From Verrucomicrobiales bacterium (lineage in GTDB: Bacteria > Verrucomicrobiota > Verrucomicrobiia > Verrucomicrobiales > DEV007), in contig JARGPJ010000002.1 in the NCBI GenBank assembly GCA_029212615.1, forward strand, positions 372,001 to 436,000: a DNA stretch of 64,000 nt, given 5' to 3'. Positions 1 to 64,000 of this stretch are shown here, in pieces (position 1 is the first letter of the stretch; each line of letters begins with the position of its first letter). A model generated the notes under the pieces. That model was given only the letters and a program-made list of their open reading frames with translations. It was not told the origin of the DNA and did not search any database. The translations under genes were made by a program, and so were the position numbers.

Positions 1-1
1 C

Positions 2-1483
2 GCAAACGAAGCAGTGAGGGATATCTCCTTCATGCTCCGTTCCAGCCACCTCAAGCAGGTTGCGGCGATCCTCGATGACGAAGAATCCACCGATAACGAC
101 CGCATGGTCGCCCTCACTCTCCTGCGAAATGCTGAGATCGCAGCCCGGGGCATCCTGCCAATGTGCCAGGATACCGGAACCGCAATTGTCATGGGTAAGA
201 AGGGTCAACAGGTCTGGACCGGAGGCGGTGACGAAGAAGCTCTCGCTGCGGGAATATGGAAAACTTATCAGGAGGAAAACCTGCGCTATTCGCAGATGAC
301 TCCCTTGACTCTTTTCGAAGAGAAGAACACGAAAACAAACCTTCCTGCCCAGATCGAAATCTACTCGACCGACGGCGATGCCTACGAATTTCTATTCATC
401 ACCAAAGGCGGAGGCTCAGCCAATAAGACCTTCCTTTATCAGGAGACAAAAGCCCTTCTCAACGAGAAGACATTCATCGACTGGGCCGTTGCCAAGATGG
501 CTACGCTCGGCACTTCAGCCTGTCCTCCTTACCACATGGCTTTCGTCGTCGGCGGCACCAGCGCCGAAGCGACCTTAAAAACCGTCAAACTCGCCTCAAC
601 ACGCTATTACGATGAACTGCCAACCGAAGGAGGGGAAAACGCTCAGGCCTTTCGTGATGTTGCGATGGAGGAAACTCTTCTCAAGCAAGCCCGTGCAGTT
701 GGCATCGGCGCTCAGTTCGGCGGAAAGTATTTTGCGCTCGATGTCCGCGTGATTCGACTGCCGCGGCACGGGGCGAGTTGCCCGGTCGGTCTCGGCGTGA
801 GCTGTTCCGCAGACCGACAGGCAAAGGCAAAGATCACCCGGGATGGCGTCTTTCTCGAACAACTCGAGACCAATCCGGGCCAATACATTCCGGATAGATG
901 GCGCGACCATCAGTTTCACGGGGTTCCGGTAGATCTCAATGCCGGGATGGAGGAAACCCTTAAGACACTTTCGAAGTATCCCGTCACGACAGCGCTTGAA
1001 CTTTCCGGGACCATCATCGTCGCGCGGGATATCGCCCACGCCAAGCTTCGTGAAATGATGGAAAACGGTGAGGACCTTCCGGACTACTTCAAACAATACC
1101 CGATCTATTACGCCGGCCCTGCCAAGAAGCCTGACGGGATGCCAAGCGGTTCCTTCGGCCCGACCACCGCCGGACGTATGGATCCCTACGTCGAACTTTT
1201 TCAATCTCACGGCGCTTCAATGGTGATGATTGCCAAAGGAAACCGCAGTCAGCAAGTCACCGACTCCTGTCAAAAATACGGTGGGTTCTATCTCGGATCG
1301 ATTGGCGGACCGGCTGCTATCCTCGCACAGAATCACATTAAGAAAGTCGAGGTTCAGGACTTCGAAGAACTCGGCATGGAAGCGGTCTGGAAAATCGAAG
1401 TGGAGAAGTTTCCCGCCTTCATCCTCGTCGACGACAAAGGTCACGATTTCTTCCGCGACCTGAACTCGTGCCCGGTGAGCTGA
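2..1483 (+). CDS. fumA: Class I (iron-sulfur) fumarate hydratase, 5' partial
   Basis: This is the oxygen-sensitive class I fumarase that interconverts fumarate and L-malate in the TCA cycle. The open frame runs through the left edge of the window, and homology to E. coli FumA continues upstream of the first in-frame GTG at base 14, so the start lies outside. Counting from that GTG, the three expected [4Fe-4S] ligands are present: C51 in MCQDTGTA, C170 in ACPPYH and C264 in GVSCSAD. Their spacings of 119 and 94 residues match the E. coli enzyme. [30 protein letters not shown] and the C-terminal [17 protein letters not shown] block are near identical to FumA. The identification is very secure. 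A dehydrogenase gene follows, but no functional link is evident. Confidence 0.96.
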
Positions 1484-1530
1484 GCAGTCCGAAATTCATT
1501 CACCTCCGGGTGTCACCCTTCACCAGTCAT

Positions 1531-2553
1531 TTGAAACAAACGGCGATCCAACTGGAGAAACCGGAACGGTTCACGGAAGTAACGCAACAGCTATCCGAAC
1601 CGCTCCCCGGGGAAGCACGTGTCCGCATTCGGCGCATTGGCGTTTGCGGCACCGACATCCATGCCTTCCACGGACGGCAGCCGTTCTTTAGCTACCCGCG
1701 TATTCTCGGCCACGAGCTGGCTGCGGAGATTGTTTCACTCAACGGCGAGAGTGATTTCGCTCCGGGAGACCTTGTCGCGATCGAACCCTACCTCAACACA
1801 CCTGATTCGCCCGCTTCGAAGAAAGGTAAGCCAAACTGCTGCGAAGAGCTTCAGGTTCTAGGTGTCCATACTGACGGTGGAATGCGTCCTCAGATAAACG
1901 TTCCCATTCGCAAACTCCATCGTTCGAGCGGATGCTCACCCGACCAGCTTGCTCTTGTCGAAATGCTGGGAATTGGCCGCCATGCCGTGAACCGCTCTCT
2001 GGCGCAGCCTTCAGACCGCGCCCTCGTCCTCGGCGCGGGCCCCATCGGCCTCAGCGTCCTTTCTTTTCTGAAACTGACGACTTCTGAAACCGCCGTCGCC
2101 GACCTTGACGACGCGCGCCTTGCCTTCTGCAGGGAAGGCCTGGGGATCAACAGAACCCTTCAATTCAATAGCACGACCAACAAGGAGGCCGCTATCCGCG
2201 ACGCTTTCGGGGGAGAGCTCCCGGATCTCATCTTCGATGCCACAGGAAATGCACAGTCAATGCACTCCTCCTTTGATTTGATCGCCCACGGTGGCAGAAT
2301 CGTTTTCGCGGGGCTGTTTCAGGGAGACGTCACTTTCCACGATCCGCTTTTTCACCGGAAGGAAATCACCCTGCTCTCCAGCCGCAACGCAACACCGTCC
2401 GAATTCCGTGAGGTCATCACTTCCATCGAAGAGGGATCAATCGACACAGCCCCCTGGATCTCCCATCGACTCCCCCTCCATGAAGTTCCATCCCGGTTCC
2501 CCGGTCTTGTATCTGATCCCTCGCTTCGCAAAGCGGTGATCTATCTGGACTGA
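1531..2553 (+). CDS. Zinc-type medium-chain alcohol/polyol dehydrogenase
   Basis: This is an NAD(P)-dependent member of the medium-chain dehydrogenase/reductase family, about 340 residues. The catalytic zinc ligands are visible in GVCGTD and GHELA, and the Rossmann cofactor motif is GAGPIG. The structural-zinc loop, normally four cysteines, is degraded: only a CC pair remains before EELQVLGVH. I chose the TTG at 1531 because translation from there begins MKQTAIQLEKP, the usual family start; an in-frame ATG at 1468 would add 21 unaligned residues and overlap the fumarase. The closest relatives I can think of are L-gulonate or L-galactonate 5-dehydrogenase and threonine dehydrogenase types. The substrate is unknown, although a sugar acid or polyol would suit the glycan-degrading neighbourhood. 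Confidence 0.85.
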   Translation: MKQTAIQLEKPERFTEVTQQLSEPLPGEARVRIRRIGVCGTDIHAFHGRQPFFSYPRILGHELAAEIVSLNGESDFAPGDLVAIEPYLNTPDSPASKKGKPNCCEELQVLGVHTDGGMRPQINVPIRKLHRSSGCSPDQLALVEMLGIGRHAVNRSLAQPSDRALVLGAGPIGLSVLSFLKLTTSETAVADLDDARLAFCREGLGINRTLQFNSTTNKEAAIRDAFGGELPDLIFDATGNAQSMHSSFDLIAHGGRIVFAGLFQGDVTFHDPLFHRKEITLLSSRNATPSEFREVITSIEEGSIDTAPWISHRLPLHEVPSRFPGLVSDPSLRKAVIYLD

Positions 2554-2632
2554 GAAAAGAGATTTCGAGTCCGCGAAAGCGGGATCTTTAACAGTTGATA
2601 AGGAGCGCGGGATTCATTACAAACCGCCTCTT

Positions 2633-4177
2633 ATGAATCGCCTAGCCGTACTTTGTCTTACTGCCGTTCTAGCCCTGACTTCCTCTATCGCTGAAGCAGG
2701 ACTAAAGCTTCCCGCTCTTTTTGGTCACCACATGGTCCTGCAACGGGATATGGAAAACCCGATGTGGGGCTGGGCTGAACCGAACGCCACTGTCACGGTC
2801 AGCTTTGCCGGAAAGGATATTCAAGCGAAAGCAGATCCCGAGGGGTACTGGAAACTAAAGCTCCCTTCCCTTCCCGGCTCCAGTCACGCGCTGCAGATGA
2901 AGATCACCTCCGGCTCCGAGAGCGTCATCCTCTCCAATATTGTCATGGGAGAAGTCTGGGTCTGTTCAGGCCAGTCAAACATGCAGTGGTCTGTTGCCCA
3001 GTCATTTGATTCTGATCTGGAAATAAACACCGCAAATTTTCCTAACATTCGTCTCATTACCGTCCCCCAGGTTGGCACACAGGAACTTCAGAGTGACTTT
3101 GCAGGCCAGTGGGAAATCTGCACACCGGACACGGTCGGTGATTTCTCCGGCGTGGGGTATTTCTTCGGGCGACAGATCCATCAAGCTCTCGGCGTTCCCA
3201 TTGGTCTGATCGACAATGCCTGGGGAGGCTCCTCCGCGGAGGCCTGGGTCGACCGCTCTGTGCTCGAAGCCGATCCTAAGTACGCCGACTACATTGCACA
3301 ATGGGAGAAAACGGAAGCCACCTTCGATTGGGACAAAACGCTAGCGGATTGGAAAACGAAGGCCGATGCGGCGAAAGCGGCAGGAAAGCCGGCGCCGCGA
3401 TACCCACGGAACGCACTGACGGGCCAGCACCGTCCCGGAAACCTCTGGAACGGGGTCCTGAATCCAATCATTGGCTATGGGATCCGCGGTGCGGTTTGGT
3501 ATCAGGGCGAAAGCAATGCAGGTCGCGCCTATCAATACGATGATCTTTTCGGACTCATGATCTCCGAATGGCGCAAGGCCTGGAAGCAGGGAGACTTTCC
3601 CTTCTACTGGGTTCAACTCGCCGACTACCGCGACGAAGTGGAGAAACCCGGAGAGAGCGAATGGGCCGAGCTCCGCGAAGCTCAGACCAATACCCTTGCT
3701 CTCCCCAATACCGGGCAGGCAGTCATCTATGATATCGGTGAAGGCCGTGACATTCACCCCCGAAACAAACAGACCGTTGGCAAGCGGCTTGCCCGCATCG
3801 CCCTCGCCGAGAATTATGGAATGGAGATCCCGTATCTCAGTCCATCCTTTGACTCCATGGAGATTGAAGGAAACAAAGCAATTCTCACCTTCAAAAACGT
3901 CGGAAACACGCTCTACACTTTTGACACCACAACGGCCCTTGGCTTTGCTGTCGCCGGAGAAGATAAAGTGTGGCACTGGGGTAACGGCGTGATCCAGGGT
4001 AACAAAAAGGTCATCGTTACGAGCGATGCCGTCAGTAATCCTGTCGCGGTTAGGTATGCCTGGTCCAACAATCCCGTCGCGAATCTCATGAGTAGAGAGG
4101 GACTGCCCGTGACTCCATTCCGAACCGACAATTGGCCTCAAATTACTGATCCGGCAAATAAGCCGGCTCAGCCCTAG
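2633..4177 (+). CDS. Secreted sialate O-acetylesterase (SGNH hydrolase)
   Basis: This exported esterase would remove O-acetyl groups from sialic acids or acetylated polysaccharides. Residues 1-22 form a Sec signal peptide ending around SIAEA. The early segment LFGHHMVLQRD is typical of this family and precedes a small beta domain. The catalytic serine lies in GQSNMQW (S115). The WYQGESNA block follows, and DIHPRNK carries the probable catalytic Asp/His. At 514 residues it has the usual length. A paralogue lies at 11959-13692. The gene sits 79 bases after the dehydrogenase and just before a metal-ion transporter-like gene. The family assignment is secure, but whether the real substrate is sialate or an acetylated plant or algal glycan cannot be told from sequence. 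Confidence 0.92.
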   Translation: MNRLAVLCLTAVLALTSSIAEAGLKLPALFGHHMVLQRDMENPMWGWAEPNATVTVSFAGKDIQAKADPEGYWKLKLPSLPGSSHALQMKITSGSESVILSNIVMGEVWVCSGQSNMQWSVAQSFDSDLEINTANFPNIRLITVPQVGTQELQSDFAGQWEICTPDTVGDFSGVGYFFGRQIHQALGVPIGLIDNAWGGSSAEAWVDRSVLEADPKYADYIAQWEKTEATFDWDKTLADWKTKADAAKAAGKPAPRYPRNALTGQHRPGNLWNGVLNPIIGYGIRGAVWYQGESNAGRAYQYDDLFGLMISEWRKAWKQGDFPFYWVQLADYRDEVEKPGESEWAELREAQTNTLALPNTGQAVIYDIGEGRDIHPRNKQTVGKRLARIALAENYGMEIPYLSPSFDSMEIEGNKAILTFKNVGNTLYTFDTTTALGFAVAGEDKVWHWGNGVIQGNKKVIVTSDAVSNPVAVRYAWSNNPVANLMSREGLPVTPFRTDNWPQITDPANKPAQP

Positions 4178-4220
4178 GCGTCAATCCTCTCCGCCTCCCC
4201 TCGCCCGCCCCACTGACGCT

Positions 4221-5594
4221 GTGTCTGATTCCTACAAGAGAGACGCCTCTTCCATCGTGGAACCCCCGGTCCGATTCAGCGGTATGCTGAGGTATCTGGG
4301 ACCGGGATTTATTCTCTCTGCCTCGATCGTCGGCTCCGGCGAACTCATCGCGACGACCTCCCTCGGTGCCGAGGCAGGGTTTGTTGCGATGTGGGTCATT
4401 CTCGTGAGTTGCCTCATCAAAGTATTTGTGCAGCTCGAGTTTGGAAAACACGCGATTCAATCCGGGGAGACTACCTTTGAAGCAATAAATCAACTTCCCG
4501 GCCCGAAGTTCGGAAAAGGAAGTTGGGCCACCTGGCTGTGGCTCGCCATGATGCTGATCAAGCCGCTGCAAGTCGGGGGTATCATCGGTGGCGTCGGACT
4601 GGTCTTAAACATCCTCATTCCCTCCATACCCGTCTGGATATGGGTAGTCGCCACCGCCCCGATTGTCTCGTTGATGATCTTTCGCTGGAAGTATCGTTTC
4701 GTTGAGAAAGTCTCACTCGTCATGATCGGGCTCTTTGCCCTCTTCACGATCACCTGTGTCGTCGGCGTTCAATACACAGAATTTGCATTCAGCTCTGCAC
4801 AGATCAAAGAAGGACTCTCCTTCTGGAACGGTATTCCGGTCGCCTACATCGGAGTCGCCATCGCCGCATTCGGAATCACCGGGGTGGGCGGTGACGAAGT
4901 CATGGCCTACAACTACTGGCTTCTCGAGAAAGGCTATGCCGCAAAAACAGGTCCACGGGATGACTCCCCCGAATGGACCCGCCGAGCGCGGGGCTGGATC
5001 CGCGTCATGTACTGGGACGCTTTCCTTTCGATGCTCGTCTACACCGGGATGACCCTCGCCTTCTACATTCTCGGTGCCGCGATTCTCAACGCACAGGGAC
5101 TCGTCCCTCAAGGATTCGAAACGGTCAAAACTTTGTCGCGGATGTATACCGATTCGCTTGGTAGCTGGGCGGAGACAGCCTTTCTTATCGGAGCCTTCTT
5201 TGTGCTTTTCTCGACGCTCTTTTCAGCTCTTGCCGCCTGGAGCAGACTCTTTTCCGATGCCTTTGGCGCAGTTGGCTGGATTGACTATCAGGACCCGAAA
5301 TCCCGCGCTAAAGCCATTGCCGGGTTCGCCTTCTTTTTCCCGGCTCTCTGGGCGGTGCTCTTCTTCTTTTTCAAAGATCCTGTCTTCATGGTTCTCGTTG
5401 GTGGAGCGATCACGGCAGCGATTCTGATCCTCGTCGTCCTTGCGGCGATTCATTTTCGCTACTTTCGCCTCCCCGCCTCCCTGAAGCCTTCCTTCGGCTA
5501 CGACTTTGGCTTCTGGATCAGCGCCGTGTCCATCGCAGCCCTTGCTGTGATCGCGGTTTACAAGGCGATCGAAAAGTTCTCCGCCGGTAGCTGA
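4221..5594 (+). CDS. Nramp-like membrane transporter
   Basis: This is a polytopic inner-membrane protein of 457 residues with roughly 11 hydrophobic helices, related to the Nramp metal-ion transporters. It starts at a GTG, and the N-terminal helix begins LRYLGPGFILSASIVGSGEL, the place of the Nramp TM1. The canonical metal-binding DPGN of TM1 and MPH of TM6 are not present. At the TM6 position it has GITGVGGDEVMAYNY, with acidic residues instead. This divergent form looks familiar from planctomycete and verrucomicrobial genomes, but its substrate is not established to my knowledge. It could move Mg2+, Mn2+ or something other than a metal. The family call is good and the ion specificity is open. 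Confidence 0.8.
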   Translation: MSDSYKRDASSIVEPPVRFSGMLRYLGPGFILSASIVGSGELIATTSLGAEAGFVAMWVILVSCLIKVFVQLEFGKHAIQSGETTFEAINQLPGPKFGKGSWATWLWLAMMLIKPLQVGGIIGGVGLVLNILIPSIPVWIWVVATAPIVSLMIFRWKYRFVEKVSLVMIGLFALFTITCVVGVQYTEFAFSSAQIKEGLSFWNGIPVAYIGVAIAAFGITGVGGDEVMAYNYWLLEKGYAAKTGPRDDSPEWTRRARGWIRVMYWDAFLSMLVYTGMTLAFYILGAAILNAQGLVPQGFETVKTLSRMYTDSLGSWAETAFLIGAFFVLFSTLFSALAAWSRLFSDAFGAVGWIDYQDPKSRAKAIAGFAFFFPALWAVLFFFFKDPVFMVLVGGAITAAILILVVLAAIHFRYFRLPASLKPSFGYDFGFWISAVSIAALAVIAVYKAIEKFSAGS

Positions 5595-5667
5595 GATCGT
5601 TTCAATTCGATCATCCTGACAATTTAGGCTTGCCGCTCCGCAGGCATCAAGGCAATCTCAGGCCGCT

Positions 5668-6096
5668 ATGTTAGAAGACTTCAAAAAATTCGCATTCAAA
5701 GGGAACCTCGTGGATATGGCCGTCGGCATCATTATTGGCGGAGCTTTCGGAACCGTCGTCAAGAGCCTCGTTGATGACATCTTCATGCCTCTTCTAGGCC
5801 GCCTTGTCGGTGATCTGGATTTCAGCAATAAGTATTTTGTTCTCGGAGGTGATGTTCCTGCCGGCACCGCCCTCGCCAAGGCGCAGGAGATTGACGGGGT
5901 GAACCTCCTTACTTACGGGAACTTTGTCACGGCTTTCCTCAGCTTTATCATTCTTGCTTTCGTACTCTTTCTCGTGATTAAAAAGTTCATGGCCGCCCTT
6001 CAAAAAGAAGAGGAAGCGCCCGCTGAAGCACCTAAACCAAGCGAAGAAGTTGTTCTTCTCCAGGAAATCCGGGATCTGCTTTCGAAGCAACCCTGA
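5668..6096 (+). CDS. mscL: Large-conductance mechanosensitive channel MscL
   Basis: MscL is the homopentameric safety valve that opens under membrane tension to release solutes on hypo-osmotic shock. At 142 residues it has normal length. It opens with the amphipathic helix MLEDFKKFAFKGN, followed by TM1 with the small-residue pattern VDMAVGIIIGGAFG. A periplasmic loop containing the GDVPAG stretch follows, then TM2 at about residues 88-110, and a charged C-terminal helix rich in E, A and P ending LLQEIRDLLSKQ. The gene appears to be a single transcription unit followed by the candidate RNA and terminator described next. Identification is secure. Confidence 0.96.
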   Translation: MLEDFKKFAFKGNLVDMAVGIIIGGAFGTVVKSLVDDIFMPLLGRLVGDLDFSNKYFVLGGDVPAGTALAKAQEIDGVNLLTYGNFVTAFLSFIILAFVLFLVIKKFMAALQKEEEAPAEAPKPSEEVVLLQEIRDLLSKQP

Positions 6097-6191
6097 TCAA
6101 ATTTGAGAATTTTTACAAAAATTCATCATATTTTTGCGAAAAGAGCTGGACTCACTCGGAGATCTCGCTTACTTTCGGGCAAGCTAATCAA

Positions 6192-6307
6192 AAGGGTTGT
6201 TGTTGACCCTGAAGTTTCATTGCTTGGTTGTTGTTGCAGAAAGTGTGTTGTTGCACCGAACGCGAATTCAAAAAAACCTCTCCGTCCGAAACGGAGAGGT
6301 TTTTTTG
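6192..6307 (+). ncRNA. Candidate small RNA with repeated TGTTGTTG loops
   Basis: The space between mscL and thiG holds structure that no ORF explains. The octamer TGTTGTTG occurs three times (6198-6205, 6229-6236, 6246-6253). The first is the loop of a 5-bp AGGGT/ACCCT hairpin (6193-6210). The third is the loop of a short GTG/CAC stem (6243-6256). The second is flanked only by weak pairing. A perfect 10-bp intrinsic terminator follows immediately. Identical loops on different stems are what a trans-acting antisense RNA would look like. No convincing promoter was found; a TTGAGA at 6103-6108 lacks a good -10. It could instead be the structured 3' UTR of mscL. No known RNA family is recognised. 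Confidence 0.4.
6276..6306 (+). terminator. Strong intrinsic terminator
   Basis: ACCTCTCCGT (6276-6285) and ACGGAGAGGT (6291-6300) form a perfect 10-bp stem with the 5-base loop CCGAA, followed by a run of seven T. A run of A before the stem makes the site symmetrical, but no gene ends on the minus strand here, so it serves mscL or the candidate small RNA upstream. Confidence 0.92.
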
Positions 6308-6363
6308 TGGAGTAATCAAAAGCTCAAGCTAAGGTCCAACTCTCTCTCACCCCTTCTATCACC

Positions 6364-7161
6364 GTGCCTGAGCCCCTTACCATCGCCGACCGTTCCTTTG
6401 CCTCCCGACTCATGATCGGAACGGGCAAGTTTTCATCGAACGAATCGATGCGCGCCGCGCTGGAATCTTCCGGCACCGAAATTGTGACCGTAGCGCTACG
6501 CAGGGCTGATCTCAGTGGTGAAAGGGATCCCTACGCTGACATTCTCGATTTTATCGATCCTGAGAAGTACCTCCTTCTTCCCAACACCTCAGGCGCAATG
6601 AATGCGGATGAAGCAGTCAGATTGGCCCGGCTTGCTGCTTCAGCGGGCCTTCCCAAGTGGATCAAGCTTGAGATTCATCCCGACCCCACCTATCTCCTTC
6701 CTGACCCCATCGAAACTCTCGCCGCTGCCGAGATTCTCGTAAAAGAGGGGTTCACCGTGCTTCCCTATATCAACGCCGACCCGGTCCTCGCCAAACGACT
6801 CCAGGACGTCGGAACGGCGACGGTGATGCCTCTGGGCGCGCCGATCGGGTCCAATCAGGGAATCGAAACACGTCGTCAGATTGAAATCATTATCAACCAG
6901 GCAACGGTGCCTGTTGTGGTCGATGCCGGACTCGGGCGTCCCAGCCATGCCGCTCAGGCGCTTGAATTGGGAGCTGACGCCGTCCTCGTCAATACCGCAA
7001 TCGCAATTGCATCTGACCCCGTCACGATAGCAAAAGCGTTCAAAATGGCCGTCGAAGCCGGGCGGATGGCCTTCGAATCAGGCGGCATCCACGAGATCTC
7101 AACGGGCGCCTCCGCGACCAGTCCTCTCACCGGATTTCTTTTCGAAAGCGACCAGGCCTAG
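6364..7161 (+). CDS. thiG: Thiazole synthase ThiG
   Basis: ThiG builds the thiazole phosphate half of thiamine from deoxyxylulose 5-phosphate, dehydroglycine or iminoglycine, and the ThiS thiocarboxylate. This 265-residue TIM-barrel protein begins at a GTG. It shows [10 protein letters not shown] near the N-terminus, the Schiff-base lysine in WIKLEI (K101), the PYINADP strand, the GAPIGSNQG phosphate loop and [12 protein letters not shown]. The other thi genes (thiS, thiO or thiH, thiE) are not in the window unless the FAD protein downstream takes part, for which there is no evidence. No TPP riboswitch was recognised in the 58 bases between the preceding terminator and this start. Identification is secure. 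Confidence 0.95.
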
Positions 7162-7171
7162 TTCAACCTCC

Positions 7172-8749
7172 ATGACGGAATCGGTAGAATCAGATCCCGT
7201 GATTGTGGATATCATCATCCCCTTTGAAAGCGGAGAGGACGATGCCGTTCGAAAAAAGGCAGTCAGTCGAAAGCTCAGGGTCCATCCTGCGAGGATCAAA
7301 TCACTCCGGCTCATCAAGCATTCCCTCGATGCCAGAAAGCCACAAATCAAAGTGCAGCTCCGCTTCGAAGTCGGAGTCGATCACGAGCTCCCGGAAGAGG
7401 AAGCCTTTGAAGTCAAACTTCCTTCAGTAGGCAGCAAAGACCGCACTGTCATCATTGTTGGAAGCGGGCCAGCCGGACTCTTTGCCGCCCTTACCGCCAT
7501 CGAAAAGGGTTGGCGTCCGCTTGTCCTTGAACGGGGAAAGGATGCATCGGCACGCCGCTTTGACCTCGCCCCGATTTTACGTCACGGGAAAGTGATCGAA
7601 GACTCAAACTATTGCTTCGGCGAAGGGGGAGCTGGCACCTTCTCTGACGGAAAACTCTACACCCGCGCCACAAAGCGCGGACCGGTGCGCAAAGTTTACG
7701 AAATCCTCGTCGCTCACGGAGCCCCGCGGGATATCCTGATCGACTCTCATCCCCATATCGGATCAAATCTTCTTCCCAATGTCGTCAAAGCGATCCGGGA
7801 GAGCATCATCAACGCAGGCGGGGAAGTACGCTTCGGAGCCAAGGTCACCGACTTTCTTCTCGATGCAGGAAAACTGAGAGGAGTAGTCGTAAATGCCGAG
7901 GAAGAAATACTGGCAGATGCTGTCATTCTCGCCACGGGACACTCCGCCCGCGATATCTATTCCCTCCTCCGTGAAAAACAGATCCTGCTGGAACAGAAAC
8001 CGTTTGCGGTGGGAGTTAGGATTGAGCACCCCCAACCTCTCATCGACAGCCTCCAGTATCACTACGAACGGGGAACGGGAAGGCCGCATTCCCTCCCCGC
8101 AGCACGCTATAATCTCGCCACGAAAGTGAGGGGGCGCGGCGTTCATTCTTTCTGCATGTGCCCGGGCGGCTTTGTAGTCCCCGCCGCAACCGAGAACGAC
8201 GAAGTCGTCGTCAACGGAATGAGCCTCTCAAAACGCGACTCACCTTTTGCGAACAGCGGCATGGTCGTCACGGTGGAGCCGGAGGACGTGCAATCGTTTA
8301 TCCCCGAGCACGGCATCCTCGCCGGGATCGCCTTTCAGAAAAACCTTGAGCAAATCGCGAAACAGGCCGGCGGCGGCGGCCAGGTCGCTCCTGCTCAGCG
8401 AACGATCGATTTTCTCGCGAAGCGTGATTCAAAAGTTCTTCCCGAAACCAGCTACAAGCCCGGTCTTAACGAAGCGCGCCTCGATCAACTGATGCCTCAT
8501 TTCATCGTCGAACGCATGATCGAAGGTCTTCAACTCTTCGGAAGAAAAATGCGAGGATACGTGACGGACGAATCCAACCTCATTGGATTCGAAACCCGCA
8601 CCAGTTCCCCTGTCCGCATTCCACGGAATCCGGAAACCCTTCAACACCCGGAAGTTTCAGGTCTCTATCCCTGTGGTGAAGGCGCGGGGTTTGCCGGCGG
8701 AATCGTCAGCGCAGCCCTCGACGGGATGCGATGTGCCTCAGCCCTCTAA
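7172..8749 (+). CDS. FAD-dependent dehydrogenase, COG2509-like
   Basis: This is a 525-residue cytoplasmic flavoprotein with an N-terminal extension of about 90 residues of mixed alpha/beta character. The dinucleotide-binding motif is VGSGPAGLFAA near residues 92-102, and LERGKDASARR follows. A second FAD-contacting block, CFGEGGAGTFSDGKL, is typical of the uncharacterised FAD dehydrogenase family COG2509. The C-terminal FAD signature reads GLYPCGEGAGFAGGIVSAALDGM. The reaction is unknown; a role as a ThiO-like glycine oxidase was considered because thiG lies 10 bases upstream, but length and motifs do not fit ThiO. The stop codon overlaps the stop of the convergent hydrolase gene. Confidence 0.85.
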   Translation: MTESVESDPVIVDIIIPFESGEDDAVRKKAVSRKLRVHPARIKSLRLIKHSLDARKPQIKVQLRFEVGVDHELPEEEAFEVKLPSVGSKDRTVIIVGSGPAGLFAALTAIEKGWRPLVLERGKDASARRFDLAPILRHGKVIEDSNYCFGEGGAGTFSDGKLYTRATKRGPVRKVYEILVAHGAPRDILIDSHPHIGSNLLPNVVKAIRESIINAGGEVRFGAKVTDFLLDAGKLRGVVVNAEEEILADAVILATGHSARDIYSLLREKQILLEQKPFAVGVRIEHPQPLIDSLQYHYERGTGRPHSLPAARYNLATKVRGRGVHSFCMCPGGFVVPAATENDEVVVNGMSLSKRDSPFANSGMVVTVEPEDVQSFIPEHGILAGIAFQKNLEQIAKQAGGGGQVAPAQRTIDFLAKRDSKVLPETSYKPGLNEARLDQLMPHFIVERMIEGLQLFGRKMRGYVTDESNLIGFETRTSSPVRIPRNPETLQHPEVSGLYPCGEGAGFAGGIVSAALDGMRCASAL

Positions 8750-10302
8750 TCCGAACCAGGATTGTGAATTTTTTCCCCACTGCCCTTCCCTTCAGAGGTA
8801 ACAAACTGGGCAACCCTGGTTTCCAACAACCCGTAAAACGGATTGTAGCGGAGCCGTAGCTGGTCTCCCGCCGAAATGGTAAGAACTCCACGTTCCCCGC
8901 GGAGAGCAACACTCCCGATTTGATAACCATTTTCACTGTACTTGATATCGCTCCCATAGAGTCCGTCAGTCCGGGGGAAAGGAACGGCGAGATGGGACAA
9001 CGAATAAATACCTGCAGGCCAGGAAAGCCCCAAATCTACAATCGTCGGATTTGCCCGGTCCGGACCATAGTATTCGACCACAACCGCTCCATCATTCAGC
9101 TCACGGTTCGTGACAAATGAAATCGCATAGGTCTTAGACGTCGACTTGACCAGATCCCGAATCGCATCTCCGGGGTCGGACTTCACGAAGCTGTGTAACT
9201 GATCACTGCGGTTGAGATCGAACAGAACCAGTTCATGCCCGTTTTCCGGAAGCACCCGGAAAAGAACATCAATCAGAGATGCGGTTGAAACCGTCGCATC
9301 GACAATTGACTGAAAAGCGAGGACCGGGGGAAAGGCATCGAGACTCCCCGCTGCCTCAGCGCCCCGGAGATCTCTTGTGATTTCTACGGTGAGTTCACGA
9401 ACCTGTACTCCCGCATTCACCGCAAAGGACACATATTTAAAAGGGTCATATTCGGTTCCAATTGCATTCCAGCCCAGCTTTTCCAATCCTAACACGTAGC
9501 CCAGTCGCCGCTGCCAGATCGCAAGCGAGGCCATCGAAGTAACCCCAACCGCCGGTGACATGAGAACCAAACCATTCACGCGCGGAAGTGCCTCGTCTTT
9601 GAGTGTCTCAATCGCGTAATGAACGGCGAGAGCACCTCCGTTCGAGTAGCCGACGACATAGAGGGGCGCCTCCTTAACTTGCTCTCTCAAATGAATCATC
9701 GCGAGACACACCGCTTCATGCATGTCTTCCCACTTAAAATACTTGAGTCCGGAAGGAACCGTTCCGTGACCGGGAAGACGCAATCCAATCACTTGCATCC
9801 CCTGCCCCTGAAGAGCCCCGGCAACATGACGTATACTGTAAGGCGAGTCGGACATGCCGTGAAGAAGCAGTACCCCGCCCCGCGGCTCACCACTTTCCGG
9901 AAGCCACTCAAACGTACGATTCCAATCTGTCTCATAGCTTCCGGGATAGGCCACACTCACCGGATCGAAACGCGCGATAGTTCCTCCACGCGTCTCTTCT
10001 GGCTGGGCGGACACTTTCAATTCAAGCTCCTCGAAAAGCCTCTCCTCATTCTCCAGGTACCCCGCAAAACTATTGATTCCGCCTCCCGCTTCAAACTCAT
10101 GGGCGAGCTTTACCTGATGCCACCATGAAAGATCATCTCGCTGTGTCATCACGACAATCGCGAGTATAAGAAGAGTGAGAGCTCCGCCCGCAATCAACGT
10201 GAGCAATTTTTGAACAAGGCGCCCCGCACGCGTCGAAGGAAACCTAGTGAAGCAGGAAAAGAATTCCTGTATTCGCTCTTTCGCCGACGGATTCGCTTTC
10301 AT
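8746..10302 (-). CDS. Membrane-anchored alpha/beta hydrolase
   Basis: This 518-residue protein has an N-terminal transmembrane segment at about residues 31-50 (TLIAGGALTLLILAIVVMT), so the catalytic part is probably periplasmic. The alpha/beta hydrolase core begins LLLHGMSDSPYSIRHVA, which supplies the oxyanion hole. The nucleophile elbow is GYSNGGA. LRLPGHGTVPSGL resembles lysophospholipase and carboxylesterase folds. A C-terminal beta-rich region of about 130 residues is not recognised. It is transcribed towards the FAD dehydrogenase, and the two stop codons overlap. The substrate is unknown, with a lipid or acyl ester most likely. Confidence 0.82.
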   Translation of the reverse strand: MKANPSAKERIQEFFSCFTRFPSTRAGRLVQKLLTLIAGGALTLLILAIVVMTQRDDLSWWHQVKLAHEFEAGGGINSFAGYLENEERLFEELELKVSAQPEETRGGTIARFDPVSVAYPGSYETDWNRTFEWLPESGEPRGGVLLLHGMSDSPYSIRHVAGALQGQGMQVIGLRLPGHGTVPSGLKYFKWEDMHEAVCLAMIHLREQVKEAPLYVVGYSNGGALAVHYAIETLKDEALPRVNGLVLMSPAVGVTSMASLAIWQRRLGYVLGLEKLGWNAIGTEYDPFKYVSFAVNAGVQVRELTVEITRDLRGAEAAGSLDAFPPVLAFQSIVDATVSTASLIDVLFRVLPENGHELVLFDLNRSDQLHSFVKSDPGDAIRDLVKSTSKTYAISFVTNRELNDGAVVVEYYGPDRANPTIVDLGLSWPAGIYSLSHLAVPFPRTDGLYGSDIKYSENGYQIGSVALRGERGVLTISAGDQLRLRYNPFYGLLETRVAQFVTSEGKGSGEKIHNPGSD

Positions 10303-10434
10303 AGGGGAGAATGTGGGACGCTATGCTCTGCATAGCAAGAGCTGGTCGCTTCTCATAAAGTTAAAACGGCACTCCCCTGATCACGCTGAGAATGGAGGTG
10401 AAAATTGGACGACCCGGCTTCACAATCCCCGAAC

Positions 10435-11934
10435 ATGAAGAAATCCCTCTTTGCCATTTTTGCGCTCCTTTCAGGAGTAGTCTCCGCGGCGGATCAACCC
10501 AACATTCTCTGGATCTTCTCGGAAGACCTTTCACCCTACATGGGGTGCTACGGGGATCCCATTAATGCAGGCCACACCCCGGCGATTGATCAACTTGCCG
10601 CGGACGGCGTGCTTTTTACCCGGACCTTTATGCCTGCTCCGGTTTGCTCTGCAGCTCGCTCCGCAATGATCACAGGCGTGATGCAGACAACAACAGGAGC
10701 CCACCAGCATCGCTCAAGCCGATACACGGAAGGCACCGTCGTTCCCGAAGAACTCCGCATCAACCTGCCGTCCGGCATGAAAACCATTCCCGAGCTCATG
10801 CGCGATGCGGGCTACTTCACCTTCAATACAGGGAAAGATGACTACAACTTTCACTATGATCGCCGGCAACTCTACTCGGTTGGATCAGAGGAAAAATATA
10901 TCGCCGGCATGAACGGGTGGCAGGGCAACAAAGCCCGGGCAAAAAAGAAGGGCTCATATGTCGAAAACACCTGGAACGAGCGACCTGATAAAGACCAGCC
11001 ATGGTTCGGTCAGATCATGATCTGGGGAGGCAAAGCCAACTCCAGACATGTGAGAGAAGGCGAAGAAATCCCAGCCGACGGCGTCCCGCTTCCTCCCTAC
11101 TTCCCCGATACACCCGCCTACCGGAAAGAGTGGACTCAGCACTACAATGCGGTCCGCGGCGCGGACGCTCAAGTCGAGGAAATTCTTGCGATGCTCGAAG
11201 CTGATGGCGAGATGGAAAACACCATCGTGTTCTTCTTCTCCGACCACGGGAACAATCAGTCGATTCGACACAAACAGTTTTGCTACGAGGGAGGCGTACA
11301 TGTCCCGCTCATGATCAAAGGGAATCACCCCGCGCTCGAAGCAGGCAAGGTTCGCACTGAACTCGTCAACGGCCTGGATATTTCGGCAACCACCCTGGCT
11401 TTTGGTGGGGCGGAAATGCCTGAGTACCTCGACGGGCAGGACCTCTTCGCAAGCGAATACAAGACCATCGACTTCGTCATTTCAGCACGTGACCGCTGCG
11501 ACTACACGATCGACCGAATTCGTACTGTGAGGACAGAGCAGTTTCGCTATATCAGAAATTTTTTCCCTGACCGCCCCCTCCTTCAGGCTCAATATCGGGA
11601 TCAACGCCCGCCAGTCACAGAGATGAAACGCATGCGGGACGAAGGCAAGTTGACCCCCTATCAGGAGCAGCACTGGTTCGGAACGCGTCCCGAAGAAGAG
11701 CTATATGAGATATCGGAGGATCCTCATCAAATTAACAACCTCGCGGACGACCCAACCTTCATCAATGAGCTGAAACGGCACCGGCAAATGTTGAATGATT
11801 GGATCACAAAAACGGATGACCGCGGACAGTATCCGGAAGCAGCAGTCCAACTGAAAGCCACCTACGACCTCTGGAAAGACAAACCCGTTTTCTCTGAAGC
11901 AGAAGTTAACCCTGAATACGACCAATTTAAGTAG
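10435..11934 (+). CDS. Secreted sulfatase, N-sulfoglucosamine sulfohydrolase-like
   Basis: This is an exported formylglycine sulfatase of about 499 residues. I use the ATG at 10435, which gives the signal peptide MKKSLFAIFALLSGVVSAA; an in-frame TTG upstream adds unaligned residues. PNILWIFSEDL supplies the first metal-binding acids. The maturation motif is CSAAR (C71-R75), where C71 would be oxidised to formylglycine. FFFSDHGNN carries the later metal and substrate residues. The overall shape resembles sulfamidase (SGSH-like) enzymes. An O-acetylesterase follows 24 bases downstream, suggesting joint action on an acetylated, sulfated glycan. The maturation enzyme is not in the window. Confidence 0.9.
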   Translation: MKKSLFAIFALLSGVVSAADQPNILWIFSEDLSPYMGCYGDPINAGHTPAIDQLAADGVLFTRTFMPAPVCSAARSAMITGVMQTTTGAHQHRSSRYTEGTVVPEELRINLPSGMKTIPELMRDAGYFTFNTGKDDYNFHYDRRQLYSVGSEEKYIAGMNGWQGNKARAKKKGSYVENTWNERPDKDQPWFGQIMIWGGKANSRHVREGEEIPADGVPLPPYFPDTPAYRKEWTQHYNAVRGADAQVEEILAMLEADGEMENTIVFFFSDHGNNQSIRHKQFCYEGGVHVPLMIKGNHPALEAGKVRTELVNGLDISATTLAFGGAEMPEYLDGQDLFASEYKTIDFVISARDRCDYTIDRIRTVRTEQFRYIRNFFPDRPLLQAQYRDQRPPVTEMKRMRDEGKLTPYQEQHWFGTRPEEELYEISEDPHQINNLADDPTFINELKRHRQMLNDWITKTDDRGQYPEAAVQLKATYDLWKDKPVFSEAEVNPEYDQFK

Positions 11935-11958
11935 ACCTATTTCAACCACCCCACCATC

Positions 11959-13692
11959 ATGAAGCATTACTTAATTGCCCTTCTTTTTCTCCTCCCCTCG
12001 CTCTCCCGCGCGGAACTATCCGTCCCTCACTTCTTCAGTGATCACATGGTTTTGCAACGCAATACCGACGCAGCGCTCTGGGGAACAACCTCCCCCGATA
12101 CAGAGGTTACACTCACCTTTGGTGAAGAAAGCGTCAGCACGACCGCTGATGAGGCGGGCAAATGGAGAATCGCAGTGCCAACAGGCGAAGCCAACGCAAG
12201 GGGCCGTGACCTTGTGATTTCCGCGGACGGCGAAAAGCTGACACTCTCAGATGTTCTCGTGGGAGAAGTCTGGTTTGCTTCAGGTCAGTCAAACATGGTC
12301 ATGACCATGAATCGAATTCCGGACTACGAAAATTTGATAGCAAAATCAGATCATCCCGGTATCCGCATGTTCAATGCCCCTATGGTTACGGCGCTCGAAC
12401 CACAGACTGATATCGAAGGGGAATGGAGCATCTGCGCTCCTGACACGGTTCCATTATACTCAGCAACGGCATTCTTCTTCGGTCGGAAACTTCACTCCGA
12501 ACTGGAGATTCCGATTGGGATCATCAAATCCGCCTGGGGCGGAAAGCCGGTCGAGACCTTTACCAGTCGGAAGGCCCTAAAGACACTCCCCGGGACCAAA
12601 CGCTTAGTCGATGCCGCCGTTGAAAGAGACTCACTTTACGTGGAAGCCGACGCCGTCGCCGCCTATCAGAAGCGGCTCACTAACTGGAATGAAACCGTTG
12701 CAGCTTCAAAAAAACTTCCCAAAGAAGAGCGTAAAAAACTCCCTAAAAAGCCTCAGCCTCCAAAGAGATATCTAGAGACAGAGGGGCAGCCCGGCGTTCT
12801 TTTCAATTCGATGATCAACCCCTTCGCCGGCTACACGATGCGGGGAGCCATCTGGTATCAGGGCGAAGCCAACGCCAAGCCGGGAGCGGTTCCCTACGAC
12901 AAAACCCTGCCGCTCCTGATCCGTGACTGGCGGGCACGTTGGGACCATGATTTTTCATTCAACTTTGTCCAGCTCGCCAACTTCAAGACAGCTACTTCGG
13001 AACCCGGAGACAACGATCAGTGGCCTTTGCTACAGGATCGCATGAGAAGAATTCTCGACACCACTCCGAAAACAGGCATGGCAATCATCAATGATATAGG
13101 TGAGGCAAAAGACATTCACCCGAAAAACAAAAAGGATGTCGGTGAACGCCTCGCGCTTTGGGCACTCGCAAAGGACTACGGAAGAGACATCGTTTATAGC
13201 GGCCCTCTCTACCTTTCGCACCAGATCAACAAGGGAAAAATCCAGGTGAAATTTGATCATGTCGGCGACGGACTGAAAGCCCGTGATGGCAAAGCCCTTC
13301 AGCGCTTCGAAATTGCAGGCAAGGATAAAACATGGCGCTGGGCCGAAGCTGAAATATCCGATACGGATACGGTTACTCTCAGCCACCCTGACATTGCAAA
13401 ACCAAAAGCCGCCCGCTACGCCTGGGCAGCGAATCCCGATGGGGCTAATCTCGTCAACAGCGAAGGTCTTCCCGCTTCTGTCTTTCGGACTGACGACTGG
13501 GATGATGTCATTGAGGTCGTCGACAACTCTGCCGCGGAGGCACTCGAGGCACGCCGTGCCCTTGCTACTGAAATCAAAAACCTCGGAGCAAAACGCAATG
13601 AGTTCGAACGGAACAGCAAGGAATGGAAGTCACTGAATGAAAAGCGAAGCTCACTCCTCGAAAAATTTCGGGAAACAGCTCCCGGAAAGTAG
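11959..13692 (+). CDS. Secreted sialate O-acetylesterase with coiled-coil tail
   Basis: This 577-residue paralogue of the esterase at 2633-4177 has a signal peptide (residues 1-19, ending LSRA), the family opener FFSDHMVLQRN, the catalytic serine in GQSNMVM (S111), WYQGEANA and the Asp/His region DIHPKNK. Compared with the first copy it has a lysine-rich insertion around residues 235-270 and an additional C-terminal segment of about 60 residues, rich in A, E, K and R and predicted by eye as a coiled coil. That tail is absent from the first copy and could mediate oligomerisation or attachment. The gene probably forms an operon with the upstream sulfatase. Confidence 0.9.
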   Translation: MKHYLIALLFLLPSLSRAELSVPHFFSDHMVLQRNTDAALWGTTSPDTEVTLTFGEESVSTTADEAGKWRIAVPTGEANARGRDLVISADGEKLTLSDVLVGEVWFASGQSNMVMTMNRIPDYENLIAKSDHPGIRMFNAPMVTALEPQTDIEGEWSICAPDTVPLYSATAFFFGRKLHSELEIPIGIIKSAWGGKPVETFTSRKALKTLPGTKRLVDAAVERDSLYVEADAVAAYQKRLTNWNETVAASKKLPKEERKKLPKKPQPPKRYLETEGQPGVLFNSMINPFAGYTMRGAIWYQGEANAKPGAVPYDKTLPLLIRDWRARWDHDFSFNFVQLANFKTATSEPGDNDQWPLLQDRMRRILDTTPKTGMAIINDIGEAKDIHPKNKKDVGERLALWALAKDYGRDIVYSGPLYLSHQINKGKIQVKFDHVGDGLKARDGKALQRFEIAGKDKTWRWAEAEISDTDTVTLSHPDIAKPKAARYAWAANPDGANLVNSEGLPASVFRTDDWDDVIEVVDNSAAEALEARRALATEIKNLGAKRNEFERNSKEWKSLNEKRSSLLEKFRETAPGK

Positions 13693-13768
13693 GGTCTTCG
13701 GGGAGACGTCCCTGAACACGTTAGGACGACACTTGCCGCCAGCCACAGCCGCTTGCTAAGCTCGCGGC

Positions 13769-15883
13769 ATGCGTTCTTTCACCCTTATTTTACTTCTCGA
13801 GATCTTCCCGTTGCTGGCGTGCGGGGAGTTCTCCGCGGGAAGTGCGATTGTCGATATCACACCGGTAGAGCTCCCCATTGTGGTCAACGGCGGGATGAAA
13901 TCTCGCTCTCTTGAAGTCGTTAATCGCCCCCTCCACGCCCGGTCCCTCGCCTTCTCAGATGGTGAGGAGTCTATCGTCATCGTCGTGGCTGATAGCTGCA
14001 TGATGCCCAAAGACCTGATCGACCGGGCCAAGGGCATCGCCTCGAAGAAGTGCGGTATTCCGTCAGATCGCATCCTTGTCTCCGCGACACACACACACAC
14101 CGCCCCCTCCTGCATGGGCGCTCTCGGGACTGATGCCGACCCGGGCTATTCTCTGTTTCTCACCCGGAAACTGGTCGAAGCAATCCTTGCCCCACTGAAG
14201 AAAATGAAACCGGCCCGAATTGGCTGGGGCGAAATTGATGCCGGTGAATACACCGCTCTGCGCCGCTGGGTCATCCATCCCGATCATATCAAGGAGGACC
14301 CGTTCGGAAAGCAGACCGTCCGTGCTAACATGCATGCGGCAGTCAATTGGAACGAAGTCACCGGAAAGAGTGGCCCTGAGGATCCCATGCTCTCAATCAT
14401 CTCCGTTCAATCGCTGGAAGGAAAGCCGATCGGGCTGCTCGCCAACTTCTCCATGCACTTCTTCGGGGATCGTGACATCAGTCCCGACTACTTCGGCCTC
14501 TTCTCAAATGGATTAATGGAAAGAATTGCCCCCGGTAATGAGGATTTTGTCGCGATAATGTCTCACGGTTGCAGCGGTGATATCTGGAGACACGACTATG
14601 AGATTTCGCCGGATCGAGCGGGAAATAAAACAAAGATCGAGGACTACACTGCCGGCATGATAGACCTCGCGATGGCGGCACATGATCAGATCCACTACGA
14701 GGTCCCCGACAGCATCGCCATGGCTGAACTTCGAATGACACTCGACTATCGAGTGCCCGACCGTGAACGATTGGCATGGGCTCAACGAGTCGTCGCGGAT
14801 ATGGGCGGACGCCTCCCGAAAACCAAACCCGAAGTCTATGCCAGAGAGCAACTCCTTCTTCATGAAAAGCAAGACACCGAAATTGTGATTCAAGCCCTCA
14901 GGCTCGGAGAGACTGTTTCCATTGCCTCCACACCCACCGAGACCTACGCGATCTCCGGTTTAAAAATTAAGAACGCCAGCCCCGCCCCCCACACCATGGT
15001 CATCGAACTGGCCAATGGCGGTGACGGCTACATCCCCCCGCCCGAGCAACACCTTCTCGGGGGGTACAATACGTGGCCGGCACGCTCCGCGGGACTCGAG
15101 GTAGAGGCGGAGCCGAAGATCGTGGATGCCGCGATTAGCCTCCTCGAAAAGGTCACGGCAAAACCGCGGACAGACAGGAGACCTGAACACGGTCCTGCGG
15201 CACGAGAAATCCTTTCTCTGAATCCGAAAGCCTACTGGAGACTCGACGAGTTTTCCGGCCCCCGTGCAATCGACTCGTCCGGCTTTCACCATGACGCTAT
15301 CTACGAACCTCAAATCCTCTTTTACCTTCCCGGCCCCGCTTCCGATAAATTTTCAGAAAATGGCGTCAACCGCTCCGCTCACTTTGCAGGAGACCGTCTC
15401 TCAGCGAAGATCCCCGGCCTCACTGGAAAGGAATACACCGTTTCTCTCTGGTTCTGGAGCGGTTCCGACGTTTCAACGCTCCAAGAACCGGAATGGATCA
15501 TCGCCGCAAGTCATGACTCAAGCTCCAGCGAAGCCTCCGAACGAATCGGAATTTCAATGAATTCAGCAGGTCAACGCCAACTCATCTACGATGGCCCGGG
15601 CTACACTCGCTGCCCTCTTGAGTCACCACCCATTGAGCGCTGGACCTGGAACCATCTCGCTTTGATGCGAAAACACGATTCGGTGCATCTCTATCTCAAT
15701 GGCAAACGAGTTGGCGAATTTGACGTCAGGAAAGATAGCATGCCGGTTCTACCTGAGATCTTTTTCTTCGGCGGAAGCAAACGCGATCAAAAACACTTTG
15801 AAGGGCGACTTGATGAAATCGCTGTCTTTGATCGAATCCTCAGTGATGACCTGATTCTAGAGCTTTCCAGAACGGGAAAATAG
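13769..15883 (+). CDS. Neutral ceramidase-like exported protein with LamG-like C-terminus
   Basis: This 704-residue exported protein has two parts. Residues about 20-460 resemble the catalytic domain of neutral/alkaline ceramidases, seen in AGSAIVDITP near the start, the metal-binding SATHTHTAPS, and SHGCSGDIWRH. Residues about 490-700 look like a LamG/concanavalin jelly roll (AYWRLDEFSG, GKEYTVSLWFW, LYLNGKRVGEF, GRLDEIAVFDR). The N-terminus MRSFTLILLLEIFPLLAC could be a lipoprotein signal with C18 as acylated residue, although the glutamate in its hydrophobic stretch is odd. Ceramidase-like proteins are expanded in planctomycetes and verrucomicrobia, and activity on ceramide is not assured. 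The LamG part may bind a glycan. Confidence 0.85.
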   Translation: MRSFTLILLLEIFPLLACGEFSAGSAIVDITPVELPIVVNGGMKSRSLEVVNRPLHARSLAFSDGEESIVIVVADSCMMPKDLIDRAKGIASKKCGIPSDRILVSATHTHTAPSCMGALGTDADPGYSLFLTRKLVEAILAPLKKMKPARIGWGEIDAGEYTALRRWVIHPDHIKEDPFGKQTVRANMHAAVNWNEVTGKSGPEDPMLSIISVQSLEGKPIGLLANFSMHFFGDRDISPDYFGLFSNGLMERIAPGNEDFVAIMSHGCSGDIWRHDYEISPDRAGNKTKIEDYTAGMIDLAMAAHDQIHYEVPDSIAMAELRMTLDYRVPDRERLAWAQRVVADMGGRLPKTKPEVYAREQLLLHEKQDTEIVIQALRLGETVSIASTPTETYAISGLKIKNASPAPHTMVIELANGGDGYIPPPEQHLLGGYNTWPARSAGLEVEAEPKIVDAAISLLEKVTAKPRTDRRPEHGPAAREILSLNPKAYWRLDEFSGPRAIDSSGFHHDAIYEPQILFYLPGPASDKFSENGVNRSAHFAGDRLSAKIPGLTGKEYTVSLWFWSGSDVSTLQEPEWIIAASHDSSSSEASERIGISMNSAGQRQLIYDGPGYTRCPLESPPIERWTWNHLALMRKHDSVHLYLNGKRVGEFDVRKDSMPVLPEIFFFGGSKRDQKHFEGRLDEIAVFDRILSDDLILELSRTGK

Positions 15884-15982
15884 CCGCCATTCTTCACAAA
15901 CCCGAAAGAATGTGCTAAGTCAATGGAATTCAAGCCCTGCCGATTCCTGCTTTCCGAATCAGTAACAATTTAACAAGCTACC

Positions 15983-18900
15983 ATGAGCACCCCCTCAACA
16001 ACATCCGGATCAGGTTGGGAGCCACCGTCTCCGGAAGAGCTTCAACAAATGTTGCCTCAGTATGAGATCAGCGGTTTCCTCGGAAGAGGCGGCATGGGTG
16101 CCGTTTACCGGGCAAAACAGATCAGACTGGACCGTGACGTCGCCATCAAAGTCCTGCCGGAAACGCTGACTCAGGGCGGTGACGATGAAATGAAGTTCGC
16201 CGAGCGCTTCGAGCTGGAGGCACAGGCGATGGCAAAATTCAATCATCCTTCTATCGTCGCCGTTTTTGATTTCGGCGAAACCTCCGAAGGGCAACTCTAC
16301 TTTGTAATGGAGTTCGTGGAGGGGATGGATATTCATCACTACCTGCGCGAAAACGGAGGCTCTCTTACACAGGAGTATGCACTCTCGATCACCGCACATG
16401 TTCTTGACGCTCTCGACTACGCTCACGCGAGGGGCATCGTTCATCGTGATATCAAGCCCGCTAACATTCTTCTGAATAGCGAGGGACAGGTTAAAATCGC
16501 TGACTTCGGGCTCGCCAAAGCACTGAATGACGGGGAAGAATACGACAAGCCCGCTCTCACGATGTCGAACGTGGCCCTGGGCACTCCCGATTTTGTTGCC
16601 CCGGAAGCTCTTGACGGCGACGGTGTCCCTGATCACCGGGCGGATCTCTACGCTGTCGGCGTGATGCTTTACCAAATGTTGACCGGCAAAATTCCGCGCG
16701 GCCAATTCCCTTCTCCGAGCGAAATACTCCCCGATCTTGACCCCCGGGTTGACGAGATCATTCAGCAGTCGATGCAATATGACCCGGTCGATCGCTATGC
16801 CACCGCAAGCTCGATGCGTTTAGCACTCGACCCCGTTATCTCCGCACCAATCAGCCGGGTGAACACGGTCAGGAAAGCTAGCGCACCGAAACAAGCAAAC
16901 AGTCCAAGCCCTCTTTCCAAAAACTCTGAAATCAAGAAACCCGGCCTTGCCGGTAAAATCTACATGATCGCCACCGCTTGCGCCTTTGTTGCCACCCTCG
17001 TTTTTGTCTTCGGGAGATCCGACTCCCAATCCGCGCCCGCGCCAGCGCCCGCTGATACGGGTAGAACCTCTTCCCTGTTGGCCGAAACAGAGAAAATTTC
17101 CGCGGAACCGAAAGTAGCAGGGGGCAATAGCGAGCAGCAGGCGCCACCTCTTCAAGAAGCTGAAAAGGTAAATGAAACCGATCCTCACCCCGCCAGCCCC
17201 GTTCAGCTGACGACGCCGGACGAGATTACGAGCCCGGTAATGGGATCCGCAGCAGGACCTTCAACGGGTGCACCGCCCGCCGGGGCGACCATCGACCAGC
17301 CGTTCGAAAATTCCCTGGGCATGAGATTTGTCCCGGTTCCGATCACGGGAGGCATTTCTGACGGAAAACATATCCTGTTTAGTATTTGGGAAACCCGCGT
17401 GCAGGATTACCGGGTATTTCTCGACGCGAATCCGGAAGTCGAAAAACTCACTCCCCGTTTTCCACAGGGCGATGACCACCCGGCTGTCATGACCGAGTAT
17501 AGGAGTGCAGAGAGCTTCTGTCATTGGCTAACCGCTTCCGAACTGGCGATGGGGAACCTGAGCGAAGGCCAGCACTATCGAATTCCGACTGACCATGAAT
17601 GGAGCTGTGCCATCGGAATCGGTGAATTGGAAAACCCCGGGGCAACGCCCGCCTCGAAGGACAAAGCGATCTCCAGAGTATGGCCCTGGGGTGATACCTG
17701 GCCCCCTCCACAGGGAACTATTAATCTATATGGAGAAGAAAATGCAGGATTGGGCCTCCACGGTAAACCGAAAGACCACCTGAAGAATTACGCAGACGAC
17801 TACCGCTTCACGGCTCCTGTTGATGCCCTGGTCACAAACCGGTTTGGTCTCTTTCACCTCTCGGGAAACGTGCTTGAGTGGACCTCCGACTGGAATGATG
17901 AATCGAAAAGCCGTCGAGTCGCCCGCAGCGCCGCCTGGCTGAATACACCGGGTGGGTTTTTCATGTCTTCGGCGCGATCCTTCCTCCCCGAAACGGCTAA
18001 AGGCGATGCCATCGGATTCAGAGTCGTCTTAGACCTCAACACAGCTGCTCCGGTGCAGGATGCCGGCACGGCAGCCGGCAACGCCCCGCCGAATCCCCCT
18101 GAAGCCACTTCAGCAACCGGCACGGCAACGATGGAGGTTGCCCCGACGGTATCCCCTCTCTCCACCGTTCCCGGACTCGAACAACGCCTCGTGCAATATC
18201 TCGAGTATCGCCAGAATCTCATTGGCGGGCTCAGCGAAAAATATCTCGGCGCACTTGAGAGCCGTTTTGAGGCGGCCATTGCAGCCGGTGACCTGACGCT
18301 GGCGACCTCCTTCGAATCCGAGAAGAATGCGGTAACCAATCTTCAGGCATCACTTCTCGAACTGAATAAGGATCCCTTCTCCAGTATCACCTCATCCAGC
18401 ACGTTGGATCCCCTTCCCTCTGGGAGCCCTGCGGGACTGGTGGATCTCCGCGGAATCTGGACCTCGGAAAGAAGCAAGCTGAGCGCTCAACTGACCTCAA
18501 ACCTTGTTCAGTCGTTGCAGGCTTTGGAAATCGAATTGACCAAGGCCAGTGACCTTGAAAACGCATCCAAGGTGAAAGCCTTGAAAGATTCGATGAATCA
18601 AAACGCAAGCGCCCCTGCCTCCAGCCCTCCTCCTGAAGAGAATTCACCTGACGCGGGAACCACCGCAGAAGTGAAAACCTTTGAAAACAGCCTGGGAATG
18701 CAGTTCCGATCACTGGAGGTCGCCGGTGAAACGATCATGCTCAGCGTCTATGAAACGACGGTTGCTAACTACCGGAAGTTTCTCAGAAGCAACCGGGACG
18801 TCAACTGGACCGAGCCTAACTATCGCCTGAGAGATAAACAGGCGGCCACGCTCATGAGCTGGTTCGATGCTCAAGCCTTCTGTGAATGGCTGACCGAAGA

Positions 18901-19399
18901 AGAGCGCGAAAAACAAATCATCGGCGAAAATGATGCCTACACACTTCCTGAGGTTCTCGAACTCCGGACCGCCACCGGGCTCGTTCAATCCTACGATAAA
19001 GAGACTGACAAAACCACCCTTTCAAGCAAGTATCTCTGGGGCAATGAATGGCCCATTCCCCGTGTCGTCGGAAATCTTTACGGCGAGGAAGACCTTGAAA
19101 ACGCTTCTCCGCAAAAACCTCCACTCAAAGGCTACAATGACGGGGAAACCATCATCGCCGAGGTTGGTTCCTACGACCCCACCCCCTCCGGATTCTACGA
19201 TCTGATAGGCAATGCCGGCGAGTGGTGCCTCGACTGGTTTAACGAAGACGAAGTGAACAAGTGCGTGTTTGGAGGAAGCTACAGTACCAACTCGGAAGCC
19301 CGCCTGCGGAGCGCTTTTCGACTCTTTCAGGAACCGAACAGGCGATCAACAGCACATGGCTTTCGCGTCGTTCTACGACAAAATGTAGAAACTCCGTAA
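15983..19399 (+). CDS. Transmembrane Ser/Thr protein kinase with two FGE-like domains
   Basis: This 1138-residue protein starts with a cytoplasmic Hanks-type kinase (about residues 25-290). It has the glycine loop LGRGGMGAVY, VAIKVL with the ATP-binding lysine, HRDIKPAN near residue 154, DFG at about 174 and VAPEA. A linker leads to one transmembrane helix at about 326-345. Outside are two domains with the formylglycine-generating-enzyme/C-type lectin fold (about 440-685 and 895-1136), separated by a helical region. Each opens with FENSLGM, and each has a WGdxWP block. The catalytic cysteines of true FGE are absent at the C-terminal ends, so these are probably binding domains, not sulfatase-maturing enzymes. 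Plausible role: sensing an extracytoplasmic ligand and signalling inside. Confidence 0.92.
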   Translation: MSTPSTTSGSGWEPPSPEELQQMLPQYEISGFLGRGGMGAVYRAKQIRLDRDVAIKVLPETLTQGGDDEMKFAERFELEAQAMAKFNHPSIVAVFDFGETSEGQLYFVMEFVEGMDIHHYLRENGGSLTQEYALSITAHVLDALDYAHARGIVHRDIKPANILLNSEGQVKIADFGLAKALNDGEEYDKPALTMSNVALGTPDFVAPEALDGDGVPDHRADLYAVGVMLYQMLTGKIPRGQFPSPSEILPDLDPRVDEIIQQSMQYDPVDRYATASSMRLALDPVISAPISRVNTVRKASAPKQANSPSPLSKNSEIKKPGLAGKIYMIATACAFVATLVFVFGRSDSQSAPAPAPADTGRTSSLLAETEKISAEPKVAGGNSEQQAPPLQEAEKVNETDPHPASPVQLTTPDEITSPVMGSAAGPSTGAPPAGATIDQPFENSLGMRFVPVPITGGISDGKHILFSIWETRVQDYRVFLDANPEVEKLTPRFPQGDDHPAVMTEYRSAESFCHWLTASELAMGNLSEGQHYRIPTDHEWSCAIGIGELENPGATPASKDKAISRVWPWGDTWPPPQGTINLYGEENAGLGLHGKPKDHLKNYADDYRFTAPVDALVTNRFGLFHLSGNVLEWTSDWNDESKSRRVARSAAWLNTPGGFFMSSARSFLPETAKGDAIGFRVVLDLNTAAPVQDAGTAAGNAPPNPPEATSATGTATMEVAPTVSPLSTVPGLEQRLVQYLEYRQNLIGGLSEKYLGALESRFEAAIAAGDLTLATSFESEKNAVTNLQASLLELNKDPFSSITSSSTLDPLPSGSPAGLVDLRGIWTSERSKLSAQLTSNLVQSLQALEIELTKASDLENASKVKALKDSMNQNASAPASSPPPEENSPDAGTTAEVKTFENSLGMQFRSLEVAGETIMLSVYETTVANYRKFLRSNRDVNWTEPNYRLRDKQAATLMSWFDAQAFCEWLTEEEREKQIIGENDAYTLPEVLELRTATGLVQSYDKETDKTTLSSKYLWGNEWPIPRVVGNLYGEEDLENASPQKPPLKGYNDGETIIAEVGSYDPTPSGFYDLIGNAGEWCLDWFNEDEVNKCVFGGSYSTNSEARLRSAFRLFQEPNRRSTAHGFRVVLRQNVETP

Positions 19400-19404
19400 A
19401 AACC

Positions 19405-19445
19405 CCACCTAACCCTCTCAGGTGATACACCTAACCCTGTCAGGT
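19405..19445. repeat. Tandem quasi-palindromic repeat, operator-like
   Basis: Two 18-base copies of CACCTAACCCTCTCAGGT, differing at one base, lie at 19406-19423 and 19428-19445, with a period of 22 bases, close to two turns of B-DNA. Each copy is itself an inverted repeat ACCT-N9-AGGT, and the junction forms AGGTG-ATA-CACCT. The site lies between the kinase stop and the yebC start, so a dimeric regulator acting on yebC, or a tail-to-head transcript structure, is possible. Function is inferred only from spacing and symmetry. Confidence 0.55.
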
Positions 19446-19497
19446 TCAGGATTCGCCCTTGCGATTTACCCCTTTCTAAGCCAAGAATTCCTTCATT

Positions 19498-20208
19498 ATG
19501 GGCAGAGCATTTGAATATCGACGGAAGTCGAAAGAAGCACGTTGGGACAAGATGTCTAAAATCTTTCCGAAAATCGGGAAGGCAATCACCATGGCAGTGA
19601 AGGAGGGCGGTGCCGATCCTGACTCCAATCCGAAGCTTCGTCTTCTCATTCAGAATGCCAAAGCGGCAAACATGCCGAAGGACAACGTCGATTCAGCGAT
19701 CAAACGTGCCGACGGCAAAGACTCCGCCGAGATCACCGAGATCAACTACGAAGGCAAAGGCCCCCACGGAGTCATGATCTTCGTCGAATGTGCGACCGAC
19801 AACACGAACCGCTCCGTCGCGAACATCAAAACTATTTTCAACAAAGCCGGTGGACAGATGCTCCCCAGCGGAGCCCTCGACTTTCTTTTCGACCGCAAGA
19901 CAGTTGTCGAATTCGAAGTCACAGAAGAGATGGATATTGAGGACATCGAACTAGGCCTGATCGATGCCGGCCTTGAAGAACTCGAAGTCGAGGACGGCGT
20001 CGCCTATGCCTACGCCGATTTCACTGACTTCGGAAAGTTTACTTCAGCCGTTGAAGAACTGAAAATCGAGATCAAAAAAGCGAGTCCTCAGCGGATTCCC
20101 AATAATCCACAGGATTTTTCTGAAGAGCAGATGACCGAGATCGAAGCAATCATCGACAAGCTCGAGGACGACGAAGACGTTCAGGCGGTCTTCACCAACG
20201 TAAACTGA
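19498..20208 (+). CDS. yebC: YebC/PmpR family protein
   Basis: This 236-residue cytoplasmic protein belongs to the YebC/TACO1 family. Members were long annotated as transcriptional regulators and are now also linked to relief of ribosome stalling. The N-terminal domain shows the family opener [22 protein letters not shown] and [39 protein letters not shown] marks the second domain, and [23 protein letters not shown] the third. The usual GHSKW opener is replaced by GRAFE, a known variant. Length is normal. The tandem repeat just upstream may control it. The family call is secure and the exact cellular role is not. Confidence 0.95.
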
Positions 20209-20277
20209 TGCCGGGGGCACGCGTCCGCGCCTGATTCCGGCTTCCCCTGTTCACATGCCCTCTCTACCGTGACGGGC

Positions 20278-23200
20278 ATGTTGCGGCATTGCATTCTTCT
20301 CTCTGCTTTCGGACTCCTCACCCCGATTGCTGTCGCCAATCCGGTCGACCTCCTGGAGGGGCCACTGGAAGAATCTTTCGTCCAGCATCTCAACGGGAAA
20401 TCGTCCCTCGAAAGCGGGTTTCCCGAAGTTTGGAGGAAGAACGAAGAAGGACACCTCTACATCACCGGAAAGGGACTTGGTTACCTTCGAACGAAGGAAT
20501 CCTTCAAAGACTACCATCTCGTCGTCGAATACCGATGGCGGGAGCACACCTTTGCCGGACGCTCGGACCGGGCTCGCGACGGCGGCATCCTTTTTCACCT
20601 CAAAGGAGAAGATGGCGCGTTCGGCGGGACGTGGCCGGCCTGCCTTCAGGCGCAACTCATCGAGGGAGGATCAGGCGACCTTGTTTGCCTGCCCACCGAG
20701 GCTATCCCCGCAAAGTTCACCGCCCACGCTTCACTGCAGGATCCTCCGATCTGGTTGGCAGACGGGAAAAGTAACCTCTTTCCGCGCCCCGGAATGAGAT
20801 CGGGTCACCTCGGATGGAAAGATCGCAGCGAAAACTGGAAGGACGTCAAAGGGTTCCGCGGCGAACTCGATATCGAAAACCCGGTCGGGGAATGGAACCG
20901 AATTGAGGTCCTCGCCTTGAACGACACCGTCGAGATCCGATTAAACGGAGAGGTGGTGAATCGAGCTTCGAACGTCTTCCCTGCCGACGGTAACATCGGA
21001 TTTCAAACCGAGCTGGCCTCCTACGAAGTTCGACGGGCCGAGGTCTACAAGCCGGGGGAATTCACCGACGCCTGGACTGGAACATCCCGCTCCACCGACA
21101 TGGGATATTTGATCACCAGCGAAAGCACCCTTCCCCGCGCCCTTCCACTTTCACCCGGGGAAAGTCTCGCCGCCTGGGAACTGGACGGCGAATTCGAGAT
21201 CCAGCTGGTAGCGGCTGAGCCTCTCACTTGCGATCCTGTCGATATCGTCTGGGATGATCAGGGTCGGCTCTTTGTCGCTGAAATGGGTGATTACCCACTT
21301 CCCGCGGACGATGCTCCCTTTCTTTCCCGAATCCGTCATCTCATCGATCATGATGGCGACGGGCGCATGGACGAAGCCATCACATGGGCGGACGAATTGG
21401 ATCACGTTCAGGGCCTCCTTCCAATGAAGGGCGGACTTCTTGCGACAACCAGAAGCGCCATTCTCTTTCTAAAAGATACCAATGGAGATCTCCGGGCGGA
21501 TCACCGCGAAGTGCTTTTCCGGAGCAATGCCCCCCGACACAACCAGCTGCAAATTTCCAGTCCCCGGTATGGACTGGACAACCATATCTACCTCAACAAC
21601 GGACTCGATGGAAAAGAGATCTATCCCGAGGGTTCTCCTGACTCCACGGTTGCCTTCCCCCGTCTCAATCTTCGGTATCATCCCCGCTCAGGCCGAATTG
21701 AGGCCGCTACGGGGACGGGACAATACGGCGGGACTCTCGACGCATTCGGGCGTCATTTTTTCTGTAGTAATCGCAATCCGGCCATGTTCGCAGTGATGCC
21801 TCTTGCTGCCGTGAAACGGAATCCTCTCGCAGGGATAAAGAGTGGTCACGAAGACATCGAAATGCCCGGGGCCGCGATTCGTCCGCTGCTACTCAGTCAC
21901 ACAACATCTTCAGCCCATGCCGGGACTTATACCGCAGCTTGCGGCCTCGCTGTTTACACTGGCGACCTCATGAGAGAACTCGCCGGTGACCTCTTTATCT
22001 GTGACCCCACCGCCCAACTGGTAACGAGAAACAAGCTGGTTCCAAACGGAGCCAGCTTTCGCGCCAGACGTATCGGGGACCATCGTGAATTCCTCGCTTC
22101 GTCGGATGAATGGTCCCGCCCCGTGCAAATCAGAAATGGACCGGACGGCGCGATTTACATCGTCGACATGTACCGGCGCTTCATCGATCATGCGCGATTC
22201 TTCCCTGAAGAGTTTGCTGCTTCAAACTATATGCGGGCAGGGGTCGATCACGGGCGCATCTGGAGGATTGTACCCGTGAGCACCCCCGCTCGACCCATCG
22301 CTCCTCTCGTTACCGAACCGGTCGAGCTTGTCGAAACGCTCACTCACGAAAACGGATGGCACCGCACTACCGCGCAACGCCTCCTCGTCGAAAATGAAAT
22401 GAAGACAGCGGTCCCCCTGCTTCGCAAAGCGATCGCGTCGAGTCATTCGGAAGTCGGAGTTTCCCACGCCCTTCGGACGCTTCAGGGCCTCGACGCGCTC
22501 ACCCCTGAGATCCTTCGAAGTGTCCCTGGCACAGGCCCCGGTCTCATTGAAAACAAACTCTTCGCGATTTCCGAACTGGAACTCGGTAGAGAATTTGAAA
22601 GGTGGATTCTCAAGCAAAGTGCCAGTGAACAGGCACGCATCCGCTTTCTGGCCCTCGCCCTCTTTCCGGAAATCATCCGGGACGAAAACCAACTCACGCA
22701 ACAAGTCATCACCTCCCCCGGTGACGAATGGTACCAAAGGGCCATCTTAAGCTCCTCACCAAAGTTGGTTCCGGGCCTCCTCGGAAAGCTGCTGAAATCG
22801 GATGAGTTTATGAAAACAGACCCGGAAGTAGCTTCCGCGACGCTTCGTGCCATGGCAGATTTCACCGCTGCATCCGCCACCCTGTCCGAAATGAATGCCG
22901 TCCTCGAGAACCTGAGCAAGGATATTCAATGGCCCCACTTTGCGGTCACGTCAGGGTTTTCCTCGGGAATAGGGCGCAACCCGGCAAAACCGGGAAATCT
23001 CGAAGCAATCATGTCCTCACCGCCCGTAAACTTCACAGGCGGAGCCGCAACCCTCAGCCGCATCGTCGAGAATGCCTCGACCATCGCCCTCAGCTTCAAG
23101 CGTTCAGACGCAGACCGGATCCTTGCGCTGAGCCTTGTCTCCCAATCTCCGTGGGATGAAAAAATACGAGTGGCCGATGCACTCATTTCATCTGCAGAAT

Positions 23201-23943
23201 CCCCCGCAATCCAAACGGCAGTCTGTCGAACCCTGACAAAGGATGACCGGGTGAAGGTCGCCGAATTCTTCTTCGAACGCTGGGATCAACTCTCGCCAAC
23301 CGCACTCCGGGAAGCTCTTGCTCTGATCACAGGTAATTCGAAATCCGGCCTTGCACTCATGAAGCGAATGAAATCCGGCGAAATCAGCAAAGCCCTCATG
23401 CCACCCATGACGAGATGGTCTTACGGGCGGTCCACGAACAGCGAAATCAACGCGCTCGCAAACGAACTTTTCGGTGCCCCCTCCGGAGACCGCTCTGAAG
23501 TCATTGCACGCTACCAGTCAGCGCTCGAAACTCTTCCGGGAGATGCCGACCGAGGGCGAGCCGTTTTTGAGAAAGCTACTTGTTCCGTCTGTCACGAGGC
23601 AGGAGGAACAGGCGTCGCTGTGGGACCGCCTTTGAATGACGTAAAATTAAAGCCCGCCGCCGCCCTCCTCTCCGATATCCTTGACCCAAACCGGGCCATC
23701 GAAGAACGATGGATATCTGTCACGGTCGTCTCAAACGATGGTCGTATCCTCACCGGGCTCGTCTCGGCAGAGGACAGTTCCAGCGTCACCCTGACACTCC
23801 CCGGCGGCATTGAAGAAACGATTATTCGCGAGGATATCGCTGAAATGAAATCCCCCGGCTATTCGTTGATGCCGGAAGGACTTGAAGCAGCCATTTCCCC
23901 CGGGGAAATGGCTGATCTCGTCACTTTTTTGAAGAACGGCTGA
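20278..23943 (+). CDS. DUF1080 / PVC-type dehydrogenase / cytochrome c fusion
   Basis: This exported protein of about 1221 residues carries three modules. After a signal peptide (MLRHCILLSAFGLLTPIAVA) comes a DUF1080 jelly roll (about residues 35-260), a family that includes 3-keto-disaccharide hydrolases. Residues about 300-680 match the PVC-type membrane-bound dehydrogenase beta-propeller (GRLFVAEMGDYP, DHDGDGRMDEA, GPDGAIYIVDMYRR). A helical, HEAT-like region follows. Residues from about 1085 form a single-haem cytochrome c module with CSVCH at 1102-1106. I chose the ATG at 20278; a GTG at 20269 is also in frame. The likely role is periplasmic sugar oxidation with electron transfer through the haem. 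The substrate is unknown. Confidence 0.9.
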   Translation: MLRHCILLSAFGLLTPIAVANPVDLLEGPLEESFVQHLNGKSSLESGFPEVWRKNEEGHLYITGKGLGYLRTKESFKDYHLVVEYRWREHTFAGRSDRARDGGILFHLKGEDGAFGGTWPACLQAQLIEGGSGDLVCLPTEAIPAKFTAHASLQDPPIWLADGKSNLFPRPGMRSGHLGWKDRSENWKDVKGFRGELDIENPVGEWNRIEVLALNDTVEIRLNGEVVNRASNVFPADGNIGFQTELASYEVRRAEVYKPGEFTDAWTGTSRSTDMGYLITSESTLPRALPLSPGESLAAWELDGEFEIQLVAAEPLTCDPVDIVWDDQGRLFVAEMGDYPLPADDAPFLSRIRHLIDHDGDGRMDEAITWADELDHVQGLLPMKGGLLATTRSAILFLKDTNGDLRADHREVLFRSNAPRHNQLQISSPRYGLDNHIYLNNGLDGKEIYPEGSPDSTVAFPRLNLRYHPRSGRIEAATGTGQYGGTLDAFGRHFFCSNRNPAMFAVMPLAAVKRNPLAGIKSGHEDIEMPGAAIRPLLLSHTTSSAHAGTYTAACGLAVYTGDLMRELAGDLFICDPTAQLVTRNKLVPNGASFRARRIGDHREFLASSDEWSRPVQIRNGPDGAIYIVDMYRRFIDHARFFPEEFAASNYMRAGVDHGRIWRIVPVSTPARPIAPLVTEPVELVETLTHENGWHRTTAQRLLVENEMKTAVPLLRKAIASSHSEVGVSHALRTLQGLDALTPEILRSVPGTGPGLIENKLFAISELELGREFERWILKQSASEQARIRFLALALFPEIIRDENQLTQQVITSPGDEWYQRAILSSSPKLVPGLLGKLLKSDEFMKTDPEVASATLRAMADFTAASATLSEMNAVLENLSKDIQWPHFAVTSGFSSGIGRNPAKPGNLEAIMSSPPVNFTGGAATLSRIVENASTIALSFKRSDADRILALSLVSQSPWDEKIRVADALISSAESPAIQTAVCRTLTKDDRVKVAEFFFERWDQLSPTALREALALITGNSKSGLALMKRMKSGEISKALMPPMTRWSYGRSTNSEINALANELFGAPSGDRSEVIARYQSALETLPGDADRGRAVFEKATCSVCHEAGGTGVAVGPPLNDVKLKPAAALLSDILDPNRAIEERWISVTVVSNDGRILTGLVSAEDSSSVTLTLPGGIEETIIREDIAEMKSPGYSLMPEGLEAAISPGEMADLVTFLKNG

Positions 23944-24012
23944 TGCTTGCTAATAATTAATGTTCCCTTAGGATGGAACGGGAATCGTAACGGATACCTG
24001 ATCCCCTCCTGA

Positions 24013-27000
24013 ATGCCCTCTGACCTCGCGCCATCTCCCGGCGCTTCATCGAATACGAACCATCGCCGGCTCTCAACCCGATTGAAGCGCGGACTCTTCA
24101 TTGTCGGCTCAGCCCTGCTCGGGTTCATCCTCCTTCTTTTCATCATTACAGGACCGGCGTTCTCCTCGGTAACGAGGTGGGCGGGACTCAAAGCTGCCGG
24201 GATCCAGGGCATCTCCGGAGATTTCACAATTGAAGGAACACTTTTCTCCGGCTTCACGATTCGGGAGATCGAGCTGACAGGTGAAGACTCCCCACTTGTT
24301 TCACTCTCACTCGAGTCGGTCGAGCTTGACTATGATTTTTTCAACATCATCTCAGCAGCAGGTGAGCTGAACTGGCTCAACCTTCTCAGCATCAAAAACG
24401 CAGTCATCGAGCTGAACATTCCCGTTACTGACGAAAGCACTGCGGCGAAGACAAAAAAGAAGAGAGCGCAGGAAACTTACGTCGATTTCAACCCGGCTTG
24501 GAACCTCCTCAACTCCGACATTGAGATCGAAAATATCTCGGTGGTCGCGCAAATCGAGGAGGAACGCTACGAACTCGGTTCATTCAGCCTGAAGACCCCG
24601 ATCGGCCGTGAAGGTAGCCTGAGCATTCATTCCATACGGCTCCCCGGCAAAGAGCCCATCTCTCCTCTTTCAGCCCGCCTTCAGCACGAAGATAAATCCC
24701 TCACGCTGGACCGTTTTTCGGGAAAAAAAATCGAATCGCTGAAACACCTCACCCTGAGAGAAGAGAGTCCCGGAGAATGGGTCATCGATGCCGGGTTTGA
24801 AGCCGGTGGCGGTCAGGTATCCGTCTTCGCCGATACCACCGGTCTCGCCACATTGAAACTGAGGAGCGGTCAAACCATTGACCTTGCTCAACTACCGTCC
24901 TCTCCCAAGGCGCCGAAACTCAAAGGAATCATCTCAGATTTCGATCTCAGATTTAAAGGAGACTTCGCTTCGCCCGCCTCCTGGCAACTACAAGGGAAGG
25001 TCCTCGGTCACGGTTTGGCCGCTGACACCATTGGCGTGGATTCACTTGCCGTCATTCTGTCCGGCAATCAAATCAAACTCGATATGATCGCTCCCGGAGC
25101 TCGCCTTTCGGGTGTCGTATCCGCGCCTTTGGAATCGCTCACTTCTACCGACGACTTCGCGACGATGCCGGTTGACCTGGCAGCAGATCTTAAACTCGAA
25201 TCACTCGAAAAACTACTCCGGGCGTGGGACATCGAGCTTCCACTATCCGGAGCCATTGATGGCCGAATCGAGAACGTGCAACTCGTCGGCGGAACCTCGC
25301 TACGCTCGGGCAGCGTCCTCTTTCTCTCCGACTCCCTGCAATTGAACGGCGAGGCACTCTCTCATTTGCAACTTGCAGCGCAGGTGCCCGAAACAGATCA
25401 AATCAAGCTGGTAGCTGAAGCCGGACTGGACGAGTCGACAAAGGTACAATTCAACGGAGATTTCCAACTTGAGTCCATGTCTTACCGTGGCACTCTCGAT
25501 GGTAAGTTTGATACCGGAGGCCTCCTCGGTGGAGTGCTCGAACGGCTGAAGGTGACGGATCTTGCCGGCGCCGGGAACCTGAACTGGGAAGGCACGGGAA
25601 CGATCAAACCGGTTAGACACCTCGGTGAGGCAAGGCTCACGGCACGCGATCTTACCTTTCAACAGGGGCACCCGATTGAGGCCTTGATCGAGGCGAGCTA
25701 CGAGGACGACCGGGTAATGATTCCCACCATTCGCATCGAATCGAATCCGGTATCTCTCACCGGAAAAGCGGCGTGGCAGGACCAGCGAATCACGGTCGAT
25801 GATCTCAACCTGTCTCTGAACGATGCAAGAGCTCTGACTCTCACCGCCTCACTCCCCTTTGATCCGGCGAGCGGAGAAGAATTTCTCAAACAAGAGGGGG
25901 ATATCGCCGTCAGCCTTATCGCCAGCGAGCTCGAAATAGAAGAACTTGCGCTTCTTTTCACTGCTGAATCACCGATCACCGGACGGCTGAACGGTCAATT
26001 GGATACAAGTGGCCGCTGGGACGCACTTTCATCGCAGGGCGAGTTCAGTTTTCGCCCGGGCGCTAACAGCGCTGATGGTGACCCCTCCCTCAACCTGGAT
26101 ATGAAAATGTCCGGTGATGTCGCACGCCCCGAAAGTTGGGAGGCCGATCTCGGGGCAATCCTCTCCGGCCTGAAATGGGATGAGATCCAGTTCGGCGACC
26201 TCAACTTCAGAGCGGCCACTCGCCTGATCGAGGGGAGGAAGTCCTTTGATGCCGCCATCCATGCCAATCAGGAAGGCGCCAGCCTGACTGCCAACACGCG
26301 CCTGGACCTAAGCGGTGCCGATAGCCTGAAAGCACTCGAAGAACGCGCTTTTGATCTGAGTGCGAAGCTGAATGCGCCGGACCTGGCGCCACTATGGCAG
26401 CAATTGGCTCCGCCGGCATGGCGAAACCTAACTGTGGCAGGGCAACTTTCCCTAGATCTCTCAAAGGCACAATTCAAAGGGCGTGAGGTTCTCTCAGGCG
26501 ATCTGGCTCTCTTCTCCGACACCTTGAGTATCGATGGTGAAAGGCTGGAGAGGATTGACCTCTCCGCACAGGTCCGGGAAACCAACGCCATCACTGCGAC
26601 GCTCGCACTCTATGCCGATGAGCTCAGCCGTGTGGATGGCCGTGGGGCGTTCCACCTGACGGATCAGATTTTCGACGCTGACATGGACCTGGCTCTCGAC
26701 CTCGATGGCGCGGGAGTGCTAAAGCGACTCGTCGGAGATCGTGAGATTGCACGCCTTCTCCCCGGCACCGCTGCCCTGTCACTCAATGCGGCAGGCAATA
26801 TTAAAAAGAAGACAACATCCGGTGAATTCGACCTCGAAGGGCAACGTTTGATTCTCGCAGACAAGGCAGCCCCCATCGATTCTTTCAAACTTGCCGGAAC
26901 GTTCTCCGAATCGAGCCTTGCTACCCTCCTCGCGCTTCGCAGCGATCCTCTCGATCTCGACGGAGAAGTGAATTGGGACGGCGACCGCGTCGACTTGACT

Positions 27001-28722
27001 AAACTCACCGCCTCAACCGGCGGTACCCCTGTTTTCACCGCGACAGCCTCTGCGCCGCTCAGCAAAGACAAGCTCACCGCGGCTGACTGGCTTTCACAGG
27101 AAGGCCCTCTCGAACTGCGACTTAATTCAGACCCCATCGCGTTAAAGACCTTGATGCAACTCGTTAAAGATGCACCGCCGGTTAACGGAGACCTCGATCT
27201 GGACCTCACCATTAACGGGAGTCCAGCCCAACCGAATATCGACCTTGCTCTTGCGGTTTCGAATATCGCACTACCGGAACAATACGACGTGAAAGTGGGA
27301 TCACTCGATCTCGAGTTAAAGGCGTCTGATGCAGAAGCCCACTTCGAGGGAAGTTACCGCCATCCTGATGTTAACCCGCTCATTATCAATGCTGCGCTCC
27401 CCTTTTTCCCGAAAGAATGGGCCCTGGGTAGCCGGAAATTTGTGGAGGAAAAAATCTCTGCTTCAGCTCAGATAAAAAGTAGTCCCCTCGGCTTTCTTTC
27501 CTCCCAGGTCCCCGCGATCAAATCAATCGAAGGTGATATCGCCCTTGATGCGGCTCTCTCGGGGACCTTATCGGCACCGCTCATCTCCGGCGACGGAATC
27601 CTCGACGTTTCGCGGCTGCGCCTCGACAACCGGGATGCGCCATCCTTCTATGACATCAACCTGAAGACCCGCTTTGCAAAAAACCGGCTCACCATTGAAA
27701 CGCTCCATGCCATTGTCGCCGGGGGGGAAGTAGACGCCGCCGGGACAATCCATTTCATCCCCGACAACGAACCGAAATTGGATCTACGCCTCGGTGCAAA
27801 GGAAGCACTCGTATTCAGAACCCCCGACCTGAGCCTTCGGACCGATGCCTCTCTAACGCTGACCGGACCCTGGTCAGCAGCAACACTCGCTGGGTCGATC
27901 GGAATCACAAACAGTCGCTTTTTTAAGAACTTCGATCTTCTTCCACAGACACTTCCCACGAGGAATACCTCCGTACTCCCCACTGTCGAACGCTCGCCCG
28001 CCGGAGGTGGCGCCGCCTACACAGATTTGAACCTGGGAGTCGATATTCCGCCTTTCAATAATTGGAACGCAGACGTCCGCCTTCACACACAAGACCCGTT
28101 TCAGGTCAGAAGTAACCTCGTCGAGTCCGATCTCGTCGCGGATATTCACGTTTCAGGCAAGCTATCCTCCCCCTCCCCCGTCGGATTTCTCGCGATTGAC
28201 GAAGGCGAATTATCGCTCCCTTTCAGCTCGATCGACGTCGAAACAGGAAGAGTTGAATTCGACCGGGAAACCGGATTCAACGGAGCAATCAACCTGAAGG
28301 CACAGGCCAAAGCAGATAAATACCGGATCAATGTATACCTCTACAATCGAATCCTCGATCCAAAATACGTGCTCACGAGTAATCCACCGCTACCGAGTGA
28401 AGATCTCATGACCTTGCTGGTAACAGGTACGACACGGGATGCACTGACCGGCGGAGATGTTGGTTCTCTTGCCGCGTCAAAAGCGGCAACACTACTCTTC
28501 AAAAACATGAGAAAAGCCAGTAACAAGGCGGATACCGAACCTTCATTGCTCGACACTCTTCAAGAAAGAACTGAGCTTGATATTGGTGGAATCAACCCTG
28601 AAACTGGCGTACAGACCGTCGGGGGAAAAATCAGGCTCTGGAAGCAACTTTTCTTCGTCGGCGATGTCGATGCTGAGAATGATTACCGGGCCCTCTTGAA
28701 ATACGTTTTCCGATTCCGTTGA
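24013..28722 (+). CDS. tamB: TamB-like (DUF490) translocation/assembly protein
   Basis: This 1569-residue protein has one N-terminal transmembrane helix at about residues 28-48 and then a very long beta-rich repeat region of the AsmA/TamB type, full of alternating hydrophobic stretches such as SLESVELDYDF and VSLTGKAAW. The C-terminal 300 residues resemble the DUF490 domain, including GELSLPFSSIDVETGRVEFD and the end KIRLWKQLFFVGDVDAEND. Such proteins span the periplasm as a hydrophobic groove and are linked to outer-membrane protein insertion or phospholipid transport. The Omp85 gene that follows directly is the expected partner. Exact cargo is unknown. Confidence 0.88.
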   Translation: MPSDLAPSPGASSNTNHRRLSTRLKRGLFIVGSALLGFILLLFIITGPAFSSVTRWAGLKAAGIQGISGDFTIEGTLFSGFTIREIELTGEDSPLVSLSLESVELDYDFFNIISAAGELNWLNLLSIKNAVIELNIPVTDESTAAKTKKKRAQETYVDFNPAWNLLNSDIEIENISVVAQIEEERYELGSFSLKTPIGREGSLSIHSIRLPGKEPISPLSARLQHEDKSLTLDRFSGKKIESLKHLTLREESPGEWVIDAGFEAGGGQVSVFADTTGLATLKLRSGQTIDLAQLPSSPKAPKLKGIISDFDLRFKGDFASPASWQLQGKVLGHGLAADTIGVDSLAVILSGNQIKLDMIAPGARLSGVVSAPLESLTSTDDFATMPVDLAADLKLESLEKLLRAWDIELPLSGAIDGRIENVQLVGGTSLRSGSVLFLSDSLQLNGEALSHLQLAAQVPETDQIKLVAEAGLDESTKVQFNGDFQLESMSYRGTLDGKFDTGGLLGGVLERLKVTDLAGAGNLNWEGTGTIKPVRHLGEARLTARDLTFQQGHPIEALIEASYEDDRVMIPTIRIESNPVSLTGKAAWQDQRITVDDLNLSLNDARALTLTASLPFDPASGEEFLKQEGDIAVSLIASELEIEELALLFTAESPITGRLNGQLDTSGRWDALSSQGEFSFRPGANSADGDPSLNLDMKMSGDVARPESWEADLGAILSGLKWDEIQFGDLNFRAATRLIEGRKSFDAAIHANQEGASLTANTRLDLSGADSLKALEERAFDLSAKLNAPDLAPLWQQLAPPAWRNLTVAGQLSLDLSKAQFKGREVLSGDLALFSDTLSIDGERLERIDLSAQVRETNAITATLALYADELSRVDGRGAFHLTDQIFDADMDLALDLDGAGVLKRLVGDREIARLLPGTAALSLNAAGNIKKKTTSGEFDLEGQRLILADKAAPIDSFKLAGTFSESSLATLLALRSDPLDLDGEVNWDGDRVDLTKLTASTGGTPVFTATASAPLSKDKLTAADWLSQEGPLELRLNSDPIALKTLMQLVKDAPPVNGDLDLDLTINGSPAQPNIDLALAVSNIALPEQYDVKVGSLDLELKASDAEAHFEGSYRHPDVNPLIINAALPFFPKEWALGSRKFVEEKISASAQIKSSPLGFLSSQVPAIKSIEGDIALDAALSGTLSAPLISGDGILDVSRLRLDNRDAPSFYDINLKTRFAKNRLTIETLHAIVAGGEVDAAGTIHFIPDNEPKLDLRLGAKEALVFRTPDLSLRTDASLTLTGPWSAATLAGSIGITNSRFFKNFDLLPQTLPTRNTSVLPTVERSPAGGGAAYTDLNLGVDIPPFNNWNADVRLHTQDPFQVRSNLVESDLVADIHVSGKLSSPSPVGFLAIDEGELSLPFSSIDVETGRVEFDRETGFNGAINLKAQAKADKYRINVYLYNRILDPKYVLTSNPPLPSEDLMTLLVTGTTRDALTGGDVGSLAASKAATLLFKNMRKASNKADTEPSLLDTLQERTELDIGGINPETGVQTVGGKIRLWKQLFFVGDVDAENDYRALLKYVFRFR

Positions 28723-28742
28723 CGCACCGATTCTCCTCTTTA

Positions 28743-30797
28743 ATGCCAATCGCTTTAACTCTTCGTTTTTGCTTCATTCTGCTTTTTACGGCAGGGCTCG
28801 CGCAGTCGACCCTACACGCCGCGCTGGCTGAGAAAGTGAGCGTCGAGGGATTGCGTTCTATTGACGAGGCCACCGTCAGAGAATGGCTGGCACCTCAGCT
28901 CAAATTTGTCGACAGTTCCGGTGTCAGTATGGCGAAGGCTGACGATATTGCTTACTTTCTCGAGACCTCGCTTCTGGATCGTGGCTACGAGAATGCTGAA
29001 GTCGACTGGCATGTCGCCGGCGAAGGCGATGACGCAAGGATTTTACTGAAAGTGAATGAAGGAAGTTCTCAGGGGATCCGCCAATTTCTGATCGGCGGCA
29101 ACGAAGCGCTCGAGGATCCGGCCATTGTTGAACTGCTCACCGAGACAACCCGCAAGCGACTCAGCCTCAAGAGGGACGACACCGTGCCCTTTGTCCCCAC
29201 GGACCTGAAAGCCGGGCGAAATAAGATTCTCGAGTTCTATTCGCTTCTGGGCCACATCGACGCCGAAGTCGAACTCAACTTCGAGAATTCCCTGTCCGGG
29301 GCAACCGTTTCGGTAACGATCACTGAAGGTCCACACTACCTCGTCGGACGAATCAGCCTCCCCGAAGCTCCTACCCGCTCTCTCGAGGAAGCCTTTCAAA
29401 AAACACGCGATGAATTTCGAGACAAGAATTTCAACTCTGCGATTCTCGCAAATATCCAGTCACGCCTCCGCTCTGCTGCGGTCGATGCTGGTTACTACGA
29501 GGCGACGGTGACCGCGGAAAAAGGTGAAATTCTGCCTTTGGAAGGAAGCAATGTGGTGGAGATCGTTACCCTCTTTGAATGGGGTGCCCCCGTTCAAGTC
29601 TCCGGAGTTCGGGTTAACGGAAACAACAAAACTGACGACGCTTTTTTCGAGCGTCACTTCGATGACCTCGTGGAAAGCCCGTATTCCCCCAACGACACCA
29701 ATAAAGCAGTTGAAGAACTGCTTGAAACCGGTGCCTTTGAAACCATTCGAACCGATCCCGTCAAGCAGGAGGACGGTTCATTCATCCTGGACGTCGACGT
29801 CGAAGAAGGGTATTCCCGAACCCTCGGAATATTCGGGGGATTTACTAACTACGAGGGTCCCATTGCCGGCTTCGAATTCAGGAACCTCAATCTTCTCGGC
29901 AGCGTGAGAACGGTCGACGCTGAAATCGAATTTTCAAAAAGGGGTGTTCGTGGAGCCGTTGACTATACGGACCCCTGGTTCCTCAATTCCGAGCAGCGCT
30001 TCCGGGCCGGCCTCTTTGCTCAAAACCGCGAAGAGGAAGGCTACGAGAAATTTGAAACGGGCGGCAGCTACGAGCTTTCGAAACGTTTCGGCCGGCAGGA
30101 ACGCAATCAAATTGCTTTCTTCGGGCGCGCCAGCTACACCGATGTACATGATGCAGAGATCGACGATTTCTATCTCGGCCAGCGCGAATACTTCACTCAC
30201 TTCGTCGGGGTCTCTCTGTCACACGATCGACGGGATAATCCGAACCTACCCAGAAAAGGATTCATTGCACAGACCTCTGCCAGCGTCGCCACCTCGGGAA
30301 TCGGGAGCGAGATTGAATTCTTTAAGGCGACAGGTAAACTCGGATACTATCTCCCCGTCGGCACACACACCTTACGACTCGGTGCTCGAGCCGGAGCAAT
30401 CGCGCCGATGGGCGACACCCAGGCGATCCCGATTGATCTCCGCTTTTTCAACGGGGGCCCCTTCTCTGTTCGCAGCTTTCAGGAACGTTCTCTCGGTCCG
30501 ATTGATCCCGGAAGCGGCGAGCATGTCGGAGGCGAGTTCTATTCTGTTTTTAACGCGGAGTATGAAATCCCGATCGGAGCCTTCGACGGCCTCAGCCTGG
30601 TCGGCTTTGCCGACGCAGGAAACCTGCTTCAGGATTACGACGATGCGAGTCTCGATGACATGCGCTATGCCATCGGCGCCGGGCTCCGCTACCTGACTCC
30701 TATCGGCCCGATCCGCCTGGAGTATGGCTACAACCCTGATCAGCAACCCGGCGAACCACAGGGCACCATGCATATCGGGTTCGGCTTCTCCTACTGA
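28743..30797 (+). CDS. Omp85-family outer-membrane protein, TamA-like
   Basis: This is an outer-membrane beta-barrel assembly factor. The N-terminus is a signal peptide, then come about four POTRA-like domains (about residues 30-330; note VSVEGLRSIDEATV and VQVSGVRVNGNNKTDDAFF). A 16-strand barrel occupies the C-terminal half. The lid-loop motif reads SVRSFQERSLGP, with S where most family members have G. The protein ends in the aromatic signature GFGFSY expected for barrel insertion. I use the ATG at 28743; a TTG at 28719 would overlap the tamB stop by three bases and put eight residues before the signal peptide. The tamB-tamA-like arrangement suggests a working pair. A separate BamA is expected elsewhere in the genome. 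Confidence 0.9.
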   Translation: MPIALTLRFCFILLFTAGLAQSTLHAALAEKVSVEGLRSIDEATVREWLAPQLKFVDSSGVSMAKADDIAYFLETSLLDRGYENAEVDWHVAGEGDDARILLKVNEGSSQGIRQFLIGGNEALEDPAIVELLTETTRKRLSLKRDDTVPFVPTDLKAGRNKILEFYSLLGHIDAEVELNFENSLSGATVSVTITEGPHYLVGRISLPEAPTRSLEEAFQKTRDEFRDKNFNSAILANIQSRLRSAAVDAGYYEATVTAEKGEILPLEGSNVVEIVTLFEWGAPVQVSGVRVNGNNKTDDAFFERHFDDLVESPYSPNDTNKAVEELLETGAFETIRTDPVKQEDGSFILDVDVEEGYSRTLGIFGGFTNYEGPIAGFEFRNLNLLGSVRTVDAEIEFSKRGVRGAVDYTDPWFLNSEQRFRAGLFAQNREEEGYEKFETGGSYELSKRFGRQERNQIAFFGRASYTDVHDAEIDDFYLGQREYFTHFVGVSLSHDRRDNPNLPRKGFIAQTSASVATSGIGSEIEFFKATGKLGYYLPVGTHTLRLGARAGAIAPMGDTQAIPIDLRFFNGGPFSVRSFQERSLGPIDPGSGEHVGGEFYSVFNAEYEIPIGAFDGLSLVGFADAGNLLQDYDDASLDDMRYAIGAGLRYLTPIGPIRLEYGYNPDQQPGEPQGTMHIGFGFSY

Positions 30798-30804
30798 GAA
30801 AGCC

Positions 30805-31698
30805 CTAGCCCGTGATCACCGCGAGAATTTGCTCCTTCAATACCTGCATTCTGGGATCTGATTTCTCCGCAGCGGTCAATTCTCCCCACAACATCCAGGC
30901 ATCAGCGGGACGGTTCGCGGCAAGGTAGCCTTCACACTGAGCGACGATTTCATCGATCGAGCCGGCTGGGAGGGGTGCCCCTGAAGCGGCGGATGCTGTT
31001 CGGAAACGACTCGAAGCGAGCTCGCCCTCACGGGTTGAAAGTTTCATCTCATATTCCACCCCCGGTTCAAGCGATGCTTCATGCCGCAAGCTGCTCCAAC
31101 GGAGCGGCGAAAACGCTCTATCAAGACTCGCAATGCGTACTCCGTCGGAAGTGGATATTTCTATCTCAACAACGCCCCCGTTATCAACCTCCCACGTAAA
31201 AACGGGTTCAAGGAACGAAGTCTCTTCACCGGGGGTCAGTAGACTCACCGCCTCGGCAAAGCTTACCGGAATACTGTGATTGACGGGACGGACATAGGTG
31301 ACGAAGGCTACCGCAACGGAAGCAGCAATCGCCAGACCGGCGGCAATCACCCCGGCCGAATGCCAATTGCCCCTTCCCTCTCTTTCCTTTCGCTGAGGAT
31401 CATATCGCTTCGGCACGGAGTAGATCCCTGTTTCGGTCTCCCCGCCTTGAGCATCGGATTCAGCCTGAACTCTGGCCGCCTCGAGTGATTCACGAACCCC
31501 TTCCGGTAGCGGCGGAGTAACTTCCTTCTTCGAAGCAGCAGCAACCAAATGCAGGATGCCGTCCACTTTGATATCCGTTTGAGAATCAATGCTTTCTCCG
31601 GAGAGTTCCTCTCGAAGCTGAATGATTTCTTCGTCAGTGAGATCTCCCAGGGTAGCCCGGAGAGTTTCGTTGGAAATGGAGGATGTATCGTCTTTCAT
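30805..31698 (-). CDS. Putative anti-sigma factor, single-pass membrane protein
   Basis: This 297-residue protein lies 3 bases downstream of a sigma-factor gene on the same strand. Residues 1-110 are acidic and probably cytoplasmic (DLTDEEIIQLREELSG). A transmembrane segment follows at about 114-136 (AGVIAAGLAIAASVAVAFV), then a periplasmic beta-domain (FTWEVDNGGVVEIEIS) and a C-terminal helical, TPR-like end. No zinc anti-sigma HXXXCXXC motif is visible. The role is inferred from position and topology: it could hold the sigma factor at the membrane until an envelope signal arrives. It converges with the Omp85 gene, leaving only 7 bases between stop codons. Confidence 0.65.
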   Translation of the reverse strand: MKDDTSSISNETLRATLGDLTDEEIIQLREELSGESIDSQTDIKVDGILHLVAAASKKEVTPPLPEGVRESLEAARVQAESDAQGGETETGIYSVPKRYDPQRKEREGRGNWHSAGVIAAGLAIAASVAVAFVTYVRPVNHSIPVSFAEAVSLLTPGEETSFLEPVFTWEVDNGGVVEIEISTSDGVRIASLDRAFSPLRWSSLRHEASLEPGVEYEMKLSTREGELASSRFRTASAASGAPLPAGSIDEIVAQCEGYLAANRPADAWMLWGELTAAEKSDPRMQVLKEQILAVITG

Positions 31699-31701
31699 TT
31701 C

Positions 31702-32298
31702 CTAAAGAGTGGTATGGTTTAGTCTTTCACCCAGTGAAGCCCCCAGGATCTGGCGGGCCTTGACGAGATCTGAGCAGACAGACCCCTTTGGTCTTCCCCG
31801 TTTCCGGGCAATTTCCTCGGTGCTCAACTCCTCGAAGTAAAAGTCTTCGATGACATCACGATAGCGCTCCTCAAGTGATCCCACCGCTAATTGAACCTCT
31901 TCACATCGCCCGCTACTCACCTCATCAGCGACCACGGCAGTCTCTTTCTCGGGGACTGCTTCAAGATTACTGAGGCCGGGACGTCGAGCCCGTTTCCGAA
32001 TTTCATCGATCGCCCGGTTTGAAATAATCCGGGAAGTCAGATTCAATATATCATCGAAAGTCTGAGCCCGGCGGAAGGACTCCTGTTCAGGGGAAACCAA
32101 TTGCGGCACAATTTCTTTCCCGAGGACGCGGGAAACAAGATCCTCCAACTCCATGTCTGAGTCGAAGGGCAACTTTCGCCGGGCTGAGAGCCAACCCACC
32201 TTCCAAAGTCGCTCAAAAGCCTCCGTCCATCGACTGGAGTGCCCGTCCCGCAGTTCCCTGAGCGAAATATTGATCTTCGCGTTGTCCGGTTCCCTCAT
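31702..32298 (-). CDS. ECF-type RNA polymerase sigma factor
   Basis: This protein of about 198 residues fits an extracytoplasmic-function sigma factor. The ATG at 32298 was preferred over one at 32475, because the longer form adds 59 residues with no resemblance to sigma region 2. Region 2 is represented by WTEAFERLWKVGWLSARRKLP and ISNRAIDEIRKRARRP. Region 4 is SLEERYRDVIEDFYFEELSTEEIARKRGRPKGSVCSDLVKARQIL, a clear helix-turn-helix. The spacing between regions is longer than in short ECF factors. It forms an operon with the putative anti-sigma factor. Target promoters are unknown. The 207 bases upstream (32299-32505) contain nothing else I can support. Confidence 0.8.
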   Translation of the reverse strand: MREPDNAKINISLRELRDGHSSRWTEAFERLWKVGWLSARRKLPFDSDMELEDLVSRVLGKEIVPQLVSPEQESFRRAQTFDDILNLTSRIISNRAIDEIRKRARRPGLSNLEAVPEKETAVVADEVSSGRCEEVQLAVGSLEERYRDVIEDFYFEELSTEEIARKRGRPKGSVCSDLVKARQILGASLGERLNHTTL

Positions 32299-32505
32299 GA
32301 TTCGAATGCCGATTCGACCGGCGACAGAACCTTTCGTGCCAGAGAACAGGTTCCCTTGCAAGCAGGGATTGCATGAGATCGCCCGCGATAAGGCGACCAT
32401 GAAGGGTTTCGAAGCGGCTGTCATTTCAATTCTCAACTCACAGGAGGCTGCGAAATGAGAATCGACTGGCACCACCTCCTGATTGGATAGTGGGACAAAT
32501 TTGAT

Positions 32506-33531
32506 CTACTCGACGGAGGTAACGGCTCCGTTCACCTCCATGATCCGGTCAACTTCGAACGTTTTCGATCCAAGTCGATCAACTCCGAATGGAGTGATTG
32601 TCAATACTTCGAGCGTGTAGTTGCCGTCCTCTTCAAAAACCTCATCCCACCCGCTGATCTCCAAGGTATGATCTTCCGGAACGGTTGAATTCAGCACCAA
32701 CGCCGAACCCGGGACAATGATCCCCTCGACCCCATCGTCGAGTGCGCCTTTATAAACTTGCGCATAGGTTTGTGAATTAGGATAGAGGTCGCTCAGTTCG
32801 ATCTCCAATTCCGGCATTCTCCCCTTATAAACATCATTGTCATTGAGGCCTGAAATTTCGCCGCTGGCTACCGGCCATATCTGAATGAAGTCGGAGGCGA
32901 TCTGTGACGCATCAGCTTGATAATCGGCGAGCGAGAAGATCGAAATTCTTTCTTCTCCCCGAACTCTATTTCTCGGATTCCCGGGCACTTGAGTGATCGC
33001 AAATTCCAGGGTAGTCGTCCCATTTGAAGTGATAGAAGAGGATGCCTGAAGCGTCGCCTGGTTCCGATCCACATCCTGCCCATTCCCACCATTGTACGAC
33101 TGAGCATGATGAAGCAGCGTGACCTGCTTTGAGGGAAGAGGATCAGAGGAACCACTGAGAAGGCCATTGACTGTTACTTTTACCTGAAAAGGACGGTCTG
33201 CTCTTGTTCGCGGAATTACGTCGTAGGGATCTTCAGAAATAATTTCTATCTCTCCTACAGGAACATAAGAATTAACGTAGCGGGTATCGAGCAGATAACT
33301 CGTTAGGGGGCTGTTCTTCACGGTGTAGAGCTCAAACTGCGACCCCCCGAGTACAATAGGAAACGGGGCAAGTTGGCTTCCTTCGGCCTCAACCGGAATA
33401 TCCCATTGTAAGCCTGTGGTAACATGGATCTGCCTGATAAAGTTCGTGTAATCCTGCCCCTGAATGAACGACGGCAAAACCGATAGTGCGCCCAAGGCGC
33501 CCGCAAGAATGACTGCGCTTAGATGTTTCAT
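32506..33531 (-). CDS. Exported protein of unknown function, pilus-locus associated
   Basis: I do not recognise this 341-residue protein. It has a signal peptide (residues 1-25, ending FIQG) and a mature part dominated by beta strands, with two or three immunoglobulin-like segments suggested by FQVKVTVNGLL and TLEISGWDEVFEEDGNYTLEVLTI. No catalytic motif is visible. It is the last gene of a three-gene minus-strand operon and overlaps the preceding gene by 4 bases (ATGA). The operon is divergent from the minor pilin operon and shares its AT-rich intergenic region, so a role in pilus biogenesis or at the cell surface is inferred. Confidence 0.7.
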   Translation of the reverse strand: MKHLSAVILAGALGALSVLPSFIQGQDYTNFIRQIHVTTGLQWDIPVEAEGSQLAPFPIVLGGSQFELYTVKNSPLTSYLLDTRYVNSYVPVGEIEIISEDPYDVIPRTRADRPFQVKVTVNGLLSGSSDPLPSKQVTLLHHAQSYNGGNGQDVDRNQATLQASSSITSNGTTTLEFAITQVPGNPRNRVRGEERISIFSLADYQADASQIASDFIQIWPVASGEISGLNDNDVYKGRMPELEIELSDLYPNSQTYAQVYKGALDDGVEGIIVPGSALVLNSTVPEDHTLEISGWDEVFEEDGNYTLEVLTITPFGVDRLGSKTFEVDRIMEVNGAVTSVE

Positions 33532-34106
33532 TGTTCAGTTGCTGTGTTAGCGGTAGCAGAATCGGGCTCCGTATAGGGAAGCACTGAGATGGCGCCTCCC
33601 TTGTAGGTGGCAATGATGAGTCGACCACTGTTTTTCATCCATTCAATCTTCGCCGGGTCGAATGGCTTTTTCCCGAAGGCAGTTTCTATATCAACCTCGT
33701 AGGTAGTGATCCAACCGCGATTCAGGACCGAAAACTCTGAAAACGTCTTTATCTTGGCCTTTTCATCAGTCACTAGACGGGACTCAAAGCGTTCCGGAAG
33801 ATTTAAGACCGCGCCCTTCGGCACAAAGGTCAAATTCCCGTTGTAGGAAATAATCTCGGAATCCTTTACGAAATCGCCTGAGGGTGCCGCAATTTTTTTG
33901 TCCTCTTCAACGTCCCTCATTTCGAGATGGCCCATCGGACTGTTCTGCCTCGCCATTTTGAGCCGCTGTGAAAGCTCATCATGAGTCGCCGCGTTGCGAA
34001 ACTCCAGGCCTTTCAGGTCTCCCTGCGAGAAGGCGTTCCCTGAAAGAATCAGGAGTAGAACGGAAACGAAGGCGGATGAAAAATCTAAGGAAAAGATGTG
34101 TCTCAT
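33528..34106 (-). CDS. Exported small protein of unknown function
   Basis: This 192-residue protein has a hydrophobic N-terminal segment (LDFSSAFVSVLLLILSGNAFS) acting as a signal peptide, then a mature domain containing GDFVKDSEIISYNGNLTFVP and RGWITTYEVDIETAFGKKP. It overlaps both neighbours by 4 bases, so its synthesis is probably coupled to theirs. No known family is recognised. The conserved-looking GAVLNLPERFESR stretch suggests a compact soluble domain. A function with the other two exported proteins and the facing pilus genes is inferred from position only. Confidence 0.7.
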   Translation of the reverse strand: MRHIFSLDFSSAFVSVLLLILSGNAFSQGDLKGLEFRNAATHDELSQRLKMARQNSPMGHLEMRDVEEDKKIAAPSGDFVKDSEIISYNGNLTFVPKGAVLNLPERFESRLVTDEKAKIKTFSEFSVLNRGWITTYEVDIETAFGKKPFDPAKIEWMKNSGRLIIATYKGGAISVLPYTEPDSATANTATEQ

Positions 34107-34828
34107 ACTCGGCGAAAAGTTACCAACAGAACAAGATCCTGCATATCAAAGCCCCACCCGTTCGGGTCGGTATGAGTGAGGTCAAAAATATAAATCACGT
34201 CCATCGGGCCAATATCGATTTTGCCCTGATCGTCGACATAAGGCTCAAGGAACGAGGAAATGTTTCCCTGTCCGTACGCTGAGATATAGTTAGGAGGACT
34301 ACTCCCATTGACCAATGCCCTGACATTAATCGTATTCGTATTCGCGGTGTGGTAGAATGTTTGTGTCTGCCCGTTGCTTTCGATGTAGCGACCGCCAAAA
34401 TGATTCTCCTCACCTTCACGAACCAATTTGGTGAAATAGATTTTGGAAGGGTTCACTTCGAGCTGAGTCCCCTTGAAGAATCGATCATAATAGTAATCTC
34501 CATCAGCAGCAATCCACGCTTCAACTTTCCGCCAGGTATGCCCATCACTCACGGAAGCTCCCAGCACACGGACGTCCATGTACAGGTCTTCTTTCGGGGT
34601 AATGACTCCGGGATCGACAATCTCAACAACCTCCGTAACAGTTTCCGGGTAAGTAATATTCCACTCCAATGAAGGATAGGTGCCGGCCTGCACCACGGAT
34701 GGAGACGCCGACAAGCTTCCGGTTGGAATGACCGGATCAGATTGATCATCGCCGATAGCAGGAAGCGCAGGAATCACCGCAAATGCCAGAAAGGCAAGGG
34801 TGTGCGCGTATAATGAATTCAGTTTCAT
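34103..34828 (-). CDS. Exported protein of unknown function, first gene of divergent operon
   Basis: This 241-residue exported protein has a signal peptide (residues 1-26, ending LPAIG) and a beta-rich mature part. SLEWNITYPETVTEVVEIVDPG and VITPKEDLYMDVRVLGASV stand out, and many aromatic residues lie near DGDYYYDRFFKG. I associate this type of protein with verrucomicrobial pilus loci, but cannot name a family. It leads the minus-strand operon whose promoter must lie in the 200-base AT-rich space shared with the minor pilin operon. A motif GTAAATTATGG on the minus strand at 34895-34905 may be part of that promoter. Confidence 0.7.
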   Translation of the reverse strand: MKLNSLYAHTLAFLAFAVIPALPAIGDDQSDPVIPTGSLSASPSVVQAGTYPSLEWNITYPETVTEVVEIVDPGVITPKEDLYMDVRVLGASVSDGHTWRKVEAWIAADGDYYYDRFFKGTQLEVNPSKIYFTKLVREGEENHFGGRYIESNGQTQTFYHTANTNTINVRALVNGSSPPNYISAYGQGNISSFLEPYVDDQGKIDIGPMDVIYIFDLTHTDPNGWGFDMQDLVLLVTFRRV

Positions 34829-35028
34829 ATGAGCTTTTGGTTTGAGTTGAGCGAATCTAAGATGCTCTGCCTCTCCTTAGAATTACAAGAAAAACCATAA
34901 TTTACAATTAGCAACTGTTATTGCAGTTTTTATGATTTTATTAATTGTGGAAATTATATCAAAGCGGTTTATATTCGGGATAAACTTGTAAGCGCCTCGT
35001 ATTTTACCGCTCTCCTCTCTCTAGAACC
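34829..35028. promoter_or_regulatory. AT-rich divergent promoter region
   Basis: These 200 bases separate two divergent operons and are much richer in A and T than the coding DNA, especially 34880-34980. They hold a minus-strand GTAAATTATGG (34895-34905) and a plus-strand TTAATTGTGG (34941-34950), both related to the TAATTATGG motif found before other transcription units in this cluster. A TATATT at 34970-34975 could be a -10 element for the minor pilin operon; no good -35 is visible. Confidence 0.5.
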
Positions 35029-35511
35029 ATGTATCATCGCCGATCATCCAAATTCTCAGCGCGCGGTTATGCTCTCATCGAAATTGCAGCCAGCTATGCA
35101 GCTCTCGTCATCGTCGCTCTGATCACCCTGCGCTCGACAATGAATAACGTGTCAGGTCAGCAGTGGACCGTTAAGCAGGCCATGACAGACGCCTACCTGA
35201 CCCGTGAAACAGCCCTTGCCTCCCGGGTTCCTTTCACGGAGATCAGATCAAACTCCTCACCCTGGCCGGAGGAACCTGACGTATCCACTCAAACGGTCCC
35301 CGTAGGTCGGCTTCCCGGAGGGACCGTCGTTTCAGCCACCCTGCACCGCACCCGCATCCCCGATGCGAACAATCTGAACAGTGGCAGCGGGACCGGCAAC
35401 AGCAACTCAAATCCCGCCCTCTCCGAAGCCTGGAAGCTTCAATCCATTCTCGTCTACACGGTCGGAAACAAGGAATACGTCAAAACTCGAACAACACTCA
35501 GAGTCCGATGA
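35029..35511 (+). CDS. Minor prepilin, GspI/PilV-like
   Basis: This 160-residue prepilin has a type III signal sequence: basic residues, then ARG, cleaved before YALIE, which puts the conserved glutamate at +5 of the mature protein. A hydrophobic helix follows (ASYAALVIVALITL). The globular part contains TVVSATLHRTRIP and a low-complexity GSGTGNSNSN loop. It heads a tight three-gene operon, and size and order match GspI in type II secretion or PilV in type IV pili. It may correspond to one of the 'Verru_Chthon cassette' proteins named in protein-family collections. It probably belongs to the priming or tip complex of the pilus. Confidence 0.82.
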   Translation: MYHRRSSKFSARGYALIEIAASYAALVIVALITLRSTMNNVSGQQWTVKQAMTDAYLTRETALASRVPFTEIRSNSSPWPEEPDVSTQTVPVGRLPGGTVVSATLHRTRIPDANNLNSGSGTGNSNSNPALSEAWKLQSILVYTVGNKEYVKTRTTLRVR

Positions 35512-36044
35512 ATATTATTCCAGAAAAAAGAAAGAAGATGGGGTTCACCCTCATCGAGATGACACTCGCTGTTGTTCTGAGCGTCGGAATCGCTGCTGTT
35601 ATCGTCGTCATGGTGCAACAACAGATCAGCATTACATCGACCATCAATCGATTCAGCTTTCTTCGTGAAGACGCCCCGCAAATTAACGTGCTAATGAGCA
35701 ACCTCATCACCCAGGCGGATGACTACCGGATCTATCCCAATACCGCAAATGCGAAGGCAGCACTCAATGCCGTAACAGAAGATGGAAACGCAATCCGATT
35801 GAGGTTCCGCCTCCCTGATGGATCGATTGACAATGCCATTGTCGCGTTCGAAACCATCAGCGGCAAAAAACAGCTGAGCTTCTACTACAAAGACAGTGGC
35901 ACCCCGGCTTGGCAAACCGCTCCTGACTGGGTCGTGTCTTCCCGACCTGACGTCGTCCGGTTTTCCAACAACACAGGAGTTCTCGAAATCACGCTCGTCG
36001 GAAAGTACGGCGAAGAGGTCACGTTCGCAGGCAACCCAATCTGA
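35508..36044 (+). CDS. Minor prepilin, GspJ/PilW-like
   Basis: This 178-residue prepilin has a textbook cleavage site: KKMG followed by FTLIEM, with glutamate at +5 and a hydrophobic helix TLAVVLSVGIAAVIVVMV. The mature domain includes LMSNLITQADDYRIYP, a typical GspJ/PilW feature in which the helix continues into a small sheet domain. It overlaps the upstream GspI-like gene by 4 bases and the downstream K-like gene by 1 base, so the three are probably made in fixed ratio. In type II secretion the I and J pseudopilins bind K at the filament tip. Confidence 0.85.
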   Translation: MNIIPEKRKKMGFTLIEMTLAVVLSVGIAAVIVVMVQQQISITSTINRFSFLREDAPQINVLMSNLITQADDYRIYPNTANAKAALNAVTEDGNAIRLRFRLPDGSIDNAIVAFETISGKKQLSFYYKDSGTPAWQTAPDWVVSSRPDVVRFSNNTGVLEITLVGKYGEEVTFAGNPI

Positions 36045-38071
36045 TGCAAAATCACTTCCCCACCAAATCCCGAAAGAAGTGCCGAGGCTACGGAACTTTC
36101 GTTCTTGTTGCAACGATTTCCCTCGTGATGCTCACCTTGCTCACGCTGAACCTGATCAACAGCCTCAAGAGCATGGATATGCAGAAGACGGCGCAAGTTA
36201 AGCAGGACTACACTCAGCGTGAAAACGCGATCCTGAACGCTCTTATTCATATTGTTCCGAACAAGGCTATCGGCGCAATGCAGCGCGACTCGTCGAACAG
36301 TTCTGACACCTTTACCTGGGAGACGATTTTTGATGAAGCCCTCGACCTTGCGAACGCAGAGCAGGCAGTCGATCCGCAGCTCTTAACGTCGCTCGATATC
36401 ACCTCCGCAATCTCTGCCAACACCGGTGACGCCACGATCTCGGATATTGATGCCCTCGTGAGTCGGCCTTCGGATTCGCCCCTCAGCGGCGATTCAATCG
36501 TTAACGGTGGAAACTTCTGGGAAACAACCATGCTGTTCGATTCCGATTTCTACAGCCATATCCCGGCCCCACTCACGCTCAGCACCCAAAACAATGCCAA
36601 GAAGGACCGGACTTACCCGATCATTTCTTTCGACAAAACACACGTCCCTAACGATGACGGGTCACTCGATCCCGTTTATCACAAAGGGCTGGGAGTTTCT
36701 GCCGATCTCTACCCACTCTACAATCAACTGACCTATCCAGATGTAAAATTCGGCTACAAACGGCCCGGAGATCTCTTCGTGGGAAAACGAAACTGGTGGG
36801 TCTTTTCGCTGACCTTTGGAAAAGATGAAGCCGAACTGACCGGAGTCCCGCCTGTAACACGAAACTACCTTCTATCGATTTACGAAATCCCGTCACAACT
36901 TCCCCTCTCCTCAACCAACACCATGACCGTTGGTGAATACGAGGATGGAACCTCCTGGGATGACGTCTCGATCACGGGAAGCCTCTATTCACACCGTCTC
37001 AAAACAGAAGGTGATGTCGTCGTTGATTCAGGAGCGCTTTCAGCTCGCGACTGGGTCGAAGTGTCCAGTCAGACAACGGTAGACGGTAACACTTTAGATA
37101 ATAGCTTCGACGCTCTCGGAACACGGGAAACGCTCTCGGCTGCCGGCGCGAACGACTTCTACGGTGCCTCGGTTGCGGGAAATGTGGGGAAAGTTGCTTT
37201 CATCCCCATCAACCGTGGAAACAACTTCCTCTGGCCCGGGGGCAATGACAGTAACTGTATCTCACCTACCGGCTGGCAATATTACAGCCGGGGAGCAAAT
37301 CAGTGCACCATGAGGATCGAAATGCGGAGAATGAATTCCTCCAGCGATCAGACCCCGGAGCAGGTTCGTTTTCATTACAAAGACTCGAACGGAACCACCA
37401 CTCGAAGAGTCACCTACACACGGGGTTCAAACTGGCCCACCGAGTTCGAATCCGGGGGGGACCGGTTCCCTTTTCAAACCGAGATCATGGCCAATTCCCG
37501 GATGGCGCTGGTCTACTATCCCGACCGGATGCCTGATTTTCTCGACGACCTCGGAAACGCAGCCGATGTTTCCGTGAACAATTCAATCGTGATATATCCG
37601 AACACCGGCAGGGCTACCGTCGAAGCCCCCAGCATTCCAGCGGAAGACGACGATTTGGTGGTTTCCCTCAAAGGCTGTAAAGATTTAACGGATTACACGA
37701 ATGGATTCTCGCTCTTAACACGCTATCGCCTCTACATTGCCGATTCCTTCAACGCAACCTCCACAACCCCTCCGGCAAACTCAGGACTTCCTGTCGGAGA
37801 TGAATACTTCCCGCCGGCCTCACTCTTTTCTCCCGAGAAAAGATTCGGAGATTCGCCACTGGCGGAACAGACCGTCAAAATTACCGGCCAGCTCAGTTCG
37901 CTCAAAACGAGCAACAACAATGAGTATCATCCACTTGAGCTGCAAATGGCGGATGATTCGGCAGTAACGTCCGAAAGAATTCAGGCAGATCTTGTCGACC
38001 TCACCTCACCTGCCGAACTTCCCCCTATCCACATGATGAACTGGCTGGTGACCATCGAGCCGATACGTTGA
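36044..38071 (+). CDS. Very large GspK/PilX-like minor pilin, possible pilus tip protein
   Basis: This 675-residue protein begins with basic residues and RGYGTFVLVATISLVMLTLLTLNLI, a pilin-like helix in which position +5 is valine, not glutamate. Loss of Glu5 is characteristic of GspK and some PilX tip pilins. The helix continues as NSLKSMDMQKTAQVKQDYTQRENAILNAL, typical of PilX-like proteins. Beyond it lies a globular region of over 500 residues, about twice the size of GspK, with beta-rich and Asn/Ser-rich segments and few cysteines. It is third in an I-J-K order. The extra domains could act as an adhesin at the tip of the fibre. The assignment to a pilus tip is inferred. Confidence 0.78.
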   Translation: MQNHFPTKSRKKCRGYGTFVLVATISLVMLTLLTLNLINSLKSMDMQKTAQVKQDYTQRENAILNALIHIVPNKAIGAMQRDSSNSSDTFTWETIFDEALDLANAEQAVDPQLLTSLDITSAISANTGDATISDIDALVSRPSDSPLSGDSIVNGGNFWETTMLFDSDFYSHIPAPLTLSTQNNAKKDRTYPIISFDKTHVPNDDGSLDPVYHKGLGVSADLYPLYNQLTYPDVKFGYKRPGDLFVGKRNWWVFSLTFGKDEAELTGVPPVTRNYLLSIYEIPSQLPLSSTNTMTVGEYEDGTSWDDVSITGSLYSHRLKTEGDVVVDSGALSARDWVEVSSQTTVDGNTLDNSFDALGTRETLSAAGANDFYGASVAGNVGKVAFIPINRGNNFLWPGGNDSNCISPTGWQYYSRGANQCTMRIEMRRMNSSSDQTPEQVRFHYKDSNGTTTRRVTYTRGSNWPTEFESGGDRFPFQTEIMANSRMALVYYPDRMPDFLDDLGNAADVSVNNSIVIYPNTGRATVEAPSIPAEDDDLVVSLKGCKDLTDYTNGFSLLTRYRLYIADSFNATSTTPPANSGLPVGDEYFPPASLFSPEKRFGDSPLAEQTVKITGQLSSLKTSNNNEYHPLELQMADDSAVTSERIQADLVDLTSPAELPPIHMMNWLVTIEPIR

Positions 38072-38154
38072 CAGGAATGACGGAAAGAATGCGTTATTTT
38101 AAGTTTTTAAAATTTACGACTTAATTAACAAAACTGTTGATTCTTATAATTTTA

Positions 38155-38188
38155 GTAATTATAGTAGGGTAATTCATTAACCTTACTA
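38155..38188. promoter_or_regulatory. TAATTA motif and operator-like inverted repeat before the ABC operon
   Basis: GTAATTATAG at 38155-38164 matches the motif seen before other pilus operons. It runs into an imperfect inverted repeat: TAGTAGGGTAAT (38162-38173) faces ATTAACCTTACTA (38176-38188) with a 2-base centre. The right arm ends 2 bases before the ATG at 38191, so a bound protein would block initiation. A TATAAT at 38145-38150 could be the -10 hexamer. The rest of the 119-base gap is AT-rich and otherwise featureless. Confidence 0.5.
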
Positions 38189-38190
38189 CA

Positions 38191-38877
38191 ATGAGTCATC
38201 ACGACATTCCGCCCAGTATCAACATTCCTTCAGGCCTGACGATCGGCTACCGCGCGACACTACTCAAGGAAAGGAAGGAAACCTGCCTCGCTCACGCTGA
38301 GAATGAAATCAATCTTGAGCCGGGGAGGCACCTCCTTCTCGCCAGGAACGGAAGGGGCAAAACGACACTGCTAAAGTCAGTAGCAGGCATCATCCCGACG
38401 CTTTCCGGCAAAATTTCAAGCACCGGAACAATCCAGTTCGTCGACGAAGATCTCCGCTTTGACGGGGAGATGACGGCGAAACAGATCATCAAAGCGCTCT
38501 TCAAAAAGCCACAGCGTCAGTTCGCTTTTGAGATGGCTGAAAAGATCGAACTCGATATCGAGAAACCCTACGGAAAACTGTCCAAAGGGAATCGTCAAAA
38601 AGTCGGACTGATCGTGGCAGAGACCAGAACGCAGTGCCGGGGCAATCACATCCTCCTCCTCGATGAACCCTTTTCAGGGCTCGATTTTGCAGCAAGAGAA
38701 GCGGTTGATCGCGTCTGGAGCGAAAACCGTGACGGCATTGTCAGAGTTGTTTGCGTTCACCCCGATGAACCCACCCTCAAGGCCGATTCAGCCATCATGA
38801 TTCGGAGCGGCCAGCTCGAACAGATCGAGGTCGCCGGCTCTTTAGACTGGATGGAAACCAAAGAAGCCCTCAGCTAA
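38191..38877 (+). CDS. ABC transporter ATP-binding protein in the pilus cluster
   Basis: This 228-residue ABC ATPase has an unusual Walker A, ARNGRGKTTL, with Ala-Arg in place of Gly-Pro. The signature motif is LSKGNRQKVGL, the Walker B ILLLDEPFSGLD, and the switch histidine lies in VCVHPDE. It forms an operon with a six-helix permease and a membrane-anchored partner. The position between pilin genes and pilT recalls pilH of Myxococcus xanthus, an ABC ATPase needed for pilus assembly, where pilG, pilH and pilI lie inside the pil cluster. That parallel is my inference; the ATPase family assignment itself is secure. Confidence 0.88.
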   Translation: MSHHDIPPSINIPSGLTIGYRATLLKERKETCLAHAENEINLEPGRHLLLARNGRGKTTLLKSVAGIIPTLSGKISSTGTIQFVDEDLRFDGEMTAKQIIKALFKKPQRQFAFEMAEKIELDIEKPYGKLSKGNRQKVGLIVAETRTQCRGNHILLLDEPFSGLDFAAREAVDRVWSENRDGIVRVVCVHPDEPTLKADSAIMIRSGQLEQIEVAGSLDWMETKEALS

Positions 38878-38897
38878 CCGATTACCCTATTTACCTC

Positions 38898-39662
38898 ATG
38901 GAACTTTTCCGCCTTACCTTTGCTTCGATTATCACACGGAAGACCTTTGCTATTTTCGCAATGCTCCTTCTCGCACTGCCATTCGTTCTTCCCTACATGA
39001 CCCCATGGGAAACAAAGCCATCCATCATTGAGCCAGCCCGCGCTCAGGCCTCCTGGTGGATGCTTTGGGTAGCTGCCGCATGTTGGCTCCTTTTTCAGGG
39101 CGCAAATATCGGAGACCGATGGGCCTCACACGGCATCCTTGAGTATTTCAAGACACTCGGGAAGAACCGGGTCAATCAAATGTTTCAAATCTGGCTGGCC
39201 TGCTTTTCAATCTTCGCCGGCATGATTCTGATTACGTTCGGAATCAGCACGTTCACGGCGATGCCGGGTGACCCCATCGAGGCGCATCATTGGCTCGTCA
39301 CCAATTTCCAGTATGTGCTTCTCTTTCTCCTCGTCACTGCTCCCCTCCTTCTTTTTTCGATTGCGATGGGAACGCGTTTCCGAGGCGCCGTCGCATATGC
39401 CGTTACCCTGGGGCTCCTCGTTCATGGTCTTTTCGGAATTCGCTACCTTGAGGTGTTCCTGGCAGACAACAAGAGTCCTCTTCTCAACTTCATCTATGTG
39501 GTCTCTCCCCACTATCACCTTTCTGATTTAACCTCCCGCCTTGTCTTCAAGCTCGGGGCTCTTCCCTGGGGGGAAATGGGAAACATTGCACTGTATCTAG
39601 CCGGACTTGGCCTGTTGACCGTTGGTTTCTCTATTCAGCTTTTTAAGGAGGTCAAATCATGA
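38898..39662 (+). CDS. ABC transporter permease, six-helix type
   Basis: This 254-residue integral membrane protein has about six hydrophobic helices, from FAIFAMLLLALPFVLPYM near residue 18 to IALYLAGLGLLTVGFSIQL at the end, and fits the ABC-2 type of permease. A sequence match to a named family is not evident. It starts 20 bases after the ATPase gene, and its end overlaps the next gene by 4 bases. With the ATPase it should form a transporter in the inner membrane. Whether it exports something or works as a mechanotransmission machine for pilus assembly cannot be told. Confidence 0.8.
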   Translation: MELFRLTFASIITRKTFAIFAMLLLALPFVLPYMTPWETKPSIIEPARAQASWWMLWVAAACWLLFQGANIGDRWASHGILEYFKTLGKNRVNQMFQIWLACFSIFAGMILITFGISTFTAMPGDPIEAHHWLVTNFQYVLLFLLVTAPLLLFSIAMGTRFRGAVAYAVTLGLLVHGLFGIRYLEVFLADNKSPLLNFIYVVSPHYHLSDLTSRLVFKLGALPWGEMGNIALYLAGLGLLTVGFSIQLFKEVKS

Positions 39663-40606
39663 AACCGGGTTTTCACCTCTTCACCATCGCTCTCTATGCC
39701 ATCGGTTTTACTGCGGTGGCGTTCTCCAGCGTCACTCTCTCTCAGAGCGGGACCCTGGATCCCGGCGACAATCCTTTCGCTCTGAAGCAATCCGCCTATG
39801 GACGCCTTCTTGCCCGACTCTCAGAAACCACGGTCGACCGTGTCTGGCACCTTGGGGTGGAACAGATCGTTCCTCACTACATGTCCGGCACTGAGGCCCA
39901 CACTGAAGCGGCCACCAAACACATTTCGGAGCCGACAACAGAACCCGCAATAGAAGCAACAACGGCGAGCAAAGAGGCTCCCTCAAAACCGATGATTGAG
40001 CTCGCGAAAGGCTGGGTTCAAAAAAGAGTGGTTTCTCAGTATACGAGAACCAATCCCCACGGAATGACCGAGAAGCACATCACCAGCATCAATCGGGGAA
40101 TCGCCGATATGCTCAAACGAAGCTACGATCTCGACCCCACCCACTACGGTGCATACAACTCCTATAGCCTGTTCATTACGCACCAAACATACGGCGGATC
40201 GAAAGAAGGTAGAAAAGCTGCTAAGCGGTTGGCAAAGGAAACGATTGATCATATCAAGAATGAAACCGAAGATCCTGAAGCGTATCTAACTGCTGCTTCA
40301 GCATCGATGAACCTCTTCATCCTTGAGACCGAAGACGCCCGCATGAGCGGCGCCAAAATCCCTCTCAAAACGCTTAAGCATTTCAGAGATCAGACCGCTT
40401 TCTTGCTCGGTAGATTCGAAAACCTCCAGGAAAAGGCCGAAGAAACCGGGACATGGGATGCCCTCTCGTTTGAGCGCCAGGTAGAAATTGCTCAGCGGCA
40501 CCGCTTCACCCGGAAAACGAGTGAACAATTTCAAGCAATGATCACACGTGCCGAAGACAGGCTTGAGAGCGAATCGAAAGCTGAAATCGTCGAGAATATC
40601 GATTAA
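39659..40606 (+). CDS. Membrane-anchored partner of the ABC transporter, unknown
   Basis: This 315-residue protein has one N-terminal transmembrane segment (residues about 5-28, FHLFTIALYAIGFTAVAFSSVTL) and a long, almost entirely helical extracytoplasmic part with TPR-like character (NRGIADMLKRSYDLDPTHYGAYNSY). An Ala/Thr/Glu-rich stretch at about residues 80-105 looks like a linker. It overlaps the permease gene by 4 bases and is followed by a strong terminator, which closes the three-gene operon. I do not recognise the family. In the pilGHI comparison it would stand where PilG does, but no sequence similarity is claimed. Confidence 0.72.
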   Translation: MKPGFHLFTIALYAIGFTAVAFSSVTLSQSGTLDPGDNPFALKQSAYGRLLARLSETTVDRVWHLGVEQIVPHYMSGTEAHTEAATKHISEPTTEPAIEATTASKEAPSKPMIELAKGWVQKRVVSQYTRTNPHGMTEKHITSINRGIADMLKRSYDLDPTHYGAYNSYSLFITHQTYGGSKEGRKAAKRLAKETIDHIKNETEDPEAYLTAASASMNLFILETEDARMSGAKIPLKTLKHFRDQTAFLLGRFENLQEKAEETGTWDALSFERQVEIAQRHRFTRKTSEQFQAMITRAEDRLESESKAEIVENID

Positions 40607-40631
40607 CTGGTTCAATTCGCCCTCTAAATAG

Positions 40632-40659
40632 AAAAACCCGCCTTTGAGCGGGTTTTTTT
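40632..40659 (+). terminator. Intrinsic terminator closing the ABC operon
   Basis: CCCGC (40637-40641) pairs with GCGGG (40648-40652) around the loop CTTTGA. The stem is extended by five A:T pairs and followed by a T run. It lies 26 bases after the stop codon of the gene at 39659-40606. The remaining bases up to 40800 contain no further structure I can support. Confidence 0.9.
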
Positions 40660-40814
40660 GTGCCCGTCCGAAATGTGATCAGAAAGATGGAAGTAAAAGC
40701 TCCGGCGAGCCCCTTTCTGATGATCTGCCGCGGCCGATCCCTCTTATGGGCCCCTTTCCTATAAAGAAATCTAAATTATTTTAAAAACTTTGATGATTTC
40801 TGTTTGCAGGTCTG

Positions 40815-40824
40815 GTAATTATGG
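40815..40824 (+). promoter_or_regulatory. TAATTATGG motif before pilT
   Basis: GTAATTATGG here is the best copy of a motif repeated before several transcription units of the pilus cluster. It contains an in-frame ATG at 40821. If the motif is a promoter or operator element, that ATG cannot be the start of pilT, which supports the ATG at 40860 instead. Confidence 0.45.
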
Positions 40825-40859
40825 TTTTTATTAAATGCACCAGCTCACACGAGTCTTCA

Positions 40860-42077
40860 ATGGAACAATCTCAAGCACTAGCACAGGCCCAGGCAATCAT
40901 GAGCGAAATCTTCGCTCAAGCGGGCGGAAACTCGATCTCCGATATTCAAATTCGGAGCGGCTTCCCTGTCTACTGCCATACCAAGAAGGGTCTTGAGATC
41001 ATTCAAACGATGGGAGAGCTTCCCGTTCCCGCAGTCATGGCGGTGGTCGAGTTTCTCTACCAGCGACAGGACAATGACACCAGTGGAGCCCTTTCCAAAC
41101 TCCAGAATACCAAGGACGTCCAGGAACGCCTTTTTGAGGATAAAGTCGCAGACTTCAGTTGCGATGGGTTTCCCCTCCCCGATGGAACCATTTCAGGCCG
41201 CATGCGTGTCCAAACTCATTTAAGCACGACTGGCCCGGGGCTCACCTGCCGTATTCTCAGCGATGAAATTGCCGACCTGAACACTCTCGGGATCGCCCCT
41301 GACACGATTCGTGCAGTCTCTCAGTTCATGACACGAAGACAGGGATTTGGGCTCGTGACCGGTCAAACGGGATCAGGTAAATCTACGACGCTTGCCGCTA
41401 TCCTCGACTGGCTGAGGCAAAATCACCCGCGTCACATCGTAACCGTCGAGGATCCGATCGAGTATCGCTACTCACGCTTCAAAGCGGAGAAAGATGAAAA
41501 CGGTCGTCTCATCCCCTCCCCCGGATTCTGCACCCAACAGGAAATTGGGAAGCATGTCGGCACCTATAAACAGGGACTCAAGGATGCTCTCCGTAAAGCG
41601 CCTCATGTTATTCTTATCGGTGAGATCCGTGATCGTGAAACGATGGAGATCGCTATCGAAGCCGCTCAGACCGGACACGTCGTTATTTCCACACTTCACA
41701 CCAACGGGGCCGTCAAAACGCTCAGCCGTATTCTCGAATTTTTCCCTCAGGAACAACATCGCTCTCTCCTCGGACGCCTCTCGGAGATCCTCATGTTCAT
41801 TCTCTCACAGGGTCTGATTCCTACTGAGAACGGTCGAGTTCTCAACTATGAGTTCCTCCAGAACAATAGCTCTGCGGTGCGCTCCGGCATTTCCTCCTAC
41901 GATGGAGCAGCCAAATCGCTGGAAGACGCCATTCGCCACACTGGCAATATCGAGTGGGACTCCAATCTCAAGAATCTTCTGCACGCCGGGAAGATCTCTT
42001 ATCAAGCTTATCAGATGAACCGCTACAACGAAGAGGAAGGCGACGACCTTCTCTTCATACCGAAAAAAGCGGGCTGA
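40860..42077 (+). CDS. pilT: Type IV pilus retraction ATPase PilT
   Basis: PilT is the hexameric motor that pulls pilin subunits back into the inner membrane. This copy has about 405 residues from the ATG at 40860; an ATG at 40821 would add 13 residues. Motifs are Walker A GQTGSGKST (near residue 168), Asp box VEDPIEY, Walker B ILIGEIRDRET and His box STLHTNGA. Between the Asp box and Walker B it carries extra residues (KDENGRLIPSPG) compared with typical PilT, and the usual AIRAG retraction motif is only loosely represented by DAIRHTG. It precedes the pilin gene and is separated from pilB, which lies 6.6 kb downstream. The assignment as PilT rather than PilB rests on size and lack of the cysteine tetrad. 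Confidence 0.92.
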   Translation: MEQSQALAQAQAIMSEIFAQAGGNSISDIQIRSGFPVYCHTKKGLEIIQTMGELPVPAVMAVVEFLYQRQDNDTSGALSKLQNTKDVQERLFEDKVADFSCDGFPLPDGTISGRMRVQTHLSTTGPGLTCRILSDEIADLNTLGIAPDTIRAVSQFMTRRQGFGLVTGQTGSGKSTTLAAILDWLRQNHPRHIVTVEDPIEYRYSRFKAEKDENGRLIPSPGFCTQQEIGKHVGTYKQGLKDALRKAPHVILIGEIRDRETMEIAIEAAQTGHVVISTLHTNGAVKTLSRILEFFPQEQHRSLLGRLSEILMFILSQGLIPTENGRVLNYEFLQNNSSAVRSGISSYDGAAKSLEDAIRHTGNIEWDSNLKNLLHAGKISYQAYQMNRYNEEEGDDLLFIPKKAG

Positions 42078-42115
42078 CAACCAATCTCGGAAGCATTTGA
42101 AAAAGTGCTTTCAGG

Positions 42116-42151
42116 AAAACAACAACAAAAACAACAACATATAATAATATA
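42116..42151 (+). promoter_or_regulatory. CAA-repeat leader and AT-rich element before the pilin gene
   Basis: The 36 bases before the pilin ATG contain AACAACAACA and ACAACAACAT followed by ATAATAATATA. CAACAACA occurs twice (42120-42127 and 42132-42139). Such an unstructured leader favours efficient initiation, and no Shine-Dalgarno sequence is visible. Alternatively TATAAT at 42141-42146 is a -10 hexamer, in which case the mRNA would be nearly leaderless and the CAA repeats would lie in the promoter. Confidence 0.5.
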
Positions 42152-42571
42152 ATGAAACTTAATAGCTTCAAAAAGCAGGCCGGTCTTACTCTTATCGAGG
42201 TCACTCTCGTTATCGCAGTTCTTCTCGGACTTATCTCTGTTCTCTTTATCGGGGTTGGTGCCTACAAAGAAGGTTCTAACCGTGCCAAGTGCATCCTGAA
42301 CATCACTAACGTTCAGAAAGCAGTTCGCTCTTACCAGAACATGTACGAAGGCGAAGTTGGCGATAACCTCGCTTACTCTTCCCTCTATGGTGAAGGCCGC
42401 ATGCTCGCAAGTGAGCCAATCTGCCCAAGCAACGGTGGAGCCAGCTACACAGCTGAGACGACTATCCCTGAAACCGGCACAGCTTACATCACTTGCAGCT
42501 ACGATGTTGATGCTGACACAGGTGTTGCAGGCAACAATGCACACGCGCCTTCCAGCACTGACGGCTGGTAA
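42152..42571 (+). CDS. Major type IV pilin-like protein
   Basis: This 139-residue prepilin has the cleavage site KKQAG before LTLIEV, glutamate at +5 and a classic hydrophobic helix (TLVIAVLLGLISVLFIGVG). The globular domain is small and contains three cysteines, two of which could form a disulfide (ICPSNGG and ITCSYD). Codon choice is unlike the neighbours, with many CTT, GTT, TCT and GCT codons, consistent with very high expression. Between pilT and the pilM-like gene, with its own leader and terminator, it is the best candidate for the major subunit and sits where Amuc_1102 does in Akkermansia. The family is secure; the role as major pilin is inferred. Confidence 0.87.
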   Translation: MKLNSFKKQAGLTLIEVTLVIAVLLGLISVLFIGVGAYKEGSNRAKCILNITNVQKAVRSYQNMYEGEVGDNLAYSSLYGEGRMLASEPICPSNGGASYTAETTIPETGTAYITCSYDVDADTGVAGNNAHAPSSTDGW

Positions 42572-42612
42572 TACCGGCATCGGTTGATCTCCAGATCAGC
42601 CTGAAAATTCAA

Positions 42613-42652
42613 TCCTGTCCGCAAGACCAACAGTTTTGCGGGCGGGACTTTT
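42613..42652 (+). terminator. Intrinsic terminator after the pilin gene
   Basis: TCCTGTCCGCAA (42613-42624) and TTGCGGGCGGGA (42636-42647) form a 12-bp stem including two G:U pairs, with an 11-base loop, followed by CTTTT. It would end most pilin transcripts and leave the pilM-like operon at lower expression or under another promoter. The remaining 100 bases to the next start show no clear promoter. Confidence 0.75.
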
Positions 42653-42749
42653 CAGTGGCCCGATTTGTTCCTTCACGGCCAAAATTGGCCGACCTTTCCT
42701 AAGATAGATTGCAACACTCTATCCCAACATTATCTCCTGACACCAACAA

Positions 42750-44567
42750 ATGGACCTTCTTCCCCAAGACGCCTCTCCTCACCTGGTCTACCGTCAGGCA
42801 AAAAAAATTCTTAAAAATACCAGCCGGGCTCGCAATGCTGACTGGTATAAGGAGGCAAGCGCGCTGCCCTTGCAATGGCATATTTGGGTCGGGAATCAGA
42901 CGGTCTCTTCGGCCATCTACAATAAGACCTCAAACGAGTGGTTCGACGGTCCCGAACTTCCCCCTATCGCCTTTGATTTTGACGAGGATAAGAATCCGAT
43001 CGGCCTCGACGACGAATCGCGAAACGGCCTCCACGATCTCGTCCGCCGAATTCTGGCAACGAAAGAATTCGGCCTGAAAGCCAAGTCTCTCGGCATCACA
43101 TTTCACCTTTCCGACTCAATACGTGTCCGCGACATTTCCCCTGATTTTGCGGAGGAAACAGATTTTGAGAACGTTAACGAACTTCTCATCTCCGCTCCGG
43201 AGATAGCCCTGGGCGACGAATCAATTTCACCATCCGAAGGTCATTGGCGATGCCTGCCGCTCTTCGGGATGGGCGAAGGAGATAAACGCTCCATCGCCGT
43301 TCAAATTTCCGGCCAATACAAGTTTCTCGTCGAGGAACTGCGCGAATACGGAGAACTGAGAAACCTTCCCGTCATCGCGAACGTTCATGCTGCCCCTCTG
43401 GAAGCAATGACACAGATCCCGGAGATTTTTCCGACTTCCGATACGACAAACACCATTTGTCTCCTTCAATATGAAGGATTTACCTACATGTTCGCGGTGG
43501 GAAGTAAAAAAGAGCTGCTTCTGGTTCGCCCTTTGATCCACCGAACCGGGACCCATTTGAGCCAAAGCGAAGTCGCAGACGTCGTCAGAACGACCTCAGC
43601 ACTCCTGAACATCAAAGATCCGAACGTGCTCTACGCCTCCATGACCGGGATGCCGGACGCTCAATTGCAGGAGCTATTGGGTGCTTTCCGCGAAGCAAAT
43701 CCCGGATCGAGAACCAGCACTTGCGATATCAGAAGCCTTGAGCAACTTCAAAATGTTCCGGGAAAACGCATCGAATTTCATGCCACCGTACAGAGTCGAA
43801 ATAGCGACAACACGGAAGGATCTCTCTTCGCTGACCTCAGGAAAAAATGGGCATTTCAAGACTTCTACGGGCTGTCCCGGGAAGCTCGTGCGCTGATGCC
43901 TTCGAGGGCTGATCTGCAGTTACTGAAATTTTCAGGGATCCTGCAGAAGGTGGCGCTTGTCGGCGTCCTTGCCTTTGCGGGTTGGTCGGCCACTGATTTT
44001 TTCACAAAAATGACTTCCGAGGCGTGGAAACTGGACTCAGTGGAAGCAAGCACTATGCAGCAATCAGTCACCAAACTGAAAACCGAGCGCAAGGAATGGG
44101 AGCATTGGGACAGCCTTCTCACTAAAAGATCCGAAGGCTGGCTGGCACTTGAAACGCTGTTGTCTATCTTTCCGGAAAGCGGAGGCGTGATTCTAAACCA
44201 GGCATCTTACTCGGTAAGCTCGCTCATGGACCGGAAAGACAAATCGATTGGGCTTTCCCGGGTATGGCAGGTTTCAGGATACGCTAATCCGGAAGTGGCC
44301 AGCGAACTCCCTACCCTGGGAAGCCGGAATCGAGTGACACAAATTTTCTCCAAAATTGCCGAAGAGAATCAGGCACCCTATCTGAACGTGGACAGCGAGA
44401 CCCGCTCACTGGAGGTTTCCCTCGCTCAAAAACAGGGAACGATGCCTTCATCAATCGAGTTCCCTACCAGGGTTGCCCGCCATTTCCGAAACGCATTCGA
44501 CCTCAGGATTGAGCAGAAAATTGAAGCTGCCGATGACCTTGCCATCAATACAAAGGCTTTGAAGTAG
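42750..44567 (+). CDS. PilM/PilN-like (GspL-like) fusion protein of the pilus alignment complex
   Basis: This 605-residue protein combines a cytoplasmic actin-like part, one transmembrane helix at about residues 396-415 (VALVGVLAFAGWSATDF) and a periplasmic part of about 180 residues. The cytoplasmic part resembles PilM or GspL: IAVQISGQYKFLVEELREYGE and ICLLQYEGFTYMFAVGSKKELLLVRPL fit the second actin subdomain. The periplasmic part starts with a coiled coil (SVTKLKTERKEWEHWDSLL), as in PilN. In most type IV pilus systems PilM and PilN are separate proteins, whereas GspL is fused. Gene order and size match Amuc_1101 in Akkermansia. It leads the putative M/N-O-P operon. Confidence 0.78.
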   Translation: MDLLPQDASPHLVYRQAKKILKNTSRARNADWYKEASALPLQWHIWVGNQTVSSAIYNKTSNEWFDGPELPPIAFDFDEDKNPIGLDDESRNGLHDLVRRILATKEFGLKAKSLGITFHLSDSIRVRDISPDFAEETDFENVNELLISAPEIALGDESISPSEGHWRCLPLFGMGEGDKRSIAVQISGQYKFLVEELREYGELRNLPVIANVHAAPLEAMTQIPEIFPTSDTTNTICLLQYEGFTYMFAVGSKKELLLVRPLIHRTGTHLSQSEVADVVRTTSALLNIKDPNVLYASMTGMPDAQLQELLGAFREANPGSRTSTCDIRSLEQLQNVPGKRIEFHATVQSRNSDNTEGSLFADLRKKWAFQDFYGLSREARALMPSRADLQLLKFSGILQKVALVGVLAFAGWSATDFFTKMTSEAWKLDSVEASTMQQSVTKLKTERKEWEHWDSLLTKRSEGWLALETLLSIFPESGGVILNQASYSVSSLMDRKDKSIGLSRVWQVSGYANPEVASELPTLGSRNRVTQIFSKIAEENQAPYLNVDSETRSLEVSLAQKQGTMPSSIEFPTRVARHFRNAFDLRIEQKIEAADDLAINTKALK

Positions 44568-44569
44568 AC

Positions 44570-45139
44570 ATGAAAAGCTCCGCACATACCTCTGCCATTG
44601 CCATCTTTGGCGTAGCACTGCCCTTCTTTGTCGTTCTTATCCTACTGGGTGGAACTCTCTACGGCCGGAACAAACTGCAGAGTGAACACAATAGTAAGCA
44701 AGCCATTTACAACAAACACCGGGAGGCCAAAGCCGCCGTAATGGAACTGGATGCCTTTCTGACGAGAGAAAACCGCCGGGAGAAAGTCGCCTATTGGAAC
44801 GAAAAGCTTGAACTCGATTTTATTCAGTCGCTGAGCGAAAACCTCGAAAGGATCCTCTCAGACTTTGATACCTCAGCCCTCCGCCAAACTGCCCTGACTC
44901 AGGCAAAAGGTTTAAGCCAGATTGCTTCAAAAGTAGACAATCCACATTCCCGCATCCAACTCAGTTTTGAAGGAGGCTTTAAGCCTATGCAAATCCTTCT
45001 AGCGGAACTGGAGAAGGAAATGCCCCACCTCTTCCTCGAAAGCGTATCGATCAAACCAACGCTTGCTTCAAACGAAAGCGAACAGGGCTTTCTATCATTC
45101 ACACTCACCTACATGTGCTGGGAGAAGCCGAAGTCATAA
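44570..45139 (+). CDS. PilO/GspM-like inner-membrane protein (Amuc_1100 position)
   Basis: This 189-residue protein has an N-terminal transmembrane helix (residues about 9-29, AIFGVALPFFVVLILLGGTLYG), a coiled coil (EHNSKQAIYNKHREAKAAVMEL) and a small C-terminal alpha/beta domain (IQLSFEGGFKPMQILLAELEKE), the plan of PilO and GspM. It starts 2 bases after the PilM/N-like gene. Its position corresponds to Amuc_1100 of Akkermansia, the protein studied for effects on host metabolism, but it is clearly shorter than that protein (about 317 residues from memory). Direct orthology is suggested by order and architecture, not proven. Confidence 0.72.
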   Translation: MKSSAHTSAIAIFGVALPFFVVLILLGGTLYGRNKLQSEHNSKQAIYNKHREAKAAVMELDAFLTRENRREKVAYWNEKLELDFIQSLSENLERILSDFDTSALRQTALTQAKGLSQIASKVDNPHSRIQLSFEGGFKPMQILLAELEKEMPHLFLESVSIKPTLASNESEQGFLSFTLTYMCWEKPKS

Positions 45140-45145
45140 TTCAAC

Positions 45146-45775
45146 ATGATGAAATACCTCTTTTGTCTAGTCATCCTGTCCTTCTCAAGCATCGTCTCCC
45201 GGGCTCAGGAAACCCCTCCCCTGATCGCTTCATCAGAAGAGGCAACAAGCACAGAGCAGGCTGATCAGGAGGAAGCTTCCAGTGAGGCGGTTCCGGAGGA
45301 TCTCGACATCAAGGTCAGAGCAGCCTTCGTCTTCGACAAGATTCGTTTCAATGATCGCCAGGTTGACCCTTTCGGCCTCGCCATGGACCCGGCAAACATG
45401 GTGCAGCCGATGGCGATGTCTGACCAATATCAGGATCCGGAGGAAACGGCGGTAATCAGCAACTCAACGTTAACGAATGCACTCCAGACTGTCCCGATAA
45501 CCGGAATCTACCCGAAGAGACAAACCATTGTGATTGGTGCCCGCGTATTCAAAGCGGGAGATATCTTCGGAATGAAGCTCGAAGAATTGGTGGTTCGCCT
45601 ACGTTTTGAAGGCATCAAAGGAACTGAAGTCTACTTTAAAGACCTTGATACGCAGGAGATGGCTTCCGTGGAGTACAACGCGCTGCCAGCCACCTTCGAA
45701 CCGATTACGGCCTCTTCCCCGCTTGAGCGTGGTGCCGGGATCGTCCCGATGAACGACCTCTACATTGTGAATTAA
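45146..45775 (+). CDS. Exported PilP-like protein (Amuc_1099 position)
   Basis: This 209-residue protein has a signal peptide (ending VSRAQ), an acidic linker rich in E, S and A, and a folded C-terminal domain of about 110 residues. That domain contains TVPITGIYPKRQTIVIGARVFKAGD, similar in plan to the PilP/GspC homology region that connects the inner-membrane complex to the secretin. No lipobox cysteine is present, unlike classical PilP lipoproteins. It follows the PilO-like gene by 6 bases. The functional call rests on position and layout, as sequence similarity is weak by eye. Confidence 0.65.
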   Translation: MMKYLFCLVILSFSSIVSRAQETPPLIASSEEATSTEQADQEEASSEAVPEDLDIKVRAAFVFDKIRFNDRQVDPFGLAMDPANMVQPMAMSDQYQDPEETAVISNSTLTNALQTVPITGIYPKRQTIVIGARVFKAGDIFGMKLEELVVRLRFEGIKGTEVYFKDLDTQEMASVEYNALPATFEPITASSPLERGAGIVPMNDLYIVN

Positions 45776-45872
45776 AAAAATTTTGCCTTTTTTTATTAAC
45801 TGATGTATAATTTCCATAATTAAGATATTTAATCATAATTATTCCGCTTTCCACATTTCTCCCACTTACCTC
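45776..45872 (+). promoter_or_regulatory. AT-rich gap before pilQ with direct repeat CATAATTA
   Basis: The 97 bases before the secretin gene are nearly all A and T. CATAATTA occurs twice (45815-45822 and 45834-45841) with a period of 19 bases, and CCATAATTAAG (45814-45824) is the reverse complement of the TAATTATGG motif. A separate promoter for pilQ and the genes after it is plausible. Confidence 0.45.
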
Positions 45873-47990
45873 ATGAAACTAAAAGACATCGGAACGATCC
45901 TTGTCGCAGGAGCTCTCTCTCTTGGCGCAATCGTCCTCATCGAAACCCGACCAGGGTTTGATACCTCATCAGGAAAGCTTTCCGGGCCACGGACTGAGTT
46001 GAACTTCGCTGACAATTCAATCATTCTTGAATCATCAGTTCCGGCGCCAACAGCTGAGCCTCCAGTGGCAGGTGATTCCGATGAAGCGCCCAACGGAGGA
46101 CCTGAAGCACCTGACTCTCCTGTCCAGGATGACAGTGGCCTCGTTGCTGATCTGCCAGACGATTTTGATCCTCTTGAGGATAGCCTCACTACCGGTTCGG
46201 ACACTGAATCAGTTCCCAGCTTCGACGACACTTTTGCAGATGCGATCGCCGAAGCAACAGTGGATGATTCCATCCCGACAACGGGGATGAGCGAGCCCGC
46301 TACAGAGGTAGTCGAACCTGCTTCAATTATCGAAGAAACTTCTACCGGCTTCTGGCTCCGGGAGGCCCGGCTTAACGATGTCTTCCAACATCTTGCCCAG
46401 CAGGCTGATCGCCAGTTTTTTCATAACTCTGATTTGGACGGCCCATCCTTCGTCGTCACTGGTCAGCTCATGAATGACGACCCTATCCGCCAGATGGAAG
46501 AACTGGCGCTGATGTATGGAATCACGATTCATACGAAGGGAAATACCGTCTATGCCCTCACCGGCTCCCAACTTACCCAGCTGCCGACGCAACCTTTTCG
46601 CTACCAACTGAGGTATCTGCGGCCAAACGATATCGAACAGATCAAATTGATTCTGCAGCCTTTCCTTACACCCGGCAGCGGAATCATCGAATACGAGACC
46701 AAAACGAATACGCTCATTGTCATGGACAACGAACGGAAGTTGGATGCCCTTGCTGTCTTCCTGGAGCAAATTGATCAACCGAAACAACAGATTGCGATCG
46801 AAACCCGGATTCTTCGAGTCACGAGCAGTTCCGCCAATCGAATCGGTGTAGACTGGTCGAGCGTCCTCGGTGAAAACGGCATGCCTTTTGGTGCAGCGGG
46901 AAGCCTCAATTCACTCTTCAATCTACCTGAAGCCTACGAAGCCGCTGCAGTGCTCGTTTCTGATGCCAATGCCGGGAACTCTCTAAGTTTGAGTTCAAGT
47001 TCCGACATTCTCTCTCCGACCGATAACACCGTCAATCAGAACGATGATGCCGGACTGGTTCTCTCCCCCTTCCAAATTCAGGCGGTCCTGAGAGCCTTAA
47101 ACGAAGGTGGCCTTGCCCAACAGGAATCATCGCCAACTCTTATCACCGAGGACAACGAAGAGGGTCTCATTTCCATCATTGACCGCATTCCGATCATTAC
47201 CGCTACGATTAGCGAGACTGACTCCGGCCAGAATGTGAGTGAGGAGGTCCGCTACTCAATTGACGATAGCGATCCTGTCGGCGACCCGGCGACAACCCGT
47301 GAAGTCGGCGTCACCGTCTCCGTGACCCCGACGATTTTACCCGACGACACGATCCGGATGTCACTTCGTCCCCGTTCGGCGCAAGTCGTCGAATATATCG
47401 AAGGTCAAAGCGGAAACCTCTACCCCCGCGTCAATGAGTCGACCGTCACTACGATTGCCCGGGTCCCCAATGGGCATTCTCTTCTCGTCGGTGGCTTCTA
47501 TGAGGAAACACAGTCAAGCAGCGAAAACAAGGTCCCTATCCTCGGAGACATTCCTGCAGTGAAACTTCTTTTCAAGTCATCCACCAAGCAAAAGGAACAT
47601 ACCAGCCTGGTCTTCATTGTGACACCGAAACTCTATCGCCCCAATGTTCCCGGCGAGAATGACCTTATGTCTCACGAAATTCACGACAGCCACGTGCTTC
47701 CATCCAATCACGACTATCCTGATCCGCAACACCCGGGACATTCCTATCAATCTGATTTTAGAAACACTGCGAACAATCTGTTTGAAAAGTATGAGCCGGA
47801 TGCACCGACTAACATCCTTCATCCCGGCCACCCCTATAACTCACCCTCCTCTCTTCCCTCACACGACAAGAACGGATCAGAGACACCCTCATTCGAAAAC
47901 CCCAGCGTTACCGTTCGAGCCGTTGAAGCTCCGAAGAGAAACGGATTCTTTCAGAAAGTCTTCAAAGGAAATAAGGGAAAGCACAACTGA
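45873..47990 (+). CDS. pilQ: Type IV pilus secretin PilQ-like
   Basis: The secretin forms the outer-membrane ring through which the fibre passes. This protein has 705 residues. After a hydrophobic N-terminus comes an acidic, Pro/Ser/Asp-rich linker of about 110 residues, then N-domains (FWLREARLNDVFQHLAQQA, FRYQLRYLRPNDIEQIKLIL). The secretin domain covers about residues 400-605, with VPILGDIPAVKLLF near 554 and LVFIVTPKLY closing it. A C-terminal tail of about 100 residues is rich in His, Pro, Ser and Asn and ends basic (FKGNKGKHN); such a tail is not usual and would face the periplasm or carry the pilotin-binding site. It corresponds in order to Amuc_1098. Confidence 0.9.
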   Translation: MKLKDIGTILVAGALSLGAIVLIETRPGFDTSSGKLSGPRTELNFADNSIILESSVPAPTAEPPVAGDSDEAPNGGPEAPDSPVQDDSGLVADLPDDFDPLEDSLTTGSDTESVPSFDDTFADAIAEATVDDSIPTTGMSEPATEVVEPASIIEETSTGFWLREARLNDVFQHLAQQADRQFFHNSDLDGPSFVVTGQLMNDDPIRQMEELALMYGITIHTKGNTVYALTGSQLTQLPTQPFRYQLRYLRPNDIEQIKLILQPFLTPGSGIIEYETKTNTLIVMDNERKLDALAVFLEQIDQPKQQIAIETRILRVTSSSANRIGVDWSSVLGENGMPFGAAGSLNSLFNLPEAYEAAAVLVSDANAGNSLSLSSSSDILSPTDNTVNQNDDAGLVLSPFQIQAVLRALNEGGLAQQESSPTLITEDNEEGLISIIDRIPIITATISETDSGQNVSEEVRYSIDDSDPVGDPATTREVGVTVSVTPTILPDDTIRMSLRPRSAQVVEYIEGQSGNLYPRVNESTVTTIARVPNGHSLLVGGFYEETQSSSENKVPILGDIPAVKLLFKSSTKQKEHTSLVFIVTPKLYRPNVPGENDLMSHEIHDSHVLPSNHDYPDPQHPGHSYQSDFRNTANNLFEKYEPDAPTNILHPGHPYNSPSSLPSHDKNGSETPSFENPSVTVRAVEAPKRNGFFQKVFKGNKGKHN

Positions 47991-48667
47991 TGAGCGTAAC
48001 TGCAGAAAACACTACTGCTCCCCGTTCCCAGTCCCGTCCCGGACCTTCCCGGGAGCCCGAGAATTCAGATGAAGCGCTGGCCGCACCGGAGACCGGGAAG
48101 AGCGATATCAGGAAAATCTCCTTTGATCTTCTCAATCGGCAGATCGCACACTGCGGGGAATACACTTATCAAGCTCTCAACAAAATTGGAAAACTGAGCC
48201 CTCAGGACACCAGCCGGATCACACAGAAGTATCTCAAGACGCTGAATACCATTGAAAAGGGAACCCCCTTTCCGGACGCTCTCCACTTTCTCGTTACGGA
48301 AGGATGGAAGAAAACCGAGGTCGAAGCACGGGATGTCACGCTTGAGATCACCAAATCCCTCATTCGCTATTCGAAGACGAAAGTAAGTCACCTTGCCTTT
48401 GCCCACCAAACCGAAACACCCATCGAATTTTACCGGTCCTATCCGGCCGTCTCCGAGATTTGCCGCCTCCTCGGATGTCCTATCATTCAAGTGAGCGAAA
48501 AGGACTTTGTCACGGTGACCTCAATCAACCCTTACACCGCAACCGCAGCGGCAAGGCTAATATCCAACGAACTCGAAGCGGAAGTGGGCAGGAAGCCCTT
48601 CTATTTCGTGACGACGACAGATCTGAACGCCTGGAAATACACCTGTGAAAGGCACTTCGGCACATGA
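47990..48667 (+). CDS. Small MshEN-like protein upstream of PilB
   Basis: This 225-residue protein starts on the last base of the pilQ stop and overlaps pilB by 4 bases, so it is translationally coupled to both. The first 40 residues are disordered and Pro/Arg-rich. Residues about 45-130 are helical. The C-terminal 80 residues (VSEKDFVTVTSINPYTATAAARLI to FVTTTDLNAWKYTCERHFG) resemble the MshEN or GspE N-terminal domain in pattern, as if one such domain had been split from the motor. The c-di-GMP binding residues of MshEN are not obvious. It may couple PilB to the inner-membrane complex. Confidence 0.65.
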   Translation: MSVTAENTTAPRSQSRPGPSREPENSDEALAAPETGKSDIRKISFDLLNRQIAHCGEYTYQALNKIGKLSPQDTSRITQKYLKTLNTIEKGTPFPDALHFLVTEGWKKTEVEARDVTLEITKSLIRYSKTKVSHLAFAHQTETPIEFYRSYPAVSEICRLLGCPIIQVSEKDFVTVTSINPYTATAAARLISNELEAEVGRKPFYFVTTTDLNAWKYTCERHFGT

Positions 48668-50352
48668 ATCTTAACATTGGCATCCCTCTAAACGAAACCA
48701 TCAGCGACGCGGTCATTGACCAGCTGATCGAGCTGGATCCCGCCCTCGGCGAGCGTTCCCGTGAAGACATCCCCCGTACCTGCACTTCCAACCGGATTCT
48801 CGCAGCGGTAGGTACTATCACGTCCCTTCCCCTCTTCCTGAAGATTAAGGACTTCGTAGACCGTCAACTTCTGGAGGAATCAGACCCCTCACTCCTCAAC
48901 CGGGGCATGTTCGTGCCTCTCTACAAAGATACCGATCAAATCTACATCGCGGTTGCAAACCCCTGGGATCCAACGGCAGAAGACACGTTCTCCCAGCAGT
49001 ATCCTGATCTGGAGGTAACCAAAATTCTGGCTCCTGTTGCTGAAATTTCCACCGTGATTGAAACGGTTTCGAGAACAACAGGCCCCTCACAGTCCGATCT
49101 CGACGCGATCGAAGTCGATGACCGCGCGGATGAAATCAGCGATTTCAACGTCACCGAAAAGCACACCGAGCCACTGGCGCAACTTGTCGCCAAGATCTGC
49201 TCCGACGGGATCAAGCAACGGGCCTCTGACATTCACATTAAGTGCGACAAAGACCGGGTTCATTACAGTTACCGCATTGACGGGGATATGGGCGAAAAGT
49301 TCGAGATTCCCATGAAGTTGAAAGATCGGGTCGATGCCTTTCTCCTGAACCTCATGGGGCTTGCTCCCGAAGAACGAGCGGTCCGCCCCGGCATCTCAGG
49401 ACGATTTACGGTGAACTATCTCCGCCGCTCCATTGACATGCGCTTTGAGCGCCACCGCACTTATCGGGGATACCACGTTACCATGCGTATCCTCGACAAA
49501 AGTCACTTCGAGGCAAAACTCGGTGTCGGATCGCTCGCCTTCGACGCCGCGACCCTCTTTGAGTTGGAGAAAGTGATGGCGATTCCGGCCGGAATTATCG
49601 TTATGTCAGGTCCAACCGGATCCGGTAAATCAACGACATTGAACGCAATGCTTCGTGAGTTAAACCGACCCGAAGACAATATTCTGACGCTTGAGAACCC
49701 CGTTGAGGATGAAATCAACGGAGTCCTTCACTGCGACATCAAGCCGAATGAGTTCAAACCGATGATTGCCAGTTTCATGCGAAGCGATCCGGACATCATT
49801 CTCATGGGTGAGGTTCGTGATATGGATTCCGCTGAGCTGGCGATCGAAGCCGCGATCACCGGGCACAAAGTCCTGACCACGATTCACACGCCGCGAGCAT
49901 CTCAAATCATCGAACGATTCGAACAGATCGGGATCGAACGATGGAAGATCGCGCAGACCTTGAAAGCGGCCTGCGCCCAGCGTCTCATCAAGCTTCTCTG
50001 CCCATACTGCAAGATTAAGAAAGGCGGGCTCGCTGAACGTGAGGTGAGAAAATTCAACCTCTCCGATGATTGGCGCGATACACCCATTTTCTACCGGAAC
50101 AATGACGGTTGCGGGGAATGCGGCGGACGCGGCTACCTCGGGCGAACGGCTATCCTTGAGATCATCCCCATTACCCCGGAATGGTCCGACGCCCTTTCAA
50201 AGGGAACTCTCAGCCCCTACGAACTTGAGTTGGCCGTCCGTGAACAGGGCATCCTGCCATCGCTGAGAAAAAGTGGACTCAAACTCGTACGCGAAGGTCG
50301 ATGTGATCTCGAGGGCTTAAGGAAAGTCATCGATATGTCTTCCAGCGATTAA
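48664..50352 (+). CDS. pilB: Type IV pilus extension ATPase PilB
   Basis: PilB is the hexameric motor that drives pilin addition. This one has 562 residues with its own N-terminal MshEN-like domain (about residues 1-145). The ATPase core shows Walker A GPTGSGKST (near 316), the Asp box ENPVEDE, Walker B IILMGEVRDMDS and the His box TIHTPRA. A zinc-binding cysteine tetrad C446xxC449 with C483xxC486 confirms GspE/PilB and excludes PilT. It overlaps the upstream MshEN-like gene by 4 bases and is followed by pilC after 25 bases. The identification is secure; whether it serves a pilus or a type II system is decided by pilT being nearby. Confidence 0.94.
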   Translation: MNLNIGIPLNETISDAVIDQLIELDPALGERSREDIPRTCTSNRILAAVGTITSLPLFLKIKDFVDRQLLEESDPSLLNRGMFVPLYKDTDQIYIAVANPWDPTAEDTFSQQYPDLEVTKILAPVAEISTVIETVSRTTGPSQSDLDAIEVDDRADEISDFNVTEKHTEPLAQLVAKICSDGIKQRASDIHIKCDKDRVHYSYRIDGDMGEKFEIPMKLKDRVDAFLLNLMGLAPEERAVRPGISGRFTVNYLRRSIDMRFERHRTYRGYHVTMRILDKSHFEAKLGVGSLAFDAATLFELEKVMAIPAGIIVMSGPTGSGKSTTLNAMLRELNRPEDNILTLENPVEDEINGVLHCDIKPNEFKPMIASFMRSDPDIILMGEVRDMDSAELAIEAAITGHKVLTTIHTPRASQIIERFEQIGIERWKIAQTLKAACAQRLIKLLCPYCKIKKGGLAEREVRKFNLSDDWRDTPIFYRNNDGCGECGGRGYLGRTAILEIIPITPEWSDALSKGTLSPYELELAVREQGILPSLRKSGLKLVREGRCDLEGLRKVIDMSSSD

Positions 50353-50377
50353 CTATTTCCCTACTGCCTCCATTTGC

Positions 50378-51562
50378 ATGAGCACTGCTAAAAAAGAAAT
50401 CAAGGTATCCGCTGCCCAGGCTGCCCTGGCTGCACGTATCGAAGAAAAAAATCGCGCGACCTCTTCACATCACGGTACGGAAAAGAAGGCGCTTTTCAGT
50501 TCATCCGAAAAAAAGTCCAAGTTCCCAACCAAGGAGCTAATCAAGCTTTCACGTGGGATGGGTTCCATGCTTCGCGCTAACATTAACACTGCGGATGCGA
50601 TCAAATACTACTCCAGCGGACATCCTTCAGTCGTGGTGCGGAAAACGCTCGCCACGGTAAGGGAACAGATTGAAACGGGTCTACCCGCATACGCCGCCTT
50701 CGAGAAAACGGAGAAGTTTGATGACAAGTTCATTTCGCTGGTCCGGGCCGGTTGTGACTCAGGGCAGTTGAGTAAGGCATTCGAATCGATCGCCAAAACC
50801 CTCAAGAAGGAAGCCGAATTCAAATCGAAGATGCGAAAGGCGACTTTGATGCCCTCAATCATTATTTTTGCACTCGTCTTACTGTTCATCGGGGCGCAAC
50901 TCCAGATCATTCCCCAGATTGAGAAGATCCTCGACGACATGAAGCAGGAACCGGACGCAGTCTCCGGGTTCCTCTTCAAAATGAGTCACGTCACTCAGAA
51001 AATCTGGCTGCTGCTTGTTGGTGGAATGGTAGGCTCTGTCAGCGCCTTCATGTTTATCGAGAAGGTTCGAAACGCCGTCACCTTCTTCATGATGTCAAAA
51101 TGGAGACTTTTGAAGAAGCTTATCATGGGAATGCGACAGCTGCTATTCCTGGGCAGCCTTGAAATGTTACATTCGAACGGAATCAACCTCTCCCGCGCCG
51201 TCGAAATTTCAGCGGAGTCACTTAAAGGGACCCCGATGTATTCGGAGCTGATTCAGGCAGGATTACGCTACGTGGAAACCGGCCTGCCCTTCTCGGAAGC
51301 GATCCGAAAATTCACGTCTTGCGACCCACAGGTCTCACACCTCATTGCCATTGGTGAGCGTTCCTCTTCTCTCGGTGAACAGCTGCACCTCCTCAATGAA
51401 ATGTATGAGGAAGACGTCGATCAAATTGTGCAGCAATTCGCTGCTACTGTGAATCTGGTTGTCATGATGATCGCTGCGCTTTTGATCACGGCAGTCTTCA
51501 TCGGTGCCTTCCTTCCAATTTTCCTGATGGGACCAAAAATGATGAGTGGTTCCGGTATGTAA
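50378..51562 (+). CDS. pilC: Type IV pilus inner-membrane platform protein PilC
   Basis: This 394-residue polytopic protein is the GspF/PilC platform on which PilB and PilT act. Two repeats are visible, one at about residues 50-185 (LIKLSRGMGSMLRANINTADAI) and one at about 250-380 (LLFLGSLEMLHSNGINLSRAVEIS). Each is followed by a hydrophobic segment, and a final helix is VVMMIAALLITAVFIGAFLPIF. The family motif GERSSSLGEQL appears in the second repeat. It follows pilB directly. No prepilin peptidase gene follows, as it often does in other systems; that gene must be elsewhere. Confidence 0.93.
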   Translation: MSTAKKEIKVSAAQAALAARIEEKNRATSSHHGTEKKALFSSSEKKSKFPTKELIKLSRGMGSMLRANINTADAIKYYSSGHPSVVVRKTLATVREQIETGLPAYAAFEKTEKFDDKFISLVRAGCDSGQLSKAFESIAKTLKKEAEFKSKMRKATLMPSIIIFALVLLFIGAQLQIIPQIEKILDDMKQEPDAVSGFLFKMSHVTQKIWLLLVGGMVGSVSAFMFIEKVRNAVTFFMMSKWRLLKKLIMGMRQLLFLGSLEMLHSNGINLSRAVEISAESLKGTPMYSELIQAGLRYVETGLPFSEAIRKFTSCDPQVSHLIAIGERSSSLGEQLHLLNEMYEEDVDQIVQQFAATVNLVVMMIAALLITAVFIGAFLPIFLMGPKMMSGSGM

Positions 51563-51590
51563 TTCCATTCCCCTTAACCTCCTCCTTACA

Positions 51591-51992
51591 ATGCAACAAA
51601 CAGCCATCGATCGTTATCTCAAAAAGAAGTACGTTCAGCAGACCGTCATCTATTGCAATACCCTTCCATATGCGATTCCTGAAGGGATCAATCTCGAAGA
51701 AACCACCGAGGAATCGGGGGGGCGATACCTCTACAGAATGACCGCCGCGAACGATAAGGCGTTGAATGAGCTCACAGCCCATCTCGAAGTAGCGAACATC
51801 ACTTATACAGCCCGAATCATGGACCAAACGGGCCTGAACGCGAAACTCTTCAACGACCCTGAAAAAAGTTTCACGATGCAGGTCGTATCGCTCATCCTTC
51901 TCATTGGTTTCATCGCTTTGGTGCTGAGCGGTAAACCGGTTGAGATCTGGCGCACCCTCTCTGCGAAGGAAGTGCCGGCTGAAGTGAAATAG
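51591..51992 (+). CDS. Small C-terminally anchored membrane protein of the pilus operon
   Basis: I do not recognise this 133-residue protein. It starts at the ATG at 51591 (MQQTAIDRYLKKKYV); the frame is open further upstream, but the extra residues would overlap the intergenic space after pilC. The N-terminal 95 residues look like a soluble alpha/beta domain, and one transmembrane segment lies at about residues 97-116 (VVSLILLIGFIALVLSG), leaving a short tail. Placed between pilC and a minor pilin, it is probably a pilus accessory factor. Confidence 0.65.
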   Translation: MQQTAIDRYLKKKYVQQTVIYCNTLPYAIPEGINLEETTEESGGRYLYRMTAANDKALNELTAHLEVANITYTARIMDQTGLNAKLFNDPEKSFTMQVVSLILLIGFIALVLSGKPVEIWRTLSAKEVPAEVK

Positions 51993-52027
51993 AACGTCCA
52001 CCGCACTTATTTACCAAACAAACAGGC

Positions 52028-52444
52028 ATGAATTTAAATTACAAACAAACAGCACGGGCCCTTGAGAAAGGCCTTACCCTTGTTGAAATATCACTCGTGA
52101 TCGGGCTTATGTTAGGCCTTGCATCGCTTGCGACATTTTCAGTCGGGAACATCACAGAATGGAAAAAGGCCCGCGAGGCAGGAGAGTCACTTCGGAGCGT
52201 CTATCTTGCTCAGAAATCCTACCTCGCGGACCATCCATCCTCAGCGACCGCCGCATTAACTTCCGAAAAGCTGATCCCCTACCTTCCGAACAGGGCTGCC
52301 GCGCTCCCGAGCGTCAAAGCAGCGGACGGTTCAGCCCTCACCATCAAACTGGACGTCGTCCCACCGGTTCTGGTAAAAGGCGGGAACACCTACGACCCCT
52401 CGGATTCCGCTTCCGATGCACTTTGGGATGTTGGCGCACTGTAG
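52028..52444 (+). CDS. Minor type IV prepilin
   Basis: This 138-residue prepilin has the cleavage site LEKG before LTLVEIS, with glutamate at +5 and a hydrophobic helix (LVIGLMLGLASLATFSVG). The globular domain lacks cysteines and ends DALWDVGAL. It resembles the pilin at 42152 in length and N-terminus, but has ordinary codon usage, which suggests low expression. Its 3' end overlaps the convergent glpD gene by 55 bases. It may be an initiator or alternative subunit. Confidence 0.84.
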   Translation: MNLNYKQTARALEKGLTLVEISLVIGLMLGLASLATFSVGNITEWKKAREAGESLRSVYLAQKSYLADHPSSATAALTSEKLIPYLPNRAAALPSVKAADGSALTIKLDVVPPVLVKGGNTYDPSDSASDALWDVGAL

Positions 52445-53922
52445 GACTCAGAGTTCTTTAGAAACGCGTTGAGCTGCCGGTCTATCCAGTGATCGTCTTC
52501 GCCAAGCAGATCACAAACCCGGCGGGCAACCTTCGGTGCCACTTCACGGGCAGCTTCGACATCGAGCAGCAAAGAGCGCGTGCGTCTACTGAGGATATCA
52601 TCCAATGTCGTCGCCATCTCGCTTTTGACGGCACGCTCAATATCATGCCAGGTGTAGGGTAGCGATGGATGAATCTGCTCTCCACCACTCTCTCCCTCTT
52701 CGTTACCCAACAGGGTTAAATCGTGAGTCGAACAGGGTTTAGTGGCGAGTCCACCGACTTCGGCGAAACAGTCAACAGTGTCTTCCGCCATCTGCCGGTA
52801 GGTTGTCCACTTTCCACCGGCCATGGTGATAAGCCCGGAATCACTCACCGTGAGACTATGGCTACGGGAAAGTTTTGAAGTGGCCTTTCCTGCGGATTCG
52901 TCAGGCAGGACAAGAGGTCGCAAGCCGGCAAAAGTCGATCGGATATCATGGTGACAGGGCTTCTCTGTCAAATACCGTCCGGCATGCTCGATGAGATAAT
53001 CGACCTCCTCTTCAAAAGGCTTCGGTGAAAGCTCAACCGGCACGCCTCCTGTGTCAGTTGTCCCGAGAAGCATCTTGTTCTTCCACGGTATCGCAAACAG
53101 AACCCGCCCGTCATCCGTATTCGGAATCATGATAGCAGATTCTCCCCCAAGGAACTTCTGATCGAGCACAAGATGAATCCCCTGACTCGGGGCAATCATA
53201 TCCCGAACCTGTGGATCATCCATCTTTCGAACCGAATCAGTAAAAACACCGGTCGCGTTCACCACGACCCTCGCCTTCAATCGAATCTCTTCTCCACTCT
53301 GCTCATCAACGGCCACCACGCCCCGCGTCTTTCCGCTCTCTTTGATCAACGAATGCACTTTCACCCGGTTCACTACAACCGCGCCTTCGAGGTGTGCTGT
53401 CCGGGCCATCGCGATTGCCAACCGCGAGTCATCGAATTGGCCATCCCAATAAAGCGTTCCTCCATAGAGCCCGGTCTCTTTCAAATTAGGAACTGCCTTC
53501 ACCGTTTCGCGGTGAGAAAGATGCCCCGTCGATTGTATCCCCAGGTCACCCGCGAGGAGATCATAAAGCGTCATCCCCATGCCATAGAAGAAAGGTTCAT
53601 AGAAGCGGTAGGCAGGAACCACGAAAGAAAGCGGCTCTACGATACCGCGCGCATTTCGCAGTAAACGTCCGCGTTCCCGCAAAGACTCTCTTACCAGTCC
53701 GACTTCGCCACTGCGAAGATAGCGAACTCCCCCGTGAATCAACTTTGTGCTTTTCGAAGAAGTACTTTCGGAGAAATCCGCTTGTTCAAGCAGGACCGTC
53801 CGATACCCGCGGTTTGCCGAATCCACTGCGATTCCGAGTCCCGTCGCCCCCCCGCCGACAACAATCACGTCCCACTCCTCTGAGGCATCAGACAAACGAT
53901 CAAGAGACGCAGAACGATTCAT
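52390..53922 (-). CDS. glpD: Glycerol-3-phosphate dehydrogenase GlpD
   Basis: GlpD is the membrane-associated FAD enzyme that oxidises glycerol 3-phosphate to dihydroxyacetone phosphate and passes electrons to quinones. This 510-residue protein has the FAD motif VVGGGATGLGIAVDSANRG, SSKSTKLIHGGVRYL, MLLGTTDTGG and the FAD-contacting MAGGKWTTYRQMAEDTVD, all classic. The C-terminal extension (SAPTSQSASEAESEGS) is poorly conserved in appearance and encodes the overlap with the minor pilin gene. It is divergent from the GntR gene, with 134 bases between starts. Identification is secure. Confidence 0.95.
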   Translation of the reverse strand: MNRSASLDRLSDASEEWDVIVVGGGATGLGIAVDSANRGYRTVLLEQADFSESTSSKSTKLIHGGVRYLRSGEVGLVRESLRERGRLLRNARGIVEPLSFVVPAYRFYEPFFYGMGMTLYDLLAGDLGIQSTGHLSHRETVKAVPNLKETGLYGGTLYWDGQFDDSRLAIAMARTAHLEGAVVVNRVKVHSLIKESGKTRGVVAVDEQSGEEIRLKARVVVNATGVFTDSVRKMDDPQVRDMIAPSQGIHLVLDQKFLGGESAIMIPNTDDGRVLFAIPWKNKMLLGTTDTGGVPVELSPKPFEEEVDYLIEHAGRYLTEKPCHHDIRSTFAGLRPLVLPDESAGKATSKLSRSHSLTVSDSGLITMAGGKWTTYRQMAEDTVDCFAEVGGLATKPCSTHDLTLLGNEEGESGGEQIHPSLPYTWHDIERAVKSEMATTLDDILSRRTRSLLLDVEAAREVAPKVARRVCDLLGEDDHWIDRQLNAFLKNSESYSAPTSQSASEAESEGS

Positions 53923-54056
53923 GTCCCAAGAAAGCGCATTCTACTGAGCCTTTCAACCTGAGGCTTAACCGTGAGTTTCACGAGGAAAACGCGATCACGT
54001 GCTATCAATGTAACGAAAAACACCTTAATCAATACACCTCTATAGATTTCAATATC

Positions 54057-54758
54057 ATGTCGGCAAACCATTCCCAGAAAGCCTATCGCCATATCCGTCA
54101 GAAGCTTCTGGATGGCAGCGTGCCGCCTGGTTCCCGACTTTCCTACGGCACCATTGGCAAAGAAATTGGTATCAGCGCTACCCCCGTTCGCGAGGCCGTG
54201 GGGCAACTCGCCAGTGAAGGGTTTGTAGAACTGGTGCCCCAACTGGGTGCGATCGTGCGCGAACTGACACGCGAAGAGGCGATCGAACTCTACGAACTTC
54301 GCGAAGCGATGGAGTCCTATGCTGCGGCCAGGGCCTCAGAACGCATCAGCGATAGACAACTCAGTGAGCTGTCGAAGAATCTCGAAAAATCCCGCGAGCT
54401 CGTCAAAAAAGTCCGGAAATCAGGCGATGAGCTCGCAAACGAGGAAATCGCAGGGCAGTTCCACTTCCTCGACCTGGCCTTTCACATGACGATCATCGAG
54501 GCGTCCCGAAACCGGCGAATGTTGAAGATGGTTGGTGACTCCCACATCCTCACGCGAATCTTTCAGGCAAATCGCCACGAGTTTCAGCTCAACATCCTCG
54601 AAACAACGCAGAAAGAGCACGAAGCAATCGCAGAGGCAATCCGTTCGAAAGACTCCTTTGCCTCTCACGACGCGATGCAAAAGCATATTCGAAACAGCCT
54701 TGATTTAACCCTAACCGAAGCAGACAACGACACCACCGACCGCTGGTGGACCCAGTAA
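54057..54758 (+). CDS. GntR-family regulator, FCD subfamily
   Basis: This 233-residue regulator has an N-terminal winged helix (AYRHIRQKLLDGSVPPGSRLSYGTIGKEIGISATPVREAVGQLASEGFVEL) and an all-helical FCD ligand domain (LTREEAIELYELREAMESYAA, FHMTIIEASRNRRML, KEHEAIAEAIRSKD). I use the ATG at 54057; the frame is open further upstream, but that part overlaps glpD on the other strand and does not look like a protein domain. FCD regulators typically sense sugar acids or related carboxylates. It stands just ahead of the glycan-degrading cluster and is its most likely regulator, probably a repressor released by a breakdown product. The ligand is unknown. Confidence 0.9.
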   Translation: MSANHSQKAYRHIRQKLLDGSVPPGSRLSYGTIGKEIGISATPVREAVGQLASEGFVELVPQLGAIVRELTREEAIELYELREAMESYAAARASERISDRQLSELSKNLEKSRELVKKVRKSGDELANEEIAGQFHFLDLAFHMTIIEASRNRRMLKMVGDSHILTRIFQANRHEFQLNILETTQKEHEAIAEAIRSKDSFASHDAMQKHIRNSLDLTLTEADNDTTDRWWTQ

Positions 54759-54778
54759 TTCTTTCAACCCCCTCGACC

Positions 54779-57748
54779 ATGAAAACACCCGTTTTATGCG
54801 CCCTCCTCGCCCTCTTTGCGATCTCAATAAACGCCGAAGAGGACTTCAATCTACTCCCTCTCAAATACAACAACCCCGGGCTTACCGTTGACCTGGGAGT
54901 CGGGCTCTGGGCCTGGCCATTGCCAATGGACTTTGACGGGGACGGAGACATGGATCTTGTCGTGTCCGGCCCTGATAAGCCGACAAATGGACTCTACTAT
55001 TTTGAGAACCCGACTCAGGATCCATCAATCAAAATGCCGGTATTCAAACCCGCAGTGCGGCTTGGGCCGGCCGGACGAAACGTGCAGGTTAGCTACGTCG
55101 ATGGTGTCCCCAGAGTCCTTAACGAGAACATCGAGTTCCCTGACTTTAAAAACTCCGGAATTGAAAAGTCGGCGGGGGAAAAGTTCTATGATCGCCCGAA
55201 TTTTCACCCCGGAAAAACACGGGCCAGAATGTGGCGCTACCTCGACTGGGAGAATGACGGCGATCAGGATATTATCGTCGGCATCGGCGATTGGAGTGAC
55301 TACGAGTGGGATCAGGCATACGATGCGCAGGGACGCTGGCAAAACGGACCACTTCACGGCTGGGTCTATCTGATCGAGAATGTCGACGGGGAGTATTCTG
55401 AAGAACCAGTAAAAATCAAAGCGGGTAACAGCCCCATCGATGTCTACGGCTGGCCGAGCCCGAACTTCGCTGACTTCGATGGAGATGGCGACCTCGACCT
55501 TCTCTGCGGTGAGTTCATGGACGGTTTCACCTACTTCGAGAACACCGGCTCCCGTTCCGAACCCACCTACGCAAGCGGTGTTAAACTCGACGGAGACGAT
55601 GGCAATCCGCTCGTGATGCATATCCAAATGATCACCCCGACAGCGTTCGACTGGGACCAGGACGGAGATCAGGATCTTATCGTCGGCGACGAAGACGGGC
55701 GGGTCGCATTGATTGAACACACCGGAGCAGTGAAAAACGGAATTCCCGTTTTCAAACAGCCTGTCTGGTTTCAGCAGGAAGCTGATACCTTAAAATTCGG
55801 CGCCCTGGTCACGCCCTACGCTCACGACTGGGATGGAGACGGCGACGAGGACCTCATCTGCGGAAACACCGCTGGAAATATTGCCATCTTCACGAACCTC
55901 GATGGCAAAGGAACCAAGTGGAGCGCACCTGAACTGCTCGAAGCCGACGGCGAAACTTTCAGGATTCTCGCCGGCGAGAGTGGTTCCATCCAGGGACCGG
56001 CCGAAGCGAAGTGGGGTTACACCACGCTCTCAGTCGCTGACTGGGACGAAGACGGGCGTGATGACATTATCTACAATTCGATCTGGCCAAAACTCCAGCT
56101 CCTCCGTAATACCGAAGACGGTTTCAGCAACGGCCCTCTCCCCTTCTGGACAAAAGAGGCTCCACCGGCATTCTACTGGTGGCAGACGCTGGAGGAGAAT
56201 CTACAAACACAATGGCGGACCACACCGCTGGCGACTGATTTTGACAAAGACGGAAAACTGGATCTTATCATGCTCGATCAGGAGGGTTACCTGACCTGCC
56301 ACAGTCGCAAAACAGAAGAGACCCGTATCTTCATTGACGAAGACAATGAGCTCATCCGCCTCAACAAGCAAACCGCCGGACGAAGCGGGCGATACAAACT
56401 GGATCTTGTCGACTGGGACGGGGACGGGCGCGATGACCTGCTCGTCAATTCGGAAAATGCGACCTGGTATCGGAACTGCGGGGAACGCGACGGAAAAATC
56501 CTCCTGAAACGCATCGGTAATCTTGCGAAGCGAAACGTCGCAGGCCACACCTCCAGCCCAACCGCCTGTGATTTTGACCGAGACGGAAAGCCCGATCTCG
56601 TTATCGGGGCGGAGAATGGCAGACTCTACTACATCAAGCACGACGACTGCATTCAATTTTCCAAAGAGGAAATTGCACCACGTGATCCGGAAGAGAAACC
56701 CTCACCGAGGTTTCCCGGCTTTCTCAGCGAAGGATTTATCTATGACAAAGCCCCTTTCCCGCAGTGTCACGCTTCGACCATTGTTGAAACAACCCGGGGC
56801 CTGGTTGCCGCCTGGTTCGGGGGAACAAAAGAGAAAAATCCCGATGTCGAAATCTGGTCCTCCTACCACGACGGTGCCGGTTGGACAAAGCCTCGACGCT
56901 TTGCCAATGGCATACAACACTCCGAGCTTCGCTATCCCACATGGAATCCCGTTCTCTATCAGCCTGAAGACGAGAATGCCCCGCTCATGCTTTTCTTCAA
57001 GACTGGCCCGACCCCTGTTACGTGGTGGGGTGAAGTGATGTTCAGCTATGACCGGGGCCGAAGCTTCAGAGATCGCCGCCGACTTCCGGAAGGCATTCTC
57101 GGTCCAGTTAGAGGAAAGGCGATCACGCTTCCCGACGGAACCGTGCTTTGCCCTTCTTCAACTGAAGCACCGAAGGAGGAAGGAGACGACTGGCGTTTTC
57201 ACTTCGAACACTTGACTTCCCCTCATCAACCTGAACTGGGAGAATCCTGGACAAGGATAGAATCCGAGGAGCAACCTTTTCAAGTGATTCAACCAACCGT
57301 CCTCGTTCATTCTGACGGAACGCTGCAAACACTGCTTCGCTCAAAGCACGAGAAGATCGCGCAAAGCTTCTCCACTGATAGGGGACACAGTTGGAGCGAG
57401 CTCGAACTCACGGATCTGCCGAACAACAATTCGGGCATCGAGGCACTTACCCTTTCCGACGGTCGACATCTCCTTCTATACAATCACACAGGTGGCCGGG
57501 AGGACCGCGAAGATGGCTGGGGAAGGAGAAATGTCATCAACCTTGCCATCAGTGATGACGGTATCGAATGGAAGGCGGCAGCCGTCGTGGAGAAAGCAGA
57601 GAAAGGCGAGTTCTCATACCCTTCCATGATTCAAACCAAAGACGGACTCGTCCACATCACCTACACATGGAAGCGTGAAAAGGTTCGCCATCTTGTGATC
57701 GATCCGGCAAAACTCGAAGCACAGCCACTTTCGACCTTCGATCAATGA
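54779..57748 (+). CDS. Exported FG-GAP repeat / sialidase-like fusion protein
   Basis: This protein of about 989 residues begins with the signal peptide MKTPVLCALLALFAISINA, chosen over an ATG at 54746 that overlaps the GntR gene. Residues about 25-640 contain repeated FG-GAP/VCBS motifs (MDFDGDGDMDLVVSG, ADFDGDGDLDLLCGE, WDQDGDQDLIVGD), a calcium-binding beta-propeller. Residues about 645-985 resemble BNR-repeat exo-sialidases (PQCHASTIVETTRGLVAAWFGG, MFSYDRGRSFRDR, QSFSTDRGHSWSEL). The propeller may hold the enzyme on a glycan, while the sialidase-like part could cleave sialic acid or a related acidic sugar. It leads a coupled operon: its stop overlaps the next start. The enzymatic substrate is not certain. 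Confidence 0.85.
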   Translation: MKTPVLCALLALFAISINAEEDFNLLPLKYNNPGLTVDLGVGLWAWPLPMDFDGDGDMDLVVSGPDKPTNGLYYFENPTQDPSIKMPVFKPAVRLGPAGRNVQVSYVDGVPRVLNENIEFPDFKNSGIEKSAGEKFYDRPNFHPGKTRARMWRYLDWENDGDQDIIVGIGDWSDYEWDQAYDAQGRWQNGPLHGWVYLIENVDGEYSEEPVKIKAGNSPIDVYGWPSPNFADFDGDGDLDLLCGEFMDGFTYFENTGSRSEPTYASGVKLDGDDGNPLVMHIQMITPTAFDWDQDGDQDLIVGDEDGRVALIEHTGAVKNGIPVFKQPVWFQQEADTLKFGALVTPYAHDWDGDGDEDLICGNTAGNIAIFTNLDGKGTKWSAPELLEADGETFRILAGESGSIQGPAEAKWGYTTLSVADWDEDGRDDIIYNSIWPKLQLLRNTEDGFSNGPLPFWTKEAPPAFYWWQTLEENLQTQWRTTPLATDFDKDGKLDLIMLDQEGYLTCHSRKTEETRIFIDEDNELIRLNKQTAGRSGRYKLDLVDWDGDGRDDLLVNSENATWYRNCGERDGKILLKRIGNLAKRNVAGHTSSPTACDFDRDGKPDLVIGAENGRLYYIKHDDCIQFSKEEIAPRDPEEKPSPRFPGFLSEGFIYDKAPFPQCHASTIVETTRGLVAAWFGGTKEKNPDVEIWSSYHDGAGWTKPRRFANGIQHSELRYPTWNPVLYQPEDENAPLMLFFKTGPTPVTWWGEVMFSYDRGRSFRDRRRLPEGILGPVRGKAITLPDGTVLCPSSTEAPKEEGDDWRFHFEHLTSPHQPELGESWTRIESEEQPFQVIQPTVLVHSDGTLQTLLRSKHEKIAQSFSTDRGHSWSELELTDLPNNNSGIEALTLSDGRHLLLYNHTGGREDREDGWGRRNVINLAISDDGIEWKAAAVVEKAEKGEFSYPSMIQTKDGLVHITYTWKREKVRHLVIDPAKLEAQPLSTFDQ

Positions 57749-59205
57749 TGCCCAGGAGTTTTCACCTTGTCATCACCTTGATCCCCCTGCTGTTTTCAAC
57801 CACGGCAGGATACTCGGAGGAAGAACCTAACATTCTATTTATCCTCGCAGACGATCTTGGATGGGCTGATCCGGGCTGCTACAACCATCCCCTCTTCGAG
57901 ACTCCAAATCTCGATCAACTTGCCGCGGATGGAATGCGATTCACCCAGGCCTATGCGGCCGCTCCGATCTGTTCGGCTTCAAGGGCTGCCATCCTCACCG
58001 GTAACTCAACTGCTCGAAACCGTTTTGAATTCGTCGTGAAAGATGAAGTCGGTTACCAGCCGATGCAGACTCCTCTTCGTGCCCCGGCCTACACCGTCGA
58101 TCTCTCCCTCGATGCCATCACCATCCCGGAGTCTATCGCTCAAACGGGAAGAGAAACCGCCTTCTTCGGAAAATGGCATCTGAATGCTCACTATGGAAGA
58201 TACCTCGGCTGGAGTCCGACCCACGGGCCGACCCGACAGGGGTTTCAACATGCGCGTGAGGATTTCGGTAGCCATCCATACGGGTATTGGAAGGACAAAA
58301 AGCTTCGCAGTTTCGACAAAAATATCGAAAGCGGCACCTTCCCGGAAGATTCCATGACTCAGGAGGCGATTCAGTTTCTCAAGGAAGATCACACCCGGCC
58401 TTTCTTCCTCATGGTCTCGCATTTCTACGTTCATGACCCGAATCACACCCGTCTTCGCTGGCTCTACGATCACTACCTGAACCAACTACCCACAACCCGT
58501 GAAAACCGGGAAAGAGTGGCCCACTACGGAGCCATGGTCACGACTCTCGATCATCATGTCGGAGAACTACTGAAAGGTCTCGAAGAGGCCGGGAAGGCCG
58601 ACTCCACCCTCGTTGTTTTCACTTCCGACAATGGGGGCCACCCCAACTACGCCGGCAACGCCCCTCTGCGTGGCAGTAAATGGAACCTCTATGAAGGCGG
58701 CATTCGGGTGCCATTCATTGCACGATGGCCGGGGCATATTCCTGACAATACCATCAATAGGACCCCGATTTGTTCCACCGACCTCTTTCCCACCTTTGCC
58801 GGGATCACCGGAGCCGATCACTCAACCGCAGAAGACGGCATCTCCCTCCTCCCTCTTTTCAAAGATCCGGAGGCACCTCTCCGCGAACGCCAATTCGTCT
58901 GGCACTTCCCCTACTACCATCCAGAATCCAACTATGAACTTGCTCCGGAGGAGATCGGCATCAACGACGGATACACAACGAAAACAAAACCACAATCGGC
59001 GATTCGCGTTGGCGATTGGAAACTCATTCGGTTTCACGAGAACGACAACGAGGAACTCTACGACCTTTCATCAGACCTCACTGAATCATCCGACCTTGCT
59101 GATACCCGTCCTGATATCCGGAAACGTCTCTCGAAACAGCTCACCGATTACCTGGAGGAGGCCAACGCCCGCTTCGCCACCGCAAATCCTGATTCCAAAG
59201 AATGA
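57745..59205 (+). CDS. Secreted sulfatase, arylsulfatase A-like type
   Basis: This 486-residue exported sulfatase has a signal peptide (residues about 1-24), PNILFILADDLGWAD with the first metal ligands, the maturation motif CSASR (C76-R80), GKWHLN and FTSDNGGH. The motif has Ala at the third position instead of Pro, a variant acceptable to anaerobic maturases and some FGEs. It overlaps the sialidase-like gene by 4 bases (ATGATG) and the next sulfatase by 4 bases. The type fits broad arylsulfatase A or N-acetylgalactosamine-6-sulfatase relatives. Specificity cannot be read from the sequence. Confidence 0.92.
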   Translation: MMPRSFHLVITLIPLLFSTTAGYSEEEPNILFILADDLGWADPGCYNHPLFETPNLDQLAADGMRFTQAYAAAPICSASRAAILTGNSTARNRFEFVVKDEVGYQPMQTPLRAPAYTVDLSLDAITIPESIAQTGRETAFFGKWHLNAHYGRYLGWSPTHGPTRQGFQHAREDFGSHPYGYWKDKKLRSFDKNIESGTFPEDSMTQEAIQFLKEDHTRPFFLMVSHFYVHDPNHTRLRWLYDHYLNQLPTTRENRERVAHYGAMVTTLDHHVGELLKGLEEAGKADSTLVVFTSDNGGHPNYAGNAPLRGSKWNLYEGGIRVPFIARWPGHIPDNTINRTPICSTDLFPTFAGITGADHSTAEDGISLLPLFKDPEAPLRERQFVWHFPYYHPESNYELAPEEIGINDGYTTKTKPQSAIRVGDWKLIRFHENDNEELYDLSSDLTESSDLADTRPDIRKRLSKQLTDYLEEANARFATANPDSKE

Positions 59206-60617
59206 AATTCCTATTTCTCAGCCTGACGATCCTTCTCTCTCTTCCCTTGCTCGCAAAAGAGAAAAACGTTCTATTCATCGTTGCAGACGACCTCAATTGT
59301 GCGCTCGGCCCCTATGAGGACCAAATCGCCGTGACCCCGAATCTCGATCGTCTCGCTGCACGCGGAGTAACCTTCACGCGTGCCTACTGCCAACAGGCCG
59401 TATGCAATCCATCGCGATCATCGTTTCTTACCGGGAAGTATCCTGACGCGACCGGCGTTGACGATCTGCGAAAATATTTCCGCACCGCCCTTCCCGATGT
59501 CGTTACTCTCCCGGGCGCTTTTCTGCAGGCGGGATACTTCACTCAATGCGCCGGGAAGATCTTCCACAACATGGGTGAAACAAAAGACAGAGCGTCCTGG
59601 TCCGTAGACGAATACCTCTTTGAAGGAACCCACGCAGCGGACACCGTTTTCTCCCAGATGCCGAAGGGCGACAATCCCCCCACCTACAAATCCCCTGTGA
59701 CGGAGGCTTTCGATGTTCCGGACACCGCTTACCGCGACGGTCGCATCACTGAGTATGCCCTCGATTCTCTAGCACGAGCAAAAGACCGGGATTCCCCCTT
59801 CTTTCTCGCCGTCGGCTACTGGCGCCCCCACCTTCCTTTTGTTGCCCCTCAGAAATACTGGGATCTCTATGACCCCCTGACGATCCCTTCGCCCTACCCG
59901 AAAGCGCCGCCCTTGAACGTTCCTCAGATTGCTCTGCACCCCAACCGGGAACTTCATGGCTACGGCCTTGTTCCACCCGGTGAGGTTTCGCCGGAGTTGG
60001 AGTCACATCTTCGCCACGGCTACTACGCCTCAATCAGCTTTCTTGATGAACAGGTTGGAAAGCTACTGGATTCCCTGGAAGAGAATGAATTATCCGAAGA
60101 CACGATCGTGGTTTTCACGAGCGATCACGGTTTTCACATCGGCGAGCGGGGGCTCTGGGCAAAGACCACTAACTTCGAGCTCGATGCCCGCGTTCCGCTC
60201 ATTGTTTCAGACCCTGCGAAGCCGGAAGCGCACGGCAGTACATCAGGTACCCTTGCAGAACTCGTTGATCTGATCCCAACGCTCACCGAGCTCGCAGAAG
60301 TTCCCACTCCTCCCGGGCAGGATGGAAAAAGCTTTGCGCCGGCATTGAACGATCCAGCCCGGATGATTAAGGAACACGCGTTCACTCAACATCAACACCC
60401 TTTCTACGGAAAAGCAGGAGCGTCACACCTGGGCTACTCGGTCCGTGATGCGAATTGGCGCTACACGGAATGGTACAGCATTGAAACGGGCGAACGCGAA
60501 GCCAATGAGCTCTATGACCATCGCTCAGATTCCCTGGAAACCGAGAATGTAGCGGCGGCGAAACCTGAGATCGTTTCCAAACTCTCAAAAGTTCTCCTCG
60601 AACAGTACCATCCATGA
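59202..60617 (+). CDS. Secreted iduronate-2-sulfatase-like sulfatase
   Basis: This 471-residue exported sulfatase has a signal peptide ending LPLLA, NVLFIVADDLN, and the maturation motif CNPSR (C68-R72), whose CxPxR form with Asn fits the iduronate-2-sulfatase branch. FFLAVGYWRPHLPFVAP and FTSDHGFHIGERGLW are strong IDS-family blocks. It overlaps both neighbouring sulfatase genes by 4 bases. An IDS-like enzyme suggests 2-O-sulfated uronic acid in the target glycan, as in dermatan or heparan sulfate or certain algal polymers, but related bacterial enzymes have broader specificities. Confidence 0.93.
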   Translation: MKFLFLSLTILLSLPLLAKEKNVLFIVADDLNCALGPYEDQIAVTPNLDRLAARGVTFTRAYCQQAVCNPSRSSFLTGKYPDATGVDDLRKYFRTALPDVVTLPGAFLQAGYFTQCAGKIFHNMGETKDRASWSVDEYLFEGTHAADTVFSQMPKGDNPPTYKSPVTEAFDVPDTAYRDGRITEYALDSLARAKDRDSPFFLAVGYWRPHLPFVAPQKYWDLYDPLTIPSPYPKAPPLNVPQIALHPNRELHGYGLVPPGEVSPELESHLRHGYYASISFLDEQVGKLLDSLEENELSEDTIVVFTSDHGFHIGERGLWAKTTNFELDARVPLIVSDPAKPEAHGSTSGTLAELVDLIPTLTELAEVPTPPGQDGKSFAPALNDPARMIKEHAFTQHQHPFYGKAGASHLGYSVRDANWRYTEWYSIETGEREANELYDHRSDSLETENVAAAKPEIVSKLSKVLLEQYHP

Positions 60618-61945
60618 AGTATTTGCTTCTATTCATAGCGCTGCTCGGAATTCAGCTTAAAGCAGCTGAACGCCCCAACATTGTTCTTATCCTCGTTGAT
60701 GACTTTGGCAGAGAGACAATTGGAGCGCTCGGGGGAGAATCCTATCAAACCCCCAACATAGATGCCCTCGCGCACGACGGGATGACGTTTAAGATCTGCT
60801 ACGCAACACCCATGTGCAGCCCGACAAGAAACCTTCTCCTTTCGGGCCGATACAACTTCCGGAACTATACCGCCTGGGGTGAGTATCAATTTGGGTCCGA
60901 ACCGACAATCGCCAACACCCTTGCTGAGTCCGGATACGAAACTGCGGTAGCAGGAAAGTGGCATCTCGGGGGCTGGGATAAAAAGCCCTACGGACCGACC
61001 CGTGCCGGCTTCGAGCATTACGCCACCTTCAACTATCCTGAACAACTCGATGAAGACGCACAGAACGTCGGGAACTTTTTCTGGAACACACACCTCTGGC
61101 GGGACGGTCAACGCGATCGCCTCGGAGAAACGTATTCCTCTGCCGCCTTCCGCGAGTTCTCACTGAATTTTATTAGAGAACAAGCCGAAACAAATAATCC
61201 GTTCTTTCTATACTACCCGATGATCCTCGCTCATCGCCCCTTCATGCCAACCGACTTAAGCGAGAAATCCGGCAAAAACTTCCGGGGGCGACGCGGCGAC
61301 ATCGCGCATTTCCCTGAAATGGTGACTTACATCGACAACACCGTGGGAGCAATTCGCGCGTCGCTCGAGGAAAGCGGCCAGGCCGGGAATACCCTTCTTA
61401 TCTTCACCGCAGACAACGGAACTGACAATGCGGGTGAGGCGAGAGAATTGAGGTCCTTATGGAAAGGTCAGGAACTTAAAGGTGGGAAATACGCCCCCAC
61501 TGAAATGGGAGCCAATGTGCCCCTGTTTGCGGTCTGGCCTTCTGTGATTCAGCAAGGCAGTCACTATGCAAAGCCCGTCGACTTCACTGACTTTCACAAA
61601 ACCTTTGCCATTCTCGCCGACGGAGATGAGCCACCCGGTCTCGACGGGCATGATCTCAGCCCTGTGTTTCGCGGAACCGGGGAATCCACCCGTCAGTATG
61701 CCTACACCTGGGGAGTGCACGAAACTTCCTCACGGAAGTATAAAACACCCATCGAGTTTAAGGACAAGCTCCTTCACATCCTCCGCGATGAACGATGGAA
61801 GTATGAATCGAACAATACGCTGTACGATCTGAAGAACGGCTGGCCACAAGGGGCCCCCCTCCCTCAGGGGACGCACAAAGAAGTGAGATCCCGTTTTCGC
61901 AAGGCCCTGCACGAACTCAGACAGTCGGAGCCAAAGCTCTGGTAA
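60614..61945 (+). CDS. Secreted sulfatase, third member of the cluster
   Basis: This 443-residue exported sulfatase has a signal peptide (ending LKAA), PNIVLILVDDFGRE, the classic maturation motif CSPTR (C68-R72), AGKWHLGG and FTADNGTDN. It is the only one of the three with a proline at position 3 and serine at position 2, and it is shorter than the other two. It overlaps the upstream gene by 4 bases. The three sulfatases of this operon differ in their active-site motifs, which suggests different sulfate positions on one glycan rather than gene duplication. Confidence 0.93.
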   Translation: MKYLLLFIALLGIQLKAAERPNIVLILVDDFGRETIGALGGESYQTPNIDALAHDGMTFKICYATPMCSPTRNLLLSGRYNFRNYTAWGEYQFGSEPTIANTLAESGYETAVAGKWHLGGWDKKPYGPTRAGFEHYATFNYPEQLDEDAQNVGNFFWNTHLWRDGQRDRLGETYSSAAFREFSLNFIREQAETNNPFFLYYPMILAHRPFMPTDLSEKSGKNFRGRRGDIAHFPEMVTYIDNTVGAIRASLEESGQAGNTLLIFTADNGTDNAGEARELRSLWKGQELKGGKYAPTEMGANVPLFAVWPSVIQQGSHYAKPVDFTDFHKTFAILADGDEPPGLDGHDLSPVFRGTGESTRQYAYTWGVHETSSRKYKTPIEFKDKLLHILRDERWKYESNNTLYDLKNGWPQGAPLPQGTHKEVRSRFRKALHELRQSEPKLW

Positions 61946-61989
61946 CCCTCCCACCCCGACCGCAAGCGAACCGCTCACCATCATTCCCT

Positions 61990-63477
61990 ATGCAAACGCT
62001 CGACCTTCTTGTCCTTGCCTCTTACATCACCATCGTGGTAGGAGTTGGCTTCTGGTTCGCCCGTCGCTCCGCAACCTCAGACGGCTTCATGAAAGCCGGG
62101 GGCCGTCTCCCCGGCTGGGTTATCGGACTGAGTCTCTTCGGCACTTACCTTTCTTCAAACACGTTCATCGGCGTCCCCGGAAAAGCCTATGCGGGAAACT
62201 GGAATGCCTTCGTCTTTTCTCTGTCCATCCCAATCGCGATTCTGATCGCCACCCGATATTTTGTGAAATTCTACCGAAACACGGGGGAGATTTCCGCTTA
62301 TGAACATCTTGAACATCGCTTCGGGGTTTGGGCGCGGATCTATGCCGTAATCTGCTATCTCCTCACTCAGGTTGCCCGCAGCGCGACGATCATGCTCGGG
62401 GTCGCGATCGGTCTTCAGCAAGTTACCGGTTGGGATCTTATGACGATCATTCTCGTTGCCGGTGTCCTCGTCACTGCTTACACCCTCATCGGAGGAATTG
62501 AGGCCGTGATCTGGACCGATGCGATTCAAAGTGTTGTCCTTACGCTCGGCGCCCTCCTCATTGTCGGCATCCTTCTCTTCGAGCATCCCGGTGGTGCCTC
62601 GGAGGCCATCGCCATCGCCCGTGACAATGCAAAATTTTCGCTCGGCGATTGGTCCTTCACCGATCTGACGACGTCGACTGTCTGGGTCGTTCTCGTTTAC
62701 GGGCTCTTCATCAACTTAACCAATTTTGGAATCGATCAGAACTACATCCAGCGCTACCACACCGCCGAATCCGAAAAAGCGGCAAACCGCTCCCTCTGGA
62801 TCGGAGCGATCCTCTACCTCCCGGTCTCCCTTCTCTTTTTCCTGATTGGATCCCTCCTCTTCAGCTTCTATGAAACCATGCCGCAAGAGGTCGCCGCCAT
62901 TCAGGAAATGGCAGGTGACCGAAAGTTTGAAGACTCAATTCTTCCTCACTTCATGACCAATCACCTTCCTCCGGGAATCGGAGGACTCATTCTCGCCGCG
63001 CTTGCTGCAGCAGCGATGAGCACGATCGATACGAGTTTAAACAGTTCAGCTACGATCACCTTAAAAGATCTCTGGGGTCGCCTTATCAGATCAGGAAAAG
63101 AAGTCAGTGAACAGGAATCGATGAAAGTTCTCCGGATCTCCACCATTCTCTGGGGAATCATCGGTACCGGCACGGCGCTGCTTCTTACCGGAAACGCAAA
63201 GAACATCCTCGATATCTGGTGGCAGCTTTCAGGCATGTTTGCCGGAGGAATGTTAGGACTTTTCCTTCTCGGTCTTATTGTAGGTAAAGCGGGCAATGCC
63301 GCGGCCGCCACCGGAGTCATCATCGGCGTCTTCGTCATTTTCTGGCTCAGTTCCTCCTGGGTTCCCGAACACCTCAAGCCAGTGCTGCACAGCAATCTCA
63401 CCATCGTTATCGGTACGCTCACCATTTTCCTCGTGGGCCTTATCGTGAGCCGCTTTGTCTCACGCAAGGAAGTATGA
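61990..63477 (+). CDS. Sodium:solute symporter (SSS family)
   Basis: This 495-residue inner-membrane protein has about 13 hydrophobic helices and the SSS fold. YITIVVGVGFWFARRSATSDGFMKAGGRLPGWVIGLSLFGTYLSSNTFIGVPG is the typical N-terminal block, and AAAAMSTIDTSLNSSATITLKDLW carries the usual sodium-binding Ser/Thr. The family transports sugars, sialic acid, carboxylates and amino acids. In this cluster it probably imports the desulfated sugar released by the upstream enzymes. Its stop overlaps the next gene by 4 bases (ATGA). Confidence 0.92.
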   Translation: MQTLDLLVLASYITIVVGVGFWFARRSATSDGFMKAGGRLPGWVIGLSLFGTYLSSNTFIGVPGKAYAGNWNAFVFSLSIPIAILIATRYFVKFYRNTGEISAYEHLEHRFGVWARIYAVICYLLTQVARSATIMLGVAIGLQQVTGWDLMTIILVAGVLVTAYTLIGGIEAVIWTDAIQSVVLTLGALLIVGILLFEHPGGASEAIAIARDNAKFSLGDWSFTDLTTSTVWVVLVYGLFINLTNFGIDQNYIQRYHTAESEKAANRSLWIGAILYLPVSLLFFLIGSLLFSFYETMPQEVAAIQEMAGDRKFEDSILPHFMTNHLPPGIGGLILAALAAAAMSTIDTSLNSSATITLKDLWGRLIRSGKEVSEQESMKVLRISTILWGIIGTGTALLLTGNAKNILDIWWQLSGMFAGGMLGLFLLGLIVGKAGNAAAATGVIIGVFVIFWLSSSWVPEHLKPVLHSNLTIVIGTLTIFLVGLIVSRFVSRKEV

Positions 63478-64000
63478 AAGGCATCCTCTTCACTATCTTA
63501 AGCCTGACCTCAATAGCCGTCGCAGAGCCTCTGACGCGAGAATATGCTTCATTCGATTCCGGCCCCCTGAACATTGATATCCACTATCCAACGAAGGAAA
63601 GGGAATCCCTAGCACCACTCATTCTCTGGATACACGGAGGCGGTTGGCAACAAGGCTCGCGCGAGAACATGAATTTAATCGCATGGGTGACCCTGCATGG
63701 ATACGCCATTGCTTCAATTGACTATCGGCTCACCAACATCGCCCCCTTCCCTGCTCAGCTCGATGACTGCCGCGCCGCGCTAGGATGGATCCGGAAAAAC
63801 GGAAGGAATCACAGACTCGATCCTTCTCGAATCGTTGTCTCAGGATTCTCGGCCGGTGCGCACCTCGCAACACTGCTCACCGTTTCGCAAGGGGATGACG
63901 AAGCGCCCCTTCAGGGATTCATCCACTTCTACGGCCCGTCGGATCTCAATCAAATGGCACGATACGCAACCAAGCCGTCCGACCCGCTGAATCAACCGGA
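63474..64000 (+). CDS. Secreted alpha/beta hydrolase (carbohydrate esterase-like), 3' partial
   Basis: The reading frame starts at the ATG at 63474, overlapping the symporter stop, and runs off the right edge after about 175 residues. The signal peptide is MKGILFTILSLTSIAVA. The oxyanion hole is WIHGGGW and the nucleophile elbow is GFSAGAH, as in the BD-FAE or hormone-sensitive lipase-like esterases that act on acetylated sugars. PFPAQLDDCRAALGWIRKN is a typical family block between them. The catalytic Asp and His lie beyond the window. As the last visible gene of the cluster it probably removes acyl groups from the same glycan. Confidence 0.88.
   Translation, partial: MKGILFTILSLTSIAVAEPLTREYASFDSGPLNIDIHYPTKERESLAPLILWIHGGGWQQGSRENMNLIAWVTLHGYAIASIDYRLTNIAPFPAQLDDCRAALGWIRKNGRNHRLDPSRIVVSGFSAGAHLATLLTVSQGDDEAPLQGFIHFYGPSDLNQMARYATKPSDPLNQP

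Follow-up and report, generated by a model that had tools for sequence, protein, structure and literature searches.

A run of 20 adjacent genes at positions 32506-52444 of the window, the 64,000-nucleotide stretch of a Verrucomicrobiales genome analyzed here, probably holds the full set of parts for a retractile type IV pilus machine specific to its lineage. This machine is distinct from the Akkermansia-type pilus and the type II secretion system (T2SS) of the same genome. Judged from sequence, the locus represents a second, self-contained and long-branched type IV pilus lineage, and its product would most likely be a pilus on the cell surface that retracts and bears a GspK-like tip. A sequence-only reading of this DNA had proposed a divergent type IV pilus locus of at least 14 adjacent genes, in which those for motors, platform, secretin and tip are gathered together. 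We confirmed all 20 open reading frames, and both the gene order and the profile matches of motors, platform and secretin, none of which led to a T2SS placement, uphold that proposal.

Gene content, tip genes and pilins

Three genes for secreted proteins on the minus strand (32506-34828) diverge from 17 further genes on the plus strand (35029-52444), mostly overlapping or closely spaced, which encode three minor pilins, an ABC module, PilT, a pilin, PilM/N-like, PilO/GspM-like and PilP-like proteins, a secretin, PilB, PilC, a second pilin and two proteins without known family. The synteny comparison that the sequence-only reading had suggested found this gene set and order repeated in about 30 Verrucomicrobiales loci; because the same order recurs in these relatives, the array is not a chance arrangement. 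PilB and PilT are up to 94% identical to the relatives' copies, and by sequence comparison the system was seen only in Verrucomicrobiales. Promoter-like and terminator-like sites were no more numerous than in shuffled sequence.

Class III pilin signals were read directly at 35029, 35508, 36044, 42152 and 52028. The first two belong to minor pilins in the PilV/GspI position (mpV; 35029..35511, plus strand; RG/YALIE; kept in 10 or more loci) and in the PilW/GspJ position (mpW; 35508..36044, plus strand; MG/FTLIE). The third opens mpX (36044..38071, plus strand), a large, 675-aa minor pilin resembling GspK/PilX tip subunits. Its N-terminal pilin helix lacks Glu5 in every relative whose N-terminus was compared, and a search of mpX against family profiles matched no family.

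The first three genes of the locus, initially taken for minor pilins, proved to encode signal-peptide proteins that are divergently transcribed. All three products, g1 (32506..33531, minus strand, 341 aa), g2 (33528..34106, minus strand, 192 aa) and g3 (34103..34828, minus strand, 241 aa), are secreted and without known family; g1, whose family members had no Pfam match, is a putative tip-complex or adhesin component. The g1 gene adjoins mpV-mpW-mpX in loci L060, L061, L063, L064, L069-L072 and L078 and, in a rearranged setting, also in L112. Compared with relatives, the g3-g2-g1 block is inverted in the window, and a search for inverted repeats at its ends yielded nothing beyond a weak 28-nt pair (71%).

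The probable major pilin, pilin1 (42152..42571, plus strand; G/LTLIE), is often amplified, with 1-4 tandem copies in relatives; in three relatives it is absent from the locus and a copy lies on another contig. The second pilin, pilin2 (52028..52444, plus strand; G/LTLVE), closes the array, and neither pilin matched the GspG profile. An RNA hairpin of 15 pairs stands 3′ of pilin1 (42613..42647, plus strand). It is kept with compensatory changes in 7/7 loci tested, and these changes affect 9 of 12 pairs; such a covarying RNA hairpin after the main pilin gene is a new observation. As had been noted, the window lacks a prepilin peptidase, which is encoded by a single gene on contig C19 with the sole PF06750 match in the genome.

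Motors, platform and putative alignment complex

The PilT-like ATPase (40821..42077, plus strand; TIGR01420, 242 bits), the presumed retraction motor, has an intact Walker A motif and a degenerate AIRNLIRE motif, the usual wording of which is lost across the window-type PilT family. A dedicated PilT is present in nearly every locus, in family f4 (L112) on the opposite strand at the far end. The PilB-like assembly ATPase (48664..50352, plus strand; TIGR02538, 310 bits; T2SSE, E=3e-76) contains part of an MshEN domain at residues 65-137, plus a CxxC...CxxC motif, and its closest solved-structure match is a PilB. In the ATPase tree, the PilT group and the PilB/GspE group split at 100/100, and each includes one window-type clade on a long stem (4.3 for PilB, 3.3 for PilT). 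The tree thus sets an extension ATPase (PilB) apart from a retraction ATPase (PilT), as in a Type IVa system, with scores below the model cut-offs. The motor and secretin scores all fall short of the curated thresholds of the specific models, so homology does not guarantee their function. A PilC/GspF-like platform protein (50378..51562, plus strand; T2SSF, E=9e-37) follows pilB, and in most loci pilC is followed by g148 (51546..51992, plus strand), a protein without known family that combines a cytoplasmic domain with a C-terminal transmembrane anchor.

The open reading frame of g225 (47990..48667, plus strand), a cytoplasmic 225-aa protein without known family, overlaps pilB by 4 nt. A separate MshEN-like gene had been proposed here; the MshEN domain instead sits within PilB, and g225 is not detectably MshEN. 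A PDB profile search and hhalign against two PilB alignments gave no support, a Pfam scan of 19 members did not show the domain, nor did g225 turn up when 11 genomes were searched for MshEN at E <= 10. Its AlphaFold model is of low confidence (mean pLDDT 43), and Foldseek with this model reached Thermus PilF GSPIIB domains at no better than E about 1.

The profile searches proposed in the sequence-only reading matched the motors, PilC, the secretin, PilO and the ABC ATPase, but not PilM/N or PilP. The PilO/GspM-like assignment (44570..45139, plus strand) stands, with PF10741 at 24.0 bits above its 21.7 cut-off. The putative, GspL-like PilM/N fusion (42750..44567, plus strand) is predicted to comprise an actin-like cytoplasmic part, a transmembrane segment at about 391-409, a coiled coil and a periplasmic alpha/beta domain. 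It was modelled with low confidence (mean pLDDT 47), and every structure match at E<0.001 is actin-like, PilM 5EOU ranking sixth. The PilP-like protein (45146..45775, plus strand) is recognized mainly by position, together with a signal peptide and a conserved R..DPFG motif. Profiles of PilM/N, PilP and PilO found no matches in the PDB, and hhalign of PilM/N against Amuc_1101 gave nothing significant. Without a profile match, the names PilM/N and PilP therefore rest on position, topology, motif and a low-confidence fold, and PilM/N is weakly supported. The PilQ-type secretin (45873..47990, plus strand; secretin profile E=1e-36) has PilQ as its best model (TIGR02515), at 154 bits against a cut-off of 284, and lies outside the Amuc_1098 family.

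Between mpX and pilT lies the ABC module. Its ABC-2-like ATPase (38191..38877, plus strand), in which Walker A/B motifs and an LSKGN signature were read by eye, is encoded in all loci read far enough. It is followed by a permease with about six transmembrane segments (38898..39662, plus strand) and by the single-pass protein g315 (39659..40606, plus strand). A His/Cys-rich linker occurs in g315 of several relatives, but not in the window copy. The databases searched do not recognize g1, g2, g3, g315, g225 or g148, and the locus places all six conserved families by association.

Co-resident systems and rival readings

The locus had been described as an Akkermansia-like core (Amuc_1102 to Amuc_1098) joined with motors, platform and tip proteins, and as a good reference for the complete machine in Verrucomicrobiota. 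The analysis did not support it as the Akkermansia core or as a reference for the Akkermansia-type machine. A Verrucomicrobial version of Amuc_1102-1098 with motors added is a highly improbable reading. The formal order pilin-PilM/N-O-P-Q and the presence of a secretin speak for this idea, but that order is the generic pilMNOPQ order, and relatives of the full Amuc_1102-1101-1100-1099-1098 set are clustered elsewhere in the genome, on contig C19. There, the Amuc_1099, 1100, 1101 and 1102 models all match at C19:480-488 kb, and 4/5 of the set exceed NCBIfam cut-offs, Amuc_1101 falling just below (609 of 650 bits). Read by eye, the Amuc_1102 relative appears to carry a common signal peptide and no class III pilin signal. 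In contrast, window proteins match none of these four models at E <= 0.05. The window secretin reaches 71 bits against the NF042912 cut-off of 750, its best stretch lying in the C-terminal secretin domain, whereas Amuc_1098-family secretins elsewhere in the genome score 978 and 856 bits. The secretin tree separates the two families into 100/100 clades, and Akkermansia has the Amuc set without the window-type PilM/N gene. Profiles, tree and co-occurrence thus refute orthology, and what is left would be a shared deep ancestor alone. Within this genome the window machine sits beside the Akkermansia-type pilus as a separate system. Findings on the Akkermansia-type pilus (Amuc_1098-1102, among them the host-active Amuc_1100) should not be transferred to this locus: two or more unrelated pilus sets occur in many Verrucomicrobiales, and just one of them in Akkermansia. 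The genome also encodes two canonical PilB and PilC on contig C6 and two PilT on contig C5.

We consider it unlikely, if less so, that the locus is a T2SS or a short endopilus secretion machine exporting g1-g3 or other cargo. Consistent with such a machine are the PF10741 (T2SSM_b) match, the GspL-like layout of the PilM/N fusion in a low-confidence model, the GspK-like absence of Glu5 from mpX, and the slight margin of PilQ over GspD for the secretin (154 vs 146 bits). Against it stand the dedicated PilT of nearly every locus, the lack of a GspG match for pilin1, the one Secretin_N domain found in the secretin, and a genuine T2SS at C18:539-546 kb with GspG over its cut-off. GspD and window secretins also form separate clades. 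A firm T2SS placement, the outcome named in advance as counting against a pilus, did not occur: GspD reached 146 of 351 bits and GspE 276 of 630. Profile scores, the C18 system and the secretin tree rule out T2SS as the main reading. Somewhat more credible, though still improbable, is a retractile pilus specialized for DNA uptake rather than adhesion or twitching. Retractile Type IVa pili commonly drive DNA uptake, and since this genome encodes a further complete set of pilus genes, the two sets may have divided labour; no com genes, however, were recognized in the locus.

Proposed machine and comparison with known systems

In the retractile surface pilus that we favor, PilB with coupled g225 would polymerize pilin1 through PilC and the PilM/N-O-P alignment complex, the fibre would exit via the PilQ-type secretin, and the PilT-like ATPase would retract it, with surface adhesion or twitching as its putative output. 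GspK-like mpX with mpV and mpW may prime the tip, probably together with secreted g1-g3, and the ABC module may help biogenesis or tip/pilin export. The stable hairpin after pilin1 could protect the abundant pilin message or separate it from the machinery genes. Pilin processing would fall to the sole prepilin peptidase, whose gene lies outside the window. More tentatively, the locus may represent a separate, Verrucomicrobiales-specific filament class in which the ABC exporter and its metal-binding-prone third membrane protein are obligatory, possibly to load g1-g3/mpX or the pilins; many genomes would then retain it, in addition to the Akkermansia-type pilus, for some other function. Encoded at one locus, this second machine could be deleted or transferred as one block with unusual ease.

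Among known systems, the Type IVa pilus of Pseudomonas, Myxococcus and Thermus shares with the locus assembly and retraction ATPases, a platform, a PilQ-type secretin, minor pilins and a prepilin peptidase encoded apart, and the putative alignment complex of the locus follows its MN-O-P-Q order. The locus differs in its long-branched motors below model cut-offs, its putatively fused, GspL-like PilM and PilN, and the additional g1-g3, g225 and g148; PilY1, PilE and FimU were not recognized in it. The Akkermansia-type pilus has the same M/N-O-P-Q order and a long-form PilM-like protein, but no sequence relationship was detected beyond the secretin core, its secretin belongs to another clade, and both systems occur in the same genomes. 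Type II secretion (GspC-M) resembles the locus in the GspL-like fusion, the GspM-like protein and the GspK-like large pseudopilin, whereas the locus has PilT and no GspG match and its genome holds a separate T2SS. The MSH pilus locus is compact and ordered alignment complex, secretin, assembly ATPase, platform, pilins, similar to the window locus, which likewise lacks a prepilin peptidase; the latter differs in having its own PilT and in being seen only in Verrucomicrobiales. MshM is mandatory in the MSH model (Denise et al. 2019, PMC6668835), and with general profiles the AAA proteins recognized in the locus were PilB, PilT and the ABC ATPase alone, with no MshM among them.

The ABC module recalls Myxococcus PilGHI: ABC-type proteins lie inside the type IV pilus cluster in both, and those of Myxococcus xanthus are reported to be needed for pilin translocation (PMC3724824, PMC6060248). 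The window-type third protein, g315, differs in the variable His/Cys-rich linker of relatives. By analogy, the module may act in pilus assembly, and its constancy makes testable an old, little-followed finding, that Myxococcus pili need an ABC transporter.

A block of twenty adjacent genes

The window occupies C18:372001-436000 (contig C18) of a 4.55-Mb genome in 21 contigs. At 32506-52444 it holds 20 adjacent genes: three on the minus strand (g1, g2 and g3, 32506-34828), all encoding proteins with signal peptides, followed by 17 on the plus strand that have little or no spacing. Profile searches (Pfam, NCBIfam) recognized an ABC ATPase, PilC/GspF, a PilT-family ATPase (TIGR01420, 241.8 bits; cut-off 319), a GspM/PilO-like protein (PF10741, above cut-off), a secretin (PF00263, E=1e-36) and PilB (TIGR02538, 309.6 bits, cut-off 676; GspE model, 276 bits). 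Five proteins begin with a class III pilin signal. The 675-aa minor pilin mpX lacks Glu5 in every relative read, a loss expected of a GspK-like tip subunit. The block ends after the second pilin gene, pilin2, with a convergent gene (52390-53922) resembling, by eye, glycerol-3-phosphate dehydrogenase. With motors, platform and secretin recognized by profile and a gene order that recurs in relatives, the pilus locus proposed in the sequence-only reading does exist. The prepilin peptidase is absent from the window, as that reading had observed; the genome's one A24 peptidase sits on contig C19.

Other identifications were weaker. The PilM/N-like protein gave no meaningful profile match among 24 members. 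Its AlphaFold model, built from five sequences, had a pLDDT of 47, with a strand-rich domain, a transmembrane segment near 391-409, a coiled coil and an alpha/beta domain. Foldseek returned 11 matches at E<0.001, all in the actin-like ATPase superfamily and including P. aeruginosa PilM. We consider a GspL-like PilM-PilN fusion quite probable. The putative PilP was named from its position, signal peptide and conserved R..DPFG motif. The 225-aa protein g225, previously taken as MshEN-like, showed no MshEN in six tests; the domain lies in PilB residues 65-137. The g225 reading frame overlaps pilB by 4 nt, so the two are probably translationally coupled.

TamB-like and TamA/BamA-like genes (24013-30797, by eye) adjoin the locus, and a gene pair of equivalent size lies next to g3 in two relatives (L114, L115). 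Between the TamA-like gene and g1 (30805-32475, minus strand) lie a sigma-factor-like gene (31702-32475, by eye) and a possible anti-sigma partner; this pair was not seen at the equivalent place in the relatives read.

Conservation within Verrucomicrobiales

The relatives that bear names are Verrucomicrobiales MAGs. PilM/N used as bait was present in 32 of 57 relatives, and of 388 genomes taken from the phylum its profile was positive in 18, every one of them within the same order. Reading up to 20 kb around these matches showed a conserved common order, namely ABC ATPase, permease, g315 (the third ABC-module protein), PilT, pilin1, PilM/N, PilO, PilP, PilQ, g225, PilB, PilC, g148 and pilin2. 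In most members of the window's genus, g3-g2-g1-mpV-mpW-mpX precede the ABC ATPase. The g3-g2-g1 block is inverted in the window compared with all relatives where it was read, in which it shares the strand of the minor pilins. In one family (L079 with L112), the ABC genes come after pilin2 and the opposite strand carries PilT-mpX-mpW-mpV-g1. Loci have between one and four pilin1 genes in tandem, and in three genomes pilin1 is on another contig. In the small-genome relatives L069, L071 and L074, g315 is absent at the locus and pilin1 is on another contig. In G032 (L063/L089), the locus is interrupted after pilP by unrelated genes (BatA-like by eye), through rearrangement or a MAG assembly join.

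All loci that were read far enough encode the ABC ATPase, a point in favor of an integral role. In Myxococcus xanthus, PilG, PilH and PilI, described as ABC-like (PMC6060248), are reported to be essential for pilin passage across the inner membrane (PMC3724824). Alignment of g315 revealed a His/Asp/Cys-rich, metal-binding-like linker in L063, L064, L072, L073, L078 and L080 that neither the window nor its closest relative has.

Motors, hairpin and a possible mechanism

An ATPase tree with few reference sequences split the PilB/GspE and PilT groups (100/100). The window-type PilB and PilT clades were each supported at 100/100, on stems with 4.3 (PilB) and 3.3 (PilT) changes per column; owing to these long branches, their exact positions are unsafe. 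By placement, PilB would be the extension motor and PilT its retraction counterpart, but the AIRNLIRE region of PilT reads AVRSGIS.

Directly 3′ of pilin1 lies a 15-pair RNA hairpin (42613-42647). Comparable hairpins occurred at all seven loci tested (window, L061, L063, L064, L067, L068 and L070; z −3.9 to −6.5), and 9 of 12 consensus pairs showed both-sided changes that preserve pairing. The pilin1 hairpin has no good T-run, making mRNA stabilization or partial attenuation likelier than full termination. The hairpin supports pilin1 as the abundant subunit. PilB, with g225, would power pilin1 assembly on PilC, PilM/N-O-P would connect to the secretin, and PilT would drive retraction. The tip may comprise mpV-mpW-mpX, likely plus g1-g3, and the ABC module may aid export or maturation.

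Relation to known pili and secretion systems

The locus had been read as an Akkermansia-like core (Amuc_1102 to Amuc_1098). Its M/N-O-P-Q order is the general pilMNOPQ order, which stays clustered even where other pil genes scatter (PMC6060248), and is no evidence of kinship. The actual Amuc set forms a gene run at C19:480-488 kb, scoring 134 bits for Amuc_1102_rel (cut-off 55), 609 for Amuc_1101_fam (just below 650), 195 for Amuc_1100_fam (cut-off 180; crystal structures also matched), 188 for Amuc_1099_fam (cut-off 50) and 978 for Amuc_1098_fam (cut-off 750; C19:480755). None of the Amuc_1099-1102 models matched window proteins, and the window secretin scored 71 bits against Amuc_1098_fam. 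The secretin tree separated the window type (8 rows, 100/100), the Amuc_1098 type (4 rows, Akkermansia among them, 100/100) and GspD (100/99), and the Akkermansia identity was rejected. One relative group is Akkermansia, since its Amuc_1100 is nearly identical to crystallized 6LAD; neither the bait search of 57 relatives nor the profile search of 388 genomes found window-type PilM/N in any Akkermansia genome listed. Amuc_1098-family secretins exceeded the cut-off in 52 of 57 relatives, including five of six Akkermansia, the sixth scoring 712 of 750. In the window's genome, a second such secretin (C19:540398, 856 bits) stands apart from the Amuc_1099-1102 genes; two are present in most genomes of the order.

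Two canonical PilB and a PilC on C6, and two PilT over cut-off on C5, presumably serve the Akkermansia-type pilus. A third compact type IV pilus-like set lies at about 157-173 kb on C12 (L049/L050), with a 718-aa PilB bearing an MshEN remnant, PilC, several class III pilins, a PilT-like ATPase and a 756-aa secretin; its ATPases and secretin sit on very long branches, and a pilin1-like gene is nearby (C12:187262).

A type II secretion system is an unlikely reading: the window set has PilT and no GspG profile match, its secretin is nearer, if only slightly, to the PilQ model (154 bits) than to GspD (146 bits), and a true type II system, with GspG over cut-off, lies at C18:539-546 kb. Neither firm placement in type II secretion nor a lack of conserved synteny was seen. 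Denise et al. (PMC6668835) make MshM mandatory in their model of MSH loci; none was recognized in this locus, which speaks against an MSH pilus. Set beside these systems, the locus is, judged by its sequence, a second type IV pilus system, divergent and self-contained, known to date only from Verrucomicrobiales.
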